Source: Obelidium mucronatum (lineage: Eukaryota; Chytridiomycota; Chytridiomycetes; Chytridiales; Chytriomycetaceae). From it: DNA of 64,000 nt. The notes under the pieces were generated by a model that saw nothing but the letters and a program-made list of their open reading frames with translations, did not search any database and was not told the DNA's origin. The position numbers and the translations under genes were made by a program. Numbering within the stretch: position 1 is the stretch's first letter; each line of letters starts with the position of its first letter. The stretch is from positions 88,576 through 152,575 of the forward strand of contig JAIVFH010000084.1 of NCBI GenBank assembly GCA_025765595.1, in the 5' to 3' direction. This document shows, in pieces, positions 1 through 64,000 of this stretch.

Positions 1-26
1 TTCGTCTCATTTTTTTTGACAATTAG

Positions 27-1922
27 TGATGGAAGCCGTTATCGCAAAGCATCTCCAAGCCGTCAACAGTGTCCCTGGCGTTTCAATGTCAAGCATTCCC
101 ATCCAATCAGGCACTGTCTTGGTTTTCAGTGAATCAAGAGCCGTATCAAACAACATGCAGCGATGGAGGGTAAATATAAAATGTTAAAAATTTGGTGTTG
201 TCTGGGCTGACTCTCCCCTTGACTTTTCTCGTATCACACTCTTATTTTTTGTTGACTCTTATTTTATGTGACAGGACTCAAAACGATGGTCGCCTTCACG
301 ACCACAAGGTCCTTTTTTATTGTACAGGTATGTTGCTGTTGTGGTGGTGAGTAATGTAGAAACGTGTCTAATTTTTTTTTTACACAGAGAAGTAGAACCA
401 AAACTTTTGGCCTCCGAAAGCACAAACTTGGAATTGGAAACAAGTACACGGTTTGTGAATCTGTCGCTTCGAGGAAATAGGCGGTTTGTCTTGAATGGAT
501 TGGCAAAGAGAACGATCGGATTGACTGGAAGTGATGGAAACAAGTACAGGTGAATATCAGACTCTTCACTTAAAAAATACGCCAAAAAAGAGCTAAAACT
601 CGGTTTTATCTTTACTTAGAATTATAAATTATTTCTACCCGAATGATGTGGAGTCTATTTATGAGCGCGAAAACAACAACAGCAATAGTAGCAGCAGCGC
701 ATCAAAACCGCTAATTACTGGATTATGTCGACCTGGAGAAGTCAAAGAGTTTGAGCAGTATTATGCCACTGTCGAGGCACTCTTCAAAGACCTAGGCGGT
801 CCTCCCTTGCGACGATATGGACCCAACGGAGTGAAACCAGCAGCAACTCAGCAAGGGCCACAAAAGAAAAAAGCCGGAAAAAAGAGGAGAAGGGACAAAT
901 CGTCGAGTTTGAGCGACTATTCATCAGAACTTGAGGTTGAAGAGGATGAGACGCCAAAAAAGAAAAGCGCCAAGTCTCCCAAAAAGACTTCGAGTCCAAA
1001 CAGACTGGCTGTTTCCACATCGCCTTTTGGAAGCGAGGGATCAGTTTCGATGCAGCAGCAGATCCAGCAGCAATGGAGTCCGATTTCTTTGGGTTTCAAG
1101 AATGGTTTGCCGAGCATGTTGGATTCGCCCATCCAGTTTCCACAGCTTCAAAATCAATCGCAGAATAATATCTCATTAAAAAGTCCTGCTAGTTATAGTG
1201 TCCAAGTTCAGCCTTCTCCAGAACGTAACGAGTTTGAACATCAACAACGCGTCTTGTTTCGTCAGCAACAAGTGCAGTTGCAATATCAATCAAAACCGCA
1301 AGCTTCAATGAGGCAAGAAGAAAATATATTTATTCGCCAGACCCAGCAAACGTCTGTTCAAGAGCTTTGGAGAAGTGAATCACGACGGTTACTTCAGCAA
1401 CAACAGCAGCAGCAAAAACAACCCGTCTACTTTCGCCAAAACCAACAACAGCAGCAAAATCGGCAATATATAGCAGATCCCATCTTTTACCGGGAGCCAG
1501 CACCGCAATTACAAATCAATAAGCCGCCGCCTCCTCTGTCCATACAACCGAACCCTTTGACGCAACCTATTCCTCAAAAAACAGTTATTTCAAACAACGA
1601 AGTATTCAATGCGCACTACAACATGGCTCTGTCTGGCCCATCTACGACATCCAATATCCAACAATCTGGAACGAGCGGTGTAAGCACTTCAAGGGAAGTC
1701 ACGCAACTGATTCACCAAGAACAGCAATTCATGACGCGGGAAAACAAATACCACCCGATATTCCAGATTGAACAGGTGCTCCAGCAAAGACTGGCTTCGC
1801 CGCCTCCGTGTCCTTGTGGTGGTTTGGGTGTGCGAAGACCGCATGATTTCTTTAAGAATGACAGGGATTGGACAGAGAAACCAGTGTGGTTGGCAGCCTT
1901 TGCGTGCTGTTGCTGTTGTTGA
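27..1922 (+). CDS. WOPR-domain regulator W1 (5' end outside window)
   Basis: Putative sequence-specific DNA-binding regulator of the Wor1/Pac2/Gti1 family, expected to act in the nucleus. Visible exons are 27-169, 275-327, 388-549 and 620-1922, with GT-AG introns that keep frame. The first visible exon starts inside the first WOPR half (MEAVIAKHLQAV, then QSGTVLVF, MQRWR). The next encodes WSPSRPQGPFLLYR, the third NGLAKRTIGLTGSDGNKYR, and the last INYFYPNDV followed by a long Gln/Ser-rich tail with several poly-Q runs. The tail ends in the array's shared module, CPCGGLGVRRPHDFF then W..PVWL. After that the frame runs into Ala-Phe-Ala and five Cys before the stop. A neighbouring frame would read PLRAV at this point, so a one-base shift near 1890-1900 is possible. 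The left boundary of the gene is not seen. Confidence 0.85.
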
Positions 1923-2132
1923 AGCGGCTGACAATCACGGTCATGGAGGATGGATGGGTTTACTGGTAGACTAGAATATAGATAATATATATAAAGATAC
2001 ACCTTACGATGGCTTTTGATTTATTGTTTCACAATTGAGGGTTATCGGGAAGTGTCGGAACTCTTTTCTTTTCGTTGGGGAAAAAAGACATTTTTTTTGG
2101 AGTGCACCACCATCACCAACACCATTGGCTGA

Positions 2133-3609
2133 ATGATCTTCGACAGCATTTCGATTCCATCCGAAGTCCCAACGGCTTCAGTCATTCCTCATCAACTGCA
2201 GCAACAGCTCCAGCAAGTGCAGCTCCAACAGCAGCAGCAGCAGCAGAGACCCCAGTCCCGAAGATTCACTGAAACTTGGAAGGGCTTCATCAAAGACCCC
2301 ACCGATGCTTCGCTGATTATCGAGGCGTGCATTGCAAACATGCTGCAGCCACTCAACATCATCCCAATGTCTCTCTCGGATTTGCAGATTCGGTCAGGGA
2401 CTGTGTTGGTGTTTGCTGAAAACAGCTCTATGGGACAGATGGTTCGATGGCGGGATGGATGCAGATGGAGTGCGAGTAGGTTGCAGGGTCCATTCCTGTT
2501 GTATCGGTATGTTGGGTTTATCTAAAAATCTTTTGAGTTTGAGAACCCTAACATTACTTATCTTTTCTTCGTTATGTCGTTTAGTGAAGTTGAAGCGTCG
2601 AATTCAAATGCTAGTTCTGCTTCTGCCGAACCTGAGCGTGATGTGCGGTTCGTGAATACTGTTGTGAGGGGAAAGACAAAGTTTGTCACGAATGGAATGG
2701 CGAAGCGGACGCTGACGTTAACTGGTTCTGATGGAAACAGATACAGGTTTGTTTAACTGTTTTTAGTTGCTCCTTTTTCGGCTTGTTTTTGGTGTCAAAC
2801 TAACTCTTTCTCCCACGATAACAGAGTCATCAGTTACTTCTATCCATCCGATGTTGGTCACTTGTACGGAGATGCAGTTCCTGCCGATAAAACTCCGAAT
2901 TTGGCGACACCTTCGCAGCTGCCTGAATTTGCTCGATTCACGAATAAGGTCATAGTGCCTGCATACACTATGCCGGATCTTTCCAACAATGCATTTGAAC
3001 CGATCTACATCTGGTTCAAACTTGGTCTCGCTGGTAGCAGCCGCAGCAGCCGCAGCAGCCGATAGTTCATCAGTATCTTCATCTTCATCGTCGTGCTGTC
3101 CTCGTCATCCACTTCATCGCGGCAAGTGATGGATTCGCCTCGAAATCAACGTGTACAGAGTCATGCAAGAGTGAATGACCAGCGACCATTGTATCACCAC
3201 CACCAGCAACAAAGGCCAACTCCATATCCTTCACCCCACCAACCATCGTACAACAACTACAACAATAGCAGCGATAGCAATAAGCAGACAGAAACTCGTA
3301 TTGTTCGCGAAGAAGAGAAAAACGCAGATGCATTCCACCATCCCTATTTTCCAAATCCAACAACGGAATCCACAGTCGGCTTCATCAGCGAACCTCTCTG
3401 AAAGCCACGAATCTTGCTCACGGACCAAAAACTTGAGTGCAACTGCATCGTCATCCTCTTTAGCATCTTCATCCTCCTCTTCTTGTAGCTGTGGTGGGCT
3501 GGGAATCAGGAAAGCGGCAGACTACTTTCGAAGTGACCCGTTTTGGACAGAGTTTCCAGTGACTCTTGCACCTATTAAAGAAAAGAAGATGAATGGAGCG
3601 GAGTTATGA
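2133..3609 (+). pseudogene. WOPR-domain gene W2, frame-broken in its C-terminal half
   Basis: Exons 2133-2506, 2585-2746 and 2825 onward give a well-conserved WOPR domain: GFIKDPTDASLIIEAC, IRSGTVLVFAENS, VRWRDGCRWSASR, GPFLLYR, then NGMAKRTLTLTGSDGNRYR and VISYFYPSDV. ATG 2133 precedes a Gln-rich leader. The frame used by the last exon stops at 3063-3065. Natural-looking Ser/Ala-rich coding continues in a second frame (about 2990-3100), a third (3093-3390) and finally the frame holding CSCGGLGIRKAADYF and W..FPVTLAPI (about 3484-3580). At least three one-base shifts are needed to join these. No intron with usable signals restores the frame. Either the copy is recently decayed or the assembly has indels here. 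Confidence 0.75.
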
Positions 3610-3874
3610 TATGAGCCATTTTTGGAGGGTGCTTCAAGTATGCTTGTTAGAAGTCGGTGTTATCTTGGTTTTTCCTTTTTTTTTCTGATGTAAAGTGGGG
3701 GGATTCGAATTCGAATATAAACATTGATTGTACTAGTGCTATATTTATTGCCTGTTGCAACACGTGGAACGGAACTCCACAAAGTCAGCTTCCGTTCCGA
3801 TGTCGGAAAGATGATTGACAAAAAATCACAAAAAATTTCTGTTGTGGAAGAGGTCAATCTCCTCCCTTTTGTCA

Positions 3875-5393
3875 ATGTTCCAAGAAATGGCATCCAGCTC
3901 CGCTATTGGCACCATCGGAAGGGCGATGGATCCCCTAGAGCAACTTTTGATGGCTGCAAAGCTGCAAGAACAGCAACAACTGCCTACAGTGTGGTATCCA
4001 AAAGCCTCCTCAACTGGATCTCCAATCAACGAAGAACATCGTGCCCTGCTCATCAACAGCAGAAACAACACTATAGGACAAACGAATCAATCAATATCCG
4101 CACCTCCTGAATCCCACCTCCTACTCATCACATCCAAGGCTCCTGTCACCATATCTCAAATAGCAGCAAGCGGAAGCCTCTTCAACTCCCGACAAGAAGA
4201 AACCTTCCATGGATTCATCAAAGACCCCATTGATGCTGCCATTCTTGCTGAAGCTGTCATTGCTAATCTGCTGAAACCATTCCGTGTAACGGAAACAGTA
4301 TCGCACTTGCTGATTGGTCATGGTACTGTCGTGGTGCTCGAGCCGGAAGCCATTCAATCAAGTGAACTGGTGTTTTGTAAGGTGGGGAAAAGCTTGGCTA
4401 GTGCTTGTGTCCAGAAACATGGAAACGGAGTGATATGGGACTGTATGAAAAACAGACACAAGTCATGTGACTGACGCCTCTTGCGTTTATTTTGATATCT
4501 CATTCTTCGTTCTAATTGCTGTTCAATCTGTATATATAGGAAGGGGGAAGGTGGTCTTTTGCTTTCAAGCAAGGGCTTATTCTCAATCTATCGCGAAGTG
4601 GAACCAACTGTAAATAACAACTATGACTCGAGCCAGTCACGGCATCATCCACAAACGAAACAACTGCAACCTAAACTTGTGCCGAATGGTCTCTGTAAAA
4701 AAGTCATCACAGTGATTGGAAGTGACACTCGGTCCTATTGTATAGTCTCGTACTTTCGAGCAAAAGACGTTGCTCACCATTACGGTGATTCTCCAATACT
4801 AAAAAGGAATTCGGTTCTGGACTCATCCTGCAATACTATCTCTTCCGTCCCGGGTCTCGCAATTACAGCATTTGGTCGCTCGTGTTCACCAAAACTATTC
4901 CAATAGTGGATGGGTTGTCGAGTTGCCGAAACCTGACTTTAAACCGCAGGTGATGCAGGACGTCCATCCGACTTGTTTGTTTGTGGATTCGTCAAGGACT
5001 TCTGTGTGGGGAAAACAGGAAGTGGAGGATGTGGATCAGGATGGCGATGAAGTGATGAGATTTCCCAATCCAGAATTGGCAATCCAGCAGCAATATCATC
5101 GACTATTTCAATCGTCTTCAAAAGATGGAATGGAGCAAAGGCTTCGTTGTTCCTGTCGTCGGGTTGTTCGTAGAGATGAATGGGATTCGAAGCTTCCTAT
5201 TCTGCCGCCGCTCTGGAGTGGAAATCGGCTATTAAGTGGCGTCAGAGGAGTTAACAGAAACCATCATAAAATGTCATTGCATACGGCGCTGGATGATCAG
5301 GAATATCAGGGCCAGCGAAGGAGGAACTGTCCAGTTCACCATGGATCGAGCTCTTCGCCAGCGCCACATTGCGAATACCGATTCTTCAAATAG
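3875..5393 (+). pseudogene. WOPR-domain gene W3, decayed copy
   Basis: Starts at ATG 3875 or 3887. The first exon (to about 4381) contains ETFHGFIKDPIDAAILAEA and a degraded HGTVVVLEPEA segment, and the usual RWR is replaced. After an intron the exon at 4540 begins EGGRWSFAFKQG, the equivalent of DGxxWSxSRxxG. The YREVEPT that should follow is one frame away, so there is a lesion near 4575-4590. WOPR second half continues as VPNGLCKKVITVIGSD..IVSYFRAKDVAHHY. Between about 4800 and 4830 the frame shifts again before LSLPSRVSQLQHLVARV. The tail keeps a remnant of the C-terminal module (CSCRRVVRRDEWDSKLPILPPL, near 5150-5214). Two independent shifts plus lost core residues argue for genuine decay. 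Confidence 0.75.
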
Positions 5394-5978
5394 ATTTGTG
5401 CATTTTATTTAGCATCTTTTTACGGTCACAGAATGAAAACCCGAAATTAGAAGTTAGACCTTGCTCTTCATGCTTTCAAAAAAAGAATGCGTGAGACACC
5501 ATTTCCAAGACTATGGTCAGTATTTGAGCAACATTTTAACTTTCGAACGGCGTAAGTAAACGTTACAACCACGTTATTCACCGACACCTTATTGAGGATT
5601 TGCGCCGAGTAAGTGATTTCTTGCGGTAAAAAGGATTCCTTTTGCAATGTGGTATTTAAAATTCAATTGGATTTCAATTTGGAGATAAAGGACTGAATTT
5701 CACACCTGCACAAAAGAGGCTGCACATCAACGCATTGAAGACCTTGGCTAACAGAATATATTCATGGTAAATGAATTAGACCTAAACAGCAAACTGCCGC
5801 TATGTGTATCATCGCAAGCAGAGGTTTGATTAAAACTGTCAAATGAAGCTGAAAAATTCAATTGGGAGATGGAAGGTGCGTGAAAAATTCCATTCCGCAT
5901 GACCGACACATCAATTCAGTCCCTCATCTCTCTTTGCCATGAAAAAAGAAAGCTTAAAGAAAAAAAGCCGTTCTTATA
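5394..5978. other. Intergenic, W3-W4
   Basis: AT-rich sequence with stops in all frames. The repeated wording TTCAATTGG occurs near 5663 and 5857. No gene or RNA recognised. Confidence 0.6.
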
Positions 5979-7547
5979 ATGATTGCCCATCGAAACACTC
6001 CACCGCACGACTCCTCCGCAGCAGCTAGAGCCTCAGAGGGTGCATCTCCAAGTCTTCGGGAAGGTTCAGTGTTTAGTTCCGGTTCTGGTGGCCCAGAGCT
6101 TGCAGACTCTACTTTAGTGCATGAGCCAAACTCAACTTTGATTGAGACCTTCTATGGTAAGGAGAGCTTTGCTTCTTCAATCCCAAGAGTACGTTTTTTT
6201 CGCTAACCAGCGGGATTCTAATTTCCAAAAGGGTTCGTGCAAGACAAGTGTGACGCCTACATTCTCGTTGAGGCATGCGTCCAAGGACTCTTGGATCCAA
6301 TCATTAACTTGCCTTTGATTGTCTCTGGGTTGTCCATTCGGTCCGGCAGTGTAATCATCTTCCCTGAGCGGAAGGATCAAGTCCAGCAGTCGAGATGGAG
6401 AGTAAGTATCTTAAATTCTGTCCCTTTTTCTTTTGATCCTCATGAATCGATTAAAGAGGTGGTGGTGGTGTTTTGGGAGGATGAGGTTTAAGGGTCGACT
6501 TGCTGCAGTGCTTAGATCAAGATCATTTGCGACACACAACTCACTCTCATTTTTTATTTTAGGACGGAGGACAATGGAGTGCTTCTCGTATCTCTGGCGC
6601 TTTCTTACTGTACAGGTGTGCGAACTCTCGCTTTGTTGTCATCAACCAACTCAATTTTTTCTCTTGGACGAGTCACTAATTTTTTTTTAATTTAAAACAG
6701 AGAGATCGAAAGCATTGGAAAAGGAATCAGTAAACACCAACGCCATGGACAAGAAGCAGGCTCCATGTTTGGCACGAAGTTGCGTCCAAACACCCGGTTT
6801 CCAAACGGTCTCACACTCAACAGACCTGATACCAACGAGAGAACCGATTCCGAAATGTTTTCAACAACTTCTCTCCGCCAAAACACTCGGTTAATTAACA
6901 ACGGAATGGCGAAACGGACAATCTCTCTGACTGGATCAGATGGAAACCGATACCGCGTCATTTCATACTTTTACCCATCAGATGTTGAGCATTTGTACAA
7001 GAAACAAGATCCGATTGGAGGCAGAACTCCAGAAACTTTGAACACGCCATCGCAAATGCCGGAATTTGAGCATCTGTTGCATCAGTTTTCAAAGTCGGGA
7101 AGCAGACGTCGCGTTCTTGCTCCCCAGAGACCTGTAGCTACTCAAGAAGCGTCGAGTTCGCAGATTCAGCAGAAATTGCACCTCCAGCAAAGCCAAGAAA
7201 CTGCGTTGGCATTAATGTCACTTTTCGGAACTCCATCACCAACGACTGCCCCGACCCCCGCACGAATGACAACGCCACCACCGTTTCAACAGCCACCAAT
7301 TGTTCAATCTCGATACCACTCAACACCGGTTATTCTCTCTTCAGGCGCCTTCACAAGAAATCAACAAACTCTGCCCATCTCTGCAGTGCTGCCACCACTT
7401 ACTCCACCGCAACTTCTACCGCGATCTCATTCGCAAAACTGTAGTTGCGGTTGTAGTAAACTGGAAATCAGGAAGCACTTCAGCTATTTGTCTCAGTTTC
7501 CAGAATGGGCGAGTCATCCTGTGATTCTTGCTCCATTAAGGCAATAG
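5979..7547 (+). CDS. WOPR-domain regulator W4, complete
   Basis: Exons 5979-6156, 6232-6401, 6563-6615 and 6701-7547 give 415 residues with all phases consistent. The three introns occupy the family's common sites: within the ETFYG glycine, after RWR, and within LYR. WOPR first half lies at about residues 55-135 (FVQDKCDAYILVEAC, IRSGSVIIF, DGGQWSASR, GAFLLYREIE). A linker of about 55 residues follows. The second half is at about 190-237 (NGMAKRTISLTGSDGNRYRV, ISYFYPSDVEHLY). The Pro/Gln/Thr-rich tail closes with CSCGCSKLEIRKHFSYL and W..HPVILAPLRQ. Likely nuclear transcription regulator; targets unknown. Confidence 0.9.
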
Positions 7548-8047
7548 ATGATTCAAAGTAGTTGGGGGTGTATCGTCAACTTTTTCTTCTATTTTAATTG
7601 TTATTAAAAGGCGAACGGCCGGCTCCTTCCCTTTTTGCGCGCGTTTGTTTAGTACCCGGTCTTTATTGATAAATAGAAAGAAGTTAATACATAGTGAATA
7701 TTGATTTTCATTGATTCAAATTTAACTTTTGTTTTCTTATCACATGACTTTAATGAAGTGTCTGCCAAATAAGGGGAAACATTGCTCGGATATACTCAAC
7801 ATCCTCGGAAAAGGAGCAAACGGATGAAGATATTACTGAGACACTAGTCTTCTTAGGATCGTTTGAAGCCTTGTCTCGAAACTGCTTGATGGATTCGGCG
7901 TGTTGAGGGATAGGATTTCCAGAATTTTCTTCTTTCAATCAAACGTGATTAGTCACATGCCATGCTTTTTTGCGTGCCACCCTCAAACTCCTTCGTTTAC
8001 AGAGAAAAATCGAGGAAAATCTCTGTTGTTTTGCCCCGTTTTCCAAA
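7548..8047. other. Intergenic, W4-W5
   Basis: AT-rich; short frames only and nothing conserved with other intergenic regions by eye. Confidence 0.6.
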
Positions 8048-9240
8048 ATGCATGTTGTACCAGCCCATCATCTAAATTTCCGGGCTCCTTTGGCGGTGAT
8101 ACAGTCTCCACCAGAGAGCATGCCAAACAGCCCCGTCAACCCTGAACCTCCAACGCCAACACCGACGACTATCAGAGCTGCTGAACCCCCTGCCATCTTC
8201 TCAATTCCCTCATCCCATCACGCTCCATCTGCTGTACTCCCATGCCAACAATCGAACTCCGGTGGTCTTTCATGGTCATGTCTTGACAGAATTAGACGCA
8301 GCTTTGCTGGTTGAGGCTTGCGTCCACTGGGGATATGGCCGCGCTCAACAGTGGAAACACAATGCACAGCATCACAAGCATGAGGATCAAGAGCGGCATG
8401 TGTGTCGTGTTTCAAGAACGGGTCGAGGAGGGGATGCTTCGTACGCTTTCGAGATCAATTGAATTGGAGTTCAAGCCGAATCCAAGGGCCGTTCTTGTTG
8501 TATAGGTAAAAAAAAAAACGATAAGATGTCTATCTTCATATATATTTTTTACATTCTTAACGGTTTCAATGGTTTCGTTTGATAGGGAGGTTGAGCGCGG
8601 CAGAGATACAAGTGGTATTCCCAACCCGGAACCACATGGAGGTCGTTTTGGAAACACTCTGATCCGAGGAGATTACCATCACGTCCACCATGGTCTTGCC
8701 AAGCGCACAATATCCGTTGTAGGCTCAAATAGGTGCAAGTACCGTGTCATATCATACTTTTATCCACGCGATGTGGCTTACTTGTATGGCGAAGCCCCAG
8801 CATCAGGTCCAATGGCTTCGGCGAAACTCATGTTAAAAGCTGTCTCTGAATTGCCAGCAGTTTGAAAAGTTTCTTGGGTCGGCTGGAAAGTTGGTTGCAA
8901 TCGCCAAAGGAAGTCGTTGCTTGCCATCCTCCAATCGCCCAGCTGCCCCACCATCGCCCCCTAAAAGTACAAGTTCCGTTGCCACATCTAGTTTCAATGC
9001 TAGCTCTTTAGCGCTTCCATATAGCGCTCAAGAAAAACAAGCGCGTCTTCATGATAGTCCAGCAACGCGTTTTTGATGGCCCGTTTTCTCCAACGTTCCA
9101 TCCGTATGGTATGACCAGTCAGACACATTGCCGCATCTCAAAGAGAAAAAAAGTGTGGCTGCTTGGAATCGCGGAACCATCGTGATACAATCCATTGGAG
9201 AAAGCGAGAATGGGAGAGAGTGGTTCCTGAATTACCAGTT
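8048..9240 (+). pseudogene. WOPR-domain gene W5, heavily frameshifted sister of W6
   Basis: Recognisable WOPR pieces occur in order but in shifting frames. FHGHVLTELDAALLVEAC is at 8264-8305. GDMAALNSG..RIKSGMCVVFQE is one frame over (8325-8430). WSSSRIQGPFLLY is in a further frame (8465-8507). Then an intron and a clean exon from about 8585 give REVE..NTLIRGDYHHVHHGLAKRTISVVGS and VISYFYPRDV. A single extra base near 8855 (LPaVQ instead of LPQFEKFL) breaks that exon, and a final shift precedes a degraded WFLN.PVL C-terminus near 9220. The FHGH..TELDA and CVVFQE wording is shared only with W6, the next gene, so the two are a tandem duplicate pair of which this one died. Confidence 0.8.
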
Positions 9241-9301
9241 TTACGCCGCTTTTGAAATATTTGTGCGTTTTCCCCTTCCTAGTTGTAATACCTTTATCAT
9301 G

Positions 9302-9321
9302 TGTAGAAATATGTAGAAATA
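9302..9321. repeat. 10-bp tandem duplication in the W5-W6 spacer
   Basis: TGTAGAAATA occurs twice in direct succession. The rest of 9241-9843 holds no recognisable gene. Confidence 0.8.
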
Positions 9322-9843
9322 TATTTGAAGCGAGAATGCGCTACATTTTTACATGTATTAAAGTTCTCATATCTTGTTCCGTCTCTGTTGATTATTGGGG
9401 CTTGAGAGAAGATCAATTGCTGACTTGTCATCACATAGATTGTGATCAAGTCTAAAATATTAAGAGATAGGAATATTCTTTGTTCTGTGAAGTTGGTTTT
9501 GTCAGGTCAGTTTAGCGATCTAGGCCTTTACAACGAAACAATGCAAAAACTACTTCAGGCACCCATCAATCTACGACTCACTGATTTCTGAGGCACTTCA
9601 TTGCACCGCAACTGAAGGAATCTGACTCGGGGAGACAAGCCTTGAATAACAGAAAGGTTGACCGAAAATCCCCCTTTTTTTACATCGCCTATATAATTAC
9701 AACCCAAATCGCCCAATTTAACAAAACCGTCAGGTAAATAGCTAACCCTATCCATCATTTTGCTCATATACCTCTAGAGTGTATCGGGTAGAATCAGGCC
9801 ATCTCAACACAAGCTGTCACCCATTTTTTGTCTTGACGAATTA

Positions 9844-10932
9844 ATGAACTCTCCCGCCTTCCAATCTCACGGCTCTTCGAGCGCAGGTCGCCCTCCAGCC
9901 ACTTTCCACGGCCACATTAGAACCGAGCTTGACGCAAAAGTGTTGATCGAAGCGTGCATAGCCGGAGAAATGGCAGTCCTCAACACTTCAAAAGTACCGC
10001 CGCGAGTAACAATCACAAGTGGCACTTGCGTCGTGTTTCAAGAAGGAGTCTCTAATGGAATGCTTCAGCGATGGAGGGACGGTTTATTGTGGAGCTCAAG
10101 CAGGATTCAAGGCTCGTTTCTTTTATATCGGTACCCCACTTTCTTGTATTTTTTTGCCTCCCTAACACATATCCGACGTAGGGAAGTCAAGCCAGTAGAT
10201 GACATTAAAAGCCCGATTCCAAAACATGCAAAAGAGCCATCAAGCTCCCCCTTCTCAAACACAATCGTTCGAGGAAACTACAAACATGTTCCCAACGGCT
10301 TTGCGAAACGAACCATCACTCTCGAGGGATCCAACGGGAAAAAATACCGTGTTATCTGCTACTTTTATCCGAAACACGTGGCCCATTTGTATGAAGGATT
10401 AGCTCCATCTGATGGAAATGCAGATGTCTTGTTGACTTGTCCTTCCGAAACACCTCAGTTTGCAAAATTTCTCCCGCCACCCCCACATGTACCACTGGAG
10501 CCCCCGCAGCAACAGCAGCCGCAGCCGCAGCCGCAGGAGCAGGAGCCGCAGTCGAATCAGCAGTTTGGATTGCCATTTGGCGATAACGGCTTCGAAGATC
10601 AAGATTGGCAAGGGTCGAGTTCCTTGCAGACAGGCGGTTCTTATCCTTACCCCCCGATGAACTACACGCAGTCTGAATACCCCCCTCACCCTGTCTTTAA
10701 TCATCAGCAGCCATGGGAAAGTGCTAGCTACCATCGGCAGGATAGTCAAATGCAACAACAGCCGTACTATGAGCACCAAGCATACTACTATACTCCCTAT
10801 TACAGCGGCATGCGCATGGAATGCCCTTGCGGTGGGCTGGGCTCTAAAAAGCATACCGACGCTGGATGGGACGTTGGCTGGGAGAACTCGGGAGTTATCC
10901 TACCGCCAATTAAGAGGCAGACGCAGACTTAA
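9844..10932 (+). CDS. WOPR-domain regulator W6, complete
   Basis: Starts at ATG 9844. The proposed exons 9844-10130 and 10182-10932 give 345 residues. The 51-nt intron (GTACCC...CGTAG) sits at the usual LYR site and removes YPTFLYFFASL-type residues that no paralog has. Its length is a multiple of three without a stop, so retention would give a 362-residue isoform. WOPR first half is FHGHIRTELDAKVLIEACIAG, TITSGTCVVFQEG, LQRWRDGLLWSSSR, GSFLLYREVK. The second half is NTIVRGNYKHVPNGFAKRTITLEGSNGKKYRV split over the linker, then CYFYPKHVAHLY. A Pro/Gln tail ends in CPCGGLGSKKHTDAGWDV and W..SGVILPPI. Confidence 0.88.
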   Translation: MNSPAFQSHGSSSAGRPPATFHGHIRTELDAKVLIEACIAGEMAVLNTSKVPPRVTITSGTCVVFQEGVSNGMLQRWRDGLLWSSSRIQGSFLLYRYPTFLYFFASLTHIRRREVKPVDDIKSPIPKHAKEPSSSPFSNTIVRGNYKHVPNGFAKRTITLEGSNGKKYRVICYFYPKHVAHLYEGLAPSDGNADVLLTCPSETPQFAKFLPPPPHVPLEPPQQQQPQPQPQEQEPQSNQQFGLPFGDNGFEDQDWQGSSSLQTGGSYPYPPMNYTQSEYPPHPVFNHQQPWESASYHRQDSQMQQQPYYEHQAYYYTPYYSGMRMECPCGGLGSKKHTDAGWDVGWENSGVILPPIKRQTQT

Positions 10933-11194
10933 ACGTAACACAGCCCACATTTATTTCTGGATATTTATTTGATTCAAAGTCTCGAATGATAGTGTATTTC
11001 AATAAAAAGGTTTGAAGATGTTTTTACGCACAAACTATCGGTCAAGGCAGATAGCAGCGTTCTATTTATCTTCGGCAGGGAAAAAAAGCTCGAGATATTG
11101 TGCCTATCAGCCAAAACTTGACTTTCCAGGCTGAAATTCAGCAGCTGATAACTGCTTTCTTTTTCTTCAAATCCTCCCAAGATTTCCAGCCCGC

Positions 11195-11511
11195 AATGCA
11201 CTCTTCTTTGATCCAACGAGGAGATTCGACGGCGGCCTCGAAGTTGGAATCAGAAGCAGCTGGTACAATGGCCAGTGTCGCAACAGAAAGAGCGCTGACC
11301 CCAGACTCACTTTCGACACTACAGATGTCTGAAAGCGCCCCATCGACAACTGATGATAATACCACATCACCGAACAGGTGCGTTTACCATTTCTGTTTCT
11401 TTGTAACTGACGTCGGTGAAACATAATATAGAATCGACCATTCAGGAATCCTTTCTGGAAGCAGCGAACAAGTACAGATAGATCCACTTCCTCCTCTCTT
11501 CTTAAACACTT
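11195..11511 (+). CDS. Uncharacterised two-exon ORF
   Basis: ATG 11195 opens a Ser/Thr/Ala-rich reading frame (MHSSLIQRGDSTAASKLESE) to about 11377. A GTGCGT donor and an ATATAG acceptor at about 11432 join it in frame to IDHSGILSGSSEQVQIDPLPPL and a stop near 11511. Composition looks coding, but there is no recognisable domain. Similar coding-looking fragments in broken frames continue to the transposon border at 11908, so this may be the head of a dead gene rather than a small intact one. Confidence 0.3.
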
Positions 11512-11900
11512 TCTAAATGTCATCAGCAGATTTCGATAAGAATGGCCAAAGGAAAGCGTGGCGGGCTCAGCTTTAGTGAAGATAAAGGGGAGGAGGTTAT
11601 TCATTAAACCAGCCAAGAAGTCACGAGCGTCTTTAAAGAACCTTCTCGTGAACAACGATGGCTGGCAAACCCAAATCCACATCACGGCCATGATTTGTAT
11701 GGGCAATCTTCGGAGGGCAGTTAAAAAAATGTGCAGGGCAAAAAACCAGAATATGAACTTGACGTCATGCAAACTGTCAGCAGAAGTCTGGACAGCCCTA
11801 CTGAGCACTAACGCCTTGGCTGAGATCATCTTGCGAACACCGATTGATTCAAAACTACATATTGTTCTTGTGAGAAAACAAATTTTACAACAGTAGAATA

Positions 11901-11908
11901 TGCAGCAG
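11901..11908. repeat. Left target-site duplication of the hAT element
   Basis: TGCAGCAG directly precedes the left terminal repeat and is identical to the octamer directly after the right terminal repeat. Eight bases is the duplication length typical of the hAT superfamily. Confidence 0.92.
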
Positions 11909-11927
11909 CAGCGTCCCGAATTCATGA
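11909..11927. repeat. hAT terminal inverted repeat, left
   Basis: CAGCGTCCCGAATTCATGA matches the reverse complement of the right end at 18 of 19 positions. It begins CAG, as many hAT ends do. Confidence 0.92.
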
Positions 11928-12077
11928 CTTTTTTTCACAAACAACCATTTCGTGAGAGTTTGTGCTCATGATGAGAGTGTCTGCTCCTTGGTCATGAATT
12001 GATTGTTTCATGAGCTGCATTGTTGTGAAACATTCGCAAAACATTCATCGGCTCCAAATTGATTTTATTAATACTGA

Positions 12078-14428
12078 CTAAACTCTAGTTTCGTTGAATT
12101 CCTGTTTGCTAACATGAGAATAGTTCAACCTCATAAATTCCATGAAATACCGGTTCATTCTCAATACAACAAGCTTTTCCAACTCCTCGACTCCAAGCAA
12201 CGAATTTCCCTTTGTTAAAATGTTGTTTGCACATGAAAGCATTCGCTCACAATACGATTCTGCGGGCAAGGCTCCAATTTGTCCGCGTGAACAAGATGCC
12301 ATTAATGGCAAGAATCCATACTTCTTTTGGTCAGGGTCCATGGTTTGAAATTTCCGATAAACAACACCCATATCAACCATCATCAGGTCATCAACTAAAT
12401 CCAATGGACCCACTTGCAAAGTTGGAAACAGCTCATGCCAATCAATTCTGAGGTTCACCCAATTTGAAAATGACCTTTCAAACTCATTCTTGGCCGCTTT
12501 CTTGTCAAATGTGAAATCTGGGGCCATCAACTCAGATGAAGCCTCATCGTCTGATCCTGTACTGTTGTATTCAACCCATGCAGAATGACCGTAAATGAAG
12601 CCTGATGCAAGCTGATGTGATAAATCAATCTTCTTTTTTCTTGATTTTGAAGTAGCTGCAATTGTGGCAGGACTGGATGGACGTGGATTTTGTGCTTCAA
12701 AGAGAAATCGTGCACACTGTTCCGAGAAGTTGACATATTCATCTTGAAGCAACGATTTGGCTGTTTTTCGTTGGGCAGCAGTAAGATGATTGGAATGAAC
12801 TGTTCGTAAGTCAAGGAGAGTAGAGAGCAGAAGCCGGTCACTGCATTCTATTGGAGAATTCTCAATTGTTTCAGATGTGTTTCCGCAGAAGCGCCGCTCA
12901 AGTTCAAGAATAGCACGCATGCGGCATGTCTTTCCAACTGGAGATAAGTCTTCCATTCTAACCTCCACGCGTGGCAATACAGGGCTTATACCAACAGCAG
13001 CTTGGTCAATAACTTTAAGAGTCGGAGCACGGAGTGCGTTCGAAGTCAGACTAATAATCAAGTTTCGGAAAGCACCACAAAATCCAGTTTCTGTTTGAGC
13101 CAGGTGAGTCATGATTCGGGAGCAGTTCAAAAGTGCTTCAAACTCGCCAACCTCCTCCCATTGACCAGCGTCAATCTTTGGACACGGTTCGTGTTGCTTA
13201 TTTGGCGGAAGAGACATGAAGTAACGAAGACCGGAATTGATACGCAGGACAGATTCAAGTAAAGTATGTGCCGATTCGACACGGGTAGTATTCAGATCAA
13301 CTTTGGCACGGATATGGGGAACATTTCCAATTTTTTCACAGGCAACAAAGAGAGCTTCCCGTCGCTGCTCATAATTGAAAAACGTGGCAACACTGTGAAT
13401 CAGCTTCACAAGCTTGGTGCCCTCCGGGAATGGATTGACAACAATCTTGTTGTTGCTACGAGTCAATGCTCCAATGGCGGACTTTCCAACCTTGTCACCA
13501 TCATGCATCAGACAAGCCTCCTCTTCGATATCAAGAAGATCAGCAACCCCAAGAGCGGCTCTGTCCTGAATCATAGAAGAAACGGCACCTTCGAAATCCA
13601 ATCCTGTCCGCTGCTTGAACAAAGCTTTCACCTTAGTTGCAACGGCATCATTGGTATTGCTCAATGATGCACTGAAAGCGATGGAAACGACGTGATTGCA
13701 AGCAAAGTTTGGGTCAACAAATTGAACAGCCATGGCTTGGAACTTCATTTTGTTGTCCAAAGTTCCGCCATCATGAATAAACTGGGCAAACCGATTCCCA
13801 TGAGCCTGTTGGTGCTTCTGCATCAACATGTACCTGTTAGTATAGGAGATGAGCGTGACCACAGCAATAAAGTGAAACAAATTAAGTGGAATACTCACTG
13901 GACAAAAATCAACATAATTTCGAACTCGGCGTCCACCCATAACTTCAATGACTTGTCTGTTAACACTGGCGGTTCCTCTGGATACACCAAGGCCTTAAAC
14001 ATCCCGCGAAACAAAGGATCGCTGAAAGTCGATTTCATCACATGTGTTGAGCTGTAGCAGTAGAACTTGATGCTAGCAGAGATGTAGCTGGCGGCATTGT
14101 CAGCGACACTGAAGGATCCAGTTTTTTTCAGGGAGACCAGCTTCGCACCAGTCTTCTCAGAATTTGAAAGGGTGAAATCAAGCTGCTGGTCAACTTTGCT
14201 AGCAGCAGCGGCAGTAGCTCGCTTTGTGGCTTCGACAGCAACGCCGCTAGTGCAATGGTATTTCACCATATGGTTGACGGCAGCGGTGGATACCCAGGAA
14301 CTTGTTGTGTCTTTCGAATTGCTCCTCGACAGTTTGAGGAGACGATTGCAATTGGCTTCCCGGCAGATATGAGTCGACTTTTCGTACGCAGGATGGGCCG
14401 GTTTCAATCGCTTAATTGAGGACCACAC
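12078..14428 (-). CDS. hAT transposase with BED zinc finger
   Basis: Proposed structure is complement of 12078-13833 and 13899-14428, joined by a 65-nt intron (GTGAGT...ACAG) that restores the frame across VQYMLMQKHQQAHGNRF. This gives about 761 residues from 14428. The N-terminal part has the BED pattern: VWSSIKRL, a C..x5..C pair (CREANC), then H-x4-H after TAAVN. The middle contains hAT catalytic-core wording (FIHDGGTLDNKMKFQA, SMIQDRAALGVADLL, CLMHDGDKVGKSAI). The C-terminus (about 12130-12330) has the hAT dimerisation pattern ESYCERMLSCANNILTKGNS..LEKLVVLRMN. The true start is unclear: 14428 is not an ATG, and the open frame continues upstream to about 14480 with RKRAATSE, which belongs to the BED finger. 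A 5' exon is therefore probable. No internal lesion was seen. Confidence 0.88.
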
Positions 14429-14799
14429 CTCTGAGGTGGCAGCTCGCTTTCGAGGGGTATTTGGCCCACACAGGTGAGTATACTCCTACTCACAGATTAG
14501 TTCAAATCATTTCAACTGGGGGGAGGGAAACTATCGGGAGGGACTAAACTGAATGGGGTTCGCTTTCTTGCATGAAACGTTGTGACGTGTGGTCCAATTC
14601 ATGGTTTTTAAATAGATTTTGAATCGAATTCGAAGACACAAAAAATCTCATGAGTTACAAGACGTTGTCACAAACTAATCACAAACGGCTTGCCTCAAGA
14701 ACACAATTGAATCTTTTATTTGTGAAATGGAGGATTCATGAAAAGGCGCCATCATAAAGTGATATTTCATGAATTTCTGTGAAATGGAAATCATAATTT

Positions 14800-14818
14800 T
14801 CATGAAATCGGGACGCTG
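14800..14818. repeat. hAT terminal inverted repeat, right
   Basis: TCATGAAATCGGGACGCTG is the inverted partner of the left end, with one mismatch. Confidence 0.92.
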
Positions 14819-14826
14819 TGCAGCAG
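14819..14826. repeat. Right target-site duplication of the hAT element
   Basis: TGCAGCAG, identical to the octamer at 11901-11908. Confidence 0.92.
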
Positions 14827-15014
14827 CTGTTGGTCGACATTCAGAACACTTTGAAAGTAGATCTTGGTAGTGTGAATTTGGAAATTTCAGAGGTTGGGTA
14901 ATTCCTGTTCCAGTATCTCCAAGTGGTGTAATTATCTTTAATCTTTGGTCAGAATAAATGTTTATAGGGAAAGAATTTCAATAGAACAACGAATTGACTC
15001 CGAAAGAAAATTGA

Positions 15015-17365
15015 TTAATACACCGTGTAAGAAGGTGGAAGAGATTCGCTGTTTGCAGTAGTACCCAGCAATAGAGATATAGCGCGTTCCACATCCAAGG
15101 CCTCGCCCAGCGATAGACCTAGTGTGGTTTGCATGTCTTGTCGAGATAATTGTAAGAGGTTCTCGAAAGTTAATTGGTGTTCTGGAAATTGAATGTTTTG
15201 AAGTCAGTATAAGATAGTGAATATAAAGGAAAAACGGAAAAACAAACCAATCACAGCATTCTTCAGTCTCGGTCCAACTCGCTCCACCGAGTTTGCCCAT
15301 GCAGAAGTTTCATCGATACCCCATGTACGAGGGCTCGGTGATGTTACAGCAGCAAGAGAACTACTCGAGCCTTGCAAAACTGAAGGACCCGCCTCGATAA
15401 CGCCTGGTTGTCGCTGGGCCAAAATCTCTCCTTTCACGGCATCACCCATGATTTTAGAAATCGCGACATTGGGTTGGCTTTCAGTTCCCATACGCCAAGA
15501 CGAATCGACTTCTTGAACCGTTTTTTCGGCAGCTTGAGGTCTGGGTGCGGCATAAGCATTGTTGAGTAATGCACCCATGGGGCTGGATTTTTCACTGGGA
15601 GCCTGCTGGCTGTAAGCATGGTTGATGATATTGTTGAATGCTTCGGGGTCCTTTTCTGTTGGGGTGTGCGAAACTTGATGTGGAACAACAACAGCTGAAG
15701 GGCCTTGGTACTCTGGCATGGTTTCTTGAGTATCGCGGTGAAGACTGTTTCTCTTGCTGGTAACAATAAAAACGCTGTCTTGTCCTTGCTCATTGTCAAT
15801 CGGCTTTTTACTGTGTTTTATAAGCCTCAACGTTAACCAATTCTTGTGTATGCGGTTAAAACGACAAATGGTACATACTTGTCTCCATTATTTCGTCCTT
15901 TTTTGTACCACAAGAACCCAACCGCCGCCAGAAGCAGCAACGCAGCAACGCCGCCAACAGCTCCACCAATAACGGCTCCATTTGAGCTTCCGTTGCTTCC
16001 GTTGCTGCCGTTGCTGCCGTTGTTTCCATTGGTACCGTTGACACCATTGATTGTGAGTCCCCCGTTAACAGTAACTCCATTCCCAAGCACCACACTACCG
16101 CCATTACCAGTACCAATAACAACTCCGCCATTTGAAGACGTAGCCCCCACACCACTCGTACCCCCACATGCTGTACTTTTAGAAGCCGCTGGCTGGCTGT
16201 TGAAGCAATTGTAATCAATGAGATGAGAAGGAAAACTGTTGAGAAAATCGGGAACATCTCCGGATAACTGATTTGCCATCAAGTTAAGGTATTGAAGGGA
16301 TGTCATTCCAACCAATTGTTGAGGAATTGGGCCAGTGAGTTTGTTGAAACTCATGTCTCTGGCGATTCAAAAAAAAAGAATATGAGGTTTTGGTGTTGGG
16401 ATAAAAAAAACCAGGTGACGAAACACATTTCACTCACAGATTCTGAATTGTCGAGAGTTTTCCAAACTCGGTGGGGATAGAGCCTTCTAGTTGGTTATTG
16501 GACAAAAAGAGTGTTTGGCATGTGGCGGGGAGGTTTCCGATTTCTTTTGGAATAGATCCCGTCAGTTGGTTCGAAAGAACGCTCAGCATAATGAGTTCTT
16601 TGAGGTTGAACAATTCAGTCGGGATGCTGCCGGTCAAATTGTTTTGCCCCACAGACCTGTGTTTTTGATGTTAAGCGTGAAATGAAAATAACAAAGTAAT
16701 GAAGTTGTATTACAGCGTCCATAGAGTACCGATGCTGCCGAGTTGAGTTGGAATGGAACCTGTCAGTGTGTTTTTACTCAGGTTTCTAGCAGCCGACAAT
16801 CAAAAAACAATGTTAGAATAGATCTAATTTCTCGCTTATCCTACATCGACTTACAGTGTTCGCAGTTTCTTCAGCTGTCCAAGTTCTGATGGGATGGAAC
16901 CTCTCATTTGATTTCCCTCCAACCATCTGTTCAAAGAACATTCATTTTAGATCATTTTCGACAGACAGACAGATAAATGAAAAGTGGAGGGAGATAAAGC
17001 GAGGTAGGATCTCGAAGGGATGATGTGACTGTCAACTCACAGCGTCGTCAGTTCCGAGAGTTTTGCCAACTCGGCCGTGAGAGTAAACTTGACAAAGTTT
17101 GCATTCACATTGCTCATTGATCTGTCGAGGGGGGAATGTATGTCATAAGTAAGTGCGATGGCAAGATAAAACAAACCCACAGCGATGTCACTCCAGCACT
17201 TGAACAGTCAATATATGTGTTCTGGCAGCAGTCTTCGGCTGGCTTAAAGATGGATGGAATCCAAGCAGAGAGAATGGCGCAGTCCGACGTTCGGTCTCTT
17301 GGAGCCAAGAGCTCTGTGCTCATTTTGCGAAATCTTGTTTCAAACAAAGAAACGACCAAGTCCAT
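15015..17365 (-). CDS. LRR receptor-like membrane protein with cytosolic SAM domain
   Basis: Eight exons on minus: 17181-17365, 17041-17121, 16855-16926, 16714-16785, 16438-16656, 15879-16358, 15248-15810 and 15015-15181. All phases agree and give 612 residues. Order: an LRR N-cap (DCAILSAWIPSIF, then CC..YIDC), plant-type repeats (NLTGSIPTEL, NQLTGSIPKEIG, NKLTGPIPQQL), a Gly/Asn/Ser-rich stalk (NGSNGSNGS), and one transmembrane helix (GAVIGGAVGGVAALLLLAAVGFLW) with basic KKGRNN after it. A cytosolic Ser/Pro-rich region follows, then a C-terminal SAM domain (TWGIDETSAWANSV, LLQLSRQDMQTTLGLSLGEA, ISLLL). Two LRR exons are exactly 72 nt and all LRR introns fall after the same Leu codon in phase 2. 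I see no signal peptide after ATG 17365, so a 5' exon may be missing. Likely surface adhesion or sensing protein; ligand unknown. Confidence 0.85.
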
Positions 17366-17666
17366 TCATCCCCCTTTATCCCGCAGATATATTTTATTCT
17401 CAACGGGCTTTCGGTTCAACTATCGCCTCCTATGCTTTCTTCGAGGCGAGTCACGGGCAGGCTTATAATTCAAAGGTGAGGAAATAAGCAGCGAATAGGT
17501 ACAAGAAAACTAAGATAGAGTTAGAGCAATTTGTCGGATGTATTGCAAATTTCGTGGAGCTTCAGTGGCGGGTGCTGAAACCCACGATATCCAACGACAC
17601 GTCAGCCGATCTTAAAACAGCAAATGGAAAAGAGGGAGCAGGGATCAAAAACCGAAAAGCGCTAAA
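17366..17666. promoter_or_regulatory. Divergent region between the LRR-SAM gene and W7
   Basis: About 300 bp between two start codons on opposite strands; it must contain both promoters. No specific element identified. Confidence 0.45.
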
Positions 17667-18500
17667 ATGCCACAGCTTTTTATAAAAACCCTAGAAGATG
17701 CGCGGATTGTTGTGGAGTCTGCGCTTTCTGGAAACGAGAGACAACCGTTGCAAGTCATTAACCCTTCAACAAATCAACCGGTCGACATCCAAAGTGGAAC
17801 TACTATAATTTTCAAGGATAAAACAGATCGCGGGGCGATTGTTCGATGGAGGTAGTGCTCAACTCTTGAGTTTTTTTTTTTACTTTGAGTCCGTCGGACT
17901 TTTGACAAATGGCATTATTCTAGGGACGGACGAACATGGTCGCCATCGCGAGCACAAAGTGATGGATTCTTGCTATACAGGTTTGAATTAATTATTTCAA
18001 GACCTCTTTTCCTTCCCCTGAAGACTGAACATCAAAAAACGCCAAGAGAAATCACCAGACGTAAACGCGTACCAACAGCTTCCAAATCGATAAACGATTT
18101 TATTCCGAATGGTTTCGTCAAACGAACTTGTATCATTCAAGCTTCCGATTCCGAGTTGTATCGCGTTGTAAACTACTATTATACCAATTCCGTCGCCCAT
18201 CACTTTGAAAATGAAATTCAGCCTACGACTTTAAGCTTTCCTGTATTATCCAGGCCCATTCATATGCAGGAATACCAGAAATTTCGGCAAACCTCTTCAA
18301 AGGGCGATGGGGTTCTGACGTTACCCAGTCTAAACACAATACTGTCGAGCATAAACAGGGCTCAATCTTCAGAAACTAGACTATCAAGTCGAATTCGAAA
18401 GACTGGAATGAAGAGATCACCCTCTCCTTTTGATTGGAGCCAAGCTTCCACGTTTTTACCACCCTTAAGAAAACCCTTTAAGCTACGACCTGATAGATGA
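17667..18500 (+). CDS. WOPR-domain regulator W7, minimal divergent copy
   Basis: Exons 17667-17851, 17924-17980 and 18059-18500 give 227 residues, the shortest open copy. It starts at ATG 17667 (MPQLFIKTLEDARIVVESAL), so the ETFYG segment that opens the domain elsewhere is absent. IQSGTTIIF, IVRWRDGRTWSPSRAQ and GFLLYR follow, with introns at the common RWR and LYR sites. The second half is FIPNGFVKRTCIIQASDSELYRV and NYYYTNSVAHHF. The tail has no Cys motif but retains FDWSQASTFLPPLR. Divergent at many positions yet open, so it may have specialised. It is transcribed divergently from the LRR gene across about 300 bp. Confidence 0.8.
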
Positions 18501-19044
18501 AAAAAAAGGATACCATATACGGAGAGAAAATTTAATATATAAATAAGCCATTAATAATATAGCTCCAACTTTTCTTTTTGGCAATTTCCGAAACAAAGGA
18601 CTCCTGGGACTTGGCTGTTTCAGAACCGCGTTTCAAAAGCAACTCCAAAAATAGACAACAACCTATGAAGGAGCCTATCCATTGTTTTACTTGGTGCCCT
18701 CTTTAGCCTTTTTTTGGGTGTGTGTGTGGAAAGTTTTTAATCTTGTGGGCTTGGATTTGATGGGCATGCGCGCAGCCACTTAACAATCCAGATCTACACA
18801 CATACTATCTATTCTCCAGTAGAGCAATATAAAAGCTGTTTTTTTATCATTCGATATATCTTATTCCAGCGATAGAAGCCGTGAGAAAGCCCTCCGATCT
18901 TTGAAATGAAAATTTCATTCAACCTGTCGAAATGTTTAAGATCTCGCTTTTTTTTTTCTTCTGATGAAGGCTTTTTTTTTCCCTCCCTTCTTTTTTCATT
19001 TTCAAACATTCACTCGAAAAAAATAACCTTCCCCAACAGTACTG
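18501..19044. other. Intergenic, W7-W8
   Basis: Contains pyrimidine tracts (18940-19000) and a GT-rich patch near 18718-18730; no gene seen. Confidence 0.6.
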
Positions 19045-20343
19045 ATGAGTTTATCGCATAATCAAGGCACTGGTTGTGGTGTCGATCTTGAATTGTCACA
19101 AACTTCGTCATCTCTATGGCAAGGGTCTTTGCCGACGATTGCTGCCATGCTGGGATCCCTTCCTCGGGATGTTTCCCAACCATTGCAAAACAGCCATGAG
19201 TTGTCGCCGCAGCCTTCTGAGACGGAAACGTTTTACGGGTAAATGTTTTTTTTTCATAAAGCAACCTAGCAACTTGAAAAAGTACCCCTCACTTTTGGGC
19301 TTGGACTTAAAAACTTCATTTTAATTTATTTCCCAAGGTTCATCAAAGACGTGAGCGATGCATCGTTGTTGATTGAAGCATGCATTGCCGGCCACTACAA
19401 AATCATGCAGGATCTTCCGTATGGTGTCACAACGCTTCCGATTCGGTCTGGGTCGTGTATTGTGTTTGCTGAAAGTTCTGCAAAGTCTTTGCGAGTTCGG
19501 TGGCGGGATGGGTCGTTGTGGTCTTGTAGCCGAATTTGTGGTATTTTTTTTTTTTTTTTTGGTGATTTACAAAGAAACATTTGGGTTACATTTGACTAAA
19601 AACCCCCGGTGTGTATATAGGCCCTTTCTTGCTTTATAGAGAGGTTGTGTGTACGAAAGATGGGGAAACACGTGGGATACAGGAGAAGGAACGAAAGAAT
19701 ACTTTCACAGTCACAAGTGCACGACCCAATTCCAAGATTGTTCCCAATGGATTGGCGAAACGGACTATTTCAATGAATGGATCTGATGGAAACAAGTATC
19801 GGTAAGAATGGAAAAAAAAAGGGTATTCTATCACACCGTTCTTTGTGTTGATACTTACCCATTTCGGCTTTTAGAGTAATCAGTTACTTTTACCCCAAAG
19901 ACGTTGCATCTTACTACGAACGCAATCAAAAAGAATCTTTATTATTTACACCATCCAAGCTTCCCGAGTTTCAGCCATTTGTAGACCGTGCGCAAGTGAC
20001 TTTACCTTCAGAAAGCCCATCAATCGCGCCACCCATCATCCCAAGCAGCGCAACACTATTTCAGCAGGATCACTCACTTTCTATTACTTTGCCTTCATTT
20101 CAACCATCGCCGCCGCATCGGGATTCACCCACCACCGTCTCTTCATCTTCACCAACAATGGAATACTACAAACCGGAGGAACGACTTCCAGCATCCCGCT
20201 CCTTGATCACGCACCCATATCTACGAGAAAACAATACATCATGTCCTTGCGGTGGTCTGACGGGCCGTCGGAAACAGTTTGACCCGAGTTGGATCAACTC
20301 GCCTGTTTATTTATCACCTTTACGGAGGGTACAACTAGAATAG
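19045..20343 (+). CDS. WOPR-domain regulator W8, complete
   Basis: Exons 19045-19238, 19338-19540, 19621-19801 and 19875-20343 give 348 residues. Intron 1 sits at the family's ETFYG site and intron 3 at the RYR-VISYF site. Intron 2 is unusual, lying inside the glycine of ICG-PFLLYR rather than after RWR or in LYR. Core segments are GFIKDVSDASLLIEAC, LPIRSGSCIVFAES, LRVRWRDGSLWSCSR, PFLLYREV, VPNGLAKRTISMNGSDGNKYR and ISYFYPKDVASYY. The tail is Pro/Ser-rich and ends CPCGGLTGRRKQF, then W..SPVYLSPL. All features expected of a working copy are present. Confidence 0.88.
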
Positions 20344-20972
20344 AACACTGTTTTTTTTCTTCTTTCGTATCATAGCGCGTGGGCGATTGCTGCTATAAAA
20401 TTATTTTAAGTTGGATTTTGGACTCAATCACCGTCTTCATTCCCGATCACGTTTTTTAGGGGGGAAAATGTGGTGATCGGGTTGGGTGGCATTGGCTGTA
20501 TTTTTTCAGGGTGGCAGTGCGTATTTGAAACAGTATTAATTTGGGAGAAGGAGGAGTTGACTTTCGCGCGTGCTAGATGCTGTTTTTTTTTGGGATAGAG
20601 ACTAGAAAGGGTTGCAACAGAATTGTCCATAGTTCCCTGTTTTAAGTACCTGAGTACACAAAGAAAAGGCAAATCCCTAGTTGAACAAAACGAGTTTCAG
20701 CTGCCACCGAAAAGCGTTTCATCTGTCAGTAGTTAGTGGTATCTGGCGTCTGAAACTCAAAAACTTTGAAATTTTTTAGGATTTTTCGTGAAACGACTCC
20801 GATCTCCAACTTTTTTGAGAGAAGGGAAAAAAAAAGTGTAAAGACAAAAAACCACAAGCAAAAAAAAAAGCCGTATTCAACAGTTTCTGTTGTAAATCTC
20901 CTCTCGCAGACCCTCCTTGTTTGACCCCCATCACTTGACGATTAGCTGTCACTTGGACTTCAAAAACACAAA
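20344..20972. other. Intergenic, W8-W9
   Basis: No coding signal. Several A and T homopolymers; pyrimidine-rich just before the W9 start. Confidence 0.6.
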
Positions 20973-22149
20973 ATGCAAAGCCAAAACATGGTCCACTCTC
21001 CCCTGCCCAAAGAGGAGAGCAATCAATTTCGTGCCGGATACCAAGACTTTCCTGAGACGTTCCGCGGGATCGTGGCGGACGAGCTCGACGCCCTCCTCCT
21101 GATTGAAGCCTGTATAGGTAATGCCGATCTCTTATCTTGATAAAAAAAAAATCATGCTACGCCTCTATCCTAAACCATTATACTGTCCCCCCCGCCCCTC
21201 TATTGGAAATTTTTTTTTTTACAGGTAACATGCTGTGTGCAATCAACATGAACCCACTGTCGATGGCGTCTCTCCGAATCCAGAGTGGAAGTGTGATTGT
21301 GTTTTCTGAAAACTCGAGTCCCGCTCATATGCAGAGATGGCGAGACGGGTTGTCGTGGAGTCCTTCGAGGAATCAAGGGCCCTTTTTGTTGTACAAGTGA
21401 GAAGGTTTTTTTTTGATACGTGTGTGTGTGGGATTTGTCCGTTTAGTTGACCCCAGTTGTCTTTAAATAGAGAGATTGACGAATGCAAAAAGATTCTTCC
21501 CAATGGATTGGCAAAAAGAACAATGTGAGTTTTATACTATAGGAAACAAAACGGGGAGATTAAAAGTTTAAACTCAACTCAAATAATAAGAACTCTGCCC
21601 GGTAGCGATGGACTACGGTATCGGGTTATTTCATACTACCACCCACAAGACGTGAACCCGCTAAACTTTAGCCGGTTTCGAAGACAGCAAGGGCCAGTTG
21701 TTTTGTCATGTCCTTCCCAAATGTCCGAGTTCCGACGATTTCTCGTCAATATTCATCAAACCGAACATGTCGCCGGTCTTGTGGCTCGTGCTTTTAAGGA
21801 ATCCAATAATGTGATGGATAGTCCTCAGTCACTACAATTTCCGAGGGTACAGCCACAGCATTATCAGCCGGAGCAGTTTTCGACAACCTATAATCCACCA
21901 TCAATGGTGGCAGAGCCGTATTCTCCACCGCCTACCATCGCTGGAGAGAAGGAGTCGTATTATCAGAACATGTACTACTCTGACAATGGCAGTTATCACC
22001 CTGGTGCCCAAGCCTGTTCTTGTGGCGGAATTGGGCAAATGCAATTTCGACAACTGATGCACCAACACGCCCATTCAAACTGGCTAACTCGACCGTTGAG
22101 TTTGGCGCCACTCCGATATGAATGTAGGAATGATATGCACTTGGGATAA
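20973..22149 (+). CDS. WOPR-domain regulator W9 with collapsed linker
   Basis: Exons 20973-21117, 21225-21396, 21471-21524 and 21591-22149 give 309 residues. WOPR first half: ETFRGIVADELDALLLIEACIG, then LRIQSGSVIVFSENS, MQRWRDGLSWSPSR, GPFLLYKEID. The linker between the two WOPR halves, roughly 20-55 residues in other copies, is about six residues (DECKKI) before LPNGLAKRT. Introns lie at a private site (ACIG-NM), at the LYR site and within KRT-I, the last shared with W14. The second half reads LPGSDGLRYRV, ISYYHPQDV. The tail ends CSCGGIGQMQF and W..RPLSLAPL. Confidence 0.85.
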
Positions 22150-22608
22150 ATGAAAAAAACTGAGTAATAGTGTAAGAAGAAAGAATAAATAAGTTAATTT
22201 CAGGTTTTTATTACGGCTGGGTTTGCGAAAAAAAAATGTAGTGGAAGTATTCATTATAAGCGATGGAATGAAATATGGAGATCACGTAAACCGGAACATT
22301 TTTATGGTGATTTAAGGGGTCTAGAGTGTCTTTAGTCATTTTGACAAGAATAGTTGTTGTTTTGATCCAAGCATTTTTCAGCAAGTTCCAAGTTATTGAT
22401 TGTCATCAAGAATAGCCGAAAATTCCATTCCAAGAAGCATGTGCGGCAGGAAATAATCAGTTTTTTTTTGAGGAACCATCAAAAAAATTTAATTAGAAAA
22501 CCAGTTTGGAATCACACTTGTCATTCTTCCAGCCAGGGAGGAAAAAAAAAAGTTGTCATCCATCAGTGTACCGTTAAGAAGGGAGGCGAAGAAGGCACAC
22601 GGATTAGA
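22150..22608. other. Intergenic or 5' leader, W9-W10
   Basis: An open frame extends upstream of the W10 ATG but lacks an earlier ATG; probably 5' leader. Nothing else recognised. Confidence 0.5.
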
Positions 22609-23571
22609 ATGATTGGAGAAGGAAGAGCAAATGCGTTTCCGGAAACCTTCTTTGGGTAAGTGAGGTGCTAGATTGGCTTTTGCCCATTCGGCCAATGCCC
22701 GCTTGCTTGTGTCGGAGATGGGAAGTGGTGATGCTAATTTACGAACTCTAGATTCGTCCGCGACAAGTCAGATGCCTCGATACTAGTCGAGGCAGTCATC
22801 TCCGGGCGCCTGCAGGCCGTGTCGCACTTCCCGACCGAGCCGGGCGGCCTGCCGTTCCGCAGCGGGTCGCTGATTGTTTTCTGCGAGTCGAAGCGGGTCC
22901 GGTGGCGCGACGGCGGCCTGTGGACGACGTCGAAGGCCTCGGGCGACTTTCTGCTCTACCGCGAAGTTTGTCCGGACGACGGCGCGCTGCCTAGCGAACT
23001 CGAAGTCGAGGACAGCCTGGTGTTCACGACGCCGAACGTGCGGCCGCAGACCCGCCTGGTGCCAAACGGGATGGCAAAGCGCACTATTACGCTGATGGGC
23101 AGCGACGGCCTAAGATACAGAGTCATCGGGTACTTCCGCCCGCGAGACGTCGAGCACTACTACAGGCAGACGACACAGGTCCCGCTGGTGCATCTGCCGC
23201 TGCCAAGCGATATTCCGCATCTGTCGCAGCTGCAGCGGTTCAATGACCTTCCCCAGCAACAGCAGCAGCAGTATCACCATCAAGTACTGCCAAATCGCCC
23301 ATCACCTTCTTCTTCATCACACAGCACGCCAATACGCGGAAGCCCACAGACATTCAATGCACCATTACGCAGCATGCCGTCATCATCAAATTACTACCCA
23401 CCGCGCCCTGGTTGTCCTTGTGGCGGCCTTTCCGGCCTATCACATTGGGATTACCATAGAATAGACCCGATATGGATGACCTACCCTGTCATTCTCGCTC
23501 CAATCAATCGCAACTTTTCAGCAACTCAGCAATCACGGGAACCACATCAACAGTACTCATTCCATCAGTAG
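22609..23571 (+). CDS. WOPR-domain regulator W10 with GC-rich core
   Basis: Exons 22609-22655 and 22752-23571 give 288 residues. The only intron is the common ETFFG one; the start (MIGEGRANAFPETFFG) is the nearest in-frame ATG. WOPR segments are FVRDKSDASILVEAV, LPFRSGSLIVFCES, VRWRDGGLWTTSK, GDFLLYREV, VPNGMAKRTITLMGSDGLRYRV and GYFRPRDVEHYY. The tail ends CPCGGLSGLSHWDYH, then W..YPVILAPI. From 22752 to about 23240 the codons are strikingly GC-ending (GCG, CGC, GTC, CTG), unlike the tail and all neighbours. The compositional border lies inside one exon. Confidence 0.88.
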
Positions 23572-24199
23572 AACCTTACAAGAGACAAAAAAACGAGAAA
23601 GACGACTTTTTTTATATTCTTTTTATTTGGGCATGTTTTTCTTGTGTACTTAGTTTTTTTTTTGCTTTTGTTAGACTGTTTTTTGTTTTTTCTTTTGCAT
23701 ACCGTATACAATGAAGATTACTAAGTTAAGTTTTATGATCTTTGTTTTTCAGACCCGCAACATTGTATCGCCAAAACTGAATGGTATAATGTATGTATCA
23801 ATATATTGGAATATGGAATTCAATAATAGGATAGCGTTTCAAAGATAACACTGGTTCATCAAATTGAATATTTTTTCTCATTGCGTCATTGATTTTTTAG
23901 GGCTTGACCATACACTGATAAGGTGACAAATAAGAGTTGCGGGTCATCACAGTTGACCAGGGTCAGACCAAGACAAGTGGTTCAATTAAGTGAGTTATTT
24001 AACGCTAGCGGCCCTTGCTTTCCTGCACTTTGCAGTATGAAATATAAGTGCGTGGTGGCAAAATCAAAAAAATCTCGAAGGCACGCAAATTGGCACGCCA
24101 TTGATAAGCAAAAGTCTTATCATCTGAAAACCCTTGATAACGGGAGCATAAAAAAAAAGCAACCGAGGCAAAATCAAATCATCGACAACAGTATATACA
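23572..24199. other. Intergenic, W10-W11
   Basis: T-rich 3' flank of W10, then sequence without coding features. TATATACA lies directly before the W11 start codon. Confidence 0.55.
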
Positions 24200-25048
24200 A
24201 TGCAGCAGCCAACACCATCAATGCAACAGTCATCTGCAACACCACAATTCTTCAGCGACTATGTTTCCTCACTGACGTTATCTGGCCAGCGCTTTGAAAC
24301 ATTCTACGGACACGTCAACTCTGCACAAGACTGTAAACTACTGGTTGAGCAATGCATTGCAGGGAAACTGCCACTTCTCAGCAACAATAACTGCGTCGAT
24401 TCGAAACAGTTACGGATTCGAAGCGGCACAGTCATTGTCTTTGAAGAAGGAGCCATCAAAATTTTCCGAGACGGCGGGAAATGGAGTCTATCAAGAAGCA
24501 GGGGCCGATTCCTCATGTACCGCGAGATTGAACAGATTACAAGCAAGAACTTTCAGCAGATTCGACAGAGTTATAAAGAACCTCCTGAATTCCAAACTAG
24601 TGGACTTCGACCAAATACACGGTTGGTAGTCAATGGTCTTGTGAAACGGACAGCCACAGTTATGGGGTCGAATGGGAAGTCGTTTCGCATCGTTGCCTAC
24701 TTTTATCCCAAAGATGTGGATCCACTCAATCCTCGGGCTCACTTGGATACGCCTTCCAAGTTGGCGTTACGTAAAACTACACCTTTGGTAGTGTGCCGTT
24801 CTCCCACTCCAGAATTTGTGTTGAAATCGCATAATTCAAGCCCAACCATCGTGCCGCTGTCTCCAGCACCTGAGTCTGAGCGGTCCACACCGCATTTACA
24901 GTACCATGTCAAGCATCCATTCACGTCGCATCAAGCTGTAGCACCTGGCCTCCCGCATTTATCAAGTATTGGGGTAATGCTTTTAACGTTGGATGGTTCA
25001 CCAAACTGGCTGAATGAACCCGTCCACTTGAAACCATTACGTCTTTGA
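24200..25048 (+). CDS. WOPR-domain regulator W11, intronless
   Basis: Single open frame of 282 residues from ATG 24200. ETFYGHVNSAQDCKLLVEQC, LRIRSGTVIVFEEG, IKIFRDGGKWSLSR and RFLMYREIE form the first WOPR half (about residues 33-113). LVVNGLVKRTATVMGSNGKSFRI and AYFYPKDVDPL form the second (about 136-178). All intron sites used by paralogs are uninterrupted, consistent with gene conversion by a cDNA or with a retrocopy; I see no poly-A tail or target duplication. The C-terminus lost the Cys part of the module but keeps NWLNEPVHLKPL. Confidence 0.88.
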   Translation: MQQPTPSMQQSSATPQFFSDYVSSLTLSGQRFETFYGHVNSAQDCKLLVEQCIAGKLPLLSNNNCVDSKQLRIRSGTVIVFEEGAIKIFRDGGKWSLSRSRGRFLMYREIEQITSKNFQQIRQSYKEPPEFQTSGLRPNTRLVVNGLVKRTATVMGSNGKSFRIVAYFYPKDVDPLNPRAHLDTPSKLALRKTTPLVVCRSPTPEFVLKSHNSSPTIVPLSPAPESERSTPHLQYHVKHPFTSHQAVAPGLPHLSSIGVMLLTLDGSPNWLNEPVHLKPLRL

Positions 25049-25545
25049 TTTCATTTTTTTTCAAGTTAGTTTTTAATATTTTGAATCGCTTTAATGGTAT
25101 AATTGCAATAGAATCTTTGATTGTGACTTGTTTGTGTGACCTTAGATAGCGAGTTTGAATTGGTATTGAATTGGTGTCTTCTCTGCGAAGCAACACGCAT
25201 CTGGATGCACCTTTGTCTGATGCGATACTTAAACAATTGTCAGCAAGAAAAAAAAGCCTGTTGTGATGAGGGTACCTCCCAACCAAAGATCAAGATAACT
25301 GCCCCCACCCAGACAAAACAAAAACCTCATATGGAAAAAAAACAGACACCTCAAAAACAAAAGAAAAAGAAAGCAGAACCTGAAATAACACCAACACTGA
25401 GAACTTTATCTCCACTTTTCGTCTCGTTAGATTAAATTTCTTGGAGGAGCGCTTCAACGACTTTACTTTTTTGAAAAAACAGAAGCAAACAAAAAAAAAA
25501 AAGTTGCTGTGTTCAAGCCCGAGAAACCCAACCACTTCTTGCCAA
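25049..25545. other. Intergenic, W11-W12
   Basis: A-rich with polypurine runs (25320-25375); no gene recognised. Confidence 0.55.
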
Positions 25546-26387
25546 ATGGCTCAGTTCAACTACCAGCCGCCGCCGCAACAATCGTATCCGTACGAAGCAA
25601 GTGGATTACCGCTGGCTACTCAGAGCGGAAACCAGTCTCAGCCAAGCGGATCATGGCACAACCACCACCACCAGCGGCAGCAGCCTATCACTCCCCAATA
25701 CCCCCCCTCCCAGACTCACTATGCTCCTCAGGGCCACACTGGTCACCACCAAAGTTCATCCAATCAGTCGAGTAGCTCGCATCTGTCGCAGCAGCAACCT
25801 CACGCCACTGCCAATGCTCGCTTCTATCCTCCCCAGCAACATTCGACCCCTCAACCAACTCAGCCGACTTCGAGCCAGCAATCAGAGACGTTCTATGGGT
25901 GAGTTTTTGTCGATAGAAGGAGGACATTTATTTTATATGGGGAGATGGATCCTGAAACCCGGCCTGGGAGACTTTATCAGCTTTTAATTGATAAGACTTA
26001 ACTTACTGATACCAAACAAAAAAAAACCCCCCACCACAGATTCGTCAAGGACGAAATAGACGCCAAAATCCTCATTGAAGCGTGCGTAAACAAGGAACTG
26101 CCATTAATCCCCGACATCCCATGCGGCGGGGAAGGTGCCTCCTCAGGAAAAGTCTACGTCTTTTGTGAATCAAGCTCACAGATTTTGAAGATGCGGTGGC
26201 GGGATGGTTTGCATTGGTCGAGTTCGCGGATTTCGGGGAATTTTTTGTTGTATCGGGAAGTAGAGTCGACGGATGTTCCGACGAATGTACAACGGGCGCA
26301 GGAGAAGGAGGCTACGGCGCTGTTTACGACGAGTAGTTTGAGGCCTTATACTCGATTGATACCCAATGGTGAGGGCTTTTGGATTTC

Positions 26388-26418
<31 letters not shown>

Positions 26419-27037
26419 CGATCGGAGGCTAAATTTCTATATGTTCAGGATTGGCAAAACGGACGATTAGTTTAACAGGATCCGATGGCCTTCGTTATAG
26501 GTAATTAGATTGTGTCACTCGAGGCGAACTACCCTAACTTTTTTTTCTATACACAGAGTCATCAACTACTTTTACCCAAAGTTTGTTGAACATCATTACG
26601 CGCCTCCAAATCTTCGACAAATCTTTGACCCGAATGCTCGCGGTATGCTTCAGATGCCGTCTCAGGTGCCGCACCTCCAAAAATACAATACCAGCAGTCA
26701 ACCGGCAACAAAATCGAATTCTACAGCTGGCGCAGCAACATCATCAAATATACAATCAGATTCAATGGAAACCCTTGCGCCTCAATCCCACGCCATGCGA
26801 AACAGTCCCCAAAACACTGCCATCAGGCTACCGCCGCTGGAAAATAACAGGAGTCAAACATCACAGTATTTACCAGTTCGACCAGATGTCCAGCAACAGC
26901 ACTTTCATCAACATCAGCCTTTATATCCAGGAATAAGAGAACTATCCAAGGCGTTCGAGGGGAATCCGAATTGGGCAGAGTCGCCTGTTATATTGGCGCC
27001 GCTGCTCCTACAAGGAGTGAAGTGGGGAGATCGATAG
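25546..27037 (+). CDS. WOPR-domain regulator W12, complete
   Basis: Exons 25546-25898, 26040-26368, 26449-26500 and 26557-27037 give 404 residues. A His/Gln/Ser-rich leader of about 112 residues precedes ETFYG. Core: FVKDEIDAKILIEAC, GKVYVFCESS, KMRWRDGLHWSSSR, NFLLYREVE, SLRPYTRLIPNG, LAKRTISLTGSDGLRYR, INYFYPKFVEHHY. Introns lie at the ETFYG and RYR sites plus a private one inside IPNG-LAKRT, which contains an uninterrupted run of 30 T. The tail lacks CxCGG but keeps W..SPVILAPL. Confidence 0.87.
26389..26418. repeat. Poly-T tract of 30 bases inside the second intron of W12
   Basis: Uninterrupted T homopolymer lying 30 bases upstream of the 3' splice site at 26448. Such a tract is slippage-prone, so its true length may differ from the assembly. 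Confidence 0.9.
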
Positions 27038-27445
27038 ATTTATGTACTATACGAAAAATAAATAAAATGGGGAAGAATTAAACAGTGAATGATGATCGTT
27101 TTTTTCTTTTTCATTTCATCGTTGGGCTTGTGGTTTGGCTTGTGGGAGTCGACTGTCTTGACATTTATCTGAGGCCCAAGAATATACACACAGGCAGATG
27201 CGTCGAATCTCAAAAGCATGTGAAATGCCAGATTGGCAGTTAATGAAATACAAATCAGCACGGACCAAAGCACGGATCCCGAAAAAAAAATTTTGCATGT
27301 TTTCGCTGATGCAATCGCACGTGCCCCTTCCTGTGCAATTTCGTAATGCCCACGCCCCTCAAATATAAAAATCTAGCGAAAAGACAAGGAGCTACATTTT
27401 TCCCCCCTCCTTTTCAGCACTCCTCTTGGCGGACCCAAAAAAAAT
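27038..27445. other. Intergenic, W12-W13
   Basis: No gene seen; short frames only. Confidence 0.55.
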
Positions 27446-28662
27446 ATGACCATCGACACAACAAACGCACCAAAAGAAACCTGGTTTGGTTTCGTCAAGG
27501 ACCGAACAGATGCATTGCTCCTGATCAATGCTTGCTACTCGGGAACCCTTCAACCAATTACACTACCGTTTAATTCAATGTGCCTTCGGATCAGAAGTGG
27601 TTCCGTGGTGGTTACGGTTCAAAAGAATGACAATCAAAACTACTGTTTCAGATGGAGAGACAACCTTCATTGGACTGCTTCCAAGCTCACGGATAACTTT
27701 ATGCTCTATGTATGTATATTTCGTTATTATATTTTTGCACGTGCGGAATGATACTTTATGACGTATCCGACCGTGTTAATTCCTCATACCATCCCATGGA
27801 ACTAAAACATTATCTGTATTCTTTTCTTCAGCGCCAAGTCCTTCATGTCAACCAGAAGGTCAAGTCACGCCAAAATACAATCAACAAATCCTGCCGATTC
27901 CACAATGGAAGTCTTCGCAGCAAGTCCGAGCTAATCGCCGACGGCCTTGCCAAGCGGTCATGGGGAACCGTTGGACCCGATGGCTTCTACTACCGCGTCA
28001 CCCACTACTTTTACCCGGACCATGTCGAGCATTTTTATAATGGCGGGGAAAAGAGTGCATCTGCACCTGCCTTCCAGCGGCCGTGTGATATTCCCATGTT
28101 TGAGCAGTACAAGGAAATCGCGGCTGAGCAGTTTCGTGTTTTGGAGTCCAAGCCGGCGTCGCCAAAACAGAAGGAGCTTGCCTTGCCGGCAGAAGCTGTC
28201 GCTTTTGAACCTGTTGTTGCAAAGTACAACGGGTCTGTTGTTCCACAGCCACCACCACCACCACAACAACAACGGGTCGATGCTGATGAGCAAAGACGCG
28301 GTTCAGTTGCTTCCTTGAAAAGTGCCTCTACAACCAAGGCCAGCAAAGCTGTTCCAAAGAGGCTGCAACAGGCAAAGCAGGTTATTCCACTTGAGCACGT
28401 GACGCGTCATGAAAGCATTCACCACCAACGCCAACAACAACCAACCTACCACCCCCAAGCTCAACCATCTCATCAACGGCACAGCCAACACTACCAGCAA
28501 TCACATTCCTTCTACAGCCATTCAACACAATCTTCATCACATCATAGCCATTCCAAAACGTGCGGATGCGGGCCTCTGCCGTCTTTGTTGCGTAGCATCG
28601 ACCGATTCCCACGGTTTGATGAGCGTAGCCTTATTTTACCGCCGTTGAGAGTTGTGGCGTGA
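27446..28662 (+). CDS. WOPR-domain regulator W13, complete
   Basis: Exons 27446-27709 and 27832-28662 give 364 residues. First half: ETWFGFVKDRTDALLLINAC, LRIRSGSVVVTVQKN, CFRWRDNLHWTASK, NFMLYRQV. The single intron sits between Tyr and Arg of LYR in phase 0, a site also seen in W15. Second half: LIADGLAKRSWGTVGPDGFYYRV, HYFYPDHVEHFY. The tail is rich in Gln, His and Ser. It ends CGCGPLPSLLRSI, then RSLILPPL, a variant of the array's C-terminal module in which the Trp is replaced. Confidence 0.86.
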
Positions 28663-29197
28663 ACTTTTTTACTTTGGAACCCTCTTTTCTCTTTTGCTAC
28701 TCATGTTGTTGCTCCTTATGTATACCACGCCGTGTTGTTTCGGTGGATTAATTTTTTTTCTGTTGCTTTGTGGTTTTTGTATAGTTGAGCAAAGAATAAA
28801 TAACGTTCATAAATATATCTACAACCACTGCTTACAGATCCGTTTGTTTCTGTTATAGTGGGATCTGCATGCGTTGTTAATTTTTCTTGCTGCAAGTTTC
28901 TCCCTGCTATCACTTTTTTTTGGACATACTGGCTTGGCTTGTACCTTGGGCTGAACGTACCTTGGGCTGAACGCGTTGAAGGCACAACATCCCAGACAGA
29001 TACAAATCAGAAAAGTAGACAAAATAGCCGATTCTCATTAGCTGTATATAGATTTAACTGCTGCAGAAGTTTCACAAAGGATTCCATCAGTTGAGATTTT
29101 TTTGTTTGTGGAGATCAGATTTCTGTTCGGAGATCATTCAGGGGGGTCATTTTTTAAAAGTGGCTACCCCCCCTTAACTTTTCTTTACTCTAACCAA
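28663..29197. other. Intergenic, W13-W14
   Basis: T-rich 3' flank, then the 16-bp tandem duplication; no gene seen. Confidence 0.55.
28942..28973. repeat. Perfect 16-bp tandem duplication
   Basis: TACCTTGGGCTGAACG occurs twice without spacer in the W13-W14 intergenic region. Confidence 0.95.
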
Positions 29198-30281
29198 ATG
29201 ACTAACAATGCCAACATGAGACCGGCACCCCAGCGGTTGACCACGCAACCAAACTACGACTTTGAAACTTTCTACGGTAAATATGCTTTAATTTGGGTGT
29301 TGCTCTCCCACACTATCAAAATAAAAAGGTGGTTCTTTCCTTTGTTAAATGACTCGTGTGTTTTTTTCTTTACAGGATGGATTCAAAATCGGGCTGATGC
29401 GTTCTTGGTTATTGAAGCTTGTGTTACGGGAATGTTGCATCCTGTCATGCCCTATATGCATACAAGCACTGAAATCCGAAGCGGATCAGTTGTAGTCTTT
29501 ACGCAACGGTCGACGGATGTCAACTCGATTCGATGGAGGGTGAGTGAGGAAAAATAACGAGGGGCGACCAAATTTCGAGTTAACCTGTAAACAAAAAAAA
29601 CAGGATGGTCGAAATTGGACAACTTCAAAGCTTTCGGAAAACTTTTTGCTGTACAGAGAGACGGAGCCGAAAGGAAGTCCGTATCGTGGCCCGGAAACCT
29701 GTGCACTCTTTCCTGCTGGAAGCCTGAGACCCAACACTCAATTGGTCCCTGATGGAATGTGCAAACGGACAATGTGAAATAATTATGATATATATAGACT
29801 ATATATGTTGTTCTAATCTCCCTCTTTTTTTTGGTCTAGAACTTTGACTGGGAGCGATGGCTTGAGATATCGTGTGATAAGCTACTTTAAACCCAAAGAC
29901 GTTGAGCATCGCGTTTCAAGAAAACGAGCAACTCTAGGCCTTGGATTGAAAACTCCTTCGGAATTACACGAATTTGATGAAATCAAGCGGGTTTTAGCTT
30001 CAAGGGACCAGATTCTTTCAAATTCGCCAAACAACCAATTAGATTCAAGCACGTCCCCAAATTCAAGACTGCCAGGAATATCTGCTTTAATTAAGGAGAA
30101 TTCAATGCCTGAGACACTATATAGGATGCGGTATCAAGGCAGGTTGGAAACGTTTGGTTGTAGTTGCGGTGGACTTGGCGGGCTTCATCCATTTGATTAC
30201 TTCCGTCGAGATCCGTCTTGGCTCAATGAACCGGTTATTCTTGCCCCTTTGTGGGTGACGCACTATTTTTTAAAGAATTAG
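29198..30281 (+). CDS. WOPR-domain regulator W14, complete
   Basis: Exons 29198-29276, 29376-29539, 29604-29773 and 29840-30281 give 284 residues. Introns are at the ETFYG and RWR sites and inside KRT-I; the last is otherwise found only in W9. Core: GWIQNRADAFLVIEAC, EIRSGSVVVFTQRS, IRWRDGRNWTTSK, NFLLYRETE, SLRPNTQLVPDGMCKRT, LTGSDGLRYRV, SYFKPKDVEH. The C-terminal module is one of the clearest: CSCGGLGGLHPFDYF, then W..EPVILAPL. Confidence 0.88.
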
Positions 30282-30658
30282 AATGTAATTTATGGGAATA
30301 CAGTCCAAATCTTATCACGAAATAATTAAGTATTATTGACACGTGTTAGAATCTGCTTTATCAGACCATTTCTATTTCTTTATAAATTGAGGCTGGAATA
30401 GATAAAGAATTAAGCTTGGCTGATTGGTGTACCCACATCTTACCGTAAGATTCGAAACGCTGCAGAAAGGAAAAAAAGAAAGAACTATTTTAAACCTTAA
30501 ACACTAACCATTTTAGTTGGTCTTCATTTCTGACTGATTACTGTCTGAAACCGCAGGGGGCACACCCAGCTGACTGAAACTCAAAAAAGGAAGAAACTCT
30601 TCCTGAAACAAACAGTCCATCAGGCTTCATTTGTAAACGTCTACAACTGTCAAGAACA
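30282..30658. other. Intergenic, W14-W15
   Basis: AT-rich, no coding signal. Confidence 0.55.
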
Positions 30659-31757
30659 ATGCCGGCGAACGACTCTGAATCCTTGATACAGCCCGGCACC
30701 ATACAGCAGAGTGGGTTGCTAGAACTTGAAGCGTTCAAAAAAGCAGAGACTTCAACATCCTACCCTCCAAGTCCGGAGCATACAAACGATTGCCGGATTG
30801 AGACGTTTTTTGGCTTTGTTAAGGACAGTTTCGATGCGAAACTTGTGGTTGAAGCATGTGTGCAAGGTCTGGCCTCCTTTTTCCACTTGCGACTGTTCTT
30901 AACACTGAATTGCAAATAGGCTTATTGAAAACGATCCAACAGATTCCTTCTGGGATATCCCCGAAAATTCGATCAGGAACGACTGTAGTTATTCAAGATC
31001 AGATTGGGAATACTGGATGGAGGGATGGCCGAAACTGGAGCTGTTCCACACAAGAGCGGGATGCTGATGGGTTCCAGTTATACGTGAGTCGAAAACGAAA
31101 AGCAGATTACCTGGAACTAATCATTGTCAAAATCAGCGGGAAGTAGAATCAGACACACTTCCTTCAAACCATCGAGGACGACCGATGAGACGAGAAAGGA
31201 GCCCTCTCTTCTCAGTAACCCATACTCGACCTGGATCTCGTCTCATTGTGAATGGGATGGCAAAAAGAATTATTCACATAACTGGCAGTGATAATTGCCG
31301 ATACAAGGTCATCAATTATTTTCATGTGTGCCATGTCCAACATTACTATCTGGTCGACAACAGCTCGGATTCTAAAACTCGGTATCGAGGTTCTGGCCCA
31401 TTGAGGACACCTACTGAACTCCCTGGATATTCAAAGATTCGAGCGGTGTTACTTTTGAATGGGGAACGGTTTCGGAAACCGTTTCCCATTTGTAAACGAG
31501 AAAAGAAGAAGGCAGTTGAACAAGTAACGGCAGCTATTGAAGTTTTGAAAGAAATCAGGCCAGTGAGGGTTTTGGCTGTAAATGAGTTGAAGGCTGAAAA
31601 AAGTGGAGGGCACCCTTTGGTCTTGAGATTTCAAGCAGAGGGGGCACGATATGGTGGAACGGGGATGCAACAAGCAATATCATTGTTTCAGCAAAACCCC
31701 GATTGGGCCGAAGCGCCAGTTCTCTTGCCACCTCTTGGCACAAGTGGCGATAGTTAA
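30659..31757 (+). CDS. WOPR-domain regulator W15, complete
   Basis: Exons 30659-30866, 30920-31083 and 31137-31757 give 330 residues. The first intron (53 nt, donor GTCTGG) is at a private site after EACVQ; the second is at the phase-0 LY-R site shared with W13. First half: ETFFGFVKDSFDAKLVVEAC, KIRSGTTVVIQDQ, TGWRDGRNWSCST, FQLYREVES. Second half: SRLIVNGMAKRIIHITGSDNCRYKV, NYFHVCHVQHYY. It shares RGSGPLRTPTE wording with W16 (RGPLQTPSE). The tail lacks CxCGG but ends W..APVLLPPL. Confidence 0.86.
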
Positions 31758-32001
31758 AAGTTGTACAAAAAAACGAGTTCGAATAAAGCATCAGTCCAAC
31801 CTTATTTCCGTCTGACAAACTCCTTTGAAACACTCTCGAAACTCGCAGGATTCAAATGTAAAATCACGAATGAATTTTCTCCAAATGACAAGTGGAGATG
31901 GCCACAAAAGCCCACTACGAAAAAGGAGGCAGAAAAATCGAGTCAACAAAAAATCGAATTTTGTGCCCTGTTGCCTTCTTTCGCTGATAACTGTCAAAGC
32001 A

Positions 32002-33266
32002 ATGCTCTCTCCAACACTGTCAACGCAAGCGGCTTCCTTTGACTTTGGAGTGAATATGGTCCAGTCGCCATTGGAGGCACTTTGTCCTGTCAGAGGGGTC
32101 GTGACCAGCCCTTCTAGGTCTGATGAGTTCAAACCCACATCGACAGCTGAACCAGTTCGTATCGAGACTTATTTTGGGTATGCACAGTCCCCCTTCGCAA
32201 TCTTAGCTCGTCTTAACCTTTTGCAATGCCACCAGATTTGTGGAAAAGACTGTCGATGCCTATTTTCTGGTCGAGGCCTGTGTTTCTGGAACTCTTCCCT
32301 GTGTCAGAGAACCAATTCGCCAGCCAATGCTTCCTGTGCGAAGTGGCAGTGTCATTGTATTCGAACTGACTGATAATGACAAGAAGATGAAATGGAATGT
32401 GCGTATACGATCACCACCCAAACAACTTCCAAATCTCCAAACTAAACATTATTCTCTGTTAATTATATAGGACGGAAAACAATGGTCCATTGCAACCAAG
32501 GAAGGCAGCTTTGTTTACACCAGGTACCATATTTGACATAATCTATTTATAATCATTCCAAAACTTGTTAACTGAAAAATGCCAATTAATAATCTCGAAA
32601 CAATACAGAGAGGTCGAACCAACCAATTCCAAAGTCCACGCACGAGCTACTCAGCGAGAAAAAAGCAATCTCTTTGTGTCATGCAAAGTGAGACCTGATA
32701 CCAAACTGATCCCCAACGGCCTTGTCCGCCGATGCATCTCCATGAATGGAAGCGATGGAAAACGATACCGAGTGCTGTCGTATTTTTACCCTTGCCATGT
32801 CCAGCAATTTTATGTGTCTGCGGGCAAGACCCGTTGGGGGCGTGGCCCTTTGCAGACCCCTTCTGAACAGCCGAAATTCGAGCGCTTCATTAAGCAATGG
32901 ATTGCCTTCAACTTTGCGAAAAAGCAAAAGCAAAAGATGGAGGACGAGTTGTCGCCTTTGCCGCCAAGTATTATCCCGCTTGATATGCGTGCTCCACAAC
33001 AGGGTGTGCCAGTGGATGATTGGGACCGTTTGGAGCAGTTGCAGAAAACTCAACCTCAAGAACAAGAGTGCATTAAAACTGTTGGTACTGTCGAGGCTGG
33101 TCCATTGACGCCATCTGTTTCTCCAGCGCATCAGAAACAAACAGAATCTTCATCGCGAAAGAGAACTTACTCTGTCATGAATGGAGCCGTTGATGGCATT
33201 CCTACACCCATTCAATCGCTCGATGCTGTTGATTCTTTACTGCTGCTTGCACAGCAATCTAATTGA
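32002..33266 (+). CDS. WOPR-domain regulator W16, variant-tail subgroup
   Basis: Exons 32002-32177, 32236-32398, 32471-32523 and 32609-33266 give 349 residues; ATG 32056 is an alternative start. The three introns occupy the ETYFG, RW(R/N) and YR sites. Core: FVEKTVDAYFLVEAC, LPVRSGSVIVFELT, KMKWNDGKQWSIATK, SFVYTREVE, KLIPNGLVRRCISMNGSDGKRYRV, SYFYPCHVQQFY. RWRDG is changed to KWNDG. The tail differs from upstream copies. KFERFIKQWIAF, DELSPLPPSIIPLD and PVDDWD replace the Cys/Trp module, as in W17 and W18. Confidence 0.86.
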
Positions 33267-33787
33267 ATATACGTTCCCGCTTCTCCTTTTTTCAAAAAAG
33301 GAACTAATCTCTATAATATTCTCAGCCTGTTTTTTTTTTATTCACTCCGTTTTTTTTTTCTTTTACGTGTTTTTTCTTCTCGTTTTCAGCATTTTCCCGA
33401 ATTGTTAAAATTAATAGAATCCCTTTAATATTGGAGAAATGAGTGCGCTGTTTAAATTATTTTGAAAGTTCAACTGTCATGACCCGTTTGATGTCAGGGC
33501 GGCATATTACTAATCACATCATGCTTTTTGAACCTTTTGCGACAATCACGTCGCATTGCCTGTCTCCAGGGTTATTTCAAACGTTCATTTTGAGTCAGGG
33601 AATCTAACAAGTAGTTTAGAGCTTATTGGTGCTTCTGAAACAGATGTAATTTTCAATTGAGGGTACAAAGAGATTTTGGCTTGAGATCTAGCAACCATTA
33701 AAGCCTCTTGCAACAAAAGCAGCGACACTGCCACTCGGTCGATCGGGGTCTTTTTCATTGGTATTACTGCAAGACAAGATTGACAAT
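33267..33787. other. Intergenic, W16-W17
   Basis: Long T-rich stretch at 33325-33390; no gene seen. Confidence 0.55.
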
Positions 33788-34805
33788 ATGAACTATGCGG
33801 AATGGACTCATTGCAATCTTGAAAACGAATCATCATCAAGACATTACAATTTACCATATCAATATCCGGAGACTTTGGGCAAGCTTTCAGTACCGCCGCT
33901 TGAAGACACACCTTGTTTGAGTACCGAAACCTTCTTTGGGTAAACGTCACAGTTCTCTTGTTTAGTGATAGCAGGTGTCTTAAATTTTAAAATTCATGAA
34001 TCAGTCATGTTCACAATCGTATGGACTGTTATATTCTTGCTGAAGCTGTCGCTGCTGGTGTGCTCAAGCCTTATATGATGAATGTTGTTGTCAGACCAAA
34101 AAGTGGGAGTGTCTATGTTGTCGAACATGAGCAAGTGTTCAAGGTGATAAATTCACTGGCTTTAGAATGGCTTCAAAAACCAAATTTAGTCGTTATATCT
34201 ATTACACTTTCTAGGATGGTTGTGTATGGTCCAATGGAACGGTGACAGATTCATTCCTGACATTTCGGTAAGATACAGCAGTATTCGAGAATATGTGTTT
34301 CGATTTAATATGCTAATATAAAACAAAAATAAACAGGGAAGTCAAGAAAGATTGTCTTGAAAAGGAACAACGACGCACGAAAAAGCACGAAAGAGGGCTC
34401 GTTAAGCGAGTTCTTTCCATCACGGCATCAAACAATGAGACATATCAATTAGTTTCATACTTTTCTTTCAAAGATTTTCAGCTTTTGTATTCCAAGGAGA
34501 TGCGGGCGTCTTCCGTTTGTTCAAGGAGACTGCAGCGGCCATCTGGAATGCTTCAATACCAGCAGTTTATTGTTCAATGGACTCAATTCAAGAGAATGAA
34601 ATATATTCAGGATGCAATTCACGCTGAGCTGACTCCACTTCCGCCGAGCTTGTTGCCTTTCAATAATGGAGAGAGTCAATTTCCAGCTGATAACTGGGAT
34701 GGTGAGTCACCCAATGTCGAGAGATATTCCGACACTCTCGGTGACGTTGAATTACCAGAATCATTGATTCTACCTCCTAGCGCCTTACCTTTATGGAGTT
34801 CTTAG
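33788..34805 (+). CDS. WOPR-domain regulator W17, variant-tail subgroup
   Basis: Exons 33788-33939, 34005-34143, 34215-34267 and 34337-34805 give 270 residues with introns at the three common sites. The domain is divergent: ETFFGHVHNRMDCYILAEA, RPKSGSVYVVEHE, FKDGCVWSN, SFLTFREVK. The second half has lost the PNGLAKR wording (RGLVKRVLSITASNNETYQLV, SYFSFKDFQLLY). The tail has QYQQFIVQWTQF, AELTPLPPSLLPFN, ADNWD, and a second LPPSALPL. It is closest to W18; the two are probably a tandem pair. The phases close without error, so the copy looks functional despite divergence. Confidence 0.84.
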
Positions 34806-35115
34806 AGAATAAAAAAATGTTCAATGATCGATAGGGCTCCTTTGTTTCTCTCATTTATTGATTTGTGTTCGTTCTTTTCAATTACCCATATTGCCTTGAA
34901 CGGCAGTATCCCTCTTTTCTCTTGTAACCAAAGCAAAGGGAAATCTGTTGCAAATGGATTTCAAACACAAAAAATCCAAGAATTAAGAAAATTTTCATTT
35001 CCACCTCAAGTGCGTGGCAAGAGGGCACGCATTATCAGCATTGAAACTCTCTTCAAAAACACTCAAAAGCAATTGTTTTGCGAAAAGTTTGAAGCCAAAA
35101 GGAATAAGTCGAAAC
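34806..35115. other. Intergenic, W17-W18
   Basis: No gene recognised; a coding-length frame upstream of the W18 ATG has no earlier ATG. Confidence 0.5.
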
Positions 35116-36345
35116 ATGGAAAACAACTGCCGCAAGAACACTGGCGCCAAGTTGGAATGCGGGGAAGTGGGCAGCACATCCATCCCACCGCTGCTGAGTC
35201 CTTGCACGGATTCAGATGTGGAGTCCAACAGCGGCATCTGCTTGAATGAAAGTGACTCTGCTCTGAACACTCAAGAGACCTTCTTTGGGTATGTTTTAAA
35301 ACACCAAAGAAGCTTATTCACCCAATGACTGTACTAACTTCAAACGTAGTTACGTAAGAGACACAGTCGACTGCTATATTCTTGTCGAAGCTGTCGTGGC
35401 TGGACTGCTGCGTCCATACACTGGTGCCAGCGGATCTGTCAGAAACGGAACTGTTCTGGTCATCCCGCTCGACTCTCGCCCAAACAAGTTTATGGTACGG
35501 TCGACATCTTCTTACTCCCTCGGGCTTAAATTTATTTATTTCTACAGGATCACCGCCAATGGTCCGCTGCAAAGACGCAAGGCAGCTTTAAAGTTACGAG
35601 GTGTGTGTGTGGGCAAAAATCACGTGAAATCGATAATCGGAAAATAATCTAAAAATCGAAAATTTCCTTCTTGATTTATAATTCAAATTAAAACAGAGAG
35701 GTCGAGGCCGTCAACACGTTCCGTCACTCGTCATCCGCAATTAAAACTCGACGCAATAGCTGTGCAGGTGTTCCCGGGGCTGTATTCCCCACATGTACGG
35801 CACGCTTTGGTACAAGAATCAAAGACCAAGGACTCATGAAGAAGTCTCTCTCCATGAATGGATCAGATGGTCATTTATACCGCGTTATTTCGTACTCATA
35901 TCCCAAAGATGTGGAACACTTCCACAAGCTCGAGCCTGCCACCAATCGCCTCTCCCACTTTTCGCCGCTCCAATGTCCTTCTCAAATCTGTCAATACCAG
36001 CAATTCATTACAAAATGGGTTCAATACAACAAGCTCCGGAAAATGCGCGAGCAGATTGAATCAGAGCTTGTTCCTCTTCCCCCAAGTGTTTTCCCTGTCG
36101 AGAATCTTGCACCGCAGCCTGAAGATAACTGGGAACTCTCTGTAACACCACGACCGGATCACTACTATCAACTGCAACAAGGCGAAAATGGGTTCATTAG
36201 TTTCGATGAAATGGACAGTTTGTTGCCCTTGTCGCTGCCACCAAGTATTTTGCCATTGAACCAGCCAAAGGAAGTTGCAGTGGAACAGATTCGACAAGCG
36301 CTGTTACGTGAACAACGAATCATGCAGCAGAATAATCAATTCTGA
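35116..36345 (+). CDS. WOPR-domain regulator W18, variant-tail subgroup
   Basis: Exons 35116-35288, 35350-35494, 35548-35600 and 35697-36345 give 339 residues with introns at the ETFFG, post-RW and YR sites. First half: GYVRDTVDCYILVEAVVAG, SVRNGTVLVIPLDS, FMDHRQWSAAKTQ, SFKVTREVE; RWRDG has become FMDH. Second half: RIKDQGLMKKSLSMNGSDGHLYRV, SYSYPKDVEHFH. The tail carries QYQQFITKWVQY, SELVPLPPSVFPVE, EDNWE and a second LPPSILPL near the end. It is the last of the twelve uninterrupted + strand copies and converges on SEC63. Confidence 0.85.
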
Positions 36346-36589
36346 GCCAAACTATATTTATACCACATCGCAGCCACGAATATACTCGAACACAATTTAC
36401 GTACACCAAAAACGTCACATACATTCATTTATAGAATAGAAGAGCGAAGTTGAATCTTCCAAATAAACACAAACCCCCATGCTGTTTCTCGTTTACATTT
36501 GTATTCAATACAATGAATCTTTAGAAAATGGTGATAAAAAAAAGGAATCAAACAGCAATCCCCATAATCCCCCTTAGACAAAAAACCAC

Positions 36590-39323
36590 CTAATCATCAT
36601 CTTCACTATCACTAGAGTCATCATGCTCTTCGCGAACCTTGCTGCCACCAGAACCAGGAACCTTTCCAGCCTTCAACGCAGCCATCTGTCCAGCAATCGT
36701 GTCTTCATCCGGCTCACTCATCTCCTCCTCAATAATCGCAGCACTGATTTCCGGCACATCCACAACTATAAGTGTCATTTCAATGTTCAAGTCACAACCC
36801 ATGCTCGAATCGTTCTTGACAAAGACGTGGAACTTCCATTGTCCAGGCTGCGGTGGCGCTTGGAACTGCAACTTGCATGTCTTTGGCGGGCTTCCTGGAG
36901 GACCACTGTTGTTGATTTTCCCCAAGCAAATCAGACGATTGTTTTCTGGAGATCCCATCATGATCCACCACGCGCTGTTTTTCTCATTGGGGAAGTAAGG
37001 GCAGTGGGTGGGGAAGAGTTCGGCGGCGGTTTGTTCGAACCATTGGGGTTTGACTTCTTCGTGGGAGACGGGGGGTGGGTTCACGTCGATGGGGATGATT
37101 CCTTCCTGTTTCTCGCGGGCGGCTTCTTCAGGTGTGATGTGTTCGAGAGTGACAGCGAGAGTTACGATGGAGCCTGGGGTGATGTACTCTTCGCCGACAA
37201 CTTAGAGAAAAAAAATGGATTAATGAAGGTTTTGGCAGACGATGGGGTCCTTGTTGTTTTACCTGAGAAATTGCATTTGGAAACACGAACCAATGGGTAT
37301 TGTTGGGCAATAGCAAAGAGTTCGTTGTATTCGGCGTCGGAAAGGGATTTGACGAGGTCGCGGCGTTCTTGTTCCGGTAATTCGACAAACTCACGAGGGC
37401 AGGTGACTCTTCGCTGTTGTTTTTGTTGGTGCGCATTGATTTAAGAATTTCACAACTCAGTCTGCAAAAAGTTACAAAGTACCTTGGCAGTCACAAATTG
37501 CTTCAAGAGGTCCAATGTAAGATAAGGAAGTTGGCCTAATGGTCCCCTTGATGGAAGAGAAGCCTGGATAATCGCCTGGCGCAAATCAATGGCAGCCATC
37601 GCAGCGCTCAACCAGAATCGAGCCGCACAAATCTGCAAGACACCAACAACAACCATGGATGCAACTTCAGCAACTCGAGATTGCTCTTTAGCGAGAGTAG
37701 CATTGTCAATTTGAATACGCGCCAAGTGACTGTAGAGGAGGATTTGGATCTTGTGGGTGATGGCTTCTCCGACGTTTGTGTACTATGATATTTTGGTTTT
37801 TGAGGACTGGTTATTCTTGTTTTTTTTTACCTTCTTCTTGGCTTCAAACGGATATCCAAACTTTCCGATTTCCGTGGCAACTTTTTGAGCCAATTCTTCA
37901 ACAAGAGCTCGTTCCTCTTTCTTATACGACACGGCGTCAATCAATTCATCAGCTTGGCAGATGATGTCAATCAAAACTGAAAAAATATCAATTAGAAAAA
38001 AAATAACGAAATAGAACAAGCAACACATACGGCGTGAATTCGAATCGGCCTTGACTTCCTTGTAAAACTTGCCCATCGTTTCGTGGCAGATCTTATCGTT
38101 GTTCATATTCTTTGAGCTGTACCACCAACGGGCAACGAAAATAGGCATAAAGATTCCAAAGATGGCACCATAGAGGAAGAGAACCAGAACATTGTTCTTG
38201 GAATCAACCAAGTATTTTGGAAGAGCGATTCCGAGAGTCAAAGCTTTGGAGTTTCGTTTAAAAAATAGCAAATCGTTTGGAAATAACAGCAAAAGACATG
38301 TTTGTCTACCTTGACGACCATCAGGGTGTCCGAATTCGTCCCATGTCTTTCTAGCTTCTTCGTCCGTCAATACTTTTTGGGCTTTGGAAAGCTCATTGTA
38401 CTTTGTCGCTGCTGCAGCCTTTTCTTCTTCTGTTCCTTCAACCTTATCGGGGTGGCTGTAGGAAAAGTCGTTATTAAGACCAATTGCCATCACAAGGAAA
38501 GAAAAAATCGGAATAATTGAAAGTTACAATTGAAGAGAAAGCTTTCTGAATTTCTTTTTGATTTCTGCTTCTGTGGCGGCCTGTTTTTTTTAGGGAAGGA
38601 AGTCAGGAAAACCCAAGTTTAATGATCTCACGCAAGTCCAGACTCACCGTGCTGACACCCAAGATTTCATATGGATCCCACAGACCGCTTTCCGCAAGTT
38701 CGGCAGTGGCCACCTTGTAGGCTCCAAATGCAAACACAATCCAACCCAGAATCAACAACAGGTTCCTGATGGTGCAACAAACCAAAAGATTTAAAAAAAA
38801 TGAGGAAGCAAGTTTATCGGTTTTTGAAGGAAGAACGGAATGTTGATGACGGTTGTGCTGTTTCAAAATGACACTTCCACGTTCTGAAACATCCAAGACG
38901 GGCTTCCCATCAACCGATCGATATCTTAAAGTCCGAATATAGCCCTTAATTTGAAAGATCCAGATCCGGACAGGCATCTTTGATTTTGTCGTTGCGTTTT
39001 TGATGCAATATTGGGATGGGGTTTTTTTACTTTGTAGACAGAGTTCCGGCCTTGGAAGCAGCCTTTGCCTTTGCGACTTTCACAGTTTTCACAGCACATT
39101 CCTTGCAAGGACAAGCAGGGACTCCTGTGTTATGAGTGTGGTTGGGTTGGTGTGTCCACAAAAGAGAGCTGACTTTTTTACCCTTGACATGTTTGACAAC
39201 GATAGGAGCAGTGCTTGTTCCGAACAGCGATGAATACGTCGTTGGGATCAAGACTAGAGCCAGGAAAGATACGACAAAGTAGTAGAAAATGCTGCCATTC
39301 TCATCGTATTCGTATTGGCCCAT
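36590..39323 (-). CDS. SEC63: Sec63, ER translocon J-protein
   Basis: ER membrane subunit of the Sec62/63 complex. Its lumenal J domain recruits Hsp70 (BiP/Kar2) to the Sec61 channel for post-translational import. Ten exons on minus: 39182-39323, 39031-39124, 38648-38765, 38528-38580, 38310-38455, 38031-38243, 37831-37976, 37483-37782, 37263-37413 and 36590-37200. All phases agree; the product is 657 residues, close to the yeast protein. N-terminus MGQYEYDENGSIFYYFVV and the first TM are typical. A further TM follows (LLLILGWIVFAFGAY), then the J domain (DPYEILGVS, KKKFRKLSLQ, HPDK), another TM (LVLFLYGAIFGIFMP), a Brl-type region and an acidic tail (DDSSDSEDDD). It separates W18 from W19 and is clearly functional. 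Confidence 0.95.
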
Positions 39324-39741
39324 TTTTGTCGAATTTTTGTTGATTTTCTTTGGTTTGTTGGCATTTCCAAGAGACTTCCTAAGAGACTTCGTTGGAACTA
39401 TTCTGAACTATTGCTTGAAGATCGTGATTGTGAGTGTTCTGAAATATGTTGCTTTTTAGCATCAAAGTAGATGTGTTTTAGAGATACTTTTTACATAAAG
39501 ACGACTGCCTCTGTTCAACAACACAAAACAACATTACGATCGTTGTAAATATCGTTCAAATCGTTGAGTTTCACTCCTTTCCCCCCTTAGTCAGTCACTC
39601 TTGTTCTGCCAAGAGTATCATCTCCAAAACAAACCTGAAACAACTATCCCCAGGAGCGGATACTGGGCGAAAAAGGAAAGCAAACGATTATTCCAATCGA
39701 AGTTTCAGCAGCCCCCTTACCCCCAGTTTTCAAATCTCTTC
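39324..39741. promoter_or_regulatory. Divergent intergenic region between SEC63 and W19
   Basis: 418 bp between the ATG of minus-strand SEC63 and the ATG of plus-strand W19. It must hold both promoters if W19 is transcribed. The direct repeat AAGAGACTTC occurs near 39370 and 39381. No TATA box is assigned. Confidence 0.5.
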
Positions 39742-41091
39742 ATGAATCACAACCATCATCAGAGTCTTCCACACTCTCGCAACAGTTGGCCTGCCGCACA
39801 AAACAGTGGTGCCAATCGAAACACTTATCAAATGCATTACCAAGAGCATGAATTAGCGGGTCCTTCATTTCAATCACAACAACCAAGCCACAATATCCAA
39901 GCCACACAAGTCCCCCACAGCACCATCCCCACTACCAACCCCACAGCAGCCCTACAATACCAACAAACCAGTTTCGGTTTCGTCAAAGACAAGGAAGACG
40001 CAATCCTGATTACCGAAGCCTGCGTCTCAGGAGCCCTGAAACCCGTCTCTGACCTGACAATGTCCACCTCGCTTCTAGCAATGCAAAGTGGAACCATCCT
40101 CGTGTTTGTTGAAAACAGTGAACAGATGCAGAAAATGCGATTCCGCGATGCTGGAGCGTGGTCATCTTCGCGCATCAGTGGTCCCTTCCTGTTGTACCGG
40201 CAAGTTGAAACCAGTGACAAGAAGAAAAATGATGTCATTTTGGCAGGGGAAAGGAGTAGTTTGTTTACTACCACTTCATTGCGGCCTTATACCAAGTTGA
40301 TTCCCCAACGGGCTTGCCAAACGGACGATTACTATTTCAGGGAGTGATGGGAATCGGTATCGAGTGATCAATTACTTTTACCCGAATGATGTGGAGGTGT
40401 TTTATAAACGGAGTAGTGCTGCGGGGCCGAGTAACCGGATGGCTGGGCAGGTTTTGCCGATTCCAAGTCTTCAGCCCGAGTTTGACCAGTATAAGCATTT
40501 GATTCCTGCTGGGCTTGGGTCTTCGTCATCGAGAGGTGGATCCAGGAAAAGCAGTCGCCAGAGTTCTCCAAGTGGGGCTGTGATGGGGATGGGTGCAGAT
40601 ATGAGTGAGTCTCCTACCGTATCTTCATTGGACTCTAGTGGTAGTGCATCACGAAGAGTGTCGTGGAAATTAAGTAACTCTTCGACTGGATACATGGCTA
40701 TTCAAGATTTGGTGCAAGTTGAACCACATCCACAACAAGCACCGCAACCAGTACATAACAATCCGTATTCCACCTCCGACTACCAAGCTCCTAGATCCCA
40801 CTCATACCCACCACCCTTCTGGATTCCTTCAACATCTCAAGCACATACACAAAACGCGCAGTCTCAATTCGTGTCAAGCGAAGGATCCTAGCCTGCATTC
40901 TGCGTTAATGGCAAACAGATATGATGTCCTGGGGCGAACTTTCGGAGCTACCAATACTGAGTGTACGGGAAATGGCTATTCAAGGAGGAGTCCCACATTG
41001 GTTGAATGAGCCCGCGATATTACCGCCGTTGCGTAATCTGAATGTAGTTGCCACAACCGGAATATATTCAGGATCATTTACGGAGGAATGA
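39742..41091 (+). pseudogene. WOPR-domain gene W19, frame-broken
   Basis: Intronless reading from ATG 39742. SFGFVKDKEDAILITEAC, MQSGTILVFVENS, MRFRDAGAWSSSR, GPFLLYRQVE and SLRPYTKLIP are intact. At 40302-40306 the sequence has CCCC where paralogs read one base less; the frame leaves NGLAKRTITISGSDGNRYRV and NYFYPNDV in the next frame. A second shift lies between about 40880 and 40965. The C-terminal PHWLNEPAILPPLR (near 41003-41035) sits in a third frame, which stops at about 41091. The first lesion is a homopolymer difference and could be an assembly error; the second is not obviously so. Confidence 0.75.
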
Positions 41092-41388
41092 GGATTGTGA
41101 TGATGATAGCGAGCGGTAGTCAGCTTTTTCAAGAAATAAAGTACTGATGAATATCCGCAATATTTACAACGAAATTGATTAGATGTGTTTTTAAAAAGAA
41201 TAAAGAGAAAACTTCAAAATTGAATTTTTTTTTCGCAAAAACTTCCCGAGTATTTACTTCAAGAAGTTCAACCAGAACAAGAAACGCTAATGACCTGCGT
41301 GGCGCCAGTCAATATTTAAAGAATATCCATTAAAAGGCCAAGACTTTTCGTTTTTTGGGTTGATAAGAAAAACAGTTAAAAAAATTTC

Positions 41389-42695
41389 ATGAGTCACTTT
41401 CGGAAGCAAGTAAGGTCCGGCAGCACAATTTTTCTAGGTTTTTCACTGCTTTTCAAAGCCTGCTCTATCAACTACAAGATAAAGCTCCCGAATCCTTGCA
41501 CACAGAGCAGTCTTGACACTCAGTGTCTGCTAATTAACAGCAAATGTTCCTTGACTCGAATACCTTCAAGCAGCCCGCAGAACAATTGGAAATGCCCTCC
41601 TTCCTTAATCTCCACCAGACACAAACATCGATTTCTGGAATGCCCCATTCACAATCAGCCCATCCACTATCAAATGCATACCGCAATATCTCCTAAACCA
41701 GGTCAGCACGAGCATCATCCCCAACAACAACGTCCAGAGGCAGTGCGACTTCAAACCGCCACCATCATCAGCCAACAACCCACAAACGATCCCAACGAAT
41801 TCGAAACCTTTTATGGATTCATCAAAACTCGGCAAGACGCAGAAACGATTGTAGAAGCCTGCGTGCAAGGCATCCTGCGGCCAATCCATGATTTATCAGT
41901 GAGCTGTGAGTTCAGCTGCCGATACGAAGTGGAACCGTGATTTGTTTTTCTGAGAGTTCAGCTGTGTCGGGGGTTGGTGTGGGGGAGTGTGGGCAGAAAA
42001 TGAGGTGGAGAGATGGCTTGAATTGGTCGTCGAGTAGAATATCGGGGCCGTTCTTGTTGTATAGACAAGTTGAATCGGTAGGATTCACGGTCACTGGCTG
42101 CTGTTGCAAGCAGCAGTGGCCGCAAAAGGTTCAAGAAAGGGATTCCCTTTTTTCAACGACTTCTTTAAGGGCCAATACGAGGGTTGTTGTGAATGGGTTG
42201 GCGAAGCGGACGATGGCGGTTGTGGCAAGCAATGGTGTTAAATACCGGATTATTAACTACTTTTATCCGTATGAAGTGGAGGAGCATTATTCTGAAAGGT
42301 TGGCTCGAGGGAGGGGAGCGGGATCGATTCTGAGGACGCCGTCTGAAGTGCCAGAGCTGAGTCGGTTGCAATTAGAATTAAGTGCTAATTATGCTGCTGC
42401 TGGACCTCAAGCTTCAAAAGGAGTGACAAAGAGTGAACGATTGAGCCCAAATGTGATTTCATCTCTTACTGAATCAGCAACGTCACCTGTATCATTGTCA
42501 AGTCCAAGTCCGTCTCCCCATTATTCATCTGGAATATCGCTCTGCCAGCGATTTGATGCGGTAGTCGTCCGCAACGGAGGCTATTCCATGCGGCCCATGA
42601 TCAACTATTTCCGGATGTATCCCAACTGGGCCGACTGTCCTGTCCGTCTTGCTCCGATAACACAACACCCTGGGAATCCACAACTCAACTTCTGA
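41389..42695 (+). pseudogene. WOPR-domain gene W20, one frame break
   Basis: The open frame begins at ATG 41389, with a later in-frame ATG at 41674. It gives ETFYGFIKTRQDAETIVEACVQG, then leaves frame near 41900-41918 just before LPIRSGTVICFSES, which is read in the next frame and stays open to 42695. KMRWRDGLNWSSSR, GPFLLYRQVE, VVNGLAKRTMAVVASNGVKYRI and NYFYPYEVEEHY follow without introns. The tail ends W..CPVRLAPI. The break is 17 nt that begins GTGAGC and ends TTCAG; removing it restores the frame, but it is far below normal intron length. A one- or two-base indel is the simpler reading. The core and tail are otherwise intact. Confidence 0.75.
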
Positions 42696-42766
42696 TTCCT
42701 TTTTTTAAAAAAAGAATAATGCATTTATAAAATAAAAAATAATAAGACAAAAACCAAAAGCAAATC

Positions 42767-44110
42767 ATGAAGCCATCCCGGAGCGACCCCTTCAATCCCT
42801 ACACATCGCACCCGCGATACGTCAAAACCGACGGCTCCCAATACCGCCCAGGAACAATCAGCCGATACGCAACATTTGCCCGCCACGCCAGACAACTCTT
42901 GCAACTCGACAGAAACCAGAGCAAATTCAATGCGCACCGGACAGCGGCAACGCGAAGGTCAAGGATAATCAAGGCGGCGCTGGCGTTGTTTTTCTTGCTG
43001 TTTCTGATGTTGTATGGACGGTTTCTGGTTGGCTGGTTTCTTGGACATCATTTGGTGATTGAACATAAGCATGAGCATCGTGCTAGTACTGGTACTACTA
43101 TGAGTGCAATCGATAATTCAAACAAACACTGCTGAATGGAGTAGTCACTCCTGCGGTTGTGGCCCCCTCTGCTGCTGTTGTTGTTGTTGCTCCAAAGGCA
43201 GAGGAAGCTACCGACCGGCCATAGCTAAACATTCTATTCTCATGGCATTCCAGTCATCGCCTTCTGCTGATTCATTTGCGCGACGCTCGCTTATCCGAAC
43301 TGCGTTTCGAAATTACACGAGGAAGGCTGTGGGTACTGATTCGAAACTGCATCTCGTCTTTTATTGGGATCAGCATGGCGGCTCGAAGGAAAATGAAAAG
43401 TTGGCGGAAATGGAGAGAGGCGCTTGTATTCTGAGGATGTCATGGTAAATGATATTCTAAATATTCTTTTGGTACACATGCTGACCAAAAAAAAAAAACA
43501 AGCATGCGGCCAATACATTTGATTTCCTGTCTCAAATACATTCATTGGAGGAATACGATCACGTAGTTAAGATGAACCAGAATGTACTGGTGAATTTCGG
43601 GGCCTTGGACTGCAGCGTTCCATGAGGGAACTGGGAAAACAAATTCTGCATGGGTCAAGGATCTGGATTTGAACTCGACGGGTCTTTTCGTGTCTCATGA
43701 TGTTGTTGGACCAGGCTCTGTATTTGATGGTGAGAGTTTTTTTTTCTTCTTCTAGATATGGGATTATTAAAAAACAAAGCATAACAGCGTCTGCGTACAT
43801 CTTGTCGACAAATCTCGTGTTTTATTTAACGCACTCTGTGATTCCAAGTGCAGCGTCGCCTGCTGCCATGAAGCAAACTTTTGAAAAGGATTTGGGACTG
43901 CGAATCAAAGAGTTGCAAGCGCTTGGCAAAGCGTCGACTCCTACAGCTGATAAAAGCGCTGCTACACCTGTGACAGCTTCTCCAACATCGAGTGGGGCCA
44001 TTATGAATGTGAAATCAGTTGCAATGACTCCAACGCAGTTCATTAGATTTCCGAAAATCAAACACAACTGCAATAAGCAAAGGCGCGTTGTTTATCGGTG
44101 GAGTAGATGA
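42767..44110 (+). pseudogene. Glycosyltransferase family 31-like gene, frame-broken
   Basis: The first frame (42767-43135) encodes a type II membrane-protein start: a basic cytosolic leader, one TM (IIKAALALFFLLFLMLYG) and a lumenal stem. A shifted frame (43104-43448) then has FARRSLIRTAFRNYTRK, LHLVFYWDQ and ENEKLAEMER. These match the opening of beta-1,3-galactosyltransferase domains (RRxxIRxTW, then an acidic EN..E). Later pieces in further frames include EEYDHVVKMNQNVLVN and KKQSITASAYILSTNLVFYL, the last resembling the GT31 Y.SG..YVLS..L motif. I could not join them by plausible introns, so the locus appears decayed. It would have acted in the Golgi on glycoproteins. Confidence 0.55.
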
Positions 44111-44220
44111 TCTGGATGCATACATGAAAGGAATTGTTTCATTCATGGTTTGATGAATAATATAGATATTTTTAAATGTATATTATATCATCTCATTTAT
44201 TTGACACCCACTTTACAATA

Positions 44221-45438
44221 TCATCCCAAAACCATGTGATGAAAAACGCGGCCTGCGTTCCATATTCCAGAGCTAGCAAAACTGACTGCGACCCACACGG
44301 AGAACCAAAACGGCTGTCCCGACGAAAAAGTTGTGCCGTGTTGGGAGCTTTGAGGGAGAATAGCCAAAACGCGAGAAATGGAAGGCGGGATCCAGGAATA
44401 AATGAATCCAAGCGTGAGTAGACTAGCACGGAGAATCAGTTTGATGTGAATGGATTTATGGTGTCGTTTCTTTACAGTTGTTGAAGGTTGATTTTCGAAG
44501 TGGAAATGAGAAAAGGGATGAGACTTGGTGTGTTGCTGGGTCGTCGCGTGAGAGGTGAGGAAACAGCTGCTGCTGCTGCTGGAGAAAGCGTGTTTGAAGT
44601 TGTTCCCATGGATGGGGTGAGTGAAAGGGCAGTAAGGGATTCCCTGTTTGAAGTGGCTGCAACTTGAAGGATTGTCGCTTTTTGATCCTGCGCTCAGTTC
44701 TTTCACTTCATCATCTTGTACTGATAAAAACTCATTGGAAAGAAGATCAGGCACAGGTGGGGATTTCCCCCTGTCCGTATCGAGAGTGATTCCATGGCTC
44801 GCCTGACTCTCCAAACATGGATAAACACATGAGTGTATAACGGAATCAATATGAAAAAGTGGATCCACAGGGGAATGTAAAACAGATCTACGCGCAGGTC
44901 CTTGTATTCCGCGCTGATCCAGCATTCATAAGTCGCGTCAGCCAATGACGGGACTGCCGCGGTTGTCCAGCGCAGCGACAGTGTACAGCAAGATGACCAT
45001 GAAAGAGGGCAAGGACCCCACGCGTAGAGGTGGTAGTAGAGCCAGAGGCTGTCTGCGACTTTTGGGCGGATAGATGATTGTGATGTAGCAGTAGAGCGAG
45101 ATGAGAAAGTTCCAGAAAGTGATGGCGTTGAAGATGAACTGGGCGAGAGTGCCGACGATGGTGCAGAATGTGGGGTGGGAAGTGTCAGGGCCGATGATGT
45201 AGATGGAGGACTGGAGTATCTCGAGAGTCGCGAGGCAGGCTGGTTCATAAGCAAATAGAATCAGACAATAATGACGCGATAACTATGAGATTAGACCTTG
45301 CATATATGAAATGACCTTGTGAAAACGTTTGATCCGGAATACACAGACCAAGAGAGATACATTCCCCAGGATAGAGACGCATCCGATAGAGTACAAGATG
45401 AGATGGATCTTATCCATCTGATCGGGAGTCAGAGGCAT
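44221..45438 (-). pseudogene. cAMP-receptor-like (Dicty_CAR type) GPCR, frame-broken
   Basis: On minus the first exon (45297-45438) reads MPLTPDQMDKIHLILYSIG, then a helix (CVSILGNVSLLVCVF). A short intron leads to TM segments LATLEILQSSIYIIG and TIVGTLAQFIFNAITFWNF with LISLYCYITIIYPPK. From there the frame must change near 45055 (AAAA run), near 45012 (GGGG run) and near 44945 to follow SLWLYYHLYAWG, VLALFMVILLYTVAAL and ECWISAEYKDLRVDLFYIPL. A His/Ser-rich loop and two last helices (ASLLTLGFIYSWIPPSISR and WVAVSFASSGIWNAG) end at 44221. Helix order and WIPPSISR fit fungal cAMP-receptor-like GPCRs. Two lesions fall in homopolymers. Confidence 0.6.
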
Positions 45439-45643
45439 ATTCCTTTCTTGATTCGCGTCGGGGATACTTTCGAATCCGGCAGATAATTATTTTTTTTGTA
45501 CTGAGTTAAGATTTACGCCCCCACTGCTGATAGAAAAAAAGAGTAGAGAATGTCAATGAAAAAGAAAGAAATAGTAGAGCTAACTTACTAATAATGGTAG
45601 AATTATGATTTGCAAATCAAACAAGAAAAATTAAAAAGGAAGA

Positions 45644-46312
45644 ATGTTAACAGAAGCGGAGATAAAAGGCCGAGCTACTTGCTTTGGCTGCGGCCAACAA
45701 CTGCTCTCTTGCCCATGCTCAGGAAAACAACACGGAGAAGATGTTCAATTCTACATGCAGACGCAAGACCTTCCTCCACGAGATACGTCCCCGAAAGACC
45801 ATGTTGATGCTTGGGTGACTCTGGTCGAGTCACACCCTCGAACCCGCATTGCAACGATCGAAGCAAAGCAATTCGTGGCTGATTTCTTTGTCCAGCGGCA
45901 GTTGCTGCAGATTATGGTTACCTCTGGCCGGGGAAAGGTGGTGGACCAGCTGTGGACTCCATACAAAGCGAGCAGCAAGTTTCGTGATTTGAAGCCCAAG
46001 CTGAATGACATTTGGACGTTGGATCAAATGAAAAATATTGGAGATGAAACGATAGACTCGTTCTTCGCTGGGCGTTGGTATGAAATGACAGTGCTGGGGT
46101 GTGCCTTCTTTGTGAATGCGTTTGGAGCTTCTGATTTGGATCCGCATTCTGTGGAAAACAGGGAGCTGAAAGTGGTCGCGGATGCAGTGCAGGTTATTTC
46201 TGCAATCACTGGCGTGATTAGTTCCAAGCCGGGATACACGCTTATTGCGCCAGGGGGTAATGAGTACATGAAGCAGCTTGCAGTGTTTCAGCCGCTGATT
46301 GATTTTAAATAA
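45644..46312 (+). CDS. Hypothetical protein, 222 aa
   Basis: Single exon from ATG 45644, open to 46312. It begins MLTEAEIKGRATCFGCGQQL and has four Cys in CFGC...CPC near the N-terminus, which could bind a metal but has no named pattern. The rest looks globular and soluble (KVVDQLWTPYKASSKF, FFAGRWYEMTVLG, GVISSKPGYTLIAPGG). No TM or signal peptide. I do not recognise the family. It is followed by the coiled-coil gene on the same strand. Confidence 0.7.
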   Translation: MLTEAEIKGRATCFGCGQQLLSCPCSGKQHGEDVQFYMQTQDLPPRDTSPKDHVDAWVTLVESHPRTRIATIEAKQFVADFFVQRQLLQIMVTSGRGKVVDQLWTPYKASSKFRDLKPKLNDIWTLDQMKNIGDETIDSFFAGRWYEMTVLGCAFFVNAFGASDLDPHSVENRELKVVADAVQVISAITGVISSKPGYTLIAPGGNEYMKQLAVFQPLIDFK

Positions 46313-46521
46313 ACATTAAAGAATCAAAAGAACTCTGCCTCAATTATTAATATTTAGAATTTTTTTTCCATCAGCAAGTCTTGGAGATTAAAAGGACTTT
46401 TGGAGTCAAGACAGACAGCTCACACCGCGTCATTCCGCCACTCTGTTTGTTTACTCCACTTTCACACTTTGGCTAGAGACTCTGAGGCTTTGAGTCAGCA
46501 CTGTCAGAATACCCACCCACC

Positions 46522-48705
46522 ATGCTCTCTTCGACTTCATCAACCTCCCGAATGGGTTCAGCATCTGCCCCCTCCACCACCCGGAGTCCTCCAGTGCGCC
46601 AGATCAAGGTGCTTATCGCTTGTCCTCTGTGGTCTCCCTTGCCAACAACACTCTAACAACACAACTTGCTAACCACAACTTGACAGGTCAAAGTGCCCGC
46701 CGGAACAGCTTCGCCGCAGTCCCAAAGCGGCTCTTCAAACAGCAATAACGCAGTCAGAAGAGTCGCTGCGTCAACTCCGCTCGGTCGACCAATGACGCCT
46801 TCGGCCGCAAGACAGCCTGTGGCTTCCGCTGTCTCTCAGTCCCACCCTCACCCTCACTCTCACCAGCAATTCGATGCGCAAACAGCAAAGGCCCAGGTGA
46901 ACGATCGCGCCGTGCGGAAGGTGTGTGTGTGTGTGTGTTTTATCTACTTGTGGCTGCTCCTTCCACTCACATCACATGCCACACCATCTCTCTCTCTGTT
47001 TTTTAAAAACCAGATCATGGACCTCGAAATCGCTAATGAATCGCTTCTCGCTGTAAACACGACCCTGGAAAACACGATCCGCGAACAGGCCTTGAATCTT
47101 GAACAAATGCGGAGACTTGTTGGAGTCTTGAAGCGGAAAGTTCCAGAATCGGGTGATGAGGAGATTGTTTCTTGTAGCAGTGATGTCGATGGGTTGAGTC
47201 GTGATCTCTTGAGTGATGGTGGGATGAGTAGTACGGCTGGTACTGGAAAGTCTTGTGGTGCCAGTTTTCGTGGGAAAAAGAGTAGGGCTTTTGTTGATGT
47301 GAGTGTTTGTTTTGATTATATCCGTTCAAAGCTTTTTTCATATTAATCTTCAAATAAGCCGTTCTTGAATACTCTGGTGGAGGAAATTGGACGTGACGAC
47401 GACGACAATAATGATGAAAATGATGAGACTTGTATCGACCACAAAGAAGTCGAAATTCAGTACAATAGAGTCTGTGCTACGATACAGCAATTGATTGAAG
47501 ATGGAAATCGGGCTTTGGCCAAAACTAGTACAAGGAAGCAACGAAAAAGTGAAACAATAATGAACGTGGAAAATGCGCAACTCGTTGGTGAGTACAATCG
47601 AACTGCCGAAGGCGGTATATCTTTTTTCTGTCCTTTTTCTCGCTACCGTCTTCCGCGTAGGCGGTGTAAATGTTTTCTTCTTGTCCTCCCCATCATAACT
47701 CTAATTTCCCAAATGAAAAAAACAGACCAAACAATCGAGACGCCCCCACAAAAACCAGAACAACCACAACAACAATATAGTTCAATAACTGTCTTTGAAA
47801 GTAACCCCGCACCCACAATCACGTTATCCTCATCCCCAGCCAAACAAATAACAGCAAAAGCGAAAGTCACACCCTTCCCTGATGAAATTGCACGACTCAA
47901 TAACACCGACAATGACTCAATCTACAACCGACCATCACGCTCTCCCCCACGGACCTCGAGCAACGCGTCTTCCTCCTCTGCGGAAACTCTTTCCACAGTC
48001 CCATCACTACAACAGCAACAACAACAGGATCCAGAAACAGTGTACAAGAAAGCCAAACTCCTAATCACAGCGCGCAAGACATTCACGAACGCGGTTCCAG
48101 ACACCAAACGGGATTTGGAAGCGATGGATTTGGAGATTGAGGAAGAATTAGTGAGTAGTACGGTGGAGATTCCGAAAGGCTTGTATAAAGCGTTGATTGA
48201 GATTGTGGATGGGGTTCATCAGGATTTGGTGGCGGCGACGGATGAGCGTGATGAATGGACGAGGAGGAAGCGGAAGGAGGGGGTCGTTGGTGGTGAGATG
48301 GACTGGAATGCAGGTGGAGGAGGAGGAGGAATTGAAGCGGGTGGGTTTGCGATTGGTGTTGGAAGCGGGAAGCGGGCTGTTGTTGTTGGCGGTGGTGGTG
48401 GCAAGGACGTTCTTAAGCAGCAGGCTTCTTCTGGAGATGCAAAACTGGCCAGTTGGAATATTACAAAAGAAGTGCCAGCGGTAGCATCAACACCAGTGAA
48501 GAGGAGGACTATAGGGTCTGCAACTTCTTCCCCGTTGGCGAGTCCTGCTGGAAGTGTGGTGGGTGAACGGCGATCTGCGACTCCAACGTCAACAGCACGA
48601 GCATTTGGAAAAGCGTTTGGATCGACTGCTTCTTCACCAACGCCGTCTTTAACTGGAAAAAGCGTGGCTGGGTCGAGAGGGCTTGGAAGTAGTCTTAGAA
48701 AGTAG
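46522..48705 (+). CDS. Coiled-coil protein with Ser/Pro-rich and Gly-rich tail
   Basis: Exons 46522-46608, 46687-46920, 47014-47298, 47359-47587 and 47726-48705 have consistent phases and give 604 residues. A Ser/Pro-rich N-terminus is followed by a heptad-like helix (IMDLEIANESLLAVNTTLE, then EQALNLEQMRRLVGVLKRK). An acidic stretch follows (GRDDDDNNDENDE), then a second helical region (EVEIQYNRVCATIQQLIED). The long tail has poly-Q, KAKLLITARKTFTNAV and a Gly-rich block. Overall it resembles a cytoskeletal or scaffold protein. I cannot assign a family. A (GT)n tract starts exactly at the donor of intron 2. Confidence 0.75.
46921..46937. repeat. GT dinucleotide microsatellite at a 5' splice site
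   Basis: Eight or more GT units begin directly at the exon-intron border of the coiled-coil gene, so several adjacent GT donors are available. Confidence 0.85.
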
Positions 48706-48833
48706 GAGTAGTCTGAGATAGACTGATACTGATACAGTTGGTGAAAATTCTATGCCTTTTTAAAAGTGCTTCAACTTGAATAAATGGATAATTCATGCGT
48801 GCCAAAAAAAGAAAAAAAGACTTTCTACTTTAA

Positions 48834-50244
48834 TCACTTTGAACGGCTACTAAGTTGCCGCTTCCGAGTTTTGGAGGTTCCGTTACTCTTGCTTCTCACC
48901 CGGCGGCCCTTCTCCTCCACACTAGTCTCATCATCCGCCTCGAACTTTATATCGCTTTCAGTTTTTACAGCACCATGATCCGCAGTATTCTTGCTCTTGC
49001 TCTTCTTTTTCTGTTTGGATTCATGCAGTAAACTCCCTTGTGGAGCAAAGTCAAACAACGCCTTGAAATCCCCGCGAACCAAAGCAACACCGACGGCCGA
49101 TAAAATACAAGCCGGAGATAAATACAAAAGAGCTGGTTGCGCAGCTTTGAATGTGTGCATGACGTAAACGGTTGTCGCCAACCCCACAATATACATGACA
49201 AAGCAAGTTGTGAAATACGGAGTCGGGAACCAGCGAGACTGCTTATTCCTTTTCCCAGCTGTAGACTTTAAATAGTTGTGGTGGTCGTAGCTGAGGCATA
49301 ACGCGATAAAGATTCCGGGGATCACAATGTCGCCTAACCCGAGCATAGTGAAACCACCAGAGTTTTCTGGAGGCGCGTTTAAGATGCCGTGGTTAATCAG
49401 GAGTGTCAGGTTCTTTGGGAAGGTTACTTTGATGGGTATGTCGAGGCCTTTGGCGACTGAAACCATCACTTCGGTGCCAAAGACCCAGAAAATGTCATAG
49501 AAGAATAATCCAGTGAGGAGAGTTATGCCGGTTGCGAATGAGTCGAGGTGCAGGAGTTTCATTGTGGTGATGGAGAGGGAGAGGGCGAATACGTTTGAAA
49601 GGATCCAGTGTTTTTGGGATGTGTAGTAAGCGATTGTTGTAGCGAGAGCAAGGGCAGCAAGGAGTGTGTGTGTGATTCCGAATCTGAATTTGAAGAGTTC
49701 TTTGGGGAGGAGAAGGCAGTTAGAATGATAGTACTTATTACATTGTTCAGGATATGAGGGAATTGAATATACCATGGTTCTTCTTCTTTCCCTTCTTGTC
49801 CTTCCCTGCAGCAGCATCGTTTATCAACAAACAAACATAGTCCCCCCTCAATGCCAGTCCCGAACAAAACCGAGCCGCATCCAGAACCACTTCGTAAACT
49901 GAAAAGAAGCCAATAACCGTAAAGTTGAGTGTCAAGACCAAGTTGATGTATTCCTTGGAGACAAACTTGAGAATGAGGTATAAAGAGAGAAGCGTGACTG
50001 AGCCGACTACTGGATACCATTTGGCGTCGTCGAAGGAAAAGAATTCGGGAGTTTCTTCATCGTCGTCGTCGTCTGAAGTTTCTCCCTTCTGGTTGTGTTG
50101 TTTAGGATTTAAACTTGCCCGAGTCAAAGGAAGAACCTTCTTTGGGTATTTTAGACTCGCGTAAGATCCGACGTAGATTGGAATCAGCGCCATGACTCCA
50201 ATGGCCGCATATGCAAGGAAAAGGCCACTGTTGTCGTCGCTCAT
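48834..50244 (-). CDS. Signal peptide peptidase, intramembrane aspartyl protease
   Basis: Cleaves signal peptides and some tail-anchored proteins within the ER membrane. Exons 49773-50244 and 48834-49699 on minus give 445 residues; the intron restores KKNHELFKFRFG. It has multiple TM helices and all three family signatures: FFYDIFWVFGT (YD), LGLGDIVIPGIF (GxGD), and AQPALLYLSP (PAL). The N-terminal part (SGLFLAYAAIGVMALIPIY) and an acidic lumenal or cytosolic loop (SDDDDDEET) precede the core. The C-terminus is highly basic (KKKSKSK, then KTRKRQL). The gene is intact and shares a 277-bp divergent upstream region with the NIPA-like locus. Confidence 0.95.
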
Positions 50245-50249
50245 TTTTT

Positions 50250-50290
50250 AAATAATCAAAATAAAATAATAAAATAAAATAAAATAAAAG
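50250..50290. repeat. AAAAT-type low-complexity tract
   Basis: Degenerate (AAAAT)n repeats in the divergent region between the signal peptide peptidase and NIPA-like genes. Confidence 0.8.
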
Positions 50291-50521
50291 AGAGTTGCTG
50301 CAAATCTTTTATTACACTCGTGTCAGCCGCTTTCTCTTCTGCAAACGCCTTGTCCTCACATTCGAAATTTCGATATTTATCAACTGACGGGATCTTGTTT
50401 GGACTCTGTCGCAGTTGAGGGAAAAAGGCGCGTTCAACTTAAGGAATCGAAAAGATCGAAAAAGTTGAAATATCTCCAGCACGAACTTGAAAAAAAAGAG
50501 CACCGTTGATTTCGATTAAAT

Positions 50522-51934
50522 ATGGCGACAGAATATGAGACGCCTGGGTGGTATCACTATGTCGGCATTACTCTTGCGCTCACGTCTGGTCTGTTTATTG
50601 GATCGTCCTTTATTTTCAAAAAGAAGGGATTGTTGGATACAAAAAAGGACCATGGAGAGCTTGGGGACGGGCATCAGTATTTGAATAGTCCAATGTGGTG
50701 GACTGGAATGATTTTGAGTTGAGTGCTACCATAATCGTTGTTCAGTCCTTCAAGTTCTGGGCTGATGACCCAAAAAAAAAAAAATTCAATAGTGGCGCTT
50801 GGGGAAGTATTCAACTTTGTTGCGTACGCGTTTTCTCCGGCTATTCTAGTGACACCGCTCGGAGCAATTAGTGTAGTGATAAGGTGGTGCTCTTTTCGCA
50901 AAATCCAGCTCTAACTATAATCGTTCAGCGCTATTCTCTCAGAAATATTCTTGAATGAGAAGCTTAATTTCAGCGGGAAAATTGGATGTGCTCAGTGTAT
51001 AATTGGTGCTGTCTTGATTGTGTTGCATGCCCCAGAATCAAACAGCAGTGATACTATCGAAGAATTTTTTGCCTATGCTACCTCTCCATGTAAGCTCACA
51101 ACTAAAGGAGTTTTTTTTTCGCTAACTCGTCAACTTTATTTTTGTCAGTATTTGAAGTGTATGCGATTCTCTGTGGCGGCGCCATCTTTTACCTCATTAC
51201 AAAAGTTGCACCCGAGCACGGAGAAAAAAACCCAATGGTTTACATCTCAATATGCTCCCTAGTGGGCTTCTTTCCTGGTATTAAGCTGTCAAGGTATGCT
51301 TTCCTTTAATTTCCTTGAGTATAAGAATGAAGATTAAAAAAAACACAATAAGGGTTTGGCTCGTCAGTCGCTTGGACATTTTCTCACTGGGATACTGAAA
51401 ACCAATTCCTCGATTGGAGAATATATCCCCTCATCGGTTTCATCATTCTGCACTGTTATTGGGACAAATACACTTCCTCAACAAAGCCCTGCAATACATT
51501 CAGCACCGCTATCGTCACGCCGGTATACTATGTGTCTTTCACAGCATGCACACTATGTTCGAGTGCTGTTCTGTTTCGAGGGTTTACCGTGGAATCTACT
51601 ATGCATGGCGTATCGCTCGGTCATGGGTTTTTTGGTGATTGTCGGAGGTGTATCATTGCTCTTTGAGTATAATGATCGAGTTGCGAGGGGATCAATCGTT
51701 ATGGGAGGTGGGAAAGCGTTAAGGAGGGCAGTGGCTGCACATCAAGCAAAAGAAAGGAGTGAAGGGGCTTTATTATCTGGAACTGGCATAAATTATTTCG
51801 AAGATCAAGTAGGAAAGTGGGTCTGGTCTGAAAATGTGCTTCCAAGGGCAAAAGGCTCCTTGTCAAAGAAGCAGCGAAATTATCAAGAGTGGGATGAATA
51901 CAGTTGTACAGATGGAAAATGTGGATCGAAGTAG
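50522..51934 (+). pseudogene. NIPA-type magnesium transporter, last exon frame-broken
   Basis: Membrane transporter of the NIPA (DUF803) family, presumed Mg2+ importer. Exons 50522-50717, 50793-50883, 50929-51089 and 51149-51293 join cleanly. They give YVGITLALTSGLFIGSSFI, then GEVFNFVAYAFSPAILVTPLG and SEIFLNEKLNFSGKIGCAQC with VLIVLHAPE, all strong family signatures. The last exon (from about 51352) needs several frame changes. FGSSVAWTF..TENQF, HFLNKALQY, TAIVTPVYYVSFTACTLCSS and VMGFLVIVGGVSLLFEYND lie in different frames. The well-conserved order with clustered one-base shifts means either recent death or local assembly errors. The C-terminus is basic and soluble. Confidence 0.7.
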
Positions 51935-52206
51935 AGCTGCTAGTGAAGAGGTTACGAAACCGCTTGAATCCGTTCGGTGTTGAGTAGATACTTGACTTGT
52001 CTTTAAGTTTTTGTTGTTTTGCATTTCTTTTGGGGGATGATTCCACGCAACCATTAAACAGTAGCTAAGATACAAATAAAACTCGATATAAATAGAAAAA
52101 AATTAAGCGGTATTATTGTTTTCGGAGGCAGTATCTCTAAGACGTCACAAGTGAGGGAGGAGCACCAATCAAACGAGAAAAAATTAAAATATAATATTAA
52201 AAAAAA

Positions 52207-53944
<1,738 letters not shown>

Positions 53945-54706
53945 TCTTGCTCAATAGCTATGATTATTCCGTTATGTGCTCAAATAGCCTCCTCTTCCAA
54001 GTTTGTCGATCAAGCAACAGTTCCTCTGGATGAAAGTAGTTCGCGAAGGTCACTCCAGAACTGACGTTGAAATCAAGTATATAAGCTCTATTTTTTGGAA
54101 AGCGATGTCGCGTTCGGAAAACAGAGCTGATTTTAGATTTTCTTGGATGAACAGGGTGGAGAATAATGGGGACTTTCAAGACAAAGGGAATTCTATGGGC
54201 GACGGAATTACGCACTTATCCATCACTCAACTTTGAAAACAAGTCATCTTTGGCACATTTAGAGAAGCGAAATGTGATTTTATTCATTTTTGGCTCGTAC
54301 TTTTGAGATCAGAGCATTCGTAACCCAAAACACGGACGATATTTCTAATTGCTAGAAGAATTCCGATTTTAATGCAAATAGATGCTGTAGGCCAGTGTAA
54401 TTCTAGATGAAAGTCGCGATTCACACGATGAGGGGGGCCATTAACAGAGAAATTTTCCGTTTAGAAAAAAGAGACCTTCCAATCTTCCATTATTGGTCGC
54501 TTCAACATCGCGCCCCGATTCCACTGTTGCTTTGGCGCCAATCTTTAGCTTCAGATATCAGCTCGCTCTTATCTTATCGCTGATCGATCTTCGCGACACG
54601 TCAATAGAACTTGCTGCCACAGAACCTCCTTGTATTCAGAAGAAACCACAAAAGTCAACCGTCGATAGAATACTTCTTCAGAGTTTGATCTTGAAATCTA
54701 ACTAAT
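53945..54706. promoter_or_regulatory. Divergent region between kinases K1 and K2
   Basis: 762 bp separating two oppositely transcribed paralogs. Short frames on both strands show no family resemblance. It probably contains both promoters. Confidence 0.45.
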
Positions 54707-56521
54707 ATGGGAGCAGCTTGTTGTAAACCCGAAGTTATAGACTTTGCGCAAGAAGGTGAGTTTACTCAAAAACCTAAGAAGAAAAACTTACCACACACAC
54801 CCACGAAAAAAAAAACCACAACGCTTCCGAAAATAACGTTGCAGTCGATTTAAATCACTTTGAACTGTTGCGATCCATTGGAAAGGGAGCCTTCGGAAAA
54901 GTCAAAGTCGTGAAACACAAAAATACAAAGAATACATATGCTCTCAAATACATCAACAAGGAAGCGTGTATAAAAATGAAAGCTGTAGATAATATTATAC
55001 AGGAACGAAAGCTTCTGGAAGAGATACATTGTCCTTTCGTTTGGTGAGGGTGCTTGTGCAGTCCACGGCAAAAGGGGTTCATACTGAAGAACCAAACTAG
55101 CAACTTACGTTATGCATTTCAAGACGATGAAAATATGTTTATGGTGATTGATTTGAAGCTTGGCGGAGATTTGCGGTTCCACTTGAACAAACTGGGTACC
55201 CTTGCTGAAGACGTGGTCCGGTTTTACATGGCGGAATGCGCTCTTGGATTAATGTATCTACATTCAAAGCATGTAGTTCATCGAGACCTGAAACCCGACA
55301 ATAGTATGTCTTTTAGTTTTCATTTTAGACTCCATTATTTAAATTATAATCGAGCACAGTTTTGTTGGATGAAAATGGTCACGCATGTCTCACTGACTTT
55401 AACATTGCAACATACTGGAAAGACGATAAACCTTTAAATGCAGTAGCGGGAAGTATGGCTTATATGGCGCCTGAGATTTTGGATCGAGTAGGATATACGT
55501 ATACCATCGATTGGTGGAGTTTAGGAGTAATAGCGTATGAGCTGCTTTTGGGAAAGGTATTTCGGGAGTGGGATGTAGTAATTATGGTGATTTAAATGTG
55601 TCGTACGCAGAGGCCATTTCGTGGGTCCACAAATGAAGAACTGACGAGCTCAATTACAAAAGGAAAGCTGGAGTTCCCTGCGAATGTTGATAAAAAAATA
55701 TCGAATGATGGTGTAGAGATGATCAAAGGATGGTTAACGCGTCCTGCAGCGGATAGATTGGGAAGCAAACAGACTGGAGGGGACACAAAAATTACGAATC
55801 ACGATTGGTTCAAAGAGTATAACTGGTCAGAAATGGAGAAGCTGTTAACAACCCCTCCGTTTGTACCCGACGTGAGTATTCGTGGTTGGTAGTTGAATTG
55901 TGCTGAAATTATCTCCAGTCAAAAAAAGCAAACTTTGACGCCACACACGAGTTGGAGGAAATGCTACTCGAAGACAATCCGTTACAAGCAAAGCCGCGAA
56001 AGAAGGATGGAAAGGGTCAGTCCAGGAATATTTCACTGACAACCACTAAATAGTACAAATCGAATATTAGGAGGTGCCGTGAGCAAGCTAGATCCGAAGG
56101 AAGCAGAAAAAATGGAAACAAAGTATACTCTATTTGACTACACAACACTGCCTCCATTTGAATTACGCAAGAAGTCCGGGGCATGGGACGCCAAAGTGGG
56201 AGAGATACAGCGAAGTGCCTCATCCCTGAACCGGGAATCCAAAGTGGATATTATGGAAAATAGATCCGAATGCATTTTAATAGTGAGTTGCAGGTTCCTT
56301 GAATGATGGAAGGCTTATAATTGATTCCGTAGGACCCCGACCAACAAACCATCAAAAGCATGGCGAATTCGGCATCTGAGCTTCCTGTTACTTCTACACT
56401 TGATGATGCTCCTGAACTTCCGCGGCCGAGTGCTGCCAGTGGATACGTCACTTCACCGCTTGCAAACGCATCACGTCTATCCGAAGTTAAATCAAATACT
56501 GCTGGAGAAGTCTTATTTTAG
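54707..56521 (+). CDS. YANK/STK32-like protein kinase K2, complete
   Basis: Exons 54707-54755, 54845-55043, 55101-55303, 55360-55556, 55611-55871, 55919-56015, 56071-56282 and 56333-56521 give 468 residues with every phase correct. MGAACCKPEVIDF is a putative acylated start. Catalytic landmarks: [76 protein letters not shown]. The tail has ATHELEEMLLEDNPLQAKPRK and ends in a Ser-rich stretch. It is the only member of the cluster without a lesion, so it is the reference for the others. Probably membrane-associated; substrate unknown. Confidence 0.9.
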
Positions 56522-56598
56522 TTTACAATTTGTTTATTTATTTTAAATTTATTTATTCAGTTTTTTTTTGCATTTATTCATAAAATATTAATCAAAGA

Positions 56599-57144
56599 AT
56601 GGGAAAGAAAGTAGCACTGGTGGTAAGTCGACTGATTCGAAGACTTGCTCTGCCGAGATTTATCGATGGAGTTCGAATTGAGACCGAAGTTCAAGTGGCC
56701 ATCATGTTAATGTTAAACCACACCATCCCAACTCAATCAGGATTTCAAAGGACAAATCCTTGTCGAGCGCATCTTTCAAGTGTCGTTAACTATCTTCGGG
56801 GTAAGGCATTTATGATAAATATCGCAGTTGCTTGATGATTGCTTATAGGTCGTATATCTTCAATGCCCAATAGGTTATATCATTCTTTGTTGGATACTAC
56901 ACCGAATCTCTTCAGCTGCTTGTTGGAATTAATGTAGTTGGACTCTTGCTGACACTGATTGTGGGTGCCCTTCCTTGATTGGATGTTCTAGATCGTTTTA
57001 AGACTGAACCATCAATGTTTTCAGATCACTGTTCCTCCTTGGCCAATGTTCCGCAAAAATCCAGTCAAATGGCAGGAAAAGAAGGAAAAAAGCGTGTTTG
57101 CAGCTGCAGGAAAGAAGAAGAGTTGGTGGCAGAAACTGCTGTGA
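56599..57144 (+). CDS. SPC1: Signal peptidase complex subunit 1
   Basis: Small two-helix ER membrane subunit of the signal peptidase complex (Spc1/SPCS1), which lies beside the catalytic Sec11 subunit. Exons 56599-56670, 56741-56800, 56874-56960 and 57025-57144, all phase 0, give 112 residues. Order: a basic leader (RLIRRLALPRFID), FKGQILVERIFQ, helix 1 into GVISFFVGYYTESLQ, helix 2 (INVVGLLLTLI), then the family signature VPPWPMFRKNPVKWQ. It ends with a Lys-rich tail (GKKKSWWQKLL). Length matches the human protein (about 102). It lies between kinases K2 and K3 on the same strand. Confidence 0.9.
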
Positions 57145-57345
57145 TTTCCCTCAGCGCCTTCACCAAGCCGAAACCTCCAATAAATGTGACGTCGTCAAAG
57201 AATCTAGGCCTTTTCTGGAGTTTTGAATTCTTATTTTTTCTGTATCGTGTTTCCTTCGTTTCATGAAAATCTATCTTCCTTGTGATCGCCACCCCTCCAA
57301 AAGAATTAGTACCAACATCTCATACGCGTTTCAAACAACTATACA

Positions 57346-59218
57346 ATGGGCTGCTGTAATACGAAAGAAGAGCCCTGTGGATTTCACCGAAGAAGGTGAT
57401 TTCTGTTGAACTTTGTTTTGATTTAACAGTCCTTCCTCTCTCTACAGTGAATCTCACACACTTTGAATTGTTGCGAGCAATCGGCAAAGGCGCATATGGA
57501 AAAGTCAAGCTGGTAAAACACAAGAATACAAATATTCAGTATGCGTTGAAATATATCGACAAGGTTTGCTCGGAACGCTTGCTTGTGCTACTGTAGTTGC
57601 GATAATCAGAGTTAACTAAAATTTGAACACAATCGTCGCAAGAAACAATGCATAGCACAAAAAGCAGTCGATTATATCATCCAAGAGCGAAATTTGCTGG
57701 AAGATATCCACTGCCCTTTTGTCTGGTGGGTGAGAGTTGTAGGACTGACACTTGGTTTTATAACCTGGCATAAACAAAACAGCAATCTTCGATATTCTTT
57801 CCAAGACGATGAAAACATGTTTATGGTAATTGATTTGAAAACGGGAGGGGATCTGCGTTATGCGCTTACAAAGGGTGGGAAATTACCCGAGGAATCAGCA
57901 AAGTTCATGCTGGCCGAGATCCTGCTGGGGGTTATATATCTACACTCCAAAAAAGTTGTTCATAGAGACTTGAAACCAGAAAACAGTGAGTCGCCGTTTT
58001 TCAACACAGTTGATTTCGAATGTAATCCGTTGTATCAGTTCTTTTGGATGAATTAGGTCACGCATGCCTCACCGATTTTAATATCGCGACATACTACAAA
58101 GAAACGAGACTAATGCATGCGATCGCTGGAAGTCTGTCATATATGGGTGTGATTGCCTCTTTTTTCGCTCTCCCTCTTAACCCGTTCCTTTCAGCTCCAG
58201 AAATTCTGGATAAAGAAAAGAAGGGATATAATCAATGCATCGATTTTTGGAGCTTGGGAATTATTTTGTTTGAGATGTTATATGGAAAAGTAGGGATTGG
58301 CTTTTTGACTTGCAACACACCCCCAAATTCATAACATTATTATTCCAGAGACCATTCAGAGGCAAAACAGACGATGACGTAGAAGACGCTATCAAGTACA
58401 AGGACTATACCCTGCCATCAGAGCCGAAGATATCAAGCCATTGCTCTGATTTCATCAAAGGCTTTCTAACGAGACCCTATGTTAGAAAGGCTGGGAAGTA
58501 AGGAAACGGGAGGAGATGATAAAATATTAGGGCATCCTTGGTTTAATGGCTTTCGATTGGGATCTGATGGAGAAGGTTTGTTTCGAAAGATCCATTGCAA
58601 AATAGCTTAAAGATTACCACAGCTTCAAGGGAAAACCTATCTATGTCCCCAATGTGAGTAGTTTTTGTTTTACAACTTTTTTTAGTGGTGTTTGGGTTTT
58701 GAAAATCGACCGCCAAAAGCCCAAATCATTGAATGTCGACGAAACCATCGAGCTGGAAGAACTACTTTACTCAGACCATCAATTAAAAGCAAAGCCGAGG
58801 AAAATAAACAAAGGAGGGGAAACAGGTACGGAAGTCGGTTAATGAGGAAAAAATCAACGCTTTTAACATCTGCTACAGCAAAAAGCCAAGTCAGTCTCCA
58901 TCATCCGAAAGAGTCTGAGAAAAATAGAATCCAAATTCAAGCTGTTTGATTACACGAAAATGGCGGCTCCTGCTGGAGAGCGTAAACGATCAGCAGAATG
59001 GGACAAGAAACTTAGTCAATTTAAACGGAGTGCATCGTCTCTTAATAGCAGTGTTGGGGATGATTTGCGAGAAACTAGGTCTCAATATGTCATATTTGAG
59101 GCGGATACTATGACTATTGCTTCACGAATGAGTTCACGTACAGATTTGAGTAGCATTGGTGGCGGGTGGCGAAAGAGGGGACGAAGGGGTCCCTCAACTT
59201 CCAATCATTGGAGATAAA
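57346..59218 (+). pseudogene. YANK/STK32-like protein kinase K3, frame-broken
   Basis: Exon 1 (57346-57395, MGCCNTKEEP) is 50 nt where K1 and K2 have 49; it leaves the frame that would read VDFTEE. The domain then continues: LRAIGKGAYGKVKLV, YALKYIDK, an additional intron before KQCIAQKAVDYIIQER, NLRYSFQDDENMFMVIDL, HRDLKPEN, LTDFNIATYY, APEILD, FWSLGIILFEML. A second shift near 58475 puts ERLGSKETGGDD in another frame and a third lies near 58550 (AFDWDLMEK). The tail (ELEELLYSDHQLKAKPRK, then FKLFDYTKMAAPAGERKRS) is recognisable to 59218. Catalytic residues survive, so decay is recent if it is real. Confidence 0.75.
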
Positions 59219-59518
59219 CTAATGGAGAAGCTGGAAGGTTTTTCTAAACGACCAAGTATTGGAGATGCGCTGGCGGCAAATCCGTACGGAAGTGTCCCCT
59301 TGCTTCCAGATGATGTTTCTGCGCGGGAATGACCATTTTTGCAGTCTTTGAAGCTCCATCGAGCTATTTTCTTTTCTTCAATCTGTTTGCCCATAAATCT
59401 GCATTCAAACCAAATTACCTGTGAATTAAAGTGGAATAAGACGTAAATCTGTGAGGGCAGCTGCCATTGGCGACCCACTGGCCACTACATAAGATCTGAA
59501 TCAAATTCTTCAAACTCA

Positions 59519-61267
59519 ATGGGAGCCTGTTTGAGCATTTCATCCTACGGACGCGACGAAAAAGCGACACAAGGTTTGTCTGCCAATCAAAAATCTGTTA
59601 GAAAACAGAGTCGCTGTTCACTCACCATTGCACCACCGCACAGTCCGACTCGACGACTTTGAAGATGTCTCGCTAATCAAAGCTTCTTCTTCTGGAGGGC
59701 AAATAAAACTGGTCAAACACAAAGCGTCTGGGTTGCGAGTTATCTTGAAATCGATGGACAAGGCTGTGTGCAAGCAGAGAAAGACGATAGGACGCATAAT
59801 ACAAGAGCGAAGCATTCTTGTGAAACTTAATTCGCCGTTCATATGGTGCGTCCCTTGAGTAATTCTATTCTTTGAGCTGCCTCGTCTCATTCTACATTGG
59901 CAGTTCTTTGCGCTATGCATTCCAAGATGAGACCTGCTTGTACCTGGCTATGGATTTTAAGCCCGGTTTAGACCTCCGTAAAGAGTTTGACGGACGTGAA
60001 AAAGCTCCCCGAAAATGCAGCTTGTTTTATCGTGGCCCAAGTTGCCAGCGCTATTGCCTACATCCACTCTCATCAAATCGTTCACAGGAATGTAAGGCCT
60101 GAGAATCGTAAGAGCGGAAATCCATGCGCGTTTTACTTTTTTTCCTGAAAGTAAATTCGTTTTTTTGGCTGTTACGCTATATAGTGTTGCTGGATGAAAA
60201 CGGCCACGCGTTTTTAACAGACTTTAGGATGGCATCGTATTACGATGAGAAAACTCTCATGTATGTTACAACCGGGACGCTTGGATATATGGGTTTTGTA
60301 TTGAATACATTTTTCGATATTGAAACTAAAACTTCTCACACTTCACAGCCCCTGAGATGCTTAAGAAATGCGGATACACTCATACCATAGACTGGTGGAG
60401 TCTTGGAATTGTTCTATTCGAGATGCTGTATGGAAAGGTAGTGGTTGACTTCCATGAAAGTTTCGAGAAGTTAACTATAAATTATAGAGGCCCTTCCGTG
60501 GTAAAAAGGAAGAGAATATCAAAAAGTCGATTTTATCTGGGAAAATAACGTTCCCACCGAATCCCACTATATCGTCTGATTGCGTACATGTAATTAAAGG
60601 ATTCCTCAAAGACCATTCGCCAGATCGGCTCGGTAAATTTCTCTCTTTATTTTCCTCAGAAGCAATATACTAGGAATACTTATCTTCTATTTCAGGAGAC
60701 GCTGAAAGTGGTGGCTTTGCTAAACTCAAAACACTGAAGTGGTTTACAAGCATCAACTGGACTGATTTGGGGAACCAATCGGCAAAAGCACCATTTAAAC
60801 CGAAAGTAAGTTGCACGTTAACGTCAGAATTGAATAAATAGTCTTATTGTTTTAGGAAGTCCACTTAAAGCCAGCTATTAAGGAAGTCGATGATACAGTC
60901 ATGAAGAAAAAGAGCATTCTAAGCAGTAAGACTTATGACACCACCAGTTACATGCTCGTTTGTTAATACTACGGCAGTTTTACGCAAACCCAGCATCGCG
61001 CCACTTGAAACAGAGCAATTCCTTCCATTCGATCATGCAAAGACGCGCGGGACTGGAAAAAAGCCATGGAATAACTGGCTAAACGCCATTCACGACAATG
61101 ACGAGTCGTTACGGCAGCTGGCACTTCCAGTGGGAGATGCAACAGCATCATCAAACTTTATTGCAACAGAATGCGACTCAAATTCGAGCCTTAAAAGCCG
61201 GAACAGCTCTGGTTCTGATAGTAAAGAGGGAGAAAGTGGCGATGAGAAGGCGTCGATTGACTCTTGA
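59519..61267 (+). pseudogene. Degenerate YANK-like pseudokinase K4
   Basis: Exon 59519-59573 encodes MGACLSISSYGRDEKATQ, the cluster's acylation-type start. Exon 59644-59845 has LDDFEDVSLIKASSSGGQIKL, where the ATP-binding glycine loop is gone; the lysine survives (VILKSMDK). A frame change near 59995 precedes LPENAACFIVAQVASAIAY and HQIVHRNVRPEN. There the catalytic Asp of HRD is Asn and the following Lys is Arg. DFN is DFR. Later exons remain open and in phase (TGTLGYM-APEM, WWSLGIVLFEML, RPFRGK, GFLKDHSPDRLG). They end in a Ser-rich tail at 61267. No phosphotransfer activity is expected; it is either a scaffold pseudokinase or a dead gene. Confidence 0.75.
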
Positions 61268-61521
61268 CCAACATTCAAAGAAAACGCGTTACAATACCTT
61301 TCGTGTATATAGAATAAAAAGTATAGCCAAGTGGTGTTGCTTCTTTTGGATTTGGATTCTTTTTTTTTTTTGAAGCCCAGATGTTTACTTGTATGGAGAG
61401 GGAACAATGAAACCGGAATTTTGTGCAAAAAAAAGGCCGTGAATTTTGACCCACAGTGGTTTTATTATTTTAACACGCAGCCAATCGACTCTTGCCGGTT
61501 TTTTTAAGTTGTCTGCTTGAA

Positions 61522-63553
61522 ATGGGCGCCTGTTGTGCAAAGGAAGAGGTCAAGATTGACTTTGAAGCCGAAGGTAGGTCACAAGAATATCGCGTCTTCA
61601 AAGTTTTGGCAATCGTCGACTCTAACATCAACTGTTTAACCGCCATCAGTTAATTTGAGTCACTTTGACTTGCTGCGAGCGATCGGAAAGGGTGCTTTCG
61701 GGAAAGTCAAGATTGTCCAACACAAGAAAACCCAAGAGAAATATGCTTTAAAGTATATCAACAAGGAGCAATGTATCAAAATGAAAGCAGTCGATAATAT
61801 AATACAAGAGAGAAAGCTGCTTGAGATAGTCAATTGTCCGTTCGTTTGGTGAGAACTCTTTTTGGACTATACATTGCGTTCCAAAACATCTCTAATGAAA
61901 CCAAAATTTGTTCCTCAGTAACTTGATCTATGCCTTCCAAGACGACGATCATATGTTTATGGTCATGGATTTAAAGCTGGGAGGCGATATGCGCTTTCTT
62001 TTAACCAACAACAATAACAAATTACCTGAGGATTGGGTCAAGTTCTATGTGGCTCAAATAGCCCTGGGTTTGATGTATCTTCACTCGAAGCATGTCGTGC
62101 ATCGAGATTTAAAGCCAGACAACAGTTAGTGACTGATTCTTTGAACATGGTCAAATATCGTTGCTGACCGTTCCTCAGTTTTACTAGACAATAGGGGGAA
62201 CGCGTGTTTAACAGATTTTAATATTTCTACATATTGGAAAGACGGGAAGATGTTGCACGCTGTGGCTGGCAGTTTGGTGTATATGGGTATGCATCAAACC
62301 CAAAATTCAACAAAAAATGTTAACCCCGCTTGTAGCGCCCGAAATTCTCGAGCAAAAAGCGGGATATACGTATACGATCGATTGGTGGAGTCTTGGAGTG
62401 ATTCACTACGAAATGCTCTGTGGAAAGGTTTGAGTTTTTTTTTTTTTTGATTTCGAGGTTATAATTTCATTTAATTATTTTTTTTCGCTCATTACATACT
62501 CGATTTTAGCGGCCATTCCGTGCCAAGAAGAATGATGATCTGAAGAAAGTTAATCATCAGTGGGCCTTTGGAATTCCCACCAGAGGATGAAGTAAAGATT
62601 AGTCCGGCTTGTCAGGACGTTATTAGAGGGTTTCTGACTCGTCCCGCCGTTGACCGCTTGGGATCCAAAGAAAGTGGTGGAGATACAAGAATTAATACCC
62701 ATGAATGGTTTCTCGAATATGATTGGGATAAGCTTGATAGCGTATGTGGTTGCTTCTTTTTTTAGCTTTTAGCTTTGTGGTATGTGTTTCTAATTTTGCC
62801 ATACCCAAAGCTCGAAGTCACGGCTCCGTGGGTTCCTGATGTAAGTATTATTTAAGATGCTTTGGTTTGATGTTATCTCATATTCCATTTTTTTTTTCAA
62901 AGGCTTCCAAATTCAACTTTGACGACAAGCATGATATGGACGAAGTATTTTATGAAGATACCCCACTCAAGGCGAAACCGAGGAAAAAAGACAAGGATGG
63001 AAGATGTAAGTATTGTGTACTCGGTCTTTGCGAGAGTGTTAAACCTTTTTTTTTGGAAAAATAGCATCGGTGGCAAGCAAACTTTCTCGGCAGTCACTTG
63101 AAATGGCTAAAGAATACGAAAAGATTGATGCTCAGTACACCGTGTTTGACATAACAAAGGTAATTGCTGGGCTGTTTATTTCTTTGTGAGACGTTGTTTT
63201 TGACACAACCGTTATCGCAGCTGCCACCTGCAAAAGAACGAAAGAAGTCAAAGGTTTGGGAGGCCAAGATGACTGAAATTCAAAAACACGTCTCAAGTAG
63301 CAGAGCATCCCTTGCAAGTGCGCGAAGCAGCGCCGTTGATATTATGGATAATAGGTCTGAACACGTGGACATGGATGAGGAATACGGAACAATACGTAGT
63401 AAAGTGAGCGTGACAAGTCGAACGGGTGACTCGCATCGAAGTCTGGATGCTATTTCACCAGAGCTTCCGAGTATGCCTGGAGGATATGGTCGCGACTCTC
63501 AGACTCCGGCAGCGGCGGCAGGAGCAACTGGACACTGCGGACTCATCAATTGA
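61522..63553 (+). CDS. YANK/STK32-like protein kinase K5 with one frame break
   Basis: Exons 61522-61573, 61650-61848, 61919-62124, 62179-62286, 62336-62427, 62510-62741, 62811-62840, 62903-63005, 63065-63159 and 63221-63553. It starts MGACCAKEEVKIDFEAE. Landmarks: LRAIGKGAFGKVKIV, ALKYINKEQ, NLIYAFQDDDHMFMVMDL, HRDLKPDN, LTDFNISTYW, APEILEQ, WWSLGVIHYEML, GFLTRPAVDRLGSKESGG. Exon 62510-62741 is 232 nt instead of a multiple of three. An extra A near 62550 separates KKNDDLKKV from ISGPLEFPPEDE. The stop at 63553 follows CGLIN; the other frame (DTADSSIEAAASG) runs on to 63650, so the true end is uncertain. Confidence 0.78.
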
Positions 63554-63887
63554 GGCTGCGGCGTCTGGCTCAGAGTTTAATGCACCAACTTCTGCAAACG
63601 CCATAAATCCGACTGAGCAAGTCGCACCATCAACAACAGCAACCGATTAATCTTGGTTGTGGAATTGAGATATTTATACTTAAGCTTTTGAATAACTATT
63701 TACTTTTATTGCTATATATATTCGATTTCGAACTCGTCTCGATAAAAATCAATACCGCAAGCATAGCAGTCGTCCGTCGGGCAGAAGAGAAGAACGGCTC
63801 AAGTACGGTTACCTGCAATAGCTTGTGATTGAGAGGTGTGTTAACTTTGCCAAGGCGAAAGGCAGAAATTGAAAAAACTTCAAATCG

Positions 63888-64000
63888 ATGAGTTCGTATC
63901 CTTCCCTTCCCTGCCGCCTTCTAACGCCGCACAAACCCCGCACCAAAACAGAATTCTTCGACAAATTGACCGCAAAGCTCAGAGGCAGCAACGACCCGCG
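63888..64000 (+). CDS. Start of a gene running off the right edge
   Basis: ATG 63888 opens a frame to the window end (MSSYPSLPCRLLTPHKPRT, then EFFDKLTAKLRGS). No domain can be named from 37 residues. The pyrimidine-rich upstream stretch is compatible with a gene start but does not prove one. Confidence 0.4.
   Translation, partial: MSSYPSLPCRLLTPHKPRTKTEFFDKLTAKLRGSNDP

Follow-up and report, generated by a model that had tools for sequence, protein, structure and literature searches.

A row of 27 WOPR (Gti1/Pac2) genes occupies about 56 kb of the Obelidium mucronatum genome (approximately C84:75.7–131.3 kb), and, judged from its sequence, it is probably an old, maintained cluster of the family Chytriomycetaceae, made up of separately transcribed and putatively DNA-binding regulators. 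Twenty of these genes (W01–W20, all on the + strand) lie in the 64-kb stretch of DNA that was analysed, here called the window, and seven further copies lie to its left, U1–U4 on + and U5–U7 on −, which brings 24 of the 27 copies onto one strand.

WOPR proteins are master switches of cell form. With dozens of such genes, a chytrid family is a natural test case for how many related switches can run one single-celled cycle, and the array bears on why transcription-factor genes remain clustered outside animals.

Layout of the array and family assignment

The domains of W01–W20 span positions 23–42365 of the window, and the final stop codon is at 42695 (Table 1). The first-pass annotation had described twenty WOPR genes head to tail on the + strand; their number, strand and family were borne out (20/20, Pfam PF09729 in 20/20), while the row itself proved larger, with 27 copies, and is broken by two gaps at about 10.9–17.7 kb and 36.3–39.7 kb (window positions) occupied by other reading frames and by a transposon-like insertion that is present on one haplotype. 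Nearly all 27 genes have introns of their own. Start codons were taken as the most upstream in-frame ATG with upstream introns unchecked, and the C-terminal ends were modelled by reading on in one frame.

Table 1. WOPR genes of the window (window coordinates)
Gene	Type	Position	Strand	Remarks
W01	WOPR gene	1..1922	+	exon 1 outside window, to the left (C84:88431); tail 1809-1898
W02	WOPR gene	2133..3609	+	2 introns in domain; tail 3484-3576; orthologue clade with 7 other taxa
W03	divergent WOPR gene	3875..4906, ends approximate	+	WSxSR loop lost
W04	WOPR gene	5979..7547	+	tail 7446-7538; orthologue HDU98_000569 (Podochytrium)
W05	WOPR gene	8100..9255	+	start approximate, no ATG found; weak tail 9154-9219; relative HDU68_008340 (Siphonaria), clade support 51
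W06	WOPR gene	9844..10932	+	public protein P0007; tail 10822-10911; orthologue HDU68_008339 (Siphonaria)
W07	divergent WOPR gene	17667..18500	+	no orthologue clade found in tree of related genera
W08	WOPR gene	19045..20343	+	tail 20242-20322; orthologue clade with Rhizoclosmatium and Chytriomyces, support 76
W09	WOPR gene	20973..22149	+	tail 22015-22113
W10	WOPR gene	22609..23571	+	tail 23413-23505
W11	intronless WOPR gene, 282 aa	24200..25048	+	weak partial tail 24995-25039, E 0.036; orthologues HDU98_000567 and BCR33DRAFT_711221
W12	WOPR gene	25546..27037	+	tail 26930-27004
W13	WOPR gene	27446..28662	+	orthologue HDU98_000566, first domain
W14	WOPR gene	29198..30281	+	tail 30159-30251; orthologues HDU98_000566 (second domain) and HDU79_010508
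W15	WOPR gene	30659..31757	+	WSxSR loop altered; tail 31653-31736
W16	divergent WOPR gene	31870..33266	+	loop altered; without tail; dN/dS 0.03 between haplotypes
W17	divergent WOPR gene	33788..34805	+	loop lost; dN/dS 0.85
W18	divergent WOPR gene	35116..36345	+	loop altered; dN/dS 0.15
W19	WOPR gene	39742..41091	+	weak tail 40981-41031; orthologue HDU68_005432 (Siphonaria)
W20	WOPR gene, last in array	41389..42695	+	tail 42576-42659

The Pfam Gti1_Pac2 HMM, proposed earlier as a check, did not fail on most copies: PF09729 matched 27 of 27 spliced array copies at E 0.001 or better (W03, W05, W19, U1 and U7 were scanned as alleles of the other haplotype, C174), and all ten copies of one scan scored above the cut-off of 23.6 bits. 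PF09729 is independent of our copies, whereas the WOPR profile of the spliced aligner was built from them; with this profile the window copies scored 133–248 bits, and 60 control stretches from 43.5–64 kb scored at most 23 bits. The spliced alignments covered both halves of the domain, WOPRa and WOPRb, in 20/20 window copies; for W05 and W19 both halves lie in an unbroken frame only on the other haplotype. The predicted structure of W06, the sole copy modelled, has the WOPR fold of Wor1 and YHR177W and is close to DNA-bound Wor1.

The domain is less uniform than the WOPR signature first claimed for every copy. The W[ST]xS[RK] loop of the RWxDG..WSxSR block is retained in 15 of the 20 window copies and 19 of the 27 array copies (C174 alleles used for W03, W05, W19, U1, U7, U6 and U5), and is missing from W03, W15, W16, W17, W18 and U5–U7; W15 is altered in Obelidium, and WTSSK is retained in two Rhizoclosmatium orthologues. 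The core TTAAAGTTT, which we take to be the Wor1-type core site, has no occurrence in the window and none in the upstream stretches (0.48 expected in the latter), so there is no sign of autoregulation via the canonical Wor1 site; the result does not bear on targets outside the window.

By a tail-profile search, 14 of the 20 window genes end in a C-terminal tail, CPCGG...W...PVxLAPL. Of the 16 Obelidium tails used as seeds for this profile, 8 came from window copies, which leaves six new finds among the 14 window matches; tails behind an extra intron (W02, W05, W19, U1) were located by frame scanning, outside the gene models. A fifteenth match in the window (60511–60549, E 0.32) is not a WOPR gene. 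The loss of the loop from eight copies, together with a widely shared tail where the family is said to vary strongly at the C-terminus (PMC6243373), would suit copies that are no longer sequence-specific DNA binders and reuse the WOPR fold, e.g. for scaffolding via the tail; we regard this as very unlikely, since the loop is retained in 19 copies and the W06 model is near DNA-bound Wor1.

Haplotypes, selection and age of the copies

A second haplotype contig of 56.5 kb carries 26 of the 27 copies in identical order. Amino-acid identity among the array copies has a median of 39%, recognisable DNA similarity between window copies extends over 104 bp at most, and neighbouring copies are slightly more similar to each other. 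That the assembler repeated one or two loci, the artefact of which the first-pass annotation had warned, is given practically no credence. On contig C274 a third copy of the W09–W11 block (95.5%) adjoins a repeat, so this contig at least may be chimeric, but the order repeated on the second haplotype and the median identity indicate that the array is a real locus, and the short DNA similarity and the orthologues found in assemblies of other species argue in the same direction.

The frames of W05 and W19 are broken on the C84 haplotype and open on C174. The C84 models bridge the break by a short false intron, and therefore trees, identities and Pfam were run on C174 alleles (W03, W05, W19, U1 and U7 for trees and identities, also U6 for identities); the dN/dS of W05 and W19 was computed with the C84 models, false intron included, and the pooled dN/dS excluded W03, W05 and W19. 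Between haplotypes the domain dN/dS is 0.15 or lower in 14 of 19 window copies, and U5–U7 and W17 appear relaxed or decaying.

In the main tree, which was reduced from 178 to 175 rows by dropping Obelidium public proteins repeating our models and rows below 90 residues, 16 of the 27 copies fall into clades with orthologues from other genera of the Chytriomycetaceae (support below 80 in five of these clades) and 11 do not; W16–W18 form a group that includes no relative from other genera. A single clade of all 27 copies was rejected by the AU test (p-AU 7.4e-44), which was run on 72 rows from Obelidium, Siphonaria, Podochytrium and two Rhizoclosmatium strains only and whose 19-copy core was picked after the tree was seen. 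Both trees are of a quick kind with one support value.

By these two results, the local expansion proposed in the first-pass annotation does not hold as a recent event of this genome. Tandem multiplication of one WOPR gene in Obelidium itself would agree with a single row, 24 of 27 copies on one strand, with the slightly greater likeness of adjacent copies and with the W16–W18 group; it is nevertheless highly improbable in view of the 39% median identity, the rejected one-clade tree and the 16 orthologue clades. The claim of lineage specificity holds for the family Chytriomycetaceae, within reach of the searches (120 of 134 matches listed in the protein search for relatives).

The orthologues partly share contigs in similar order, with 15 of 16 pairs concordant (p 0.03; 0.008, 0.045 or 0.032 by the placing and counting of a two-domain Podochytrium protein) and the discordant pair due to HDU79_006182; this is modest evidence from five contigs with 2–4 genes each, based on locus-tag numbers and contig sizes. 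Excluded were BCR33DRAFT_845096, which belongs to another number series, HDU79_006186, a second gene of W08 type, and the contigs of Chytriomyces, Physocladia and Entophlyctis. In R. globosum, at least four array copies (W05, W08, W11, W15) have relatives on one and the same contig.

A birth-and-death cluster kept mainly by inertia, in which few copies matter and the rest are redundant and decaying, is the explanation suggested by the degenerate U5–U7 and W17, the frames of W05 and W19 broken on one haplotype, the transposon-like insertion into the row on one haplotype and the 11 copies lacking an orthologue clade. We hold it to be unlikely, because the low dN/dS of most window copies and the persistence of orthologues across genera stand against it.

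Proposed origin and action of the array

For the old, maintained cluster that we favour, we infer that an intron-bearing WOPR gene was repeatedly duplicated in tandem before the Chytriomycetaceae genera split, and that the row grew in this way, with some later local duplications (W16–W18, perhaps U2–U4). Each gene would be transcribed separately and yield a nuclear protein, in which the N-terminal WOPR domain would bind DNA, a variable, low-complexity linker would follow, and the short Cys/Trp tail at the C-terminus may bind a common partner or another paralogue. The copies would act at differing steps of the zoospore–rhizoid–sporangium cycle, and those without WSxSR may recognise different sites or act as competitors of the remaining copies. 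The main prediction may be checkable with existing data, since R. globosum has the relatives mentioned above and a published developmental transcriptome (PMC8887899).

It is possible that the copies work as a combinatorial switch. A bolder scheme, drawn by analogy and in our judgement quite doubtful, is a Hox-like selector cluster of a single-celled fungus, whose order would be preserved because position would set the time of activation along the zoospore-to-sporangium cycle; in it the CPCGG...W tail would pair paralogues, and the loop-less copies (W03, W15–W18, U5–U7) would be built-in inhibitors.

Comparison with known systems

Animal Hox clusters are old paralogous regulators in one row, and by analogy the array resembles them in this and in an order partly kept between genera; it differs in its unrelated domain and in that the order is seen only in fragments of 2–4 genes. 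Mammalian KRAB zinc-finger arrays, again alike by analogy, consist of paralogous DNA-binding regulators in tandem that are gained and lost; the chytrid array differs in that orthologue clades in other genera exist for over half of its copies and purifying selection acts on most of those in the window.

With the WOPR family (Wor1, Ryp1, Sge1, Mit1, Ros1) the copies share the Pfam family, the two-part domain near the N-terminus and the predicted fold, and they differ by their common C-terminal tail, the C-termini of the family being described as highly variable (PMC6243373). A further 20 or so WOPR genes are scattered over the genome, giving roughly 47 per haploid genome, where near-identical copies on different contigs are presumed to be alleles and genome searches give lower bounds. 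The contrast drawn earlier with the few WOPR genes of other fungi holds: most fungal genomes have two (PMC4917244), and the genes are reported in pairs in almost every fungus studied (PMC6243373), against 27 in one row here. In the main text of PMC10406608, a search for the terms 'tandem', Chytriomyces, Rhizoclosmatium and Obelidium gave 0 occurrences. The same paper, on transcription-factor families expanded in early fungal evolution, counts Gti1/Pac2 with those that changed most dynamically (PMC10406608).

Extent of the WOPR row and its second haplotype

The assembly holding the window (C84:88576-152575) comprises 48.3 Mb in 694 contigs and belongs to Obelidium, of the family Chytriomycetaceae, order Chytridiales. 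The twenty head-to-tail WOPR (Gti1/Pac2) genes of the first-pass annotation, W01-W20, were recovered with a profile built from six seed copies, all 20 domains lying on the + strand; right of 42.4 kb in the window this profile gave no match above 5 bits. Gene models were made by a purpose-written spliced aligner, with which the window copies scored 133-248 bits; none of 60 control stretches (43.5-64 kb) exceeded 23 bits. The proposed HMM check was run, and Pfam PF09729 was matched by all 27 spliced array copies. These include seven copies left of the window, U1-U4 on + and U5-U7 on -, beyond which C84:48.6-75.7 kb has no match above 5 bits and the array ends.

That the row might be an assembly artefact, as was also considered at that stage, was rejected. 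Contig C174 (56.5 kb) is the second haplotype, with 94-95% identity to C84; it is colinear with C84 70.6-129.9 kb except for a 2.9-kb insertion in the window, and 26 array copies out of 27 are present on it, the contig stopping before W20. The copies are also too diverged to be assembly repeats, their amino-acid identity having a median of 39% and a maximum of 65% (351 pairs); ten short DNA self-matches (30-104 bp, E 0.001) lie within the first 42.7 kb of the window. The ends of the insertion are inverted (CAGCGTCCCGA.TTCATGA) and it is flanked by a short direct repeat; it holds a 620-aa frame with no Pfam match, and relatives at 69% lie on C16, C394 and C8. It resembles a DNA transposon for which the two haplotypes are polymorphic.

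A third copy of the W09-W11 block (95.5%; 94.0% to C174) was observed at C274 1-4924 (L011), joined at ~4912 to a repeat 100% identical on C109 and C23. It may represent a segmental duplication, a third haplotype or a chimeric contig.

Features in and around the WOPR row and matching genes of other genera
Feature	Position	Strand	Remark
Insertion, 2.9 kb	window 11909-14819		other haplotype without insertion
Frames inside row	window 36590-38493 and 15833-16354	-	weak below-cut-off matches: DnaJ and Sec63 Brl (SEC63-like), leucine-rich repeat
Signal peptide peptidase PF04258	window 48834-50244	-	right of array
Second small WOPR row, five genes	C86:54717-74164 (L013-L015)	all +	different subfamily, GLTKRT type, without C-terminal tail
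Siphonaria HDU68_008339, 8340, 8341, 8342			match W06, W05, W02, U1 respectively
Podochytrium HDU98_000566, 567, 569			match W13 plus W14, W11, W04 respectively
R. globosum 711219, 711221, 711224			match W08, W11, W15 respectively
Rhizoclosmatium JEL0117 HDU79_010508, 10509			match W14, W15 respectively

Gene anatomy, selection and C-terminal tail

Array and dispersed WOPR genes have their own introns, with a median of 70 bp (110 introns in 40 modelled genes, including a few false ones). Of these 40 genes, 20 have an intron at column 64 (phase 0) and 21 one at column 81 (phase 2), array and dispersed copies alike, which suggests that an ancestor already containing introns was duplicated at the DNA level. 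W06, the copy modelled, is predicted to have the WOPR fold. Nineteen of the 27 array copies have kept the W[ST]xS[RK] loop of the domain, and W03, W15-W18 and U5-U7 have lost it; two Rhizoclosmatium orthologues of W15 retain it.

Selection on the domain was seen between the haplotypes: of the 19 window copies having an allele, 14 show a dN/dS no higher than 0.15, some low values coming from few changes (one in W06). Higher values were obtained for W08 and W19 (0.23), W03 (0.33), W05 (0.72) and W17 (0.85), those of W03, W05 and W19 being affected by broken frames or unequal models. U1-U7 gave 0.16-0.78, several with unequal models, and U5-U7 look decayed. Pooled pN/pS was 0.31 (23 of 26 allele pairs).

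A short tail, approximately CPCGGLG...W...PVxLAPL, closes 14 of the 20 window genes at most 21 residues from the stop codon (E 0.04 or better). Among the matches listed it is found in 77 of 153 homologues, 60 of these belonging to the 123 chytrid proteins that are not from Obelidium; none of 306 reversed or shuffled decoys has it. When the whole genome was searched with a composite tail, 26 matches were obtained at E 0.1; every one falls at a WOPR gene, in the array or its alleles, on C40/C122 or on C50. No Pfam family covered the tail in 21 members scanned (E 0.001). A simple pattern did not detect it in any of the five C86 copies, in the one on C37 or in two of the three on C40, nor did a profile of the tail in the Dichomitus, Coemansia and five other non-assigned homologues. 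By eye, another C-terminal motif, LPPSxxP, replaces it in the loop-less W16-W18 (window 31870-36345) and U5-U6.

Orthologues, age and gene order

For intronless W11 the nearest public protein was one of Obelidium mucronatum, at 100% identity across 80% of the query, followed by proteins of Podochytrium sp. JEL0797 at 55% and Rhizoclosmatium globosum at 51%. Together with two profile searches (134 proteins, 120 listed; and 67), 153 distinct homologues were kept among the matches listed, 146 of them from seven genera, all Chytriomycetaceae, the others including one Dichomitus and one Coemansia protein. Since the searches reach only relatives with common short words, further homologues may exist outside Chytriomycetaceae. 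A quick tree was built from 175 domains; in it, 16 of the 27 array copies grouped with sequences of other genera to the exclusion of all other Obelidium copies (support at least 80 for 11 of these clades), and 11 had no such clade. The earlier idea of a local expansion does not hold as a recent event in this genome: a single clade of 27 was rejected by the AU test (72 rows, p 7.4e-44), as was one for a 19-copy core picked afterwards (p 3.3e-84).

Orthologues of array copies sit together in other genera. On the assumption that locus-tag numbers track position along a contig and that contigs of equal length are identical, relative order was the same in 15 of 16 pairs on five contigs (p 0.03 by shuffling) with the two-domain Podochytrium protein counted once. 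With it split, the figure is 18 of 19 for one direction of this protein (p 0.008) and 17 of 19 for the other (p 0.045). The protein (P0004, HDU98_000566, Podochytrium sp. JEL0797) is annotated as one 510-aa product whose two WOPR domains are the orthologues of W13 and W14, and is either a fusion gene or two genes under one annotation. HDU79_006182 is discordant, as it matches U4 yet sits between W02 and W08 types. It is quite improbable that the row is a Hox-like selector cluster, in which position would set the time of expression along the zoospore-to-sporangium cycle; the variation of p with the treatment of the Podochytrium protein lowers the odds of this reading slightly.

Proposed role and comparison with other fungi

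The array copies probably encode nuclear regulators that would bind DNA and control the chytrid life cycle, each probably transcribed individually, and the tail could serve a common partner or the binding of paralogues to each other. Wor1 acts in a simple autoregulatory loop; the canonical Wor1 core site is absent from the window, so a loop of this type is without support here. A term search of the main text of the R. globosum developmental atlas (PMC8887899) gave no 'WOPR', 'Gti1' or 'transcription factor'.

The WOPR domain is already known, and single array genes carry Gti1/Pac2 annotation in public records among the matches listed; no prior description of the array or its age, of the number of copies or of the tail was found in the literature searched. 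Outside the array 13 copies were modelled (five on C86, three on C40, two on C19, one each on C37, C89 and C159), and two additional proteins revealed seven more (four on C50, one each on C8, C163 and C2). The haploid total is thus at least ~47, presumed alleles being counted once. Two WOPR genes are reported for most fungal genomes (PMC4917244), and their occurrence as pairs for nearly all fungi that have been studied (PMC6243373); in early fungi, Gti1/Pac2 is described as one of the transcription-factor families that changed most dynamically (PMC10406608).
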